From Paramacrobiotus metropolitanus (taxonomy: Eukaryota; Tardigrada; Eutardigrada; Parachela; Macrobiotidae): DNA of 64,000 nucleotides. Below the pieces are notes generated by a model. It was not told the DNA's origin, made no database searches, and saw only the letters and a program-made list of their open reading frames with translations. A program made the translations under genes and the position numbers. The stretch spans positions 372,001 to 436,000 of the forward strand of contig NW_026570301.1 in NCBI RefSeq assembly GCF_019649055.1, given 5' to 3'. This document shows, piece by piece, positions 1 to 64,000 of this stretch. The first letter of the stretch is position 1; every line of letters begins with the position of its first letter.

Positions 1-34
1 CTGTAATGTTCAACCGTATGATGGTGATATTAAT

Positions 35-1186
35 TTATGTGCACTCGATGTGTTTCTGCTGCGCACTGTTTGTTGATTTGACTGAACTTTTGAACCGCGT
101 ACCAATTGGTCGACTTCCACTATTATTTTGCCCCGGCTTGTATGTGGCTGACCACGGCTCGGGTGTCACCGACCCGTTGCCGCGGCACAGGAGACGGCGA
201 AAGAAGCCTTTCAATCTCAACCGATAGTCTTTTCCAATAAGGAAAAAAATAACCTAGAAACAGGTAGATATGGCTTAAAAAATAGCCCGCTTTTAAGAAA
301 AGAACGGTGTGTTCTTAAAGCATACCGGTGTTCCAAGATAGCCGGAATAATACATCGTCCGCATCCACAACTGCAGATGTGGGTTCTTCACGTACAGGTA
401 ATAATAAAAGTGGGTAACAACAATCAGTGGTACGTGACAGACCAAATGCCACAACGATGACGCAAACAACATCTTGCCAATGAAAATTCGGCGCTGTATT
501 TTCAGATCCATTGTGCGGTCAATGGTTGGTTTGGAGAACCTGAAGCGGAGCTGCGACAATAAGATCACCAAATAGCAAAAGTTCGTCCCCGCTATCGGTA
601 AGTATATGCCTAGAATGCCGGTAACCCGAAAGATCTCAATGCTGACGGGCGTCACAGGACGGACCACGCAGATATTCAACGGTGGAGCCAGCGCCGTATC
701 AAAGCCGCTAGCCACCGCGATCGGCAGCCCAATCGCCAGATGTGTGAGCCAACCAAGAAAGATCGTCGCAAAGGTCACGCCGCGTTTGTTGAACTTCGTA
801 TAATGAGACGGGAAAACAACGGCAACAAGCCGGTTAATGGATAGCATAAATGCCGCCCACTGCTCGCTGCTGGGGCAAATGATGTAGGCGACGTAAAAAA
901 AGCGACAGTTGGTTAACGATAGTGTCAAAGAGGGAAAATAGAGGGGCAGCGTTAAAGCCGGATTGATTACGGCTGTGATCAGCAGGCTGACGCTGAGCAT
1001 AAGGATGATTTGCACATGAGATTCCGATGGTTTCCCGTGCCGGTACAGAATGGCAATGATGAGGAGAATAATGAGTAAGGAGGTGAGAATCTCGACAAAT
1101 GTTGTCACAATGAACCAACCAGTTAACGACGTGGTGCCGGTTTGCACCGTTTTATTTGCTAACGTATAGTTCAGCGATACATTCAT
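35..1186 (-). CDS. Rhodopsin-like orphan GPCR, two exons
   Basis: A seven-helix receptor of the plasma membrane, expected to couple an unknown ligand to a G protein. Exon 1 is 1186-326 and exon 2 is 253-35. Joining CCG to GTT across a GT-AG intron keeps phase 0 and gives 359 residues; without the splice, helix 7 would be cut short. Hydrophobic helices are visible from about residue 24 onward, with two N-glycosylation sites before them. The end of helix 3 reads INRLVAVVFPSHY, so the usual Asp-Arg-Tyr is Asn-Arg-Leu. Helix 7 reads YLGTPVIFFLIG where NPxxY is expected. A basic helix 8 (RLRLKGFFRRLLC) and a Ser/Thr-rich tail follow. The fold assignment is firm. Ligand and subfamily cannot be told, and the changed motifs suggest a divergent invertebrate orphan group. 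Confidence 0.82.
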
Positions 1187-2809
1187 CGTGCCAGGGAAAA
1201 TATCGGCAAATTAATCAGGGCAATGAAATTGATAAAATGCCAGCAGCATCACTGATTAGACCAGAAACCAAATATTAGGCCATTGTGAGGTGGTTAAGAG
1301 TGCAATCGATGAATACACACTATGCACGACAAGCAGCAATTTTCTTGTTTTAGACTTTTATTTTGCGAGGTGGCCCTTTCTGGATAAAGTAATCGTCCTC
1401 AAGAATAATATCTTCCCTTATGTCGCCATTCGTGGTGCCTGCACGTTGTCGCATATTCAATAATGGATTGCCGCACCTGTCTGTTTTTCGGTGCCAAGAA
1501 GGATAATAAAGTATTCAGGTCTCGAATTATCATGGGAATTATTACTTTCCGCTTACTGGCGTAGCTGTTTCGCACGTTATTTCATTATTTACAGTCCCTA
1601 GTGGGTCCAGCGACTCCAGCGGTAGTTTTATTTACGAAAATGCGTTCCCGAGGCAGTGCCTGCGATCCACGCCGACATGGTTTCCTTATCATTCCTAAAA
1701 TTGTATCCGTGAATAACGTACTGGACACGAAGGAACCATTGATGCCGACTTATTATGCAATACAGAATGTACATAAAACAGTACAATAATGAATAATTAA
1801 ACTAATGAATGATAATGGATAAGTTGTCTTCTCGGTTTCTCAGCGATCTGTCGCACACGTGGGCGCACATATGAGTAGCCGCATGACTGGCAAATGGGAG
1901 CAGCTTTAGTCTCACCTTTATTCTGAACGCCCAAAGGGCACGTGGCATTGGCCAGGAACTGGGTGTCTCTTGCATTACATCGCACAATCACTGTGCAAAG
2001 ATCATCCACGAATTTTCCCGCTCATCATCAGGGCAAAGCCAAATACGAATACCACAATACGGAGCATAATGTTGGACAAAATTCGAGAAACTATTATTTT
2101 CTAGAAAACACAGCATATTTAACCTACTTTCATTGGAAAAGTTTGGTACATCGCCTGGAATAACAAAAAGAAATGGTTCTGTTATTTTAATTAAGTGGAG
2201 GACTGCAGGAAATTTTCCTGGTTGACGCCTACTGCATATTTCAGATGTTACCGGTATTGCAGTAGCCGTAATTCCTTCCAGCTGTCGAGGATTGACATAA
2301 AATTATTGGAACGCGCGGGCGGTGTTAATATATACCCAATCTGTACGTAAATTGTTGAGAGTTAGCCGCTTAAGAGCTTGCAAAATGTTCCCTAATAAGT
2401 AATAACGAAAGTCTCACTAAGTAGGCTAATGTTTTTCCGGATAACTGATTTTGCAGAAGTTAACGAAGCCGGAGCTGGTATGATTGGATACCAGTACCGG
2501 TACCGATTGTCATTTAAAAACTAAAATTCGAAAATGATGCACTATGTTTGCGACCACTTTCGCCATCTCAATGATTCTGCCTTTTCTGTTGTGGTATTTT
2601 TGTACGGCGCTCCACCAAGTGTGGATGATTAATTTGCAGAACTAATTTTATCCATCGGCGCCGATGTTAGCAAATGGCAAAAGAAAATAAAGGATATAGG
2701 TACACGAATCATTTACTGGCAATTTTGGCACGTTTTTCCCAGCCGGCGAAACCGAACACACCATAATTATGGATTCGTGTCCAATTTTCACGTATCATTT
2801 TTGCTTCAG
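1187..2809. other. Intergenic, no gene recognised
   Basis: Upstream region of the GPCR (minus strand). Only short, low-complexity or overlapping open frames occur. I see no exon with convincing splice sites and protein-like composition before position 2810. Confidence 0.5.
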
Positions 2810-2943
2810 TAACAATCAGCGCCATTGGGTGGAAGTTCCAAGTGCAGAATTCGTCAAGGCGGTGAAGCAAACTCATTCTGACGCGGTGTCTTGGGCGACC
2901 TACCAGGTAGTATGCTACATGATGAACCATTTCAAACAAATAG
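2810..2943 (+). CDS. Orphan exon-like open segment
   Basis: An open segment preceded by a pyrimidine-rich acceptor (ttttgcttcag) and followed by a consensus donor (gtaagt). In the open frame it reads protein-like residues such as HWVEVPSAEFVKAV and YQVVCYMMNHFKQIG. I do not recognise the family. No partner exon was found; the next few hundred bases hold the LRR gene on the other strand. It could be an exon of a plus-strand gene with long introns, a relic, or chance. Confidence 0.28.
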
Positions 2944-2996
2944 GTAAGTACAAAACGAAAATGATGCCGCGCCAACTACCAATTATTCCTTTGAAA

Positions 2997-4078
2997 TTAG
3001 CAAGCTGCGCTATAACAGGATGTATTATACGAGAATTCTCTCCCGATGCTATAGTTCTCCAGCGACAGTTTTCGTGAGCAGTCCACGCTTAAAACATCCG
3101 TATAGTTCGCCTTTCTCTGAACAACCGGTGACATAAAGTTTCCAATGACAAACACTTCGCCCTCATCCCTCTCCGCAATAAGGTACGGCTTGGTCCTGAA
3201 AAGATCGCGGAGCCATGCATATTCGCAGTCACAGTGCAAACGCTGAAAATACGCACAGTTATCTTCGGTGGCAAAATCACCGTTAGCGCTGTCCGGGTTT
3301 CCCTTCTCCTGCAACGCCAGCATAAAATCTTTCTCCAATATCAGAATTCGCAGATGCGGCAAATCCGTAAAGGTGCCCGGCTCCAGCGACGCAATGGTGG
3401 TAAAATACAACGTTATCGCTCGTAATTGCGGCAGGCGGCTGAAATCGTTCTTCCTCACCGTCAAGTTAAAACAGTCAACCGTTTCAAAACTGAACAGATT
3501 CGGAAATTCTCCAAGTTCGTATAACTTGGCGGTGACATTCTTGGAATAGCAAGTGAAGAGCGCGAGATGGACGAGTTGGTTGCGCAGAGGGTCCAAGACA
3601 TCCACGGTGATTGGATCTTCCGTATCATCTCGCTCAAATAAACTCAGCATGACAGCGCGGTGCGGACTGATTTGGCGGATACGTTTCGTCGTTTTCGCCG
3701 CCAGTGTGTGGTTTTCCCATACGCACGCTATCTCGAGATAGGTACCTAGCATCTGGTGCTGACGGGGATTTTTATCACTGATATAACAGTCTTCTTCTTT
3801 CATAATAATGGGACAAATCCCTTTGTCAATCGTTGGCGCGGCGTAGGCTAAGCATTCTTCGGTCGTTAACAAGTCGCTTCGAAACAGATATGTTGGAGGG
3901 GCAAGCGTTTTGTCCGGTGCGGTCTGGTTCAGCTGGATACACGACGTTTCCAGTTTAATTCCTGAAATATGCTGTTTTGAATTATAAACGGGAAACAGTT
4001 ATGCTGAAAAGTTTTACCGGAATTCTTCTCGATAATGCCCGCAATAAACACTGCAATATTAAGACAGGCAAGTCTCAT
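2997..4078 (-). CDS. Secreted leucine-rich-repeat protein
   Basis: Predicted extracellular protein with a short LRR array and a cysteine cap; partner unknown. Exon 1 (4078-4018) starts at the ATG of MRLACLNIAVFIAGII, a signal peptide. A 56-bp GT-AG intron in phase 1 leads to exon 2 (3961-2997), giving about 341 residues. LRR-type segments in the middle include LPQLRAITLYFTTIASLEPG and FTDLPHLRILILEKDF. They are followed by a C-terminal cap with LHCDCEYAWLRDLF, typical of LRRCT. The earlier part has several Cys residues and N-glycosylation sites. No membrane helix is seen after the cap, so it is probably secreted, unless a further exon was missed. The C-terminus is supported by a decayed paralogue at 4977-5172 that keeps matching to the last residues. 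Confidence 0.72.
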
Positions 4079-4173
4079 GGCTTGATGGTGTTTTTTAAAT
4101 GGTACAAAAATTAGCAAAATTAAGACCGTCAAGTCTCATGGCTTGATGATGTTTTTAAATGTTACAAAAATTA
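4061..4173. repeat. Tandem duplication over the LRR gene start
   Basis: Two copies of a 52-53 bp unit, 4061-4113 and 4122-4173, differ at only a few positions. On the minus strand each copy has an ATG followed by AGACTTG, so the start codon of the LRR gene and its immediate leader are duplicated. The upstream ATG gives only a short frame. The unit could change start-site choice or leader length. Confidence 0.8.
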
Positions 4174-4976
4174 TTTCTTGCACTCGCAGTTGTGAAAAAG
4201 ATAAATGTGATCGTGCACTATTAGGTACGGTACAGTGAACGTACAGTGTACATAGATTCCGAATGTGTGCTTTTTGTGCACATAGGATGACATGAAGTGG
4301 TTATGCCAGATAGATATTGACACTGCCTCGAAGCGATCGTTTTCTGCTGCATACTTCCGCCTTCCTTGCACTGCTTTCTCATGCGACTAGATGACTGTTG
4401 CTGGCTTGTCTGCAATCTGGCTGCTAATTGCATTTATCATTTATTTCTTGTCAGCTCACACTATTAACGGATGTCACATTTACTAAATATGCATAAAACG
4501 TGGCTGCATGAAGTCTATTCCAAAAGTGCCTCCGATCAGAATTATAACGGCTGACATGTCCCGGGCAGAGATCTCGGGGCGAATTTCGGAATCCGGGCTC
4601 TTTTTAGTAATTAAACGTGCGCAATAAAAATACGGTAACTTGGTTTTCCCGACGGCAACATCGCGAACTTATTATTTTTCGTGACGACAAGAAATGAAAC
4701 CGATGCGCCTTGAGTTGTGTTGTCTCGTTTCCTATCGCTCGCGCGCGGGAGCGATAATAATTGTATTTGCTCATATTACTTTGGCTTCACCAAATAATTA
4801 ACGCAGTCAGATTTTATTTTATGTACATTATAATCATAGTACAGCCTCGGCAAAGCGAATATATTATTCGTAGCGACACCTTTTCGTCGATAGTCCTGTG
4901 TGTTACAAACGTGGCTTACCGGTATTCCTGACCGCCACGAACCAAATTAAAAAATAACATTGGCTAGCTTACGCTG
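4174..4976. other. Intergenic, AT-rich
   Basis: Upstream of the LRR gene. Short open frames only; nothing with splice signals or a recognisable domain. Confidence 0.5.
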
Positions 4977-5172
4977 TTACATTGAGCACCGTATGAGAAC
5001 TCGCTTCCGGTAAGTTAGTTGCCAAGCGAATGTCCTCGTGAACAATCCACACTGAACACATCCGTATGCTTTACGTTTCTCTGAACAATCTTTGATTTGA
5101 GAGCCCCAAATACGAATACTTCGCCTGCGTCCCTTTCTGCGATAAGGTCTGGGTATTACTATTTCGCGGGAC
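4977..5172 (-). pseudogene. Decayed C-terminal fragment of LRR paralogue
   Basis: Read on the minus strand in the frame starting at CCAGACCTTATC (5152), this stretch gives LIAERDAGEVFVFG, then IVQRNVKHTDVFSVDCSRG, and ends SEFSYGAQC. It matches residue for residue the end of the neighbouring LRR protein (LIAERDEGEVFVIG, VVQRKANYTDVLSVDCSRK, REFSYNTSC). An in-frame stop interrupts it after HSLGN, and the LRR part is missing. It is therefore a truncated relic of a local duplication, in the same orientation as the intact gene. Confidence 0.8.
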
Positions 5173-5237
5173 ATGGACGGACGTGAACGGACGGATGGCT
5201 GGACAGGACGGACCCGGGATGGATACGGAAACGGATT
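5171..5237. repeat. Degenerate GGACGGA repeat
   Basis: Short purine-rich tandem motif (ggacgg, ggacggatgg, ggacaggacgg) lying immediately beside the truncated LRR relic. It may mark the duplication breakpoint. Confidence 0.6.
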
Positions 5238-6773
5238 GTAAGCATTTAGTGGATAGAAAGTACCAGTTCCAGTTTCCTGCCTTTCGATTTTGTTATTGTT
5301 GCCTGTTCAAATAAACATTTGAAAAATGTACCGTGCTGCTATAGGTGCATAAAAACTTGTGTGTAGCGAAATGCGGTGTACAAGCAACATTCAAATTTTT
5401 TTGGCTGTTTAGCTGGAGATACGCTAGCCTCGCGGATCACAGACGAACGTCGATCTCTTAAATCTCAATTCACTGTACATAATTAAAGGTTATTATTGGG
5501 TGCTTATATAACCGCCCCTCGGGAAAAATTGCCAACCGAGTGCTTGTCAAATTTTTATGAAGGAAAAAATAACTAAGCTATTGCTACTCGTAATAATCAA
5601 CAACGCTGATCGTGTAAAGTTACTGCAAACCCAGTGGCATAGTCTGCGACAGCGTTGGAATCGCCGCTCGGTTAGAATGTATAATAATTAAGATGGCAAA
5701 CGGACAACAGTCTACAAACACTTCCCGCTCTGAAAGGATCGTTTTGTATTTTAAAGCAGCAAAACTGGATGAGCAGAAGCAGAGATCATGGGTTTAGGCC
5801 GAAATCGTGGCACCTATAATTAGACCGCCTGCTTCCATCAGCTGTCGTTGCTCAAATAACCCCTGGCCCGAACGGCTGGGTTCGCAGGTAAGTGTGTCTT
5901 GTACAGAATAACTTATTACTGCAAAAAACATTGAAGTGTCACAGATACAAGCAGCCAGCAGGCACAATAAACTGGCGCGGCTTAACAAAAGATTCTAACA
6001 ATTGTACAGCCTTTTAATAACTTTTTATTATTGTGACATTCCAGGCGTTGTAAATTGAACATGCTTTGGAAAAACCACTGCTCAGTTCATTTATTCACTG
6101 TGTGTGAAGGGGTTCAACGTCAGTATTTGTTTGAATCGCTTTACCGACCTACGTTGTGGCATATATGCAGAGTATCTATAACTTGTCAACTTTCCCTTTC
6201 TTTTCCCGTTTCCCGCTGCGCCATTGGCATCCCTGCTGTGTGTGTGAGGACGTCGTAACAGTGCCTTACAGTTATGCTAACTAACCAGCTCCCATTAATT
6301 CATTGAGCCATTGCTTCCGCACAGGGCGCACTAATCAATAATCACGGCGGTCGGCATCTTGACCGGCTATTGAGATTAACCGGCACTGCCACACATTTCT
6401 TGCAATTGTTTTTCCCTGTCGCAACCCGACCGCCCATCGCGCCCACTGGATACACAACATGAAACCGCACTCTCCCGTATTTTTTCACCATATTGCTTTT
6501 ATAATGAGGACTGCACCAGAAACGTCAATCAAATAACAGGAGGTCATTTAAACAGGAACTCAGAACACGTTTAAATACTATTTTGATGCAAAGTAAAATA
6601 GCGCGTAGTGTAAATATTACACATTCTGCGATATAATTATTATAGTGTACATAATCTGTATGCCAAGTATCGCCAACAAACGGCCTCCAACGCCATCTGT
6701 ACAATAATAACGTCTGTGCAATAAAGTGCCTGTTTTGCGCTGCCTGCCGAGAAGGATAATTCTCTTGCGTATT
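5238..6773. other. Intergenic, no gene recognised
   Basis: Downstream side of the minus-strand peptide gene. No protein-like exon or named repeat was found. Confidence 0.45.
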
Positions 6774-8223
6774 TTATCTTCCATCGCTGAAACGCAGCAT
6801 GTCACGGTTGAGGGCGTCGTTGCGGTTGGAGAAACTGTCAGGATACATGGCGGCCCCGCGTACAGCGCGCTGATGGATGAAGGGAAGCGGGGCGATGATG
6901 GCGTCACGCGCGGAGAGCGGCTGCTGCTGTGCCGCATCGACAGCGCGCTGTAAACATCCGTTATGTAATATCGGGATATTTCGGGAAAGTTTATTTGCTA
7001 AAACACATGACTGACCTTTAATCGGTTATTAGTCATCGCGTCCACGGAGCGTCCCACACGCAGAAGCCGCGCGATATCTACAAAGTCGGTCAAGAAAGTG
7101 TGTCGGTTAACATGTACTAATACCGGACGTTGCATCTTATAACAGCTGTTATTGGTAAATCCAGATCATTTGCATGTGAATAACGCCGATGACGATAAAA
7201 GTTTGTGTGTCTGCGTGATAATGGAATATTGAGTGGTTAATTTTGTGCGTTGACGCGTGTGCAGTGTTATTATTGTGTTAAACAATAAAAACGGTTAAAT
7301 GCAGCACGCTGTTTACTGTGCCTTTACGCAATTATAAAACGCCGGTTGATAGATACAGATACAGCTGTGACCGATTCCCGTGAGGCGATCGGCATATGTT
7401 CTCGAACGGATAGTGCCAACAAATGGGGGTAGCTGCAGTCCTTTGACTCTACCGTTGCTCTAATTGGGCACACTCAGCAAAGTTCATTCAAAGGTGGATT
7501 GGTTTCATCATTGAGCATATTCGGGGCGTGAGGTAATTACTGACCACACGAAGCCCATGCAGATGTACTTTTGCGATTTGGCGAAGCTCAAGCGAGACAC
7601 AGTTATTCTCTTACTCTTAGCCGAAAAATAAAAATTCGAAAAAATCAATATTTTATTATAAATATTACGAGCTCTTGTAACTACATGAGCATAAGCAGTT
7701 TTTTCATCATTATGACTTTAATGTGGAACAGGGAAAAACATCGTACTTCGTAAATCAGTGCATCGCCATGCAGTTTGATTAAAACCGACTGCTTAACCAA
7801 TCCGAATGTGAAAAGTCATTACCAACAAACAATTAAAAACAGCAACAATAATAGATGAAAAATATGGATGGTTGGATTTGTCAGTACACAAAAACGGGTC
7901 ACCGGAGCGGGAAACCGTTATAAGGTCATCGAACATTAGGAATAAAATAAATATACGCGTCTTTGTTTCATTATGTAAAAGCAGTCACACCTACCTTTAT
8001 AACGCGGTCGCTCCTCATCGGATGCATTATTCAGCAGAATCTCACTCAGCCGGTCCACGTCCTCGCGTGTCCGATACGGTACCTGTTCACGCCGGGCCCG
8101 CATCCCGTACGCCCCGTACAGTGACTCGGGATAGCCGTAGTACTGTTGCGCATTCAGCATCTTTACCACGCACACTTCCAGCAGCAACACCCCGGTCATG
8201 AAACACACACATTTTGTCGCCAT
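6774..8223 (-). CDS. Secreted peptide-precursor-like protein, three exons
   Basis: Candidate prohormone. Exons are 8223-7995, 7077-7016 and 6947-6774. The phases (1, then 0) fit exactly and give 154 residues ending in TAA. The first 25 or so residues are a signal peptide (MATKCVCFMTGVLLLEVCVV, cleavage probably after LNA). The mature start QQYYGYPESLYGAYG precedes RARR, and later a KR pair and RAVRG follow, which are likely prohormone convertase sites. No Cys occurs after the signal, and no clear Gly-Lys/Arg amidation repeat is seen. An ATG 51 bases further out is absent in frame, so I start at MATK; an internal Met (MTGVLLL) is possible. I do not recognise a named neuropeptide family. The splice fit across three exons makes it a likely real gene. 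Confidence 0.62.
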
Positions 8224-10557
8224 TTTTTCACCATCCACACTAAATCCTTGACTGACCGAGAACACAAGGCACACCAGGAGAAAAAACTATACTTGTCGCC
8301 TGCGGCGTATACGCGTTGCCAGTGACAGCTGGATGGTTGCAATGGAGTGTCGGCCCAGGGGAAAGCACAGTGCTAACTGAGCGGGAGGATTAGCGCTGAT
8401 TGTCCGTCACATTAGCCGGGAGAATGTTGGCATATTATACCGCCTTATAGGCCTATATATACCCGCGTTTTATTGAACTGGGTGGAGACAGCCCTATCCA
8501 TTGGATGGCGGGCGCTAATGAGAGTGGATCAGGGTGACGTCATGCCCAGTGTGTGCAGTGGAGGGGAAAATGCCCGGCTGGGGATTTGCGTCGTTATTAT
8601 AGTGCGTTATAGCGATCGCGGCGCTGATTATATTGTGCTGCCTGCTTTTGACGCACAACTGCCGGCTTATCGAAGGGAATTGGCAATGGGCACCCAGGCG
8701 TACAATAGGCGGATATACATATGGTATTGTGGGAAATTGAAAGTGTCGCTGGTATGGAAATAAGGGAATTGAGTTTTCTCTTAAGCGGAAAATGAGTTAA
8801 GACATTGTCGGTCAGGGTCAGCGTTCCAATCAGAAAAGGGTAAGTTATGGAATTATCCATGATTGGGTGATTAAACGTGGCATGAAATTGCCAACGCCTT
8901 TTTCCTGCCGGTGAAACTCATGCGACAAATTGCACCAAAATTCAATAAAAAATAGTTATTCTGCCATTATTCATAAAAGAACCTTTTTTAACAATTGCGT
9001 TTTATCCAGAAATATGTTATCGTATAGTTTATGCAACTGGAAACTTACAGCTGGTTTGTGGACGCAACTTCCAGCGCCTGTTTATTCTGCTAATGTAATT
9101 AATGCGCTAAATTGCCCGAAAAACAATAATTAATTAAAATATTTTATTTCACGCTTGTCGAAGAAGAAGCATAATAATTTCTAAGTTTCATGCAAATATT
9201 TATCGTATGTATGTTTATGCAAATCGACATGTCGGGGCGGTGGACAGACGTCAGCAGCTCACACGATGGCAATCTCGTCCAACACGCGGCTGATTAAGTT
9301 TGCCGAATAATCGATACTTTCCGCATACAGATACAGTTGACAAATAAACATAACTTCCGCATGACAGCAGCTGCAACTTGCTTCTATTTTCCTAACCGAC
9401 TTGTGGAATTTAGCACATCAGCCACTCTGGTAATCGGACCCGATAATTGCATCATCGTTATCATGTCTAATGCGCATGTTCGGCGATTTGCGTCGGTAAC
9501 CAAAATAACCACAACATCGCTTAGTTTTGGGAGAGAAAATTCCGGTTGCCAGTCATGATGAGTAGTTTGACCTTTCTGATCTTCCGATTTATAGCGCGTC
9601 ACGGGTCTGAATTAATTAATCCAGGAGCAACGTGATAATGAATGTCATGTGAGGTGTGTATTGTTCGTTATTCCGTTCCTATAAAAATCTGCAGCACCTT
9701 CAGGATGTGCACGTGTCAACCGGAATTTCCTTGTTAACCCCGCTGCGCGCAAGTGCATGTCCTGCCCAGTGTGCAGCAGCGGTGACTAATTTGATAACTA
9801 AAGTAACTGTTAAGAAAAAAATGCAAGGGTGTGGTTACTTGCTAATAACAGAATATATTCACTAACGTTTAAGTTTCTATCGTCACGTATTTCTGTAGTG
9901 CAAACTGTGAATAACAGCTGAGCCTTTCAAATTAAGCAAAATATTTTCCAATTGGGCACAATAAAATTATTTTTATTATGTCTACATATGTTGTTAAACT
10001 TGTTTGCAAATAATCAGTACGAAACTATTTTCCTGAAAAAATATTATGCAAGGTCTGATCACGTTCCAGTGGTTAGCTGCTTTTTTGCAATATCAGAGAA
10101 TGAATTGTGGCTTATTAAGACCCGTATATATTGCTCAAAGCGGGAAAATTAGTAAGTAACTGGAAACTGAAACGATATTAAGCCTTGCAAATAAATTTAC
10201 AGTTAATCGTGTATAAAAATTTAACGTGTTCTTGTCTCGCTTGTCCGTATCGTTGACGCCACGCATAGATCAGCTGATCAATTCCTGTCTAATCGATCAC
10301 CGTCACAACTTTAAGCGAGTTTATTGCTACCACAAAATACATCCTCTGTAAACCAAGACTAACGAAAAAACCCGTCAACTGACACATACACCTGGCTTAT
10401 TTGCATAAGTATCCATCAGCTAAAAACTACAACGGATCCGGTTACGTTTAGACAAGCAGTTCTGTCCCGTTTGTAATGTCTCTAGAGCCGGTAGAAATAT
10501 ATACTCCACACAACAGTTTTTTAATAGAAACTTTTTGTAGAATACCGGAAAACCATC
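8224..10557. other. Intergenic between divergent genes
   Basis: Lies between the minus-strand peptide gene and plus-strand GC-A, so it should hold both promoters. A palindromic TGACGTCA (CRE-like) is at 8534-8541, on the peptide-gene side. Short open frames are AT-rich and not protein-like. Confidence 0.45.
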
Positions 10558-13500
10558 ATGCAGTATTTTCCTGTAATTTTTTTCCTGTCTACTAATATTA
10601 TTTCTAGCGACGCAGTGCGCATTAATTTCGTCTCGCTGGTTATGGAAGCCGATGGCCGTAATGGCTACCTGGAACGTGTACCGACGATGGATTTATTAGT
10701 GGAGCATTTGCGCCAACAGTATGATGTGTTTATCAATACAACACACATCCCGCTGAATTATAACAAAGCCCTTGAAGGGAACAAATCGCTAGTGCCGGCG
10801 TATTATAAAGAAACCGGCAATGATGGACGCTGTGATGGGCCGAAATCCAATATCCAGAGCGTATTTTGGCCGTTCTATTACACCCATCAGGATATGTTCG
10901 AGGCGCCGTGGGACGAGCAAGTGACGATCGTCATGACGTCAGGTGGTTACAGGGAGCTCAGAGGTTTGCGATGGCAATTAGACAGCGATCACAGTACACT
11001 AGCGAGAAACACCAGCAAAGCCATTATTAACCGTAATCACCGCCTTGTGTTGAACCGAATCTGTGTTTCGAGCGTAGATTGGATATAGAACGATGGGAGA
11101 ATACATTTATCTGAAGGGCTTTATTTTTAAAGCGATCATAGTGACGTAAATTTATCAAAAGAAAGTTTCATAAAAATATACGTGTTAATCTTATTTGAAT
11201 GTACGAGTACTTCATTGATCAAAATTTTTCGTATAAATTTATCATGATTATATTCAATTTATTGAATAAAAATTTCTGAACTGAACCATAATGTTTAACA
11301 AACCACGAATCGCTGTCTAAATGCCAACAGAACATAAAGTAAATTTTTAAATAATTGTTCACATGGACGAAGGTGTGTTTCGCCGAACTGAACAGTACGG
11401 GTAAACGCTAAAGATATTATTTTAAAAACAATAGTACTTCATTGAAAATGATTACATCCCAGCTGATCGTTAATTACAGCGATCCCCCTCGAAAACTGGC
11501 GGATTTTAGAAACTGAATCGCACTGCTCTGAGTGGTACAAACCGATTTTCGAAAACGTTAAACATAACAGCGCCTCACAATTTTTATCCTAATACGTAGT
11601 AGAAACAGAGTAGAGACGACTCACATTACAACTTTCTAGCAATCGTAGGATTGGTGCAAAGTTGTTATGTGTTTTGTTAACACCATGTTGCAGCATGCGA
11701 AGAAGCGGTAATGGAACTAGCGTATGCCACTACCGGCGTCAATGTACCGATGATGGTCACCGCACCGGATACGCGCCTGGCTGACGTCAAGCGTTTTCCC
11801 ACGGTGCTGAACATGTTCTCCATGCCGGATTTTCTCTTTGTCGCCACCCTGACCACCATGGCTGATAAGTACAGCTGGATGGAGATGACGGTGCTGTGTA
11901 CGCCGGAGCGTTCCTTCCAGAACAAAATGTGTCACGAGATATCCGGGCATCTGGCACGGATGAAAAGCGGACTGGAATTGTTTACCACGTATCTGGCGGT
12001 TGACAGCAGCAATGCCACCAGTGCCGGGATTTATGAAGCGGGACTGAAACTGGTTAAAGAACGTCGTGGTAATATCACCTTAATAGCCTTTTATTAAATG
12101 ACTAAAAATTATTAGTAATATTTAAAATAATAATACGCTGTTACGTAATAATAGTTTGCAATAATAACAGAATAAAATAATAAATTTCATGGGAGCATTA
12201 TTTTTGAAGTGGTATAACTTTTACATTGTTCACTTTCCCTTGAACCGCATGACCAATAACCAGTTGAACAAAACTCCAGTGGTAGCGTCCACTTAGCGGC
12301 CACAGGAAAAGACCGGTTTTTTTCGACATTCGTTCAAGGAATATTGTACCAAATTTTATACATATGCATAAATTTTCCCTTGCATTACCGTTTATGACAT
12401 TAATCTTCTTCGTTTCGGTCCTTTGTAGTTACGTTGCTGTTACTGCCTCCTAACATTATCCGGCATTTCCTGGTAAGCGGCTTTATAACCGCCGTTCGGC
12501 CTTGGTAAAAACGAAAAGAAATTTTGGGATTTATAGATCGCAGCATTGGAAAATGGTCTCATCAACGGTGACTATGTATGCATTTATTATATTTGATTGC
12601 GTAAACAACGATTTAAATACTTTTTTTAAGGTGTTCATTGCCTTTCAAATTGTTGGAATTCCTGCCAACGACGATTTGTACCGACAAGATGACCACACCG
12701 TGAATGACGTCAGTTGCTTTAAGCCGTTTAGTCATCCTGCCATATTTCATTGAAGTTTAACTTCGCTACTGATTAAGGCTGGCAATTTAGTAATGGAATT
12801 GCAACTTGCTTTTTTGTGCAATTATTTTTGAAGTGAATGTGGATTTCCTTCCGTAGTTCTACGTAATATGTAGTTATGATTAGTTATGATTGGTGTAACG
12901 GTGCTTTTGCAATTGTCAGACGTTGCTGAGAGCAACCTTTAAATCCTTATTGATGGTGGCGGATGGATCGGCTGGCGCGGACAGCGGTATCAGTTCGTTT
13001 TTCCACAAATTAATTGAGGAATTCCGCAAGCGATACAACTGGACGCTGGATGTCGGCCACATGGTACTTTGTCAACTGTCTGCAGTACTCGTATATCAGT
13101 TATCGGGTTAAGTGAACACGTTGCAGCATGTTACAGAATGTCGCCGACCCTCTCTGGCTGTATGAGCAACTCCAAGTGTTTGCGCAGGTGCCACACTTCA
13201 AATAACTTGCATTATAAAAAATTTCAAGGTATTCCCGGGTGATGCAGGTTTTCCTAGAAATACAAGACGAGTTGCCGTACCTCCGCGGGAAAGACTTCAT
13301 CAGAAAATTCCTGGATCGAACTTACACAGTGGCTAGCAAAATTATGACCTTGAGTCAGGAGGGACAGATGCTCAGTTTGGTTTCTATTCGACGATTCAAC
13401 AACGAATTAAACCGATTCGAAGTAAAACAGTGATCAAGTAAAGTAGTCAATTCTGTTGTTGAAATTGAGTTTTTTTAGACGCAACTGACCTATGATCCGC

Positions 13501-16025
13501 AAAGTGGCTACCTTAACGACACGCAGTTGTCGTGGTACACTCTAGGCAACAAGCTGCCTGCGGATTTTCCCCTGTGTGGTCTGCACGGCGAAAACTGTTG
13601 GTACACTCGATCACCGGGTTCGTTGTGAGGATGTATATTCTAATTAAAAAAATATTCAAACGGAGTTTTGTAATTTTGTTTTCCGAATAGAAATTCCGAT
13701 TATTCTGCCTGCATTAACTGTTGCCATCGTCATAACGGCGGTGTTGATTGCTCTGGTGATGCGGTAAGTTAGACAACGCCTGGATTGAATTGCCAACAAT
13801 AAATATTTTTTAAAGACAACGTTGAAACATATTTGCAGCCAGAAGGCGCACCAAAAACAATTAGCCAAACTGTTCATCCCCCGCGATGACGTGACCTTTG
13901 ATGGCACAACAGAGCCTGGCTACACGATGCAGATCAGCGAAGACTCACCGCTGGGAATTCTCACACAAATTCGCACGCATAAAGCGTTCTGCAAACTGCT
14001 AATCAATACACAGAAGCGTTATCTAATTCGAAACACAAAATTCTGCCAAACGCTGGCGACAGTAAGAAACGACATATTCGCTATGCTCGTACACGTAAAT
14101 GTGACGGTCTCTGATTTTACAGGTTTCAGAGCTGCATAATCGATACATTGCACAATTTTACGGAATTCTTGTCGAGAGCACAACGTGTTATTTAGCATAC
14201 GAAGCGACAGAAAAGGCGACCCTGCGCCACGTCATTCAACGAAGCAGTCATTTTCTCGACGCTGATTTGAAGACCTACTGGATTACCAATTTAATTGAAG
14301 TATCCGCAAAAACTGAAGCTTTAACTAAAAGTGCATGTACAGTATCATAAATAATTTTCCGAACCAGCTAACTTTGATACCATTTAAAAGTAACACAAGT
14401 TGACACGCATTGATTTTGATTTGAATTTTAGGGAGTCGTTTTTGTACATAAATCCCCACTGAAAAGCCACGGGATGTTGTCCATCGACGTCTGCCTCATC
14501 GATTCGCGCTATACTATCAAGATCTCCCTAACCGGATACAAGCAGTTATATGAAACTCTGTGCAAAGATTCTCCAACCGATGCCTGTGATACGCGTCAAC
14601 TGGGATTGATATTCGCTCAGCTCTTTGGAAGTGCTAACGTATGTGTTGCTGCGTTATTTGCTCACGGTTGCATAGTACTGATGCAAAATATTTTTCAGCA
14701 GATTTCGGGCGAGGTAATACCACGTCCCAATGCAACCATTCCGCCACATGTGCAGAACCTAATCAATGAGTGCCTTGCCGAAGAAACCGACGAGAAATTG
14801 CGCAAGGGTGTTTTATTCAAACGCCTGAAATCACTGACGCAATCGAAAAATAACATAGTAGAATTGTTACTCCGCCGTCTGGATGAGTACGCGCAGTCGC
14901 TGGAAGGCTCGGTGATGGACCGCACCGAGATGCTCATCAAAGAAACACAGAAAGTCGACATCTTACTGCGGGAAATGTTTCCCAGGTAACGGAAATACAG
15001 AAACTCCTGAATTTTAGAAAGTTACCTGCATTACCGTCTTTAGCGCGATTGTATCGCGGCTGCGTAACCGGGACCTGGTCTTACCGGAACTGTTCGACTC
15101 TGCTACAGTTCTCTTCAGTGATATCCCGGCGTTTGCTGGTCTGGTGACGGTGCTGCATCCTATGCGCATCGTGGAACTGCTCAACACGATGCATAGTCGG
15201 TACGATGAGATTGTCGGACGGTTCGATGTGTATAAAGTGGAAACTATCAGCGATTCCTACGTGGTAAGTTGTTGCTAGTCTTTCCTTTATTGTCTTAACG
15301 CGCTGTTCACTAATCAGGTTGTCAGCGGCGTTCCGCAGCGAAACGGCATCGCTCACGCCACGGAGCAGTGCGCGTTCGCGTTGAATCTCGTATTAGTTGG
15401 TCAGAGTGTCAAGGAGCTGTTGCACGATATGGACTTCTTGGCTGTGCGCATCGGCATCAACTCCGGTAAGTGGGCCCATTCATTTCGGTTTAAACCTATT
15501 AAATTTTTTGTATTTGATATTTTATAGGTCCAGTTGTGGCAGCGATAGTTGGTTTGCGGATGCCACGCTACTGCTTGTAAGTTGTAAGAAACTACGAACC
15601 GTTTACTGTCATAAGGACAAATATACAGCTTCAATAAACACAATTTGTTAGGTTCGGAGATGCGATGAATACTGCAAGTCGCATGGAATCACATGGAGCT
15701 GGTAAAACTTCGTTGAATTTTCTCGAACTTTAAAGTGGATCTATTCGGAAAAATCAATATTAAATGTCCATTCACCATGGCAGCAAATATGGTGCACGTC
15801 ACTACAACGACCAAACGCCTGGTGGAATCAGTGGATTCGCAGCGCTTTCTGTTCGAACCTCGTGGCTCAGTACTGATAAAGGTCAGTTCACCACGCTGTT
15901 GTTAAAACAGATGCATGTACTGAAGTGCAGGATTGAAACACCGCAGTGTGCATTTTCAGGGAAAAGGGCTATTGGAAACGTTTTGGCTGATTCATGATTC
16001 CGGCGCCCTGACAAGAACAAATTGA
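10558..16025 (+). CDS. Receptor guanylyl cyclase GC-A, 20 exons
   Basis: Single-pass receptor predicted to make cGMP. Exons: 10558-10942, 11694-12068, 12429-12472, 12537-12575, 12631-12708, 12920-13063, 13137-13187, 13248-13421, 13479-13617, 13691-13763, 13839-14061, 14123-14299, 14432-14638, 14699-14985, 15044-15263, 15318-15465, 15528-15576, 15652-15701, 15784-15881, 15960-16025. They sum to 3,027 bases (1,008 aa), all GT-AG. Order: signal peptide; periplasmic-binding-like ectodomain to about residue 476, with a juxtamembrane Cys pair (LCGLHGENCWYT); helix IPIILPALTVAIVITAVLIA; short kinase-homology domain (HKSPLKSHGMLSIDVCLID, no APE segment); signalling helix; cyclase domain. The metal Asp residues (FSDIPAF about 825; VETISD about 869), guanine Glu and Cys (MPRYCLFGD), and catalytic Asn/Arg (NTASRMES) are present. 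VG of the P-loop is PA. Confidence 0.88.
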
Positions 16026-17182
16026 CGGTTGTCATCTCTAATCTAATCTGTAGCGATATCTAATTTATTAGATTCTCTATCACCCCAAGAGATTTGAATA
16101 GTAATATCCGCAAAATAATGCATGGGATTCATATGGTAACGTCCTTGGCTTTTATAATCTGTGCTATGGAGCGAAACAAGTTTTGCAAAGGTTGAATTTA
16201 AGGTTCATCGTTCTTTCCACACAAATCAGTCAGTTTTCCAGTTTTTGGCAGACTCGTCGTGTTTTCAAAATCTTTCCCTGTGACCGTAGCACTTGCGTTA
16301 AGGTATATTCATACTTCGCGTATGCGCATACAAAATACAGAAACTTGCGGGAGACAAACTTCTGAAATATACTCGTATATTCATAAACCTGTATGCGGGA
16401 CACATGTTGAAAGTCTGCTTTGTCGAATGTCTGCGCATACTTCGCGAAGTCTGTTGTTATCATTCACACTTCCACATAATTATATCAAGATACTAGAGGC
16501 GGTGCCGCGATGACGTAACATCGGTCATCGAAATTAGAAATTGAAACATTTAACAACAAAAATTGGGAACATTTCCTTTTCGACAACAACGTTAATTGGT
16601 GCGCTTAAAACCAAGAGCCATTTTATCTTGCCACTCTACTTTGCCGGCCGCACTGTTGAAGTATGATCGATATCCATCCCGGACTGCGCTAAGCTGTGGA
16701 GCTTTCTTTTTGTCCATTGCGCGCAAACAGAGTTCATACTCCAGAGACAAATTTTTGTATTTCGCATGTACTGTATTTCGCCAAATACACAAAGTATGAA
16801 TATACCTTTACGTAAGGCGTATATTAGACAACATGGTTCATTGCTCATTGCGGTCATGTTGGAAACAATGTTGTATGCGAACAGTTTTACACCATTACAT
16901 GACAGCCGAGACGGCAGAAAAGAAAAACAAACGAAAAACTGCAACAGTTGTATACACGTCCTGTTTAGTGAAGTGATAGGTTCACTAGATGACAGGAAAA
17001 ACGCTATTTGAGACCTCTGTTAACTCCACAACTGATCGGATCATGCTAGCATATGGATGAAAGCGCAATGAAATACAAAACTAACTTTTGTTCTCGTTTC
17101 GAACATTCTACATTCTGTTGGCAGCACAAAATCGAGAAGAACATTAAACAAAAAAGTCTCTCCTTATTGAGCGACGTTGGCT
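16026..17182. other. Intergenic between GC-A and GC-B, with inverted repeat
   Basis: Contains near-identical inverted arms of 25 bases (16292-16316 and 16792-16816, two mismatches) about 475 bp apart. Weaker matching continues around them, suggesting an old foldback element. GC-B promoter elements must lie toward the right end. No coding exon recognised. Confidence 0.5.
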
Positions 17183-20100
17183 ATGTTAGATGTTAAAAAT
17201 AGTATGGAGAGCCTTTTTATTGCGCTCACTTTGGTCGTCGTTTCAACGTTCACGTATGCAGTGAGAATCAATTTCGTATCAGTTATAATGGAACCAGAAG
17301 GCCGCAACGGCTATTTAGAGCGCGTTCCGACAATGGATTTACTGATGGACATTCTGCGAGATCACGACGCAGTGTTTATCAATGCTACTCACATTCCCTT
17401 GGGTTATGATAAAAGCCTTGAAGGCAATACCTCCGTGATTCCGTCTTTCTACAAAGTTAGAAGCGGAGATGGACGCTGTGATGAAGCGAAAGCTAATGTC
17501 CAAAGCGTGTTTTGGCCGTTTTATTATAGCCACCAGGAGATGTTCGATGCCCCGTGGAACGAGCAAGTGACCATCGTTATGGCAGCAGGTGAAGCAATGA
17601 ATTGCGTTTTATGCAACGCCGCCATACTTCTACAACGTTTAGAAACGTAAATTAGGAAGATGGTATGTTCTTAAATTTTTCACATAGTTTTCTTGCCTTT
17701 AAGGTGTTACTGTAGCCGTTCTATTCTGAAAAGCGTATTCTTCAAATTGCCGTATAAACTGTAAGTAATACTTCGAAAATCACTTTTACAGCAGTTTGAT
17801 CACACTGACACTTAACACAAAAATTTCACTGCTAAACAAATTTCGATATGGTCCAGCTTTAAGCCCATTTCCTATGCCCCGCATAAACCGCCTGATGCGA
17901 GCGTAATTTGACCCTAACTGATTTTGAAGTTTTTAAAATTCCCGCATTTTCGATTTCCGGCTCCTCATCTCATAAGAGGGTTTTTTTGCCAAAAATCGCT
18001 TGGAAAATAAAAGTTAATGACGAGGAATTACGAAGTTAAGAGTTAATTAGGAGAATTAGTCTACAAAGGCACGCGTGCCGGTTTGAACAAGTTACAAGAC
18101 AACTCCTTTCCCCTGTGCGACGCACAAACAATGCGTTAGGAACCTCAGAACCTGCCCGGATTCAGGGCAGCATCCTATCGGCAAACTCCTTTGCATAACA
18201 TGCAGGAATTAATTTTGTCCGAGTCGAAGGTCTGCTGATACCATAGAAAACTGTTACCGAGAGACCACGCACGAAGCTATTGTATCTGTACATGTACGAC
18301 ATCTGTTGTATCTGTACATCTGTTGTATCTCGTATATATCAAAAGCATGCACGGACCCTAAATAGCAACAATTCCAAGCATTTTAACCAGAGGTCTGCGT
18401 AATTTACCACCGTTTTTTTCTCTCGTGATTTTAACAATATTAAGTGCTAAACATTCCTCATATGACTGATGACCAAACTGCTCCACGTGTTTCAGCATGT
18501 GAGCAAGCAGTAATGGAATTGGCGTACGCCACAACCGGCATCAATGTACCGCTGCTGGTTATATCACCGGATACCCGTTTATCCGATGTCGGACGTTTTC
18601 CTGCCGTACTAAACACCTTTTCGATGCCGGATTACCTCTTCGCAGCGACCCTAGCTGCCATGGCCGTCAAATATGGTTGGTCAGAAGTAACGGCGCTATG
18701 CACATACGAACGAACCTTTCAGAATAAAATGTGCAACAATATCGTCGAATATCTGGCGTTGGTGAAAAGCGGATTGCAAGTGTTTTGCCATTACCTACCT
18801 ATCGACCGCAGCAATTTCACGACGAGAGGAGTTTATGATGAAGGAATAAAACTGGCGAAAGAGCGGCGAGGTTTCTACATAAACTTTTAATACAGATACA
18901 GCTGTATCACAATTCGCAACTATCTTCTATTCTCTTTTGCAGTAACTCTGGTTTCACTTCCACCGTATATCATGAGACATTTCATGGTAAAATAATTTTA
19001 GTGCTAGACGGAGCTAGAGAATCTTTGCAGCTACGTTACGAATTGCAGATAAGTGCGCTGGAAAACAACCTCGTCACTGGCGAATATGTATGCATTCTTG
19101 CAATCGGGAGACAGTCATAAATGCTATCGAACTATTGTATACCTTTTATCGGCTCATATAGGTGTTCGTTGCGTTTCAAATCATGGGAGTCCCTGCGAGC
19201 GATGATTTATACCGACAAGACGACCAGAGTGTTAACATGGTTCGTAACAACGTATTTTTTATTGAAAATAATCATGCTACAGTTAGCGCTCTTGAATGAT
19301 TTAATTTTTAATGTTATCTCCTTTACCAAATACCAAGTTCCGATAACAGAGGCAATCATAATTGTTAGACGTTGTTGAAGAAAGCTTTCAAATCCTTGGT
19401 GGTGGTTATGGACGGCGTACCGGAAGCAAACGGTACTTTGGCTACACTTCGGCAAGAACTCATAGAGGAATTTCACCTGCGCTACAATTGGACAATTGAT
19501 ATCGACCATTTGGTATGCTTTTTTGTCTTTAGTCATAATATAGGCTATCATCAGTGCTCGGTTGCTTCCAAAAATATCTGTATGTTGCAGAGTGTCGACC
19601 CGTTATGGCTCTATGAACTGCTCCAGTTGTTTGCTCAGGTGCGGCGTTTTGCTCACGATAATGTTATTAATGTATCACAGTCCTTTTTACGGGTACATAC
19701 CGTACAGGTTTTCCTTGAAATTTATAACGAGCTGCCGCGCATCCGCGGACGAGACTTCATCGACAGATTTCTCGGACGGACATACATGGTGGCCACTAAA
19801 ACTATGACATTGCGCCCGACCGGACGCATGCTGAGTCTGGTTTCTATTGCGCAGTTTGACAGCAACCGAAGCCAATTTGTAGTGAGTAATAATTGTGAAA
19901 ATACTGATATTTCGCAACTTGCGCTTATAGTTTACTTTTCTGTTAGACGAAACTGACTTTTCACCCGCAAACTGAACAGATTGACGGCACCGGCTTATCG
20001 TGGCATAATATGGGTAATTTCTTGCCCCCCGATTTTCCCTACTGTGGTTTACATGGTGAATACTGTTGGTATACCAAGTTACCAGGTTAGCTGTCTCCCT

Positions 20101-22535
20101 GAACTAGCCACCATTTGGATCATAATAAGCCTGATAATCCTCTGATTTCCTGTATTAGTGTTAATCCAGGTAATAGTACCGACATTGACTGGAGTTCTGC
20201 TGCTAAGCGCGGTGGTGGCTGTTTTCGTTTTGCGGTAAGCCAGTATTATCAGAAACAGGAAGCGTAATTTTAACACGTTTACACGGATAAAACGTTGCGA
20301 TTTGCAGACACAAGGAACAGCAGCGTCGGATAGCAGCACTGTTTCTTCCTCGGCACGATGTGGAATTTCGAGCTCCAATTCCCTGTACCGACGCAGCAGT
20401 GGTTCATAACGACTCCCCGTTAGGCATTCTTGTCCATGGCAGAAACTTCAGTGCCTATTACAAGCAGCTAGCAAGTGCTACCAAAGGTCACCTTGTCCGA
20501 AACACGGCATTCTGCGAAACATTATCAACTGTATGTATGTATGCAACTATGCATGCTTGGTGTCGGTACTTCGTGGCGTGATTTTTTTACAGGGCTCATG
20601 CAAGCCGATCTTCTTGCAGATCAGCAAATTGCGCAGTCCCTTTGTTGCAAATTTCTACGGAATTTTCGTGGATAATACTCTGTGTTACCTGGCTTATGAA
20701 GCCACCGAGAAGGCAACACTTCGGCATGTAACAAAAAGCAACAGTCATATGCTGGATGTGGATCTGAAAATGTTTTGGATTACGAATTTAATAGAGGTAA
20801 TAGTTAGAAGTCTTTATGATTTCGCTGACAAATGGTTTAGTGCATTTATGCAACTTTAAGATGTGTCTTATCTGCTAAGATATGCGAACGACAGACAGTA
20901 CGTTGTGCAGGGTATCTTATTCATTCACAAATCCCCGCTTAAAAGCCACGGAATGCTATCCATCGATGTGTGCCTAATCGACTCCCGCTACACCGTCAAA
21001 ATCTCATTAGTCGGATACAAGCAATTATGGAAATCACTTTGCGGAGGCTCTCTAAATGACTCACGCGATACATACCAGCTAGGAGTGATCTTTGCTGAGC
21101 TTTTCGAAGGTGGTGACGAAAGATTTAATTGCGGAGTGAGTATCCCTCGTTAAACATTTGGCGCAACGTACCCGGCACGCAATAAACACGCTTAATATCT
21201 TTCCAAGGGGTCCGTTGAAATATCCCAACAAAATCCCACTCCAGTGGGGCCTGTATACGTGAAAAATTTGATCAACGAATGCCTGAGCGAAAAAACAGAT
21301 GACAAAATAACGAACGGAATTCTTCGGCAACATTTAAAGCCGCTGGCTCGGTCAAGGAATAACATCGTGGAGTTGCTACTTCAGAGAATAGAGCAGCATG
21401 CACAATCGTTGGAAACCGCGGTAATCGACCGCACCCAGGAGCTAGTTAAGGAAACCCACAAAGTTGACGGTTTACTTCGGGAAATATTTCCTCGGTGTGT
21501 GTAAGAATTTGTCTGCAAGTGACTGCAACCTAGCTGCCCTTACTTTCACATGATAGAAAATTCGCTCTTTTAGCAATATCGTACTCCGGCTGCGTAACCG
21601 CGAACATGTCAGGCCGGAGCTATTTGATTGCGCCACGGTCCTCTTCAGCGACATACCGGCGTTTACCGGTCTGGTGACGGTATTGCATCCCATGCGCATT
21701 GTAGAGCTACTCAATGTGATGCACAGCCGGTTCGATGAGACTGTCGGACAATTCGATGTGTACAAAGTGGAGACCATCAGCGATTCCTATGTCGTAAGTT
21801 CTTCCAGATCTTGACCTTTGTTATATTTAAACTCTCCTTCGATCCAGGTTGTCAGCGGAGTTCCGCAACCAAACGGTATCGCTCACGCAACAGAACAGTG
21901 TGCGTTTGCGTTAAACCTCGTATTAGTTGGGCAAAGTGTCAAGGAGCTGCTGCCTGAAATAGATGTCTTGGCTGTGCGCATCGGCATTAATTCCGGTATG
22001 TACAAAACATAGATTTTAGTCTGAGAGGTGGAATCTCATAACCCTTGGTTACATTTATTAGGGCCCGTGGCCGCGGCAATAATTGGTCTGCGGATGCCGC
22101 GGTATTGCTTGTGGGTGATATTATTAAACTCTGATCAAATTAACTTCCCATCAGAATGATTTCTTAGGTTCGGAGATGCGATGAATACTGCAAGCCGGAT
22201 GGAATCGCATGGAATAGGTGCATCTTCGTTAGCTCAATCCAGAAAACAATTGTCTACTGTGCGTATTTCCTTCGCGTTTAAGAAAATGATTTTCCATTGC
22301 AGTGAATATGGTGCATGTTAGTAAAACAACAAAGAACTTAGTGGAATCAGCGAATCCACAGCGTTTCCGTTTCGAAGCTCGTGGGTCTGTGTTGATTAAG
22401 GTCAGTTTTGCCGGCTCCGATACAAAACTGCGCGCCCTCTTATTTTGATCAGTAGCCGTTGGATTGTAGGGAAAAGGTATGTTGGAAACCTTTTGGCTGA
22501 CGCATGACTTGGGCGCACTGACTAAAGCAGTCTGA
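17183..22535 (+). CDS. Receptor guanylyl cyclase GC-B, 20 exons
   Basis: Closest relative of GC-A, with the same exon plan. Exons: 17183-17588, 18496-18870, 18943-18986, 19049-19087, 19162-19239, 19369-19512, 19591-19638, 19708-19881, 19947-20085, 20177-20234, 20308-20530, 20620-20796, 20911-21135, 21208-21494, 21574-21793, 21848-21995, 22062-22110, 22168-22217, 22303-22400, 22470-22535. Sum 3,048 bases, 1,015 aa. The start is the ATG of MLDVKNSMESLFIALTLVV; the open frame begins six bases earlier at a TTG. For exon 10 the second AG was chosen because only it keeps a hydrophobic helix (LLLSAVVAVFVLR). Exon 14 could use a donor six bases later, adding two residues. Cyclase residues: FSDIPAF, VETISD, MPRYCLFGDAMNTASRMES. 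The kinase-homology domain is reduced as in GC-A. The 0.9-kb second intron is the longest. Confidence 0.87.
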
Positions 22536-23239
22536 TGTTAGCAGCTTCAAAACAGCTTTTTATGGTGTTAACAGCAATTTTTTTGAGTGAAATGCATTGA
22601 TTTTGGCCATTTTTGGGTATGTGCTTAACGCAGCGGAAGACGAAATTATTTTCATGTAATTACTTTCCCTCGTACAAAAGAACGCACTAACAATAGTTTT
22701 TGAATTGGGTCGTGGTTAAAGGGACACAATAATATTTATTTTTTCATACACGATGATTACACACAAAGATACTGTGATCTTTTTACTGTCTGCGAACTGG
22801 AATTGTTTGTACTATTCGGAAACTCCATGAAACCGTTAAGGGATATTACGTGTAATATAACCATCGGCTAGCTGTTGAGCAGAATCATAGATCTGGTCCA
22901 TGATATTAACTGAAATTCCAAACTAGCAATCAGTGCGCTTATAAAAATCGCCAGCCACTGCACGGTCATTACGATTTTACTTCAGCTTATTCAGTGAGCA
23001 GGCAAGGTACTTTCCAGGAAAGCACTTCCCAGTCTGGTACACATAGTGCAAATAACCGAGTAAGAAAGGAGACGAGCAGGAGAGGAGAAAGTGGAACAAT
23101 CATTTGCACCATAAATGCTTCACCATCATTAAATCATAACGACTGCTTAAAATGTAGGAGAAGCATGTTAAATAGTGTTTAACAAAGTTGCAGCTAAAGA
23201 TGTTTTCTCCACCACCCGTGGTCTTCTCACGCACAGTTT
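22536..23239. other. Intergenic, no gene recognised
   Basis: 3' flank of GC-B and 3' flank of the minus-strand locus that follows (convergent). Nothing protein-like seen. Confidence 0.45.
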
Positions 23240-23701
23240 TCAGCCACGGCGCTTGCGGACAAAACCAGCAAAAGCTTGGCACAAAGGTATACCGTAGACG
23301 GCGAAGATCATAACGGCAAGCATGATGTTGGTCTTGGCCTTGGCGTGCGGATCCCGGGCTGTACTGATCGACTGCCAGCGCACAAAGTCCATCCAACGCT
23401 TTCCGGCGTTCCTCGAAATGACGAAGAGAGCTGCGTAAAAGAATGCATCAACATATCACTTATAATGCATAGATAAATCAGATAGTTTGAAATATTGTCA
23501 AATGCCTAACCGAGAAGAGCTATAACAGCTAGCACAAACGAAATGTCTTACCAGACCGTCTTGGTGGTGGTAGTGACAGCGGCCCACCGGGCACGAAGAT
23601 CTCCTTAATGTTGGACCGTTTAAATACAACAATTTGGTAAACCTCGTTGCACGGAGGGATAACCTGATTAGCCAGGCGATCCTCCGTTCCAAATGAGCGA
23701 G
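23240..23701 (-). pseudogene. LSM14-like exon joined to a membrane-helix exon
   Basis: Exon 23701-23552 has an AG acceptor and GTAAGA donor. It reads RSFGTEDRLANQVIPP followed by NEVYQIVVFKRSNIKE, which matches the second half of the Lsm domain of LSM14/Trailer hitch (family pattern RSFGTEDR, IPP, EVY/F, IIFRGSDIKDL). This family binds RNA in P-bodies. The next exon, 23430-23240, joins in phase 1 and reads GKRWMDFVRWQS, then a membrane helix (IMLAVMIFAVYGIPLCQAFA), then VRKRRG and a stop. That tail is not LSM14. The exon for the first half of the Lsm fold was not found upstream. This is a partial, apparently chimeric locus: either a relic of a duplicated LSM14 exon or a short gene whose 5' exon I missed. 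Both exons keep open frames and splice sites. Confidence 0.5.
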
Positions 23702-25649
23702 CTGTATAAAAAATGTAAAAGAATAGTAAAAAACATTTCAGTAGTGGGAAATTTTTCAATGCAAGGTTGGAAGGATGTGAATAAACAATTATAAGGGCCA
23801 AAACATTGTACTCAACCGTTTCCTGGTACTGCTGCCGTCCTCCTGCTGCAGACTCTAGACGTTGTGGCTGAACCTGACGTAAAGTTCCGTGCCAGATTTA
23901 ACGGTATGTACTGCCGTAACGTCACTTTCCAAGTGGGTTACGGCAGGTACAAGAAAACAGCCCGAGCAAAAAGCTTTCTCCTTTGATAACAAAATGTCTG
24001 TCTGATTTACCATGGCGCGCTGGATCCGTCCAGTGCGTGAGTAACTGTCATCACTTTAGTTTCATTCGAAAGAGCAATTCGTTTTTAACATAGAAGGTTT
24101 AAGTAAAACCAAGATTATCTCAAGATTCAACTTTTTTATGAATTATTTTGAAAAATTGGATAGATTTTGAGCTGTCCTGCGGAAATTTGAAATTACCCAT
24201 TCCGAAATTAAAAACTGCCGCTTTTCAGCTAAGTACAATAATTTATCTCACGTTAGTGTTTCGGGTAAAGGGGTTGTTTATAAACTGTAAAGAACAGCAA
24301 TATTCTATCAACCGTTTTCTAACAGCTGTCAACGAAAAAACGGCAGTTTCGGAAATACAGTTGACGTGAAGAAATTTAAGGAATAAAAGATCGTGCACGC
24401 AGGTAAAGCTAAGAAATGTAGTACCGAAGGCCAGGGTCAAAAATGGTAGTGTACAGAGTAAAATATAGGAAAGGGTAATGTACGGAGTGGTCACCATAAC
24501 TTAAATACGTGTACCCTGCGTTACACATAGATATACAGTATTTTCTTATAATATTATTATATACAGTACGTACTTTACGTGTATATACTACATATGTGGG
24601 CTTTTCCCACATGAAAACATGGGGCAAATCGGCGATATACCAGTTTTTCCCTTAAATCTTCTGCAAACCATTAAGCAGATAAAAGCTACCGCTTAAAACA
24701 TAAGATAACTGGACCGTCTGCGCCAGCTGTTTTAATTAAACATACATACCTCGTTCGTAAAATTTAATATTATAAATGAAATTAATAAAGTGTCTGATAT
24801 GCAGTCTTTCACCATTAATTAATACGGATATTACAGTCAGCGAAAGAAAAAGCAGCTCAGTGCTTCGTTACCCGTACGCGTAATTTGCTCTCCCAGTTCT
24901 AGATAATTTTCCAAATATTTCTAGCTTCGCTTCGGTCTTTCAGTGCTAGCGAACAGCGGTGCACTTCCCTAGTTTATTAACTGTAAAGAACAGCAATATG
25001 CTATCAACGGTGTTTGGCCAGTGCAGGGAATAACGGAAACTCCGCACGAATAATTCTCGTGAAATCCGCAAGAGGGGTTTTTGAAATTAAATTCCTGATC
25101 AACGCTTTATAAACCTATCTGGCTCAATCTTGTTTCTGAAAGGCCAATGTGAGAGCTACATTTCGAAGCAGAACTGGCATTTTTTATTGGAACCAATCAT
25201 GCAGGCAAAAATTTTAACAAAAAACACTTATGAAAATCAAATAAAAAACCGGCATTTTTTGGAAAAGTCACACTGTCAGAGTGCGCAAACTGTATAACTC
25301 GCCCAGCGGAAGCCGTATGTCCACAACTGCTTTACTATTAAAAGAAGATGTATTCCTCTAAACAAAACAATAGAAAATGTTCAAAACGTCCATACCGATA
25401 CGTGAAAGAAACGGCACGAGATAATATATTTTGCAACCTGGGATACAAAAATTTTTACACGGTTTTAACTGGCAGCGTTGCAAACGAGCACGGCTTGATG
25501 TTTTCAAAAATAGTCTGCTGAATTCTGTAGCTAATAAAATTCTCTATCGAACCAGCCTAAATAGTTAACGGTACGGCAACGAGCCCGCGAGAAACAAATC
25601 AAAACGATAGACCGACATTTTGTTCAGCCACCCGGGATATTAGGACCTA
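23702..25649. other. Intergenic, AT-rich with dispersed repeat
   Basis: No convincing exon. A 21-base word beginning AACTGTAAAGAACAGCAATA occurs at 24283 and again at 24979, each followed by CTATCAAC after one variable base, so parts are copies of a dispersed repeat. A short palindrome (atgtgggcttttcccacat) lies near 24593-24613. Confidence 0.5.
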
Positions 25650-25769
25650 ATTATTAGGTTCGCTAAACCTAAACCTAATACCTAATACCTAATACCTGAA
25701 ATTACCTAATACATGTATTTGTAGTAAAGGCAGCGGCCTTTACTACAAATACATGTATTAGGTAATTTC
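25650..25769. repeat. CCTAATA array plus perfect 33-bp hairpin
   Basis: A short tandem run of CCTAAAC/CCTAATA (about 25668-25697) leads into a perfect inverted repeat. The left arm is 25698-25730, the loop CAGCGG, and the right arm 25737-25769. The arms themselves include CCTAAT/ATTAGG words. It reads like the tip of a foldback element or a replication-slippage product. It is not a telomere in any pattern I can confirm. Confidence 0.85.
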
Positions 25770-26496
25770 ATAAGAAATGTGGTTAAACTTATTATTTATT
25801 ATTCACCACAGTTTAAAATTACATATATACGGAATATTTTTTAGATGCTTAATGTGTTCCTTTAGAAAAGCAACCAATTTGAAATTTCTGAACGATCTCT
25901 CAGTGGAATTTAACCGAGCATAAGGAAACATAAAAAAACTACCCGTAAAATCTGAACTCAATCACCCCTTGGCCGCCCCTCCCTCCCTCAAATTGTCGCC
26001 CTGGGCGGCCAATAAACTCGTCGCATTCGCTTTGTAAATCTGTTGTGTACAATACGAACGGAACTTCTTGCTAAGTCGAAAGAAATGTTAAATCCCCCCC
26101 CCCTTCCAGAATTGGCGTCCTCTCTCGAAGCTCTCGAAAACGTGGAAGCCCGGGCGTTGAATTCGCATTTTACGGTATAATTATTTAGAAATAGCGATCC
26201 TTACGACGTTACCTTCGCCAAGAGAAACGGATTCCTCATTCAGATCAATCACTGTTCCTTCGTAGCGAACATCCGATTGCGAAAGCAAATTAACTTTGCA
26301 ACCGATGTATCTCTGGGCCCAAAAAGGTTTTTGTCCAGCCATGATTAACCAACAGTAAGCAAATACAGAGGCGAGTTAAAGGTTGTTAAAATACTGAAAA
26401 TTTACATGCATTGATTCTGTGGATCTCGTGGCGCAGTAACTGCACAAACTGAACGGATCGAGAAACCAAGCCTTTACGAAGTTCTGATTAATTTAA
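25770..26496. other. Intergenic, no gene recognised
   Basis: AT-rich with a short poly-C run near 26095. No exon found. Confidence 0.45.
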
Positions 26497-26593
26497 ATTG
26501 CTCCTACACGCCACGCGAGAACACCAAAGGTGGGCTCGGAATTTACTTCCTTTGGGCAGTTATGCCGAACATGGCCGGAAACGGCCCCAAGCC
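26497..26593. repeat. 97-bp repeat X, copy 1
   Basis: Begins attgctcctacacgcc and ends ggccccaagcc. An apparently identical copy lies at 26772-26868. This copy is separated from the 154-bp repeat Y by 24 bases, whereas copy 2 abuts Y directly. Confidence 0.88.
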
Positions 26594-26617
26594 ATCACAA
26601 GACAACAAAAACAGAAA

Positions 26618-26771
26618 AATTTTTATGCAGCAAGTGACACATGTTAGCGTTTAACATTCCCCATTTATAACAATTCGCACACACATACATACTGTAACAG
26701 AGAGACCACTAGAAAGGGGGCGTGTCGTGTGTCGCAATACCCGGATTCCTGCGTCCCTCTGAATCCAATCC
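26618..26771. repeat. 154-bp direct repeat Y, left copy
   Basis: Starts aatttttatgcagcaagtga and ends ctgaatccaatcc. Identical by eye to the copy 1,845 bases further on, implying recent origin or gene conversion. Confidence 0.9.
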
Positions 26772-26868
26772 ATTGCTCCTACACGCCACGCGAGAACACC
26801 AAAGGTGGGCTCGGAATTTACTTCCTTTGGGCAGTTATGCCGAACATGGCCGGAAACGGCCCCAAGCC
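26772..26868. repeat. 97-bp repeat X, copy 2
   Basis: Second copy of X, directly following repeat Y with no spacer. Together with X copy 1 it suggests two tandem elements sharing one Y repeat, the left one internally deleted. Confidence 0.88.
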
Positions 26869-28462
26869 CAAAAAGCCAAAACAAAACACAAGGAGACGGC
26901 GGAAGAGATCCGATAGAGCGTTATGAGGATGGCAGTCGATAGAATCGGTTGCAACGATTATGCAGTTAAGTGAGAACGATAAGAGAGGTGCGGAGTTCCG
27001 CAAGTCTCTGCACATTGACGAAAATAATTTGTAAATTAAGTGATCCACAGAAAACGCAAATCAGTACGGCTTAGGGCGGAATTCCACCGAGCGAAGTACA
27101 TCTGCACGAAAAATGTATAAAGCCGGTTACAAGAAAGTCTTGTCGCGTCCGGCGGTAATAAGCAAGACAGACGAACGATTTTGTTGGTCTGGGATTTCCA
27201 CAGACTGAGCTAAATCCACGCCTGAACCCTGGATTGGGATGCTGCTAATAACGTAAAGTGCTGCACCGACGGAAATCACGTCCAGCACAGCACGGCTTAG
27301 AAAATAAATGTTCGCAATCAAAGAATTGCGTACACAAAGCAGGTAGCGACGGAATTCCTGTCGCATCCTACGGCTACGACAATAAGACAAAATTAATGGC
27401 AACCACGAAAACGATACCATATAAGATTAATACAACGACGCACTACTGGAAGGTAAAGCGCTGCTTTAGTAGGATTCACACGTACACGGTACATAAGAAC
27501 GTACACAATCGGAGATGCTTGCACATAAAACAGGAAGCAATGGAATTCCTATCGCGTCCTACAATTAGTGGAAAATGATAAGCACAATTCTTCGGTAGAT
27601 CTGGGAATTCCACAGGTCAACCGCAAATAGGACGGTTCCGGGAGTAAAGAAGTAATCTATGCCACGTAAAAGTTGTACAATACAACAAACGGGTTGAAGA
27701 TCCGGAATGTGAAAGGCAGACAGGTCACGGCAGCAGAAGCGGTAACAGTTCAACGGCAACAGAAGACAATTGAGCGAAGACGAAGAATCCGGGTCAGAAG
27801 AAGATTTTATTAAGGTAGGAAGCAGACTGAAGTAACTCTCCAGGAACAACATACAGGTCGTGATCGAAGGATTCAAAGGTTACCAGTGTTTTGGTGTAAG
27901 AGGCAGCGCGGCGATCTCTTCAGCAGGGTTTGCGTAGGAAATCCCGGGAAAGTCCGTACGGTGGTAATTTGATGGCATCTCCCAGTGTTAAGGAAAATTT
28001 ATGGACAGTGGACGAAAACTCCATGACCGGCTCGGCAACTGCGATGTCTTGGTTCGGAGCACTGGCGGAATTCCGCCCGGTAGGCGTAGCCCATGGAACC
28101 GAGTCAGCAAGGCTGAGCGACTGATGCAGAACAGGTGGCAACAAATAGTGGTCCAAGGCCGGTTTCCTTTCCATGTTCGGGTTACGGGCATGCTGTCTTT
28201 CCACATGACAAATGGGACGGTTGACGTGTTGGCGGTTCATGCGATCCAACTTCTTCTTACTAACTGGTCGAGCGCAATCAGCAGATACACATCCGGCACA
28301 TGCTTTACCAAATGCAGACATGATGAAATTGATGCAATTTATACGTCAAAGGCATCTGCAAGCTGCTGTCAAACATACGGTATCACGATGGCGTCATAAA
28401 GCTAAAGGTCACGGGTCACCACACAACTTTGCAAAAATATACAGTAGAAAAAAAGTTTTTAT

Positions 28463-28616
28463 AATTTTTATGCAGCAAGTGACACATGTTAGCGTTTAAC
28501 ATTCCCCATTTATAACAATTCGCACACACATACATACTGTAACAGAGAGACCACTAGAAAGGGGGCGTGTCGTGTGTCGCAATACCCGGATTCCTGCGTC
28601 CCTCTGAATCCAATCC
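28463..28616. repeat. 154-bp direct repeat Y, right copy
   Basis: Right terminal copy. It ends at ccaatcc and runs into unrelated sequence (gtttcaattatg), while the left copy runs into repeat X. Confidence 0.9.
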
Positions 28617-29923
28617 GTTTCAATTATGTGCAATCAACAAATGCCCATTCTTTCTCTCCATTCACCTTTAGTGCGGACATTTCGTACAGCACGGCGTGTC
28701 TGCCTACTCCCACCCAGTCACAGTCACAGACTTTAGCAATACCCCTTGGCTGCTTGGTCACAGAGTACTAACTTCTAAGTGACACGCTGACAGTACATTC
28801 TAAATTTCTAATACGCATCCGTTAACCTGATGTAGATGCCTGACGTAGTTGTTTTGAAAAGGAAAAGAGTGCTTATACTGTAGTACAATCAGTGCAGTTT
28901 ACTTTACTGAAAACATAATCGTGTTTAGTGACATGCACTTATTTTATTTTTGAAATATTTCTATACGAGTATGGTATTCTACGTAACTTTCTATAAAAAA
29001 CAAACCACATTTTTCGGATTTTGTATCGCTATGTACCAATCATTGTCGCTATTGTTGGCTCCTAGTATACGAGGGAGAAGCATCGCTGAGCTTGAGCACT
29101 GGACCCAGCTTGTTTGGAACAGGACAATGGACAGTTTACGTCCAACCGAATTAAATCATGGCACGCTTAAGAAATTTTGTTGGGGTGCCTGCGTAAAAAC
29201 GAGTTCCATAAAATGGCCTCGAAGATTCCATAGTAATAATAATAAGTTTCTAATTTCTTTAGTACTCTGTAATAATGTGTTCTGCATGGATGAAAGGTTA
29301 AATACAGGTTTTCATATGCAAGGAGGCCCAGCAACGAATTAAGCAATTAGAATGCACTTTCTTGGCTAGCTTTTAAGTGTAATTTCTATAAAGCCGCCGA
29401 AAAATGTCCAGTGCGACAATAAAATGGTAGAAAAGATAAAGTAATAAATCTCAATAAACTTCTTACAGGAGAAGCGTGAGATGTCTCAGTTAGCCAGCAA
29501 ATTACCGGTACAGATACGGCTGAGGGAATCGAATTTGCTCATGGCCCTGTGCATCTGTTATGACCACAGTATCTGTACAACATCACAAAGTATTGTATAT
29601 GTAGCGGTATTTTAAGCGCTCGATGTTTGAACGGGAAACGGAAGTGCACTTATGGACACACAGGCGGAACGACTGAAAGGTGTGGTTATTCCTTTCCGGA
29701 TCATACAGCGACGCTGCACAGTGTACATCATTTCCCCTCAAAATATACCGGTACAGATACATGTTTGCACATGCTAATGAGCTGAGATACCTGAGCCCTT
29801 TTGCATTTCGTGAAAGCAATCGATAAGTGACTGTAAATAAAATTCTCCACATGTCCACAGAAAACATCAATCTTGATATTCATTTGAGACCGCATTGTAT
29901 CAATAAGCGCAGTGACAATAATT
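28617..29923. other. Intergenic upstream of GC-C
   Basis: No convincing exon. One open plus frame (28950-29342) has a chance-like composition. The GC-C promoter should lie at the right end. Confidence 0.45.
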
Positions 29924-32900
29924 ATGGACTTACTGCAGCCGCGCCCGAATGTGAAATTTCTTGAAATTTGCCTGGTTTTGTTTGTATTTCCTGAATGTTT
30001 TTCTTTATCAATTAACGCTAATCAGGCTCCACGGATCAATTTTGTCTCGTTTATGATGGAAGCGGAAGGGCGGGGCGGTTACCTGGAAAGAGTGCCTACA
30101 CTGGACATTCTGGTCGATCATCTACGGCAGCATGACCCACTGTTCGCCCGTGCCCGGCATATACCGATGCAATTTGATAAACGCGTGGAAGGGAATACGT
30201 CAATCGTACCCAGCTTTCTTCGCGATGCCAACGGGCAACGTTGCGATGGACCCAAAAGCAACATTCAGAGCTTCTTCTGGCCGTTCTATTACCAGAATGA
30301 ACACATGTTCAATGCGTCATGGGATGAGGAGTTCACCGTTATTATGGCATCAGGTATAAAATTAAAATTATTTATCTTACCAGAATTTTCCAAATTAGAA
30401 AAAAAAGGAACAAACAACTATCACCAGTAAATAAACAATTTTCACCAGTAAACTGGTCTTTCAACCAGTTTTAAATTTTAATTAAAAACAAAATTCATAG
30501 GAATCGTATAACGCGTGTTGCTGGTCTTAAAAACTAAAATTTTGTAGATTTTTAGTATTATCGTTAAATGAAATCCTCAAATATGTATTAGGCTTATTTG
30601 AAAACTGCTTGTTTGGGTAACGGTTTCCTGTCTGTGCTGCATTTTAACTAGTACATTTTTATTTGTTATGAAATCAGTATCGCCGTTTCCAAAACACGAC
30701 AGCCCGGAGTCAATCAATAACAATTTATGGACAAATGCGGCGACTCTGACATATATATACGTCAGATGTTTGATGGTTCACAAGATATTATTTTTTAGTG
30801 TGCGCTGACGCGGTGATCGAACTGGCGTATGCAGTATCGGGTAAAGTTAACTTACATTAAAAAATTTTGGGTACTTCTATTAATAATTAAAAAATTATTT
30901 TATCTGTCAGAAATTCTACTGTTCAAATTTCAGGAATCGATGCACCCATGCTGATTGTTAATCCCGATATCCGCCTGGCCAATGTCCAGCGTTTTCCTAA
31001 CGTCCTCAACATCTTTTCCATGCCGGATATAACGTTTGTCGACACACTGACCACCATGGCGCACAAGTACTCCTGGTCCAGTATCACTGTGTTGTGCACT
31101 TCGGCACCGGAAATGAGGATGTTATTCTACACTTTAATGTGTTCGGCGCTGCCGAGTCATCTTGCCCGGCTGAAAAGTAGTGTGAAGGCGTTCATCCATT
31201 CGTTTCCGGTGAATCTTAAAAGCAATCGTAGTGAACAGTTTGCTGAGGCTTTGGTCGTTGCAAAGAAGCGCAGAGGTACAAGTCTTCGCCCAACTAAACG
31301 ATGTCCAACATATATTATTAAAAAATATTTTATAGTGACGGTCCTCTTGTTTCCACCGGCGCTGACCCGCCGCTTCATGGTAACCTGTTTCCAAAATCAT
31401 AAATATACTCGTAATTCCAGAAAGTCAATGTTAACAAAAACTTTTCGTAACTGCTTTACACTTAGGTTGCTGCTCTTGATGCGGGATTGATAAACGGCGA
31501 TTACGTAAGCAATCCACAGCATTTCACTAATTTTTCTGTAAAATAAATTAATTTCATAAAATATCTTAAAGAATTCGCTCCACATATTTTAACATAATCC
31601 GAAGGCATACTCTGTTGTACGGTTGCCTGTACCTGATGCAGATATTTGTCGTATTCGAAATTGTCGCCGTTCCGGTTAACGATGACCTTTACGGGGATGA
31701 TGCCGTGGATAATACCGTCAACCAGGTTAATAATTATTACTGTACAACTAAAGGTCGTTGTAGATAAGGCACCAGCGTTAGCGTTGTTGCTTTTGTTTCA
31801 GACGGCGTTGCGGGAATCGTTCCGGTCACTGCTGGTTATCGGTGACGGATCGGGCGGGCAGCCAGCTGCTGTCGACTCATTCTTCGACGATCTCATTGAA
31901 GCGTTTCTAATACGCAACAACTGGACAACAGATCGATCACACTTGGTATCTCTTAGTCAAAAATGTCGAAAACGTGTACAGACTAAAGGCTATCCAATAC
32001 ACAGATTATCCGGTTTTATTTTTTTTAAATTTAATGTTATGAAATAAATCAGTTTGTTTCGTGCTTTTTTTAGTGCTTTTAGGTGTTGTTATTAAATTTT
32101 TTCAGAGAAATTAGCTGAACCGATGCAAATTACATGATGCATGACGTAGCGGGCAACAAATGCAAATGATTGATGGCAGTATTGCTTGCAGAACATCGCC
32201 GATCCACTGTGGCAGTACGAACTGTTCGAAGTGTTTTCCCAGGTGCGCAGTTATTTCTCGTTTGCATAACAAGTGCCAGATTATTCATTGTTTTCGTCTT
32301 TCTACAGGTGTTTTTAGAAGTGCGCCAAGAACTGAGCTTTTTAACGGGCGCAACATTTATCAAGAAATTTCTCAACCGAACGTACGTTTTACCAACCAAA
32401 ACCATGACGGTGGATGCTTCGGGAACTGTTCTCAGTGTGGTTTCCATTGGGCAGTTTAGCCCATCCTTGGGACGATTTGATGTGCGTACCTGACCGCTGC
32501 CGTAGTTGATTATCTGGCAGCCTGCAAATTTTGTATGACTACTGAACATTTAATCGACCTGCATAAAAATAAATTTTTATTTGTTGCAGACTGCTATTTC
32601 ATTTGATACTCGAACCCGTTTCCTCAACGCTTCCCGGGTAACGTGGTTTAATAATGCTACCACCTTACCGGCTGATTTCCCACTATGTGGACTACATGGC
32701 GAAGATTGCTGGTATACGCAGTATCATGGTACAGTTCTTATATGGAAATGTAGATAAACGTCTATCTTTTCTAATTTTCCGCACATTTGCACCACGACCT
32801 GGTTTGTACTACACACAGAACTTCCGGCTGCACTTGGAGCCGTTGTCGGTTTAATCATCGTTGGAACCGCAGTAACCGTTGCTATTATTCGGTATGTTTC

Positions 32901-35900
32901 GACTTCCATTATCTTCCAGTGAAATGTTTGTTGAAAAGCAATAATGAGTTGTAAAAAACAATTATTTATCAGTTACCTTAGAGAAAGGCAAGTGAAAGTA
33001 GCCCGTTTTTCTTGTTTGTCTTACTGCTTTAATATTATTTTTCTGCTTACTGCTTTAATTTTATTACTGCCGTCTTTTACACAGGAAGAAATCAAATCGT
33101 GACCGTATATCGAGCCTATTTCATGTCCGGGATGCAATGCAGTCACCAGGAGGAACACCGAGTGATGAGACAAATGTATGGCTTGGTGAAAAAGAAGTCT
33201 TTGCCAAAGCTATCAAATCCGGCACTATCAAGCGCAATTTTATGCAAAACACCAAATTCTGTCGGACGTTGCTGACGGTAATATAAAGATACGAGCAATG
33301 CAAGATATTCTACAGAACCGAAAAATATTTTTGATCGGCGATCGCAGCATGCTTTTGCAGATCGAAGGCATTCACCATAAATATATAGCAGCGTTTCATG
33401 GGATACTCGTGCAGAACCATCAGCTCTATGCTGTATATGAAACCTCAGAGAAGGGAACAATACGTGCCTTTCTCCAGCGAAACCGGCACTTCTTAGATGT
33501 CGACTTGAAAACGTACTGGGTGACGAATATATTAGAGGTACACTGTACAATTGTACAAACATGCATTGTATAATTTACGACAAACGCTGTTACTACTTCT
33601 ATACCTTTTCCTCAGGCGTTGGTGTACATCCACAAGTCGCCTTTGAAAGGGCACAAGATGCTCTCGTCAGAAGCGTGTTTGGTGGACGCACGTTATACAA
33701 TTAAAGTCCTCCTAACCGGATACGCACACCTCGTACAATGCGCTGCCAGTCACGGAGCACCATCAGCAACGTGTGACACGTATCAAACGGGTCGAATTGT
33801 CGCTGAGCTGTTTGTAACCACCACCGTAAATTTTATCCCCAAATTTCCAAACGCTTATATATATATCAGATCTATACATTCAAGTCAATATATCATGCTC
33901 ATACAAATGTATATCAAAATAATCAAATTCTACTTTAATTGTATTTATTATTAAAAATATTTTTATTTCAATGATTTTATTAGCTTCTTTTATTTTTTAT
34001 TTTGAATTATTTCATTGAATACGTTTTGTAATTTTTATATTATTATCTTCATTATTTTTTTAAATATTATTTTACTTATTTTATTGTAATTTTAAAAAAT
34101 TATTTTATTAATATTTTGTAACTTGAAGCACGGTGAAAAATGAGTCATGCCACAAAGGCCACATTAAGTACTGTACACTACTCACGTACAAATCAATATC
34201 AAGGTTTTCGTTCACATCATTGAAGGAATGTTTTCTCTTCAAATTTGCGATAAAGTTGATTATTATTATTGATTACGCATAATAACGCATTTCCAGGATT
34301 CTGATGGGTGTATCGTGGTGGACAACTCCACAACACCACCGCCAATCCATAACCTTATCATGGAGTGTCTCGCCGAGAAAACCGACGAGAAATTGCGCAA
34401 CGGCGTACTGTCCAGGCGACTGCATTACTTTGCTCGTGTCAAGCATAACATCGTGGAGATGATGCTGATGCGGCTTGATCAGCACGCCCAACATCTGGAA
34501 GCCGTCGTGACCGACCGCACCGAGATGCTGATTAAAGAGACGCAGAAGGTCGACCATCTATTACATCAGATGTTTCCAAGGTGAATTTAAATACACAAAA
34601 ATATATGTAAAAATTACGTAATTAAAATTTTCAAGTGAAGGTCTAATCAAAACATCAATGCAGTGGTCTGGTTCTCCGGTTGCGAAACCGTGAAACGGTG
34701 GAAGCTGAGATGTTCGAATGTGCGACGGTAATATTCAGCGATATCCCGGCCTTTACCGACCTGGCCACGGTACTATCGCCCATGGCCATTGTTCAGTTAC
34801 TGAACCTGATGCATTCGAAGTTCGACGAGATTGTCGGACGGTTTGATGTGTACAAAGTGGAGACTATTAGCGATTCTTATGTGGTAAAACAGTAAAGACA
34901 ATTTACGCTTAAAGCTTGTCAAAAATAAAAATCGCGGATAAAAAACATACCACGCATAGAATTTTATTTTTTGTCAACGCAGGTAGTTAGTGGCGTACCG
35001 AATCGTAACGGAACCAGCCATGCAAGTGAGCAGTGCGCCCTGGCATTGCATCTTTTACCCGTCGCGCAAATTGCTAATACGGTCTTTCTTGATACCGGTC
35101 TTCTGGCGGTCCGCGTCGGCATTAATTCGGGTTAGTGGTAACGAGCTGAGCCATGCTTCCTTTTTTAGCTCTTTGAACTCTAATTTGTCCTGCAGGTCCG
35201 GTTGCGGCGGCTGTGGTCGGATTGCGAATGCCTCGCTACTGTTTGTAAGAAAAAAACAAATATTCGTTCTCGCCTACATGGTTTTGCGCAGCGCAACCCG
35301 GTACTAGGCCGTTTAAAGAGGGGGCCTACTTGAAAAACGACAACTGATAAAAGTCAACCGATGTTTTCTTACATTTCGATTCATACAGCGCTTTTTGTGC
35401 GATTTTTAACTGGAAGTTTGTGGAGTTTTTTCAGGAATAAATCTTTGTAGCGGTAATAATTCTTGCTTATGCATTGGCAGAAGATTATTTGTTGTGGCTC
35501 AACACAAGCTGTTATAGTGGGTGTGTTCGTGCGATGCCATGAAGAAAAGGCGTTTCCGAAACGAAAAACATTGTATTATACATGGCTTTAATACATTTCT
35601 TACGGTATAACAGATTCGGTGATGCGATGAACACCGCCAGCCGCATGGAATCCCACGGGGCCGGTTAGTATCCGCGGCATAACACGCTATCCGCAATCTG
35701 CACACGGAGAAATGTTTTTGTAACAGCGCACCGAATCCACCTGACCCTCAGCACGAAGCGGCTAGCCGAGGAAAAATATCCCCATCGTTTCGTTTTCGAA
35801 TCCCGTGGGATGATACAAGTCAAGGTGTGTCTTGACTAACTAGTGCGGCTTAAGCAAGCCACTTTGCGCGGTGACACGCAAAGGGTTGGGTTGGCCAAAC

Positions 35901-36290
35901 GCAATCTCATACAAAACCAAAAGTAATTTTCCCAAAAAGACTGCCCACAAAAACTGGCACGACTGTTGCTATAGAGGCGCAGGGGCTTATTGAAAGATTT
36001 CATTGCCACCGTTCGATATTTATGTTGCATAAGCCGCCGGGCATCGGATTATCGTGTAATCAACAGGAAGCTGCAGTTAAATAGACTCAACACGCAATCG
36101 AGTTAATGCGCTAAGCTCCGGTAAATTTAGGCACTGTAATGTGTAATCCGCTTTCATGTAAAAACCCGTGCTGCATGAGCGATATAATTGCGTTTTGGCA
36201 TCGGTTATACAGGGCAAAGGTTTAGTGGAGACGTTCTGGCTGCTGCACGATACGGGAACAACGGGGAAGGATTTAATCAGCGCGAACTGA
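29924..36290 (+). CDS. Receptor guanylyl cyclase GC-C, 21 exons
   Basis: Third member of the GC-A/B subfamily. Exons: 29924-30353, 30799-30840, 30934-31275, 31336-31379, 31466-31504, 31642-31725, 31802-31945, 32192-32242, 32308-32481, 32590-32728, 32819-32891, 33085-33277, 33361-33537, 33616-33813, 34297-34580, 34664-34883, 34983-35130, 35196-35244, 35614-35663, 35727-35824, 36213-36290. Sum 3,057 bases, 1,018 aa. The start is MDLLQPRPNV, followed by a hydrophobic signal. It has one intron more than GC-A/B (30841-30933, phase 1, in the ectodomain). The 33813 donor could instead be 33825, adding four codons. The domain plan is as in GC-A; juxtamembrane CGLHGEDCWYT; helix LGAVVGLIIVGTAVTVAII. 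Cyclase: FSDIPAF, VETISD, MPRYCLFGDAMNTASRMES. The AT-rich intron 33814-34296 and the 35245-35613 intron hold nothing recognised. Confidence 0.87.
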
Positions 36291-36700
36291 AAGTGATTGC
36301 CCGACATTTACTCAGCATCAGGGGATCTTCAGTCGCACACATAAGCCAATTACCTCGAAGCATGTCTTTGTTTGGACCCGATAATTTTGGTCTACACAGA
36401 ATAAGGTCATGTGCCCGGAATTTTACATGAATAGTCGCATTACACTGGAGACAATAGAACGACGCACTTGTCGGCGGTGTTTGCTGGAAGAATATTATTT
36501 CATGATGTCAGTGATGATGATGCTGAATATCCGTGGTATAATGGCAGCTGTATGAGCACTATAAGCCGAAGCATATTAAATTTGCATAGCGTATCATTTT
36601 CCCTGTGAATTTCCTCATTCAGTCGTATCGCTTTCTAAATAATAATAATTTTTTAATCTGATTTGTAACGGCTCCGGCGTTATAAGACTGGCCTCATACA
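36291..36700. other. Intergenic, GC-C to peptide gene
   Basis: Short spacer of about 0.4 kb. It must contain the 3' end of GC-C and the promoter of the peptide gene. No coding potential seen. Confidence 0.5.
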
Positions 36701-37674
36701 ATGTGGCTCGTGTTGTTTTCGTTGATAACCTTGGTATGCTGTGTGTGCCGTTGCCGTGCTGGATGGACAGACTTGCCGGAGACGGGCGAGGAACTGCTCC
36801 ATCCGGATGATGAGCAAATTGTGATGCACAACGATTATGATACCGATACCGATGATTTTTTCCGGGATCGCAAAGGTATGCAGGCTTCTTCCTTAGTACT
36901 CGTACCGAGAGTAGCAACCTAGTGGCAGAACAAAATCCTGTAGCAAATTAAACTGCACTACACAAAATTTTAATCGCCAGTAGCCAGAGTTACCAGGCAC
37001 TTAATCAAGCGCCCTAATCCTCCATAAATTATTTCAGTATAAATAATAACTTAACGTTATTTTATGGTTTTGCAGAATTTCGTCGCGGCTTCTACGGTTG
37101 CTGGAGCATGTTCTGTTTTGGATCACCATTTCGCGCTCGAAACAGGGTGCGCATAAAAAATTATAGCAGATTTTTCTAATGATAAATAATTATCATCGCA
37201 GCAAAGATTAGGTTCGCACAAAGTTTTTTACTGTGCGGATGCTAATTACAAAGTATCGTATTTTCGTAAATCAAAACGCATGTATAGTGTATACTCCCCA
37301 AAATAGTTAATCTGGTTTTTATCGCCAGCAAAATAATGAGAAATGTCTATATACGTATATAGCGCTTCGCCGACGTCATCCTCCCACCACGCCGCGCCAA
37401 GGTGATCCTCGGGACGCGCACCAGCCGCCTCGCTCCCGCCCCCGCTCCCACCGCCCCCGAGGCACCGGTCTCACCCATCGTACCGTCGGAATTCTACCCA
37501 AACCGTGCGGCTGCAGGCGGCAATCTCTTTAGTTTCTACAGCCTCCCGGTCTACAACTACCACGAATACAACCGCCGCTCCTCTGCAGTCGCCTTGGTGA
37601 CGCCCAATAAAAATAAAAAACCCCCCGTGCCGCCGTTGTTAGCGCACTTACTGCGTAACGCGCAGCAGCAGTAA
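36701..37674 (+). CDS. Secreted cyclic-peptide precursor, three exons
   Basis: Candidate neuropeptide or hormone precursor of 185 residues. Exons 36701-36875, 37076-37146 and 37363-37674 join in phases 1 and 0 and end in TAA. A strong signal peptide (MWLVLFSLITLVCCVCRCRA) is followed by an acidic spacer rich in Asp. The short second exon encodes Arg-Arg, then GFYGCWSMFCFG, then SPFRARNR. Cleavage after RR would release a peptide with one Cys-X4-Cys ring, and the Gly after CF could give an amide if a nearby site is cut. Exon 3 adds another RR, a Pro/Ala-rich stretch and a Gln tail. These two Cys are the only ones after the signal region. No named family is recognised with confidence. It sits between two receptor cyclases on the same strand, so a ligand role is conceivable but unproven. 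Confidence 0.68.
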
Positions 37675-37972
37675 TAACCTTCACACTCTGTTCTCCAAAG
37701 TCGTGAACACGCTGGCAAAATAATAAAGCGCTTTTCTAGTCTTGTATTCTGATCGATAGAGTGGTGTGTATAATCAATACTGGGCAAATAAATCTGGCTC
37801 GCTACCGGCATCGATTACGACGAGCAAACAATTAACGGCACAATGGATAATTGTATAATTGTGTTGTATACATATTTCTCCCGCGTCGGGCAGCGTTCGA
37901 GGAGGTCGGTGATCGTGAAGCGTCACAGATGGTGCTGAGAAACAGCCTTGAAAATATTTATTTCCCTTAAAT
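37675..37972. other. Spacer with candidate poly(A) signal
   Basis: An AATAAA hexamer at 37722-37727, 48 bases after the peptide gene stop, is the likely polyadenylation signal. The rest is the short promoter region of GC-D. Confidence 0.5.
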
Positions 37973-40900
37973 ATGTTGTTGACGGGTTTCTGCTTAATTA
38001 TCTCGCTCCGGTTGGCCGCGGCGACCACCACCTTGAAAGCCGGGATTATCTTAACCCAGGGGAGTAAAAATCTGTACGATTATGATGTGGTGAAAGCCGC
38101 ATTGCGTGCCGGTTACGATGATTCGTTAAGCCGGTTTGATGTGAGATTTGAAGAACGGTTATGCCTGTATAAAGGCGACTGTAGTGTCACGAATGCCGTG
38201 GGACAGACTTATATCTGCGGGGTTACGTATGCGGTGGACGTAATTATCGGTAAGCTAAGAAATTACATCCAAGAAATCCGATTAAAATCCAAAACATCAA
38301 AGAAACCTGTTTACGTTACGGAGTGTAAGAAAGCCTAAACAAAATACGAAAATATTTACTGAACATTAGGACCTTGTCAAGAAACGTGGATGTGGAAATT
38401 ATGACCTTTACAGGGCCTGGCTGCACGGATGATATGATGGCGTCGCTGGAGCCGCAGACCTGGCTGCATATTCCCAGCGTCACGGGCGGCGGGACCCTGG
38501 TGGATTCCACAGCCAAATTCCCCTACATCACCCGGGTGTCGTATAATACGTACACGCAATGGGTGTTCTTCATCAATATGTGCAAGAAATTCCTCTGGAC
38601 CAACGTGGCCATCATCTTCAATCGCGACAACAACGTCAACAAGATCAACGAACAAAGTACTCCTACAATAATATTTTAGTCAATACTTCGTTTCTTACGG
38701 CCTGTTTAAACACAGAACCACTTGTCTCTGAATTTTTGGTGGATAATTTATGTGACGGAAGACTAAAACTGCCCGAAGCGGTAGAATGTAGATACAGTGT
38801 AAGACTTGAAAACAGGAATCGGCCTGTCTATTCACCGTTTAAAAATTTATTAAAACAATCAGCAAAAAGTTTGTAAAGAGGATCACATCCAGCGCGCAAA
38901 AATAGCCAGAACTGGATTCGAACAGAGAAGTGCTTTTTTGCGCGATAAACGTTAAAACGATAGTGTAATGATTAATCCTTCAGAATCCCCGGTGCGGTCG
39001 ATATTACTATGCATCAGGATCACGTGCTTATGTTGTTTTTAGGTTTAGTGAAGAATCTCAACGCCAACAACATTACACCCATTGAACTACCGCTCGAGGA
39101 CGGTACCATAAAGATTCCCGCGCAAGCCGAGCAGTACCTGCAGAATGCCAGCTTATCGGCGCGCGGTATGTTCTCTCAAAGCCGGCTCTTGGTTTCTTCC
39201 TGTGCCGTCATTGATGTAGTCGGCTAACCGTCTAATTTCCTGTGCCTGTTGTGCAGTGGTGGTTATCTTAACCGATGGAACAGTATTGCGGAAGTTTATG
39301 CTAGCCGCTAGTAATCTGGGCTTTACCAATGGAGATTATGCCTTCTTTTCGTTGGATCCCTTCCGCGACGATATCCTTGGAAAAAACGGTTGGCAACTTG
39401 GTACGACTTTCCATTAAAAAAATTTTAAAATATTATAATATTTTGGATTATTTCTTAAATTGCAGAAGATAATTTTGATAATCAGGCCAAACAAGCGTAT
39501 GAAGCGCTAATGGTCCTCACACTCCGCGACACATCGCGGACGGAGCGATACAAGTTATTCGCGCAGACTCTCAACGAGACCGCCGCTCGCGATTTCCCCG
39601 GGATGGCCGTGACATTGAACTATATCCTTTTTCTTAAATCGCGGCGTTTTAATGATAGGATTTCTGCGTAAAGTAAATAAGCGGTTTCGTTAACCGGTAA
39701 GGGTACATTATGTAGCGTCCTTCTACGATTCGATTCTGGTTTATGCGGCCTCCGTTAATCGCACACTGATGAACGGCCAATCCATCGATCTTCGCGTCAA
39801 TATTGACGGATTGTCGCAGGCACAATGGAATCGCAGTCTGCCCGGTAAAAAGGCCCAATCCATCCTGTTTTATTTCATTGTTACATTTCACCAGCGCAAA
39901 GCACTGATTGGGCATGTGGCATGCTTTATAGGTGCCACCGGGGATGTTTACATTAATCCGCTGGGAGACCGCAATGATGACCACTCCATGTATGGATTCG
40001 ATGACAAGGGGAACCCTTATGTAAGCACATTGACATGACTGTATGATATGCTGCCGGCATATAGAAAAGCTTTCGCATTAGCCACGTTTCGGCTGTAATT
40101 ATGACTGCGCAAACAAAACATCCACGAACTCTTACACAGGAAAAGTAATTTCCTACGAAATACAAAAAAACTCGATAAACGTCGATCAAAAAAGCATGCG
40201 GCGAACTACAGAAATTAATTGTTTTGAGAAATGTATAATAAAAGTGTTTAAATGTGTCTGAAAAATTTCGATAATTTTTAATAGAATAGCAAACAAATAC
40301 GAGTTTTTTGTCGACCATTTGCCAGTTCCACTAAAGAATCATTATTGTGGTTGAGGCAGTTTATTTTAGAAATTAGTGCGCAACGGTGCACTAGTATTAC
40401 ACTATTTACTTGCACAAACAAAATGTAGAAATATTTATGCGGTTTGAATTTAACAGTATTTGTAGCGCAACCGCATACCACCATAATTTCCGTCAGTACT
40501 CGTCGTTCAAATAGACGCCTAGCTGGATGGTTATCCAGCTGACTGCTTTACACAAAATTAGAATAATTATTCTAGCGGCAGCGTTGCCAATGCGAAAAAG
40601 ATTAGACCGTTGATTTTGAAATAATCTGCAGATTATTGCCGACTTTTTTGGCTACAAGATTATCCAGAATCCCGCTTACACATTCGACCAAGTGGCGCAA
40701 TTTCACTGGCTGTCAGCGGCGAAAACACCGCCGATCAATGAACCGTTCTGTGGATATCTGGGAGATAAGCCCATCTGTGATAACTCAAGTAAAGGACACT
40801 ACTTAAAGTTAACAGTTAGCACCATACAGGAGAATTCTCTAATGCATATTCTATAATTAGTCAGACGAATTATTCTCTAATGGTTTAGTATTTACTGGGC

Positions 40901-43900
40901 GTTGTTAAGGTTAACGTAGTTAGAACAAAGTACGATATATAATACGACAAATTTTCTGTGTGATAAATAAGCTTTTTAACGGAATAACTTATTAATTATC
41001 TGGAATTTCTCGCTTAAGTTCTTGCTTGAGTACCGTAATCATTAAATCACGAATATGATAATCCACATCAGCCCAAACGTACTCAGGAAAATATTTAATT
41101 AATTTGTTTACATATAAGTAAGCAAATGTCTTAAACGGTATGCGGTGCCTGCAGAGCAGACACTGGGTATTGCGCTGGGCGCTGTGGCCGGTGTTCTAGT
41201 TATCGGCACCGCTCTGGGCATCTTCCTGTACCGCTACTACACCCGCAAAGCCGAACTGGCCCAGATGGATCTACTGGGTACCTGGGCGGATATCCAGAAG
41301 CCGCAGATCTTCCTGCCGCGCAATCACGGCAAAGACAAAGAGCATCAGCACGGCTCGGGCGGCAGTCATATCAGTCTGCAGATGAAATCCATGTTCAACG
41401 ATATGAGCAAGGTTAGCATCTATACTAATCATGTATACCGTAAGGATGGATCATCTTTAACACAAGTTCTCAATAATATTACCGTGTCATGTGACCGTTT
41501 CCACTAACAGTTCCAAACCCGCACCGTTATGGCACTGTTCAAGGAGCATCGCGTTATTGTGCGGGTATGCGAAGTGTCGCACGTGGACATGAGCAGTTCC
41601 GTGCTGAAGGAAGTGAAGACCGTGCGTGCCATCAACAACGAGAACGTCCTGGCGCTACATGGCCTGTGCCCGGGACCGGGGCGGGCAGTGGTTATGTACA
41701 ATTACTGTTCAAAGGGCAGCGTCAGTGTAAGTCCATTTATCCATTAAAAAAGATTTTCATCGCCCGGGATTACTGGTCCAGAATTCTTTAAATGTCGCAA
41801 TGAATGTTGTCGCAGTGAATGAATAGTTAAACATCTAATGTATTTCTATTACATAGTTATTTAGTGTAGAAACTCGAATAAGTTCCATCCGCCTTAAAAA
41901 AACAGCTGCTTTTAATGGAAGCACAAAATCGTTTTTTTTACGGGCATGTACAAAACAACCCCGGGAACCGATTGATTCAGTACGATGGTTTCCGCAGCAT
42001 TCTGCTACAAGCCTCTCGTTATTACTGCCTTCTATTTCGATCTATCGTCTGTAATTTATTTGTCACATCCCGTAGACTGTAAAAAGGCGTTGGTTGGTTA
42101 AAAAAAATTATCTACGTAACAGACTGACAGAAAGTGATAGATGAAATTGCTACTAAGTACTATCTTTTAAATGTTAATACACTTATTAATAGGAACAGTA
42201 ATAGATGCTAATTAGAATGTGTAAAATGTACAAGCTTAATAATATTAAGCCTATTCACGACCAAACTGTATAAAAACGTGCCCCTGCAGGATCTGCTGGA
42301 GTCCAGCGATGTGAAATTGGACTGGATCTTCAAATTCTCCTTTATCAAGAACATTCTCAGTGGCCTATCGGTCATTAGCAACGTTCTGGGATGCCACGGT
42401 CGGCTGACCTCGAAATGTTGCTTCGTGGACGCGCACTTTATTGCGCGAGTGGCGGACTACGGCCTACCGTCATTCTTCGCTCGCACCGTACCGCTGACGC
42501 AAGACAGCGCCTTCTGCGCGACCCTACTGTGGACCGCGCCCGAACTGCTGTCGCGGCCGTTTGCCGGAGGGACCCAAGAAGGCGATGTTTACTCGTACGC
42601 CATTATTCTCTCAGAGATCATCATGCGCGAGACAGCGTACAGCTCCACCGGCATGGAACCTGACCGTATGACCGACACTTCTTTAGTTTTTTGTTTACTA
42701 AAATGTTATATAAAATTATAATTGTAAACCATTAACATAAGCGTTTCTAAAATGGGCCACGCGATAACGTACGGGTCATATAATTAAAGTACGACATTCT
42801 GAAGGGTCACAATAGATATTGCATAATACTCGATGGTTGTAGCAATTGGCAATTATCATAAGCGTCTCGGAAGCAAAGTCACTGGAAACAAGTCACTGTC
42901 ACTATAAAAAATCTCTAACGTTAATTTAGGTTTACTTTTCTTCAGAGATCGTCGCCAAAGTGGCACAGAAAGCCTACAAACCGTTCCGACCGAAATTCGA
43001 TGCCAACGAGTGCCCACCGGAAATCTCGGTGCTTCTTAAGCAGTGTTGGGCCAGCAATCCATTGGAACGTCCCCGTATAGCGCAGATCAAAAGCGCAGTA
43101 AAAGAAAGCGAGAAGTGAGTTATGCGAAAATGCTGCGTGCCCTTCCAATCGGTACACGAGTTTTTGAACCTATTTGTTCTATCTTCGCAGATCCAACGCC
43201 GAACAAGGCAGTATTCTCGACACGCTGATTCGTCGAATGGAAAACTACACATTAGATTTGCAAGCCACCGTGGAAGAAAAAGCGGCACAATTTCAACTGG
43301 AGAAAGAAAAGAGCGAGCAGCTGCTGTACCAAATTCTCCCCAGGTATTAATGCGAGATTCTCATGAAAATGTTAGCAAATTGTAAATATTTAGTTTGCAG
43401 AGTGGTTGTCGACCAGTTAAAACGCGGCGAACAAGTGAAGCCGGAAGATTACGACAATGTGACCATCTTCCAGAGCGATATAGTCGGTTTTACGACCATC
43501 TCGTCCATGAGCAGCCCAACGGAAGTGGTCGACCTGCTCAATGATCTTTACACGGCTTTCGACGGAGCCATCATGAAATTCGATGCGTACAAGGTACTCG
43601 TATGTACCCATTTTCAATGGGCAATTCCTCTCTCACTAGGGTATGAATCAATAATTACTTTGTATTATCGAAAGTAAGAATGAAATAATTTCCAAAAGCT
43701 TACACAGTAAAACCAGTTGCAGTCAAAAACCTATTGCACTAACTTGATAGTATATTATCCCATTTTTTTGCTATTACGTAATACCAAATAATTACCGAAC
43801 TGTTCTTCTAATTACAAATGTAACAAATTCAATTGATACAACTTTATTCACAATTTAGGTGGAAACCATTGGTGACTGCTACGTCGTGGCGTCCGGTATC

Positions 43901-45421
43901 CCGGCACGCAACGGCAACAAACATGCCGTGGAGATCTGTCGATTGGCCATTATGTTGCTTGAACAGATTAAAGTGTTTAAAATGAAACACCGTCCGCAGG
44001 ATCAGTTGCGATTGCGTTTGGGTGCACACACAGGTACTGCGGTTATAACAGCTTAAGCCGCGGTAATTTGCTTTAGCTGCTGTATTTAAATGAATCTTTA
44101 CTTATTGTTAATGTGAAGTTGACAGCAGCGCTACGAGATACAGGATTCATTCATACTATAACTACTCGCAAACCATGTTTTTCTGTTATAAGGAAAATGG
44201 CCCGGTACACAGCGTCAAAACTGGGGTACATACATTTAAACTTTAGTTTTCCCGCACTCCGAATCATTTTTTGTAATACTTTATATCATCCTAAAGTTAA
44301 ATGATTTGTATACTACATTGTTCTGAAAACCGCTTGCGCGCGCAACATCCGGTTCCCGAGATATGGCGTATTGAAACTGGTGAAAAATTTAAATGCATTG
44401 TTATGTACCAAAAGTCTGGTTATTACCCGATCTGCTTGAAAATTTGCTGCAAAACACACGTGGACATAAAGTCAAAAAAGAACCGATATCAGATTCATAG
44501 ACTTTTTTCCCGGTTTCAAAATGAGATCCAAAAATTTTGGATTCATTTTAAATTTACGGGAAAGTGCTATGAACCTGAAATTGGTTTACTTTCGATTTTA
44601 TGGCCATGTGTCCTTTATCAGAAAGTTTCAAGAAGATCGGGTAATAACCAGACTTTTGGTACACAATAATGCATTTAAACTTTTAGCCCACTTTAATACG
44701 CCATATCTCCGCAACCGGATGTTGCGCGCGCAAACGGTTTTTAGAACAATGTATCCAAATATATGAGCTTTAGAATGATAAAGTATTACAAAAAATTGAT
44801 TCTAATTGCGCAAAAGCGAAAGTTTTACTCTATGTATCCCATTTCTGACACCATGTGCCGGGCCATTTGCCTTAACACTCGCTCACTTAACGAAACGATA
44901 CGCCTGCGCACTTTCAGAATACTGGAAGCAAGTTAATACTTTTCGATCGGTTAAATTCTTTGCCTGCTTTATTTGTCAGTCAGCCAAAATATGCGAAATG
45001 TAATTTCATGATAACTGCGTGTTTTACACAAATTATTACGCTTTTCAGGTGCAGTTGTGTCGGGCGTAGTTGGACTGGTTATGCCGCGCTACTGCCTGTA
45101 AGAAGACAAATCAATAGAAAACTACGGTGTAATGTTTTTTAAGGGTCGGTTTATGCCATAGGTTCGGGGAAACGATGACCATCGCATCGAAAATGGAATC
45201 CACTTCACAACGTAAGCGGTGTTGTGGAGTGTTATTGCTATACTACAGAATGTTATTGCATCCAAGTATTTTCCCTAGCGATGCGCATCCAGATCAGCCA
45301 GGCCTGTGAGCGTCTGCTGCAGACGATCGGCCAGTTCGATACGGAAGCGCGCGATGATCCGGTGAAGATCAAGGAAGGCCTGGAAATCCAAACATACTGG
45401 CTGCAACGAGAAATTATGTAG
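37973..45421 (+). CDS. Receptor guanylyl cyclase GC-D, 18 exons
   Basis: Second subfamily. Exons: 37973-38249, 38414-38656, 39043-39165, 39257-39400, 39466-39621, 39707-39844, 39932-40020, 40632-40788, 41155-41411, 41511-41726, 42290-42665, 42946-43114, 43191-43343, 43401-43593, 43859-44033, 45049-45097, 45162-45211, 45279-45421. Sum 3,108 bases, 1,035 aa. Signal peptide [17 protein letters not shown]. The ectodomain is a clear ANF-receptor fold ([19 protein letters not shown]; later [17 protein letters not shown]), with Cys pair [10 protein letters not shown]. Helix [19 protein letters not shown]. The kinase-homology domain is fuller: [27 protein letters not shown], but the beta-3 Lys looks like Arg. 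Cyclase: canonical [16 protein letters not shown] and MPRYCL, but then [13 protein letters not shown], so catalytic Asn becomes Thr (about 978) and Arg becomes Lys (about 982). Intron 5 is AT-AC. The intron before 45049 holds a foldback element. Confidence 0.88.
39622..39706 (+). other. AT-AC U12-type intron in GC-D
   Basis: The 5' end is ATATCCTTTTT, the 3' end GGGTAC, and TTCGTTAAC (39686-39694) lies about 12 bases before the end. This fits the minor-spliceosome donor (ATATCCTTT) and branch site (TTCCTTAAC, one mismatch). Removing it joins AAC T to AT TAT in phase 1, giving [11 protein letters not shown], the expected continuation of the receptor fold. No GT-AG choice keeps the frame. Confidence 0.88.
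44186..44877. repeat. Large foldback element inside GC-D intron
   Basis: An imperfect palindrome of about 690 bp, centred near 44533 on gagatccaaaaattttggat. Matching words in opposite orientation include gcgcgcaacatccggtt, gagatatggcgtatt, taccaaaagtctggttatta and aaatggcccgg. The arms match almost from end to end with substitutions and small gaps. No open frame for a transposase is seen, so it would be a non-autonomous (MITE/foldback) insertion. It lies in the 1.0-kb intron between the exons encoding GAHTG and MPRYCL. A diverged relative is at 63560-63925. Confidence 0.85.
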
Positions 45422-46135
45422 TGCCACATCCGGGGCGGCAGTTACAGGGTTCACCGTTGAGACATCCCAAAAGCACAAGATTTTGCAATAGTTCGTGACG
45501 TTGCTAATTTCTCTCAATGAACGAGTTGAATAATAGCAATATTTGCTGAATGTCCCGAGAATGAATGGCTACACGTACAACTACAAAAGTGTGTGAATTT
45601 TTCCAGGAAGAAGAGTGGAAATATTTTGCAGTGTCATAGCGTGTGTGTGTGGGATGAAAATTAGGACAATAAACTTTCTAAACCAAAGCCTGCGTAAAAC
45701 CGTGATATCATAAAAACACTCCCAGGTCACCGTGCGGTTAATCGGAAATCGGGTGCGCACGTTGCACAGTGCGCATCCTTTGTTCCACATTCTTTACAGC
45801 GGAAATCCAGAACAATCCATCAGCTGGACAAAAGCCTGTCTGATTTTCCCAATCAATAATGTTGTGCCAATGGAATTAGTCGATATATACTGAATGATGG
45901 TGTTCAACAACGCTTTAAAAATACCCACCATCTGCTCGGTGTGTAGTCATCGCGCTGTCGATAAACTGCACATTTTCGATCGCCGACAATATCAACAATG
46001 CATCGGTCAAAAAATAAGCAGCTAAGCATAAATGTGCGCAGCAATCCAATACAGCAAAGCTTCGTTACACTTTCTCTTATGCGCCCCGCGAAAACTTCAA
46101 AACTTTTTTTCGCCGGCATCTGTCTGATTTCCACC
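45422..46135. other. Spacer between GC-D and GC-E
   Basis: AATAAA at about 45668-45673 is a possible poly(A) signal for GC-D. The right part is GC-E leader or promoter; in-frame upstream ATGs at 45998 and 46079 could be alternative starts of GC-E. Confidence 0.5.
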
Positions 46136-49100
46136 ATGTTGTTTTTTATTTTGCGTTCTTGGATGTTGTTACTTTTGCATGTGCAAAGTTCCGCGTGTGT
46201 GACCATACAGAAAGCTGGGATAATATTAGCGCAAGGCAGCAAAGATCCCTATGACTACGATATCGTAAAGGCGGCATTACGCGCTGGCTACGACGATGCA
46301 CTGCAGAGATTTAATATCAAGTACGAAGAACGGCTCTGTTTGTACCAAGGCGGTTGCAGTGTCACCAATGCCGTGGGGATGACCTATATCTGCGGAGTGA
46401 CCCATGACGTCGACGTGATTATCGGTAAGAATGACCACATCGGTTTCTGAACGAATAATCAAAGGTTTTGCACTTTTTCCCAGAATAAAAATCGATTTGT
46501 AACAAATTTTGTAATTTTCATTTATTTCAAGTATCCTGCTAAAGTATTATTTGTGTTTTAAACTAAATTATTATTTATTTGCTTCGACGATCAAATCATT
46601 TATTTGTGCCATTTATGGAACAATTTAAAATGCATGTCCCGTCAAAGGAAACAAAATTTGAATCAGGATCTAACTATTACATATCGTTGTTCCACAACTT
46701 GCCTTTAGTTGTTAAAAATGTTAAAACAGATTCTCCAGACAGTCTTAATCGTAGCAAACGTTGAAACAGCTTCTCCGTTTATTTTTATGGTTGCATGCAT
46801 AGTAGTAGCTTTTGTCGATTGTTTTATTTATTTTTACTTATATGCTTCCGTCACGATTTTTATTTATATTCGGTTGTCCTGTGTCCAGTCAGTATACAAT
46901 TCCATGCTTTTTAAAATGTCCTTACGAGTTAGCTTAAGCCGCTGCTTAGCTTAAACTACGATTGCAAAAATCTGCCAAATTTCAAAATGATATTCTCGGT
47001 ATCTCAAGTTTTATGCCACAGCTAAGAAGAAATTACCATTAAATTACGATTGCTCTCTGTCTGTCAGATCGGTGATTTTAAAGCGCATTTTTGGATATTT
47101 TTTTTAAATTTGCAAAACATTTTCTTGTTGAAGTGCATTTCCTTCTCATCAGGGCCAGCATGTACGGCTGATTTGATGGCCTCCCTAGAGCCGCAGACCT
47201 ATCTCCTGATGCCAAGCGTGACCGGGGGTGGGACGTTCATCGATTCCACGGCCAAATTTCCGTATATTACCCGCGTTTCATATAACACATACACACAGTG
47301 GGCATTTTTCGTTAATATATGCCGGAAATTCAGCTGGACCAACGTGGCCATAATATACAGCCAGGATAACGATATTAATACGGTCAACAAAAACAGTACG
47401 CCCATTCATGTATTACTGGTCCAATGCTGGATACTCTTTATTTACATCCATTTCTTTTGAAATATAATTTTCAAGGTTTAATGAAAAATCTTAACGATCA
47501 TTCGTTAAACCCGATCGACCTGCCGTTTCCACCTGGCACAATTCGGATGGCGGACCATGCAGAGCAGTACTTGGTGAACGCCAGTCAAGTGGCACGAGGT
47601 AGCTGCCGCAAATCCATGAATCTACAAAATTAAAATAAATTAGAAATTAGGATGAGATTCCTTTATATTGCTACTGCAGACCATAATAACCAAAGTGATA
47701 AAATTAATTTGTTAATCAATTCTAATTGCAAAAATAAATTTTATTCTACAGCCGGCGTACACGGTGGCCACAAATAAAACCGGGCAACTCCTTCTGTGAC
47801 ACTGTTCTACGTTTGGCACAGGCGTGCCAGACTGTTTTGTACGATGCCAGACTGTTCTGCGAGTTCACAACTTCACATTAGTTGCTATTTTCCATTTTGT
47901 CTGTTCTAGTGTTCAAATTTTCAGTTATTTTTATTAACGCAGGCATGCTGCGCCAAAAGTATTAATTACCTCTGGTGCCACATACTTTGCCACCTTTGGT
48001 GCCACATACTGTGCCACCTTTGTATCATCGGTATAATTATAAAACCCGACTAATTGCAGTGGTGGTCATTCTAACGGATGGCCAGGTCCTGCGCTACTTC
48101 ATGCTGTCGGCGAAGACCCTAGGCTTCACCAGCGGCGACTACGCATTTTTCACGCTTGACCCGTTCCGCGACGATGCTCTGGGGAAGAACGGTTGGCGCC
48201 AAGGTCAGTTCTACCGGTGTTTGCTGAACCGTCTACCGTGCATCGATCGCCTAACCATACATTGTTGACAGACGATACCTTCGACCAGCTCGCCAAACAA
48301 GCGTATCAAGTGCTGTACATTCTGACACTGCGCGACACCACCGACACCGATCGCTATAAAGCCTTCGCCCAGACGGTTAACCGTACCGGGGAGCGGGATT
48401 TCCCGGGGATGCGTGTGCAGTTGAATTATATCCTTTTTTCTCGACAATCGAGTTGCCTGTGTACATAATCGGTTTCCTTAACGAGTGCTGATCACATTAT
48501 GTAGCGTCGTTCTATGACTCAGTACTGTTGTTTGCCTCCTCGGTCAATCGGACGCTGGAACGCAATCAGTCGATTGATAATCAGGTTAATGTGGCTGGAC
48601 TGTCGCAAGCGCAATGGAATCGCAGTTTTGCCGGTAAATCAGAGCACAGCTGTAATAACATTGCTACGCTAATCTACTTCAGTTTGTTCCCAGTGCGATA
48701 TTAAAAAACATTACGAAGAATTTAATCGAAAAATCTTTTTGAAGGCGCAACCGGCGATGTGTACATTAATCCCCGCGGTGACCGCAATGACGATCATGCC
48801 ATTTATGGATTCGACGAAGCCACTAAAGCCTACGTAAGATTTACGAACGAATCGACTTAAATCATTCGCGGTTGTAAATACAAACTTAAAAAAAAACATT
48901 GTCCTTTATTGTGGTTCAGTTGTAGGTTGTTGCGGAATTTATCGGCTATAAATTCGAGCTGGTCCCCGGCTATACGTATGACCCGATCGCACCGTTCCGC
49001 TGGCTCAATCCGACAAAGACTCCACCCGCCAATGAACCGTATTGCGGATATCTTGGTGACAAACCGGTGTGCGACACGTCCGGTAATTAAAAAGGACGTT

Positions 49101-52100
49101 TTTGAATATTTTTTATATAAAAAGTTGGTGACCGGTGCATATAGGCCAAACCATGGGCATCGCGTTGGGCGTGGTGGCCGCATTCTTATTGGCCGCGGCC
49201 GTGGTTATCTCCTTTCTGTACCGGTACTACACCCGTCGTGCCGAACTGGCCCAAATGGATCTTCTCGGCACCTGGGACGACATCAAAAAACCTCAAATCT
49301 TTCTTCCGCGCACTCGCGGTACCGCCCGCAGCCAGCCGGGGGTGAATGACAGTCATATCAGTCTGCAAGTGCGCTCCATGTTCAACGATATGAGCAAGGT
49401 GGGTTATGCTTTTGAGCGGAACGTTTCTGCAAAGGTTTGCTAATGAAGCGGCCTGATAGTTTTCCGACCGCACCGTGACGGCGCTTTTCAAGGAAGTCAA
49501 GGTGATGCTACGTGTGTGTGAAGTGCAGCATGTGCCCATGAATAGTGTGGTACTTAAGGAGGTCCGGACGGTGCGCTCCGTTAACCACGAGAATGTCCTG
49601 GCAGTGTATGGGCTGTGTCCGGGACCGGGCCGGGCGGTGGTTATGTATAATTACTGCTCCAAAGGAAGCCTCAGTGTAAGGGAAAACTGTATGGTAGCAT
49701 TACTACGGTAAATCCTAACAATGTGAGATTAAATAATATTCAATCTGAGATTCCATATTCAGTTCAGTATTCAGTTATAAATAAAATTAATCGCAGATTG
49801 CAGCAACCTGCGATTAATTTTTTTTAACGCCTACATAAATTTAAAGATTTAGAATAGAGGATGATTTTCTTGGACTCAGAAGTAAACTAAATATTAAGAT
49901 AGACAATTTTTTGTTTTAAATTTTCAAATGTGCCCTTGGTAGTTTTGTGCCTTGTAGTCAACTCTTCGTAAAAGACGAATCAAATAATAATCTAACGCAA
50001 ATGTGTATAAAAAATGGTATGTGTCTGATTAATAATGATTATTGCGATTTTAAAAGGATCTGCTAGCCTCGACGGATGTAAAGCTTGATTGGATCTTCAA
50101 GTTCTCCTTCATAAAAAATATCCTGCATGGCCTGGTGGCCATTTCCAGCAGTCCGCTGAACGTCCACGGACGTTTAACGTCGAAATGCTGTTTTGTCGAC
50201 GCGCATTTTATAGCGCGCGTTGCCGATTACGGGCTGCCGTCCTTTTTCGCCCGCACGCCGCCGTTGAACCAGGACAGTGCTTTTTGTTCCACCCTTTTCT
50301 GGACAGCACCAGAACTGCTCAGCCGGCCATTTGCCGGTGGCACTCCGGAGGGTGATGTGTACTCGTATGCGATTATTCTATCGGAAGTGGTTATGAGGGA
50401 AACGCCTTTTCATTCAATGGGCATGGAACCAGAGCGTGAGTATGGCCGAACATCTTATCACTTGTCTGCATATTTTATCATCACCTAATTTGTCGGTTTT
50501 CTCTGCATTTTCTCTTTAAGGAAAAGTTACACTTTATTGTCAGTGTGTAATGAAAAGAGCTCTTATTTTTAACAGTTTTCATGTCATACTTTGTAACAGA
50601 AATTATCGCGAAAGTTGGTCAGAAATCCTATAAACCCTTCCGGCCAAAATTCGACGCCAATGAATGTGCGCCGGAAATTGCTGTTTTGATGAAGCAGTGC
50701 TGGGCGGCCAATCCTATGGAGAGACCGCGGCTGGCGCAAATACGCAGCGCCATTAAAGACAGCGAAAGGTGTGTACAGGCCACCGCGTTGATTGTATTAA
50801 CAATAGTTACTGCAACAAATACCGAAATGAGGTGGCTTTTCTACAGAAACAATAACGAGCAAGGAAGCATTTTGGACACATTGATTCGCAGGATGGAGAA
50901 CTACACCCTGGACTTGCAAGCCATCGTCGAAGAAAAAGCCGCTCAGTTCCAAGTGGAGAAGGAGAAGAGCGAACAGCTGCTCAACCAAATCTTGCCCAGG
51001 TCAGAAAGTAACATTAATTTAAGGGCAAAAATTCTTTTATTTTCCACAAATACTGTTATCATTTTCGTACTTGATTACTATCATTATTATTCATTTTAAA
51101 ATTTTTCAAGTTTTTTAATCTATTCAGTGAATGTGTATTGAAAGAATCGTACGTAAAGTACAATAAACCGTTCGTTTTGCAAATTATTTTCCGTTTATGT
51201 TTGTATTACAAGGAAAGCAGAATATTGTGCGCCGATTGATCTATTTTTAATTTTTGACAAATTATCTGGTTCTGAATTGCTAGAGTTGTTGTGGAACAAC
51301 TAAAACGCGGCGAACAAGTGCAGCCAGAGGATTTCGACAGCGTCAGCATCTTCCAGAGCGACATTGTCGGCTTCACTACCATCTCATCGCAGAGCAGTCC
51401 CACGGAAGTAGTGGCGCTGCTCAATGACCTTTATACGGCGTTTGACGGTGCCATCATGAAGTTCGAAGCATACAAAGTATACGACGCTACGGAAGCATTT
51501 TTACACTGCAAAATCCTGACGTGTGTGATCTCTGAAGGTAGAAACCGTCGGGGATTGTTATGTGGTAGCATCTGGTGTACCGGAGCGTAACGGGAACAAG
51601 CACGCACGGGAGATCTGCCGGCTAGCTCTGATGCTGCTGGAGCAGATTAAAGCCTTCCGCATGCAACACCGGCCGAACGAGAAACTACGGCTACGCTTGG
51701 GAGCACATACAGGTAATCACGTTTTTAAGTGGCCACATAAAAGAAGCCGACAACGGCGAAGCGAAAAGAATTCCAGTACAGATTGCCGCCGCCCGGGGAT
51801 GGTATAGCGTTGCGGCGAAGTTTGACGCTTAATTCAAGCACCGTGTCTTTTCGCAATACCTTGCTCCAACCGGGCGGTGGTGGCGCATGCAAGATGTCTT
51901 TAGTGCCGTTATCTGTTCTTCTGTTCCACAAAAAAACTGGACGGCCCGGTTGATTTATTTATTAGGTCCTGTTGTGTCGGGAGTGGTTGGGCTGGTGATG
52001 CCTCGCTACTGTTTGTAAGAGCGCAGACTTTTTTTATGTCCTCTCATGCTCACTTTTATCTATAACAGTTTTCATTAATGCCAGATTTGGCGAAACGATG

Positions 52101-52353
52101 ACTATAGCCGCAAAAATGGAATCTTCGTCGCAGCGTATGTTTAAATTCAGTTTCAGTATTATATATATACACAGAAAATTTATTTATTAATTTGTGGTTG
52201 AATTTTGTAGCTATGCGAATACAGATTAGTTCGGCTTGTGAACGCCTACTCCAGACCGTGGGAATGTTTGAAACGGAAAGCCGAGATCTTCCTGTTCAAA
52301 TCAAGGACGGACTGCAGATCCCCACGTACTGGCTGAACAGGGAAATTTTGTAA
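46136..52353 (+). CDS. Receptor guanylyl cyclase GC-E, 18 exons
   Basis: Tandem sister of GC-D with the same exon plan. Exons: 46136-46424, 47153-47395, 47476-47598, 48060-48203, 48272-48427, 48496-48633, 48745-48833, 48926-49082, 49145-49398, 49460-49675, 50057-50435, 50600-50768, 50847-50999, 51284-51476, 51538-51712, 51966-52014, 52085-52134, 52211-52353. Sum 3,120 bases, 1,039 aa. I chose the ATG in ccaccATG ([20 protein letters not shown], a good signal peptide). In-frame ATGs at 46079 and 45998 would lengthen the N-terminus. Domains as [13 protein letters not shown], helix [39 protein letters not shown], coiled signalling helix, [23 protein letters not shown]. The motif [13 protein letters not shown] lacks the catalytic Asn and Arg. 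It could signal only through a partner, or be regulatory. Intron 5 is AT-AC. Confidence 0.87.
48428..48495 (+). other. AT-AC U12-type intron in GC-E
   Basis: Starts ATATCCTTTTTT, ends GATCAC, and carries a perfect TTCCTTAAC at 48474-48482, about 14 bases before the end. Same position and phase as the GC-D intron. Removal gives [11 protein letters not shown] in both proteins. Confidence 0.92.
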
Positions 52354-53906
52354 CGAAACGGTCGCTTATTTTGTCGTGGAAAGTTTAGCCAAATTGGTTT
52401 TTATTAAAAAAACTGGAAGCGACTATTGTGCGATAATCATGCAAGCTATTCGTTGCAAACCTCTAATAAATTATTTGAAAAATGTTTGATGATTGTACGA
52501 CCATCCTGTCTAAACTGAACCATGCGACAGTGCAAGGTATCAACATTTTCATAAGAAATTATGCAAAATTATGCTTGAATTGACTACAACAGAAAACATT
52601 TTGCCGATAAAAAACGTACAGCGGAAGCGTGGAAACTCACGATTTTGAAAACCCTCGCTACGCAGTTCCTTGCTCAAGATTTGGAGGTGTTTAAAGTCGG
52701 GGGTTCCACTTTGATCACCTTAAAACTTGAATACAGCAAAACATGCGCAGACTTGCAAAAATTTTTGTTTCGATATTGCCTACCCCAAGATTCCGTCCAC
52801 AGAAACTTCCGCCGGCGTTTCGACATTGTCCCTTAAGATGTATTACAATAGGCATACCCACAGCGAAGCGTTCTTCCTCTCGCGATGTGTACATCTTTGA
52901 CCACTTTCTTAGTACAGTTTGTACGAGTATCAAACAATTTAAGAGCAATTTGCCGGTAGTCCAGGATTTGGCCAGACTATGCCGGTTTCGCCAAAATCCA
53001 TGCAGAACGAAACCAAGATGTACTGCATCCTATCGCAGAACAGCTGTCGCCGGAAATTTGAACTAGAGACTGTCGCAGTGGTAAGCTTATGGTGTTATTT
53101 TGCATATATATTTGCATCATATTAAGATTGTATGTCCTGGGTTAGATTCCTAGGTGGATAACTTTTATCTCATAAAATCAAACCAAAAAAAGTATAAAAT
53201 TTTCAAAATTAAACAAAAAAATTTTCCAATAGCCTAAACACCCAAAGGTTTTCACCTTAGGGTTAAAGTTTCCTTTAATGGAGTTTGGCTACTGTAGTTG
53301 CTATAATAATAATAATAATAATAACAATATGCGGGAAAAGGTTGAGGGAATAACCAAAACGTAGTGAAAGGTCATGGCAATAGCCAAAGCTGATGTCACG
53401 GACATGAGAGTAGTCATATCCTACCATTCAGTTAAGAACACCAAAAAATCAAATAAGCCAGTTAATATAATTAGCAGGTTAATTTGATTAGCTAATGTGC
53501 TGTCGTAATACTGATTTCCGGCCTATGTGGTTACCACAAATCATTTACCGAAGTGCGGGGATGCTTTTACTGTAGGACGCCACAGTTAATAACGAAATCA
53601 CAAATTATGCATTATCGTTAATACTCGTATAAGGCAAACGCAGCGCATTTGAAACTAAATATTGCCATAAATATGACTACTCAGCTAATCCGTCCGGACT
53701 GCATGATATCTTATTCCATCTAAATCCACTCTAGCAGCTTTCTTCGCTAAAGAAAAGCAGGTTCACGGATAATTGGCAGGGTCTATTCCGTCGAAGATCG
53801 AATAAGTAAAGGAGAAAACAATTACTTTTACAGTGAGACATCAAACAGTTTTTTTAAAACCAGAAAAAACGCTAACACCATTTAGCAGAACAAGTCCAAT
53901 AAGCGT
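52354..53906. other. Intergenic, with AAT microsatellite
   Basis: AATAAA at 52465-52470 is a likely poly(A) signal for GC-E. An (AAT)n run lies at about 53302-53324. Words such as aatagccaaa and gtagtgaaaggt near 53355-53400 resemble the degenerate repeat at 59990-60062. No exon recognised. Confidence 0.5.
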
Positions 53907-54241
53907 CTAAGCAGACGGAAGGCATGATGCGATTATTCGCTTCCCTGTAAGAACCTGCTCTATGTCGCACAATGTTGTGGCAATCTGCGACATCGCATTG
54001 TCGCATATCATGCCTTCCTCTGACTGCTTATCCAATAATGCAGCAAAAATAGTTCGTGCTTCGCTACCAAACACCAAAATATCGCCGCACACGCTACCAC
54101 TGAGCGCTTCAAGCTCCTGCTTAGCCGGTCCCGAAAGGTTACCAATCTCATTCCGAACATGTTTTTCCAGCGCTACTGCGGTAGACAGCGCGACGGTCAA
54201 AAGCAGTGTAGCGCGAGATTTGGCAAACTTTCGACAGATTC
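53907..54241 (-). CDS. Short uncharacterised protein exon, paralogue 1
   Basis: Open from an acceptor-like AG just before 54241 to a stop at 53907, about 110 codons. Sequence includes ALSTAVALEKHVRNEIG, then LSGPAKQELEALSGSVCGDI. The same pattern occurs at 62011-62320 (ALSTADALEKRVRHCIS; LSRPAKQELETLARHVCCCI), also on the minus strand. Conservation of this reading frame, rather than of the other five, argues that it codes for protein. It looks helical and soluble, with conserved Cys. Family unknown. The true 5' exon is not identified; the open frame continues to an ATG at 54329 through a tandem repeat, so the start is uncertain. Confidence 0.5.
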
Positions 54242-54275
54242 CTGACAACAATTGCAAATTACAATCATTATTGCG

Positions 54276-54320
54276 AATACGTACAGTACAGTTAACTGCA
54301 AATACATACAGTACAGTTAA
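54276..54320. repeat. 25-bp tandem duplication
   Basis: Unit aatacgtacagtacagttaa plus ctgca (54276-54300) is followed by a second copy with one change (54301-54320). Confidence 0.8.
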
Positions 54321-54415
54321 ATTAATCATTGGATAATTTCTACTAATTTATTCAGTGGGTTATAAGTACATCTGTTTCAGTTTTCAGCAGTTACTAACTG
54401 CTTTCAATTTGATAG

Positions 54416-55350
54416 AGTCGTTGTTGTACTAAAACGCGGCGAACAAGTACCATCAGAAGATTTCGACAGCGCCACTATCTTCCAAAGCGATATTGTCGGC
54501 TTCACCACCATCTCTTCGCAAAACAGTCCCACGGAAGTGGCGGCGCTGTTCAATGACCTTTATACGGCGTTTGACGGCGCCAGCATGAAGTTCGAAGCAT
54601 TTAAAGTGAGCAGCGATGTGGAACCATTCGTACAAAGTAGTTTTCTCACTTGTCAGTTTATTTCTCACTTGAGTGCAACTCTGTATGTGGAAACCGTTGG
54701 CGACTGTTTTGTCGTAGCATCCGGTGCTCCCGAGCGTAACTGGAATAAGCACGCACGGGAGATCTGCCGGCTAGCGTTGATACTACTTGAGCAGATTGAA
54801 GCCATCTCTTGCGAGACCGGCCGAACGAAAAGCTACGGCTTCGACTTGGCGCCCATACAGACACATGATCGTTCTTTTTCAAATGGCATCAACGGTGTAA
54901 GCACTGGCAACCGCCACCCGGAAGGAGTAGGCCGTTGCGGCTGAACGTGGCGCAGAATTCAAGCATTATAAAAGCAGTGTGGTTTTTTAATATTCATTTA
55001 TACTCGCTTGCGCAACGCTTTTCACTAATAGGTAATAGATTTCGCGCAACGTTGACCACAGCCGCACAAATGGAATCGTTGTCGCAGCATATGTATAAAA
55101 TTCAGTATTACATACAGATTACTTCGCAGAATTAAGGTACTCGTATGCATATTAATTTCCGAGTTGTGGTCGATTTTTGCAGTTATATGTATAGAGATTT
55201 TTTCGACTTGCGAGCGTCTACTCCAAACCATGAGACGTTCGAGACGGAAAGCCGCTTTCTACGCAAATTTTTCTTCCTGTCTCGAGACCTTACTTTCTGG
55301 ACGGCCTGCAGATCCCGACATCCTGGGTAAATGGGGAGATTTTATTGCAA
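54416..55350 (+). pseudogene. Receptor guanylyl cyclase remnant (GC-E-like)
   Basis: Only the end of a cyclase survives. 54416-54605 copies the GC-E exon that starts the cyclase domain ([20 protein letters not shown]) and keeps both splice sites. From 54691 the next exon can be read ([36 protein letters not shown]), but its acceptor AG is lost, a one-base deletion shifts the frame after EQIEA, and the donor GT is changed to AC. The exon for MPRYCL is missing. A copy of the next exon (about 55039-55090; TTAAQMESLSQ) and of the last exon (about 55186-55350; TCERLLQT in one frame, then shifted) follow. Ectodomain, membrane helix and kinase-like exons are absent. It is closer to GC-E than to GC-D ([13 protein letters not shown]). 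Confidence 0.88.
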
Positions 55351-56547
55351 AAACGGCGCCTGAATTTAGTCATGAGTATGAGAGCGAGGATATCTGTATG
55401 TAAGGCAGGTTTTATTAAAAAAACAGGCATACAAAACAATAAATCGACGGTAATAAAGTGGCTGTATGAAGAACTGTTAAGATCAACATTTGTAGAAATC
55501 TCCAGTGATGTTCTGATTGCGACTATCATGCTCGACAATCATCAAATCTATGGATATACGTGTTAGATATACAGATCGTCCTGTGCGTTTGAACGGAAGA
55601 ACCAGACAGAAAGTCGGATTCGGAACAGCATGGTTGCCTTCTAATAATATTGCGGTCACACGCTGCACCCATGGTAAGATGGCCACGAAAAAACATAGTA
55701 AACCGATTACACAACGTCACAATAGTACAGCTACTCTGTACTTCCGCCGTCACGATCTGTAACATGGATTGTATGATAACGCCGTTGCTAGAGAATTCGA
55801 AAACCGCGGATCAGGTTTACCTATATCTATTTAAAACCTGCGCCCTTCATGAATCAGACGCCGAGCCCAGAAATGTGCTATTTTCAGGAACTGTCAATAT
55901 CCGTACGTTGTTTACTTCGGAACGGAACCGCGTATGTAGTTGCGGAAAACTTGAAACCAGTGATAAGATATTCCCAAATGACATCAATTTAGCTGCATGC
56001 GATGGCAACTCGTAGTAGTACACACGTACATACGCAATCAAACCGTTCGTTTGTCTGTCCAGGAGGAAAATTTTGTTGATAACACACGACGAGAATCGTA
56101 CCGAGTCAGTGAGTCTACTGACCATGTAAAAGCAGAGCGTTGATAACACCGCTCCATCGCTGCTATGTATAAAATACATTACTAACCATAAATTAAATAC
56201 TTAATACGGTGCACTGCACCCTACCGATATCGTAGGTACACACTGCTATCAGAACGTAAATATTGGAGCGGAGACTGGAAAGGAAACTCGTACAACTTTT
56301 CCTACACCAATTATCGGAGCAAACGCGATGCTAACACAAACAATAAAACTTATGTATTACGCGTGTACGACATACAGTATCTGTTATAAAATCGGGCGAT
56401 TAAAACCGACACGTTGAATGTGTTTGTGAGTAAAGAAGCTGAGTAAAGAAGACAGTATTATTTGTAGCAACTGGAATGCTTTTGGGTGTCTTGTAGGATT
56501 AGTTAGGGAATTTCGCGAAAAATCCCAATTGCGGACGGCTCATCCGT
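55351..56547. other. Intergenic, no gene recognised
   Basis: Several overlapping open frames on both strands, none with a domain or splice pattern I can support. Confidence 0.45.
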
Positions 56548-59500
56548 ATGATCTTTTCGGTTTGGAACTCGGCTGCCAAGTTACAGCTGCGGCTATATTA
56601 TGCCATGAACGCAACCTCACTGTACCTTCGCAAGTTATTCTCGGGTTCACGCGAGTTGAACTACGGGAATACGGTCCTGGTGCAACGGGATAACGGCCAA
56701 TGGTGGTTGGGATACGTGCAGGACATTGATGGCCCTAACTTCTACGTAGACTTCGATGCGAGTGGAATCAGTGCCCAATGGATCCATTCCAGCGGTCTCT
56801 GGCCGCATCATTTTCTGCAAAATAATCTATGTTGGTACACAGCTCCTGTTCACGTAGCAGTGAGACACACCCATGCAGATCCGATGGTTTTCTGCCAAGG
56901 TACCATTCTGCGCAATAAAGAAAGCTATCCATTCTGCTTTGTTTGTGTGGATGATCCGGGCGGGGTACATCGCCACCATGTCGTTCATCGAAATAATATG
57001 ATCGCAGCACTGCCGACGCCGGATGATGGGGAGAACTTCTTCGAACGAATTACGGGGTTTTTATATAAGAAATACGTTATCAGTTTTCCCAGAGCACGGC
57101 TGTTATTAGACGTGGATTTCTTCCCGATGTTCTTGGCCCGTTCATGCCGATTCCAATCGGACTGCGGTGATCCTGGACGTGATGCCAAATGTCGCTTTGG
57201 CACAGTCACTGCGAGGGACCAGATGGTTTTTGTTTGTGAGTCCGGACGATGCCATCATCGATTCCATCTGAACAGAAGCACTTTAGTCGACGTCGGTTGT
57301 CGAATGTTCATGCGAGTGTCATTTGATACGATTACATTTGTCTGCGTCGAAATGCATGGTGACAGCGCATTTCAAAACCAAAGAAGGCGTCACAGTATGT
57401 TCTGGGATGAAACCTCCCTGAGGAAGGCTTGTGATGATTACATTACGAAGTTACGGTACCGTCGACTTAAGCTGGCACTCCGACCACGGCTTCTATACGG
57501 CTCCATCTGTAGGTGGATTTCTCATAACAGACAAGCAGGCAAGTTATTGCGGTTCTGCCACTTTAACCTGCGCCATGTATTTTCTACAGTGCGCTGGCTC
57601 ATTAGTGTGGCCGAAGTGAGGATGGCCGAAACCAGTTGAACGGTAGAAAAGTTCGCTCTATATAGAAGTCACGCATTTGACGGTTACATTGTTCTTAGTT
57701 TCACAACGGTCTTAGTCTTATTCTGTTCTTAGTCTTAGTCTGAACATTGTTGAATGTTCGGCCTTGAAGTTTCCGTAAACGTCAGAGTTTTTTAATTTGT
57801 ACCAGAATCACGCTTGTCAGATCAGGAAAATACATTTTTGTGCACTGAGATAAACCGGTAAAGCCATCAAGGTTTTTGTCGACGTAATTCCGATGGTTGT
57901 CGTATCCAACCGCTATACTGCGGCCATAGTGAGTTTTACATTAATGCTGGATAACGCTCTGAAATATGGCATTTTCAGACGCACGGCTGGCTGAATTTGT
58001 TAATGTATAAAGTTGAGAAAGTAGCAAATGAAGTGCTTCTACAGCAAATGGATAAGAACAAGTTTCCACGGCACGTCGCTCTGGCATGGTTAGTTCCACA
58101 CCGAGTGTCAGCGTGACGCTAAGTGTGAGTGGGCTGGGGAATCATGGTGACATATGACAGTGTTGTAGCTAATTCTGTGTACGACGACAATTCCCTGTAT
58201 GTTTGTATTCCCTTATTGTTTCTTGATTGTATCTACTCTATCCTCTGTAGAAGTGGAGGAAATGTCCATTACTGAGCTTCCACTTCCAGTCATGGTTTCT
58301 GTACTGCTTTATTTGGATGTGGATTCCCAGTGGCGAACAAGCAGGCAAGTCATGCTTCCGACTTTTTAAAAAGCGTTACTTGACGGCCACAAACTTGGTT
58401 TTTGGCCGTTTGGTTCGGTTTTTGACATCTCTTACTCTTTGAGTCACGTATTCGCTCTTGTGCGTTTGGTTTGCTCAGACGCAAGTTTCAGCAGAATAAT
58501 TTCGTCACGTGTCAACACTATTCGTACAATTTTAGGCAATAAGGCGCAGTCAACAATTGTAAGTTGACAGTGTCCGATGTCGTTTTTAGTATTGTATGCA
58601 GGACTAGTGGAAAAACAAAGCAATTCAGTTACGCGCTAGTTTTGACTGTCATTGATAAAGAACCGCGCTCTTAGTCTCAGATAAACCTCTTAGACAATTG
58701 AATTATGCAGTTAATCTTTGTCGCCATAAGCACATACGGCTCATTGCTTTCGGCTCGGTGCATTCGCTTCTCGTAAGTCGTAGATACTGTAAATTAGCTA
58801 AAAAATTAAATAATTCACGAAAACATCGTTCTTGAAAGGGAACGTCATCCTTCACCCAGTTTTCCGTGTGGATCGAAGTGACATTGACATAACCGTCGCT
58901 AATTATTTTGAACAAACCATGTAAATCTACCATACTTCGATTACCATACTTCGATTTTTCTCATACTTACCTCCCATTAAGTTTACGTATTCGTATTTTG
59001 CTAACCAGGTGTTAAAATTTCTAACAAAATCGAACTGTTAGAAAAGACTACCTTTCATATTGAAAACTTCCCCCATCACTTCTGAATCATATACAGCGTT
59101 CATTTAAACAGACAAGGGAAAACAGGAAGTGAACTGAGTGCAATGGAGAAGAACGGATACACAATTTTAGTTTGTATCAAATTCGATATGTTCTGATAAC
59201 ACAGAGCAGGGGCAAAAACAAGTCAAAAGGCACGTCGTGCGCTCAGCAGTTATTTATATAGCCCGCCGCATGAGGGGGTGGTGCTCTTGACCGGTGAGCA
59301 AAATATGAAATCTTAAACTTAAGGAAATGGCTGTTCCCACCACCGTGGCACGCTGCTCTCACCTCCCTTCGCCACTTTTTGTCTATTCGCACCCCCTTTC
59401 GTAAAATATGTTTTTCACCACCATTTGCTATTGCCGCTACCTTTTTACACCTCTTTTCAGCTCCTCGTGTTTCCACCTCCTGATACTGTATATGTAATTT

Positions 59501-61227
59501 TAAATACAAAACTGCTGGATTTCCAAGGAGGCCAGTCGATTGACAATTTGTGTGTTTGGGTACAGAAGCAAAAAAATGACTACGACTGTGGCGTTTCCGC
59601 AATTTTTTTTTTGCAATCGAAATCATTGACATCCATATGTTAATGCGAAATACCGGAAGGACGAAACAACGGGCAATTCAGCAATAAAAAGATGCGAGAA
59701 CCTTTGGCGAACAGTTGCAGCACGGACTGCGTGTACCCTAACCCTGCACTTGAAGGAAATTTGTACGCTATGAGCGGCACGGTGCTGTATAGCCGGATAA
59801 ACGTTCAGCCAATTCACGTTTTAACATGCACTAGCTGCAAGCCGTGTATGTGAATGGTGAATGGGCTCGTACAAGTGCGTGTGGCTGCACTGTACAAATT
59901 TCCTTCAAGTGCAGGGTTAGGGTACAGTACTAGTAGATTTCCGACCGGCGTCATATTTATGACTGGTCCAGTCAATTCATTTCAAAAACGTAGTGCGAAT
60001 AGCCAGAAGGTGGTGGAAGGTCGTGAGTATAGTCAGAAAGTAGTGCGTGGTGGTGGGAATATCCACACCCTAAACTTGAAGTGAGCGAAATATGAGAAAA
60101 ATCGAAGGAGTTATTGTAAGTCAGGAGTTATTTCTAGGGTTTGTGCGCTGTGGAGAATTCTTTTCCGCCAGGACGTGAACCAGAGGCACATTGTGTTCGA
60201 TCTCTGCACAGTGTGCGAAATAAAACCGTATAGTGTGCCTGACAAAGACATTCATGCACTTCACGGTATCGATTATGATACCGTAAGAGACTATGCTGCA
60301 TACCTTACGTACAAAGTGGCTGTCATGTTGGACCGCGTAAGTCCTACGCGTACGCAAACGCTGGCGCTGACAGAAGAGGGGAACCACTTTCACTTTTACT
60401 TCGATCTTGCCCAGAGAATGACACTGACTGCAACCGTGCTATTCCGCAACGGCGTACGTCTGCCTCTAATTATTGTAAGGAACGGCCGGGACGCTACACT
60501 GGAATGGGAGAGCTGGGATGCTTATTTGAGGGAGACAGACTGCTTCTTGTTTGTCTACATGTGCCATAGTGGAAGCCTGGTATGCGCCGGGTTGCCGGAG
60601 TTGATGACGGTGTGTGAACAGTTGGTGTTAATCAACTTCACTGTGATGCACTTACCCACCCAAGCAGCGGCCTGGATACTGCGCCACGATCCTGCATCCG
60701 AGTTGCCTGTGTCCGAGAGAGCGTTGATGCGAAGTGAATATTCGGGCGTTCTGCGATGCCCAGTTATCATTCCGTGTGTACGCTTTCGTTCCGTGGAATC
60801 GGCAGATGAGCAAGCCCGCAATCTGCTAGCTACGGTTAATGCCCATTGGCCGGCCGTCAGCCAGCGAGTATACAAAAAGGTCACAGCGATGCATGCGCGC
60901 TGGGTACGGACGTTGGACTATCCGGATCAGTGGACCGGCATTCGCATTTTTCTGCAAATGTACGTAATTGTGCGGGAGAAGCCTTAATGATAAGTTATTT
61001 GAATCCAATAGTACTTTTTTGGCATTGCCAATTACGGTATTGTCGACAACATCGTAGTCCGTTCTTTAGCATTGTCGGCAGGCGGACAACTTTTATTTGG
61101 CAGGTTCAATCCACATTGCCCTGATACCACCTCACAGCGATGGGATTCGATGGACCTTCGCCAACTAGACATTGCTGGACTGAACAATATCACCTTTGCA
61201 GCTCTTGATGGATTATTCCGAGAATGA
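56548..61227 (+). CDS. Tudor-like/F-box gene, joins partly unresolved
   Basis: Three coding blocks fit one gene. Block 1, from the ATG at 56548 (an alternative is 56605), is open to 57639. It has a Tudor/SH3-like start (VLVQRDNGQWWLGYVQDIDG, FYVDFDASG) and a His/Cys-containing middle. Block 2 (58251-58344) is an F-box start: ITELPLPVMVSVLLYLDVDS. It ends at a GC donor (ag/gcaagt) and joins in phase 2 to block 3 (60138-60987), which completes the F-box (VCALWRILFRQDVNQRHIVF) and has a family tail, VTAMHARWVRTLDYPDQWTG. F-box proteins recruit substrates to SCF ubiquitin ligases. The donor of block 1 is unclear; block 2 needs phase 1. After LQMY the frame stops, but 61123-61227 reads SQRWDSMDLRQLDIAGLN in another frame, so a last small exon or a frameshift exists. 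I associate this architecture with tardigrades. Confidence 0.6.
58703..58933 (-). CDS. Uncharacterised open frame, antisense in F-box intron
   Basis: An open frame reading LFKIISDGYVNVTSIHTENW, then ELFNFLANLQYLRLTRSE. The composition looks protein-like. No start or splice partner can be defined, and it lies antisense within the F-box intron. It may be a fragment of a duplicated gene. Confidence 0.25.
   Translation of the reverse strand: MVDLHGLFKIISDGYVNVTSIHTENWVKDDVPFQERCFRELFNFLANLQYLRLTRSECTEPKAMSRMCLWRQRLTA
59485..59643 (+). pseudogene. Ulp1/SENP-like protease C-terminal relic
   Basis: The frame reads QSIDNLCVWVQKQKNDYDCG and then VSAIFFLQ before a stop at 59643. The segment VQKQ-N-YDCGV resembles the active-site end of C48 (Ulp1/SENP) cysteine proteases, where the Gln of the oxyanion hole precedes N-x-DCGV. 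Only this short piece is seen, and the His and Asp parts are missing. Such domains are common in transposons, so it may be a transposon relic. Assignment rests on one motif. Confidence 0.35.
59733..59925. repeat. 33-bp perfect inverted repeat
   Basis: Left arm 59733-59765 (starts gtaccctaaccctgcactt) and right arm 59893-59925 (ends agtgcagggttagggtac) are exact reverse complements, separated by 127 bases. They probably belong to a small foldback insertion in the F-box intron. Confidence 0.88.
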
Positions 61228-62010
61228 AACATGACGCTTTCACGATGGTCTTCATTTCAGCGCTTCTGGATTCGAGGGTTCATTTATTATTGCTCTCCAC
61301 CGGACGAGGCTGAATATGGCCAGTATCAATTTGTAATTAATCAAAATTTGTGTTATGCATAGCGAAAAGAAACCATTTCTTAATGACCTTTCAATAAAGT
61401 GATACACTGTAAGTGCATGTATTTATGGCGTGGTATATTTTTATTCTACTGAGGTCTTTTACACCTTCTGTCCAGAATTCATGATACTGTATCACGGCCC
61501 TATGGTTCATGATTCCTCTTTCTAAAAGTAGGTTAACAAAGTTGGTGATAGACAGGAATGTCGTTCTATAGAGAATTCGATTGACCTCCTCCAAATGAAC
61601 GAAAAAGCAATTTAAAGAAAACTACAGTATTTTACTTGTGACGAAGAGACATCTCAGACATGCTATCCATGCAGCGGTGCAGCATCCCACCGATTTATTC
61701 GGTATTGTATAGTCCAGCGGTGTGTTCATCGTGCCAGATACAAATACCGGCAACGCGATATTAGTCAACCATTATTGAAAACGAAAGTTTTGTTAACAAA
61801 AGAACATAGAGTGTATATGACAAAAGTCACTTTAATATTTTGCTTAAAACGGCTAATTGTTTCCATGCATACAAAGGAATTTGGTTAGCGAAAACTGGCT
61901 GCTTTTGCGCCAAAGCTCAAATAAGTAAAGTAATGAACACCAATTAGAAGGCAGAAAATGCTAGCGATGGACTGGTTTCAGCAAAACAGAAAGCAGAAAA
62001 AATCCGCAGG
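61228..62010. other. Intergenic, no gene recognised
   Basis: 3' flank of the F-box gene and of the minus-strand frame that follows. An AATAAA at about 61391-61396 may be a poly(A) signal for the F-box gene. Confidence 0.45.
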
Positions 62011-62320
62011 CTACTTGTTATCGGGAAAATACTGTTTAATGCGGCACACCGTCGAAGCCACGTGCCCCAACACAACATCGGTTGTGCGGGCAACCCCTTT
62101 ATCCTTACCGAACAACAAATCAAAAATATCCTTCGCTTCTTTACCAAAATCCAGGATGCAGCAGCACACGTGACGCGCCAGCGTCTCCAGCTCTTGCTTC
62201 GCCGGTCTCGACAGCTTGCTAATACAATGCCGAACTCGTTTTTCCAGCGCATCGGCGGTAGATAGCGCAGCGGACACCAGCAGAGAGCCGCGGATATCAG
62301 CATACTTTGGACAAACGTTC
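62011..62320 (-). CDS. Short uncharacterised protein exon, paralogue 2
   Basis: Open from an AG at 62321 to a stop at 62011, about 100 codons, and paralogous to the exon at 53907-54241. Shared patterns: C-x-K-[FY]-A near the start, ALSTA-ALEK-VR, L-S-PAKQELE-L, and a Cys-rich stretch (VCCCILDFGKEAKDIFDLL). The two copies lie about 8 kb apart in the same orientation, on either side of the cyclase remnant and the F-box gene. The acceptor phases of the two copies do not agree, so at least one 5' boundary is wrong or one copy is damaged. No function can be given. Confidence 0.5.
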
Positions 62321-62836
62321 CTAAGGACAATAATGCAATCATGAGAATTACGACTGCAACGAACTTTACATCATTATTAAGATTACAACTATACTTCGAA
62401 ATTCCATTTTACTCACTTCCGCTGTGCAGACCAACATATGAGTCACTGAGTCGAATTGACGGCTACATAACCACAGCCGACGAAAGGGTCTACGCGCATT
62501 TTTTCTAAACATTTCTTTGCACTGCAGTCCGCATCGTGAATAATTTTTATTCATCAGGAACCATCATCGAAATTTCATTCATAATCGAAATTTCATTCAT
62601 CTTTTTTACTGTTTCTGTTATATTTACTGTTTTTCGATTACAATCCCCAGGAGTTGTAATATTTACTCATGTAGGTACAAAAATTATTTTTATGTACAGA
62701 CCAACACGGAGAAATTTGTGTTGTTGGTGATTAATGTGCTGATTTATACATCGGAATTGGTTAACCTGATGAACGTGTCGAAGTAGCAATTCAGTTTTAC
62801 GAATAAATATACGGTTTTTCCAAACGTCTTACTTAC
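62321..62836. other. Intergenic or intron of the SMYD-like gene
   Basis: On the minus strand 62472-62428 is bounded by atgtag and gtgagt and reads QFDSVTHMLVCTAE, a possible small exon. I could not connect it to either neighbour. Short direct repeat tcgaaatttcattcat at 62569-62600. Confidence 0.35.
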
Positions 62837-63371
62837 CGGATACAGGCGACAAACTCCTGCATCATCTTCCAGCCCTCTTCGAAGCGGTATTCCTTGTAGT
62901 ACTGCTGCGCTAATTCCCAGCCGCAGATATACCGGAAATGCGCATCGGGCTGCAGAATGCCGGCAGCGTCCAACTCCTTGCCGAGCTGCATGACCATGGC
63001 CTCGTGTTGCTCCCGCGGGTGGTTTGTCTTAATGCTCTTGTGCTGCTGTAAGAACCCGCGAAACTGCACCAACCGGTCACCGTTGAGGGCACCGCATTCC
63101 ACGCAAGGTGCCAGTGCGCGGTTGTCGCTCGGAATTCGACTGCTGCATCCCACCGTCACGCACTGCAACGGATTGATGTCCGCATCCTAAGAATAGGCAA
63201 AGACCTTGTTAAGTTATCAGTGCCAGTATTTGTCTTTGCAGGATGTGGATAACGCACATATTCTTCCGTGCATTTGCGACAAGTACATGGAAAGCGGTGA
63301 CGTCTCTCAAATTCGGCGCGTCGCTCGACTCGTGTCAGGCAGAATGCATCTTCCATGTCGCTGTAACGCAA
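62837..63371 (-). CDS. SMYD-like SET protein, two internal exons (partial)
   Basis: Two exons, 63371-63258 and 63186-62837, joined at TAT/GTGCGT and CTTAG/GAT in phase 0. They read LRYSDMEDAFCLTRVERRAE, then HRFPCTCRKCTEEY, then DADINPLQCVTVGC. An aspartate after a tyrosine pair at the end of the SET core, followed by a post-SET C-x-C-x2-C cluster, is the arrangement in SMYD lysine methyltransferases. The second exon continues with another Cys pair (PCVECGAL) and a helical region (AQQYYKEYRFEEGWKMMQEF), as in the SMYD C-terminal TPR-like part. It ends at a GTAAGT donor in phase 2, so at least one further exon follows. The MYND finger and SET core lie upstream, beyond the right edge of the window. 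Confidence 0.68.
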
Positions 63372-64000
63372 CTAGAAGAAAACAAATTTACATTAATACA
63401 AAGGCACTGAACGGCACACCGGAAGTAAATCGGTTCATGGCACGAAAATCGTGTGGCACGAAAAATTTTGGTTTCGTATTCTCCCGAATACCTACTTGCA
63501 ATGTTTTAGTACATTTTGTTGCCAAATTATTTGTTCCAATGGACGCAAAAAAACCGTTCGTGCACGCAACATCCGGGTTGAACAGTTATGACGGCGTGAA
63601 ATTCCCTTATTTGAAAGTCTCCGTTTGGGCGAACCTCGAGAAATTTTGCATGGAAACGTACGTATGCTTTACGCTCGTTTTTACGCCAATCCACTGTTAC
63701 AGCGTTTTTTTCAAATTCTAAAATGAAATCAAAAAAACAAAAATTTATTTTAAGATTTGGAAAACAAGGTGGATTCGGTGTATTGTAAGAACGAACTACG
63801 CAGTTAATGCGTGTCGAGCAAATTTGAAGATCGGTTCGTAATGTGACTTTTGGTACCCCTGAATGCATTTCAACTTTCTTGAATTTTTGTACTGCCATAA
63901 CTGCCCAACCGGATGTTGCGCAGCCTTACAGAAAGTCATTAATTAATCCAGAAAAAGTGTTTGAAAGAGCGCGAATGCAAGTGCACGATTTTAGTGCCTT
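63372..64000. other. Intron of the SMYD-like gene
   Basis: The acceptor of the first SMYD exon lies at 63372-63373, so this stretch is intron at least up to the window edge. It is largely occupied by a foldback element. Confidence 0.5.
63560..63925. repeat. Second foldback element, relative of 44.5-kb copy
   Basis: Arms in opposite orientation share gcaacatccggg/ttgaacagttatg with its reverse near 63901-63925, and more weakly the sequence between. The word cgcaacatccggtt, the taccaaaagtc word and the gaaccgat word recur in the foldback at 44186-44877, so the two are members of one family. The palindrome is more diverged here. Confidence 0.65.

What the first reader, a model, noticed from the sequence alone, without database searches (positions are those of the whole stretch)
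15044..51712. Complementary active-site changes suggest obligate heterodimers
GC-A/B/C keep Asn, Arg, Cys and both Asp residues but change the phosphate loop from SDIVGFT to SDIPAF. GC-D/E keep SDIVGFT but lose Asn and Arg. In adenylyl cyclase and soluble guanylyl cyclase one half supplies the metal/P-loop side and the other the base and Asn/Arg side. The two families here look like such halves, encoded next to each other. A receptor cyclase built as a heterodimer of two ligand-binding subunits would be unusual.
Basis: inference. Interest (0 to 1): 0.75.

Follow-up and report, generated by a model that had tools for sequence, protein, structure and literature searches.

The report
Complementary half-site receptor guanylyl cyclases
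Two neighbouring families of cell-surface cGMP-making receptors in an animal genome have each altered a different half of the shared active site, and the same split runs through nearly two hundred related genes, which suggests that these receptors work as mixed pairs.

Summary
GC-A/B/C read SDIPAF in the phosphate loop but keep both metal Asp, Glu, Cys, Asn and Arg. GC-D/E keep SDIVGFT, both Asp, Glu and Cys, but have Thr for Asn and Lys for Arg. Soluble GC alpha-1 has the same Thr/Lys, and so does NeoR (PMC12264004); both are metal-side halves. Both window families are under purifying selection.

The pattern is genome-wide. At least 201 loci match the cyclase P-loop exon; I aligned 193 and scored 180. 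P-loop altered, N/R kept: 134. P-loop intact, N/R lost: 15. Both intact: 26. Both altered: 5. A tree-based test supports the exclusion (Pagel p = 1e-4; 1e-3 with four rows left out); it is weak when only the Asp pair is scored (p = 0.012; 0.054) or one row per cluster is used (p = 0.07; 1).

Best reading: heterodimers with one complete site. Receptor-cyclase heterodimers are known (ODR-1/DAF-11), so the kind is not new; the scale appears to be. "Obligate" is well argued for D/E, less so for A/B/C, which keep both metal Asp. Partners are unknown.

The parts
10528..16025 (+). GC-A, receptor guanylyl cyclase (approximate gene span, first coding piece to stop)
   Evidence: ORF pieces, transmembrane-like stretch near 13699, catalytic exons, stop read; not scanned against Pfam
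17171..22535 (+). GC-B, receptor guanylyl cyclase (approximate span)
   Evidence: ANF_receptor piece 18444-18887 E=9e-5, below Pfam's cut-off; TM-like stretch near 20173; catalytic exons; stop read
29888..35840 (+). GC-C, receptor guanylyl cyclase (approximate span; 3' end not fixed)
   Evidence: kinase-homology piece 33190-33570 E=1e-4 and HNOBA-like piece 34273-34581 E=2e-3, both below cut-off; TM-like stretch near 32833; catalytic exons
37952..45421 (+). GC-D, receptor guanylyl cyclase (approximate span)
   Evidence: ANF_receptor piece E=7e-5, below cut-off, and PK_Tyr E=3e-13, above; TM-like stretch near 41169; catalytic exons
45965..52353 (+). GC-E, receptor guanylyl cyclase (approximate span)
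   Evidence: ANF_receptor piece E=4e-8 and PK_Tyr E=7e-11, both above cut-off; TM-like stretch near 49159; catalytic exons
15117..15137 (+). GC-A altered P-loop SDIPAFA (first Asp codon at 15120)
21647..21667 (+). GC-B altered P-loop SDIPAFT (Asp at 21650)
34737..34757 (+). GC-C altered P-loop SDIPAFT (Asp at 34740)
43474..43494 (+). GC-D intact P-loop SDIVGFT (Asp at 43477)
51357..51377 (+). GC-E intact P-loop SDIVGFT (Asp at 51360)
15652..15703 (+). GC-A exon FGDAMNTASRMES: Asn 15668, Arg 15680 kept
22168..22219 (+). GC-B exon FGDAMNTASRMES: Asn 22184, Arg 22196 kept
35614..35665 (+). GC-C exon FGDAMNTASRMES: Asn 35630, Arg 35642 kept
45162..45213 (+). GC-D exon [13 protein letters not shown]: Thr (45178) for Asn, Lys (45190) for Arg
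52085..52136 (+). GC-E exon [13 protein letters not shown]: Thr (52101) for Asn, Lys (52113) for Arg
54417..54806 (+). GC-F, truncated and degraded copy of GC-E (P-loop exon and part of the next exon); probable pseudogene
   Evidence: no Asn/Arg exon found by the aligner in the 1.6 kb given to it; reading frame broken within the second exon; dN/dS against GC-E 0.15

Best explanation
GC-D/E are metal-side halves. Each supplies the two metal Asp, the SDIVGFT phosphate loop and the beta4 Arg, but cannot complete a site as a homodimer because the Asn/Arg pair is Thr/Lys, as in soluble GC alpha-1 and NeoR. GC-A/B/C are base-side halves. Each supplies the guanine-reading Glu/Cys and the catalytic Asn/Arg, with a phosphate loop changed so that its own metal-side site is probably poor or regulatory. 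A mixed dimer of a D/E-type and an A/B/C-type subunit has one complete site and one incomplete site.

The five window genes belong to a repertoire of about 190 or more cyclase genes in which the same split recurs: a large, diverse base-side set, a small metal-side set and a set of complete enzymes.

Shown here: the residues, their conservation, purifying selection, and genome-wide avoidance of altering both halves. Inferred: physical pairing, co-expression, partner identity, catalytic output.
For: Residues read directly. Soluble GC alpha-1 reads FGNNVTLANKFES, so Asn to Thr and Arg to Lys exactly as in GC-D/E. In PMC12264004 (passages) NeoR has T455/K459 in place of NxxxR, supplies the metal Asp and is inactive alone; RGC2 is inactive alone too, yet RGC2 plus NeoR is active. 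In PMC3591389 (passages) sGC alpha and beta catalytic homodimers are inactive and the mixture is active.

dN/dS is 0.041-0.072 for A/B/C; D/E dN 0.08 with saturated dS. Of 180 scored loci the counts are 26 complete, 15 N/R-lost, 134 P-loop-altered, 5 both, Fisher p = 1.5e-7, and 1.1e-8 without four questionable rows. Pagel correlated-evolution test p = 1.1e-4, and 1.1e-3 without the same four rows; estimated N/R loss rate 0.66-0.81 on P-loop-intact branches against 0.02-0.09 on altered ones. N/R losses by parsimony: 5 on P-loop-intact branches (14.5% of tree length), 1 on altered, p = 3e-4.

Expectation written in the notebook just before the test: beta4 Arg kept in 40 of 41 P-loop-intact genes but in 94 of 133 base-side ones, p = 1e-4. 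It was not strictly blind, because the alignments had been printed.
Against: GC-A/B/C keep both metal Asp and the beta4 Arg, as do most Asp-keeping base-side genes (Arg in 65 of 71); free drift would be expected if that half had no role. Scored on the Asp pair alone the exclusion is weak (p = 0.012; 0.054 without four rows). treekit's independent-pairs test had too few pairs (3 on supported branches) and was not significant. One row per 60%-identity cluster gives p = 0.07, and per 50% cluster p = 1. The tree is a quick one with many open forks and long-branch warnings.

The second noted expectation, drift of the C-terminal Lys in metal-side genes only, is inconclusive: D and E lose the GKG that follows but keep a Lys in IKE/IKD, and 10 of 52 base-side candidates also lack GKG or GRG. 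Partner adjacency is rare: 2 metal-side/base-side neighbour pairs of 59. No expression or biochemical data exist here.
Confidence: 0.6

Rival explanations
1. GC-A/B/C are active homodimers with an unusual but working P-loop; GC-D/E are the only incomplete subunits and either partner complete-type cyclases or act as dominant regulators.
For: A/B/C keep every listed catalytic residue and the beta4 Arg; in the 36-row SDI/LPxF fork only 3 rows lost the first Asp and 1 the second (read from the tree labels). 26 complete-type genes are available as partners for D/E.
Against: Val-Gly to Pro-Ala falls in the loop that forms the triphosphate site (P-loop-like structure named in PMC2576301, passages; that proline removes a backbone NH is general knowledge). 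Other base-side genes have lost a metal Asp, and 63 of 65 Asp-broken genes keep Asn/Arg, which makes little sense for homodimers.
Confidence: 0.22
2. Most of the altered genes are pseudo-cyclases: receptors that dimerise and signal through the kinase-homology domain or trap ligand, with catalysis lost.
For: First metal Asp replaced by at least eleven different residues across the base-side set; GC-C of the window has weak kinase-homology and linker matches.
Against: Dead enzymes should not keep Glu, Asn and Arg. Among 139 P-loop-altered genes Glu is kept in 138, Asn in 135, Arg in 135, Cys in 132, against 80 for the first Asp.
Confidence: 0.12
3. The correlation is an accident of a few old gene lineages: a base-side radiation and a few N/R losses in the complete clade, with no functional link.
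For: Traits are strongly clustered on the tree (6-8 changes each); cluster-level counts lose significance; independent-pairs test has no power.
Against: Pagel and branch-length tests remain significant; 5 of 6 N/R losses by parsimony fall on intact P-loop backgrounds; the beta4 Arg behaves as expected.
Confidence: 0.06

Closest known systems
ODR-1/DAF-11 receptor guanylyl cyclases of C. elegans
   Same: Animal receptor cyclases proposed to complete one active site by pairing; fusion experiment needed both intracellular halves (PMC5225109 and PMC8045692, passages).
   Different: I could not compare their residues here. One pair against a repertoire; PMC8045692 also reports clues that they may act as homodimers too.
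Soluble guanylyl cyclase alpha/beta
   Same: GC-D/E match alpha-1 at the lost pair (Thr, Lys); division of metal side and Asn/Arg side is the same.
   Different: Soluble, haem sensing. GC-A/B/C keep the first metal Asp; that beta-1 lacks it is recall and comes from no call.
NeoR/RGC heterodimeric rhodopsin guanylyl cyclases of chytrid fungi
   Same: NeoR has Thr/Lys in place of Asn/Arg and supplies the metal Asp; one catalytic and one regulatory site; RGC2 inactive alone but active with NeoR (PMC12264004, passages).
   Different: Light receptors of fungi, unrelated sensory domain. Putting Asn/Arg into NeoR alone did not give activity there, so more than this pair differs.
Natriuretic peptide receptor 1 (membrane GC)
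   Same: Best solved relative of the two searched, B and D (E 1.5e-60 for D, 9e-41 for B); same kinds of domain in the same order as far as tested.
   Different: Complete residues in the subunit; mammalian receptor cyclases are homodimers (PMC5225109).

Membership tests
Receptor (membrane) guanylyl cyclase | Class III cyclase domain with guanine-reading Glu and Cys | tested here: met
   All five genes; best PDB match of B and D is NPR1
Receptor (membrane) guanylyl cyclase | Extracellular ANF-receptor-type domain | tested here: inconclusive
   E above Pfam's cut-off (33.2 vs 25.4 bits), B and D below it (22.0, 22.4); A not scanned, one C piece scanned without a match
Receptor (membrane) guanylyl cyclase | Single transmembrane segment and kinase-homology domain before the cyclase | tested here: inconclusive
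   A hydrophobic stretch of TM kind at the expected place in all five, among other hydrophobic frames; PK_Tyr above cut-off for D and E, just below for C; A not scanned, two B pieces no match
Obligate heterodimeric class III cyclase | Each subunit lacks residues that the partner supplies | tested here: inconclusive
   Met for D/E (Asn and Arg lost). A/B/C lose no named catalytic side chain, only P-loop Val-Gly
Obligate heterodimeric class III cyclase | Subunits pair and only the mixed dimer is active | not testable with these tools
   Needs protein or expression data
Soluble guanylyl cyclase alpha | Thr/Lys in place of Asn/Arg | tested here: met
   alignment of GC-D with 6jt0_A; GC-E has the same two residues
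Soluble guanylyl cyclase alpha | Soluble protein without transmembrane segment and kinase-homology domain | tested here: not met
   TM-like stretch and kinase homology in D/E; not filed here as sGC

The most novel reading that the evidence does not exclude
This animal runs a combinatorial receptor system: well over a hundred diverse base-side receptor subunits that cannot make cGMP by themselves, served by a small set of metal-side or complete partner subunits, much as insect odorant receptors share one co-receptor. GC-D/E type genes are the dedicated partners, and the window is a place where both halves still sit side by side.
Probability: 0.33. Interest if true: 0.86.

Novelty: new variant of a known kind. 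Interest (0 to 1): 0.68.

Why it matters
If right, an animal has turned receptor cyclases into a large mixed-pair sensory repertoire, with ligand diversity in one half and catalysis held in common in the other. It would show that splitting the cyclase site, known from soluble GC, adenylyl cyclase, ODR-1/DAF-11 and NeoR, has happened again and at the scale of about 190 genes. It also gives a direct test: each altered gene predicts which partner residues it needs. The repeated Thr/Lys replacement in GC-D/E, sGC alpha and NeoR suggests a preferred route to a metal-side half.

Tried and rejected
Tried: an alignment query of the genome (not accepted); Rfam on the window, no match at gathering scores; naming the animal by a FABP-like gene (not informative), by SL1 leader (0 matches with up to 1 mismatch), by the repeat GATGGGTTTT, by TTAGG and TTAGGG repeats. 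The tool warns that its DNA search skips simple repeats, so the zeros for repeats may say little.

Rejected: decay of one family as the cause (dN/dS). Change of substrate to ATP: Glu and Cys are kept. Alternative Asn/Arg exon in D/E: the aligner, which would score it higher, chose the Thr/Lys exon in the scanned stretch.

Rows dropped before counts: of 201 loci 8 were not fetched; 7 near-identical copies were collapsed; 6 were left out at the Asn/Arg step (F, L043, L046, L165, L172 without those columns; L079 by hand, because its aligned stretch SGKTVLTCSR looked like a false exon; counted as read it would be a sixth gene altered in both halves). L075 and L076 carry two in-frame stops each in the aligned stretch and were kept in the full count, dropped in the sensitivity count with L065 (soluble alpha-like) and L102 (odd). 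Loci outside the window were not checked for ectodomain or TM. Genes were found by their P-loop exon, so genes with a very degraded one may be missing. The base-side class is defined by N/R kept, so the zero N/R changes within it are by definition and are not used as evidence; the same holds for the metal-side class and its intact P-loop.

The loose score for the C-terminal motif found no candidate in 82 of 134 base-side rows, 18 of 26 complete and 10 of 15 metal-side rows, and a few of its hits look like chance frames (L007, L062, L104). No structure was predicted: by its description the folding tool takes single chains whose letters the DNA gives without splicing, so I did not ask.
Full report
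What was claimed.

Checking the observation. I read the exons directly and then with a spliced profile aligner that I wrote, with coordinates. The catalytic domains lie at 15048-15703 (A), 21578-22219 (B), 34668-35665 (C), 43405-45213 (D) and 51288-52136 (E). Each is cut by three introns, of phases 0, 1 and 2 (also the commonest pattern genome-wide, 125 of 180 scored loci); the first intron lies nine codons earlier in D/E than in A/B/C. A/B/C read SDIPAFA, SDIPAFT, SDIPAFT, then VETISD, RYC and FGDAMNTASRME. D/E read SDIVGFT, VETIGD or VETVGD, RYC and FGETMTIA(S/A)KME. So A/B/C keep both metal Asp, Glu, Cys, Asn and Arg; D/E keep both Asp, Glu and Cys and have Thr and Lys for Asn and Arg. The claim is correct. 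GC-E's Asn/Arg exon (52085-52136) lies just outside the range given.

Not chance and not decay. A, B and C share SDIPAF although four of its six codons differ synonymously between them. Catalytic-domain dN/dS is 0.068 (A-B), 0.072 (A-C) and 0.041 (B-C). D-E has dN 0.08 with saturated dS, and L001, a gene on another contig, shares FGET.TIAAKME with E. Both motifs are held by selection.

What the families are. The best solved relative of B and D, the two that I searched, is natriuretic peptide receptor 1. Ectodomain pieces match ANF_receptor (E above Pfam's cut-off, B and D below). Kinase homology is clear in D and E and marginal in C. Each gene has a transmembrane-like stretch between. They are receptor cyclases by domain order; the weak pieces are marked as such, and GC-A was not scanned.

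The residue logic. PMC2576301 (passages) assigns the metal Asp pair and a beta4 Arg to one subunit, and Asn, Arg and a C-terminal Lys to the other. PMC3591389 (passages) states that homodimers of soluble GC alpha or beta catalytic domains are inactive and that the mixture is active. In the alignment soluble GC alpha-1 reads FGNNVTLANKFES, so GC-D/E have exactly its Thr and Lys. PMC12264004 (passages) reports the same Thr/Lys in NeoR, which supplies the metal Asp, is inactive alone, and forms an active enzyme with RGC2, itself inactive alone; putting Asn/Arg into NeoR did not make it active alone. GC-D/E are therefore very likely metal-side halves.

Whole-genome test. Two P-loop-exon queries (each capped at 150 scored candidates) gave 201 distinct loci, a lower bound. 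I fetched 187 of the 195 outside the window and aligned them with the six in the window: 193 loci, 186 non-redundant, 180 scored at Asn/Arg. Using D-[IVLM]-[VI]-x-[FY]-[TS] plus the second Asp as an intact metal half: 26 intact in both halves, 15 with Asn/Arg lost only, 134 with the metal half altered only, 5 altered in both. The five are L075 and L076 (near-identical copies with in-frame stops), L102 (odd), L161 (Arg to Cys) and L170; L079, left out by hand, would be a sixth if its doubtful exon is real. Without conditioning on class, the 139 altered genes keep Asn in 135, Arg in 135, Glu in 138, Cys in 132, but the first Asp in only 80; the 20 genes with Asn/Arg altered keep the first Asp in 18 and the second in 20. 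Of the 15 metal-side genes 13 have Lys in place of Arg.

How strong is the exclusion? Fisher p = 1.5e-7 (1.1e-8 without L065, L075, L076, L102), and between 1e-7 and 4e-5 for three other definitions of the metal half; but 0.012 (0.054) when only the Asp pair is scored. Relatedness matters. On a quick tree built without the trait columns (134 columns, many open forks, long-branch warnings) the two traits change 7 and 8 times. A Pagel test of correlated change gives p = 1.1e-4 (1.1e-3 without the four rows), with a loss rate of Asn/Arg far higher on P-loop-intact branches. A parsimony count places 5 of 6 Asn/Arg losses on 14.5% of the tree length (p = 3e-4). treekit's independent-pairs test is not significant for lack of pairs, and one row per cluster gives p = 0.07 or 1. 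I read this as real but moderate support.

Expectations written down just before the test (not strictly blind, since alignments had been printed). The beta4 Arg, not used in the classes, should drift only in base-side genes: kept in 40 of 41 P-loop-intact genes, 94 of 133 base-side genes (p = 1e-4), and 29 of 63 base-side genes that lost a metal Asp, one of them with a gap there. This holds, without correction for relatedness. The C-terminal Lys should drift only in metal-side genes: D, E and L001 lose the GKG that all 8 located complete genes (of 26) have, but D and E keep the Lys before it; 42 of 52 base-side candidates have GKG or GRG and 10 do not; which Lys is catalytic I could only judge from memory; and 10 of 15 metal-side genes gave no candidate. 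Inconclusive.

Pairing. Among 59 neighbour pairs closer than 20 kb, including pairs with unscored or doubtful members, only two join a metal-side and a base-side gene: GC-C/GC-D in the window and L070/L001 on contig C40. 50 of the 59 are same-type pairs (37 base-side, 8 complete, 5 metal-side, GC-F counted with the last). On contig C87 a member of the D/E clade (L002) and a member of the A/B/C clade (L096) lie 101 kb apart; this was noticed afterwards and is only suggestive.

Weak point. A/B/C keep both metal Asp and the beta4 Arg. In NeoR/RGC1 the authors propose that GTP binds the non-catalytic site and regulates, which is one reason such residues could be kept; an active A/B/C homodimer is the other. 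So obligate pairing is well argued for D/E, and better argued for the base-side genes that lost a metal Asp than for A/B/C.

Literature. Receptor-cyclase heterodimers are in print: ODR-1/DAF-11 (PMC5225109 and PMC8045692, passages). PMC8045692 says that a number of C. elegans receptor cyclases were hypothesised to be obligate heterodimers because they lack GTP-binding or Mg-coordinating residues, and that C. elegans has 27. PMC1435932 (passages) describes lineage-specific expansions. I saw no report of a repertoire of this size or of such a census in the listings of searches; these cover only open-licence papers, and searches listed only 15 of 24 and 12 of 178 papers. The 2004 analysis by Morton, cited in PMC8045692, was not in view.

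Verdict. Observation confirmed; interpretation partly supported and widened from two families to a genome-wide split. New variant of a known kind.

Noticed in passing
genome G000: At least 201 loci match the guanylyl cyclase P-loop exon in this 170 Mb animal genome, several times the 27 receptor cyclases of C. elegans given in PMC8045692; lower bound, soluble and odd members and near-identical copies included.
   Followed up: partly
window 54417-55130: GC-F: a truncated, frame-broken copy of GC-E next to it; a degraded trace of the later exon near 55060, judged by eye.
   Followed up: partly
L075 (C79:22482) and L076 (C163:210955); L029/L030/L031: Another metal-side group (FGVTVTIANKME) with near-identical copies on two contigs; two of them lie beside a copy with in-frame stops. 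Probably duplicated or haplotype sequence.
   Followed up: no
L170 (C5:2547061): The clearest gene altered in both halves (first Asp, Glu, Cys, Asn and Arg all changed): a pseudo-cyclase candidate, yet without stops in the aligned stretch.
   Followed up: no
window 26648-26926 and 28493-28771: Two ORFs whose translations begin alike (RLTFPIYNNSHTHTYCNRETTRKGACRVSQYPDSCVPLNPI) between GC-B and GC-C: probably a repeated element.
   Followed up: no
window 293-1210 and 2997-3998, minus strand: A seven-transmembrane receptor-like ORF and a leucine-rich-repeat-like ORF beside the cyclase cluster, judged by eye.
   Followed up: no
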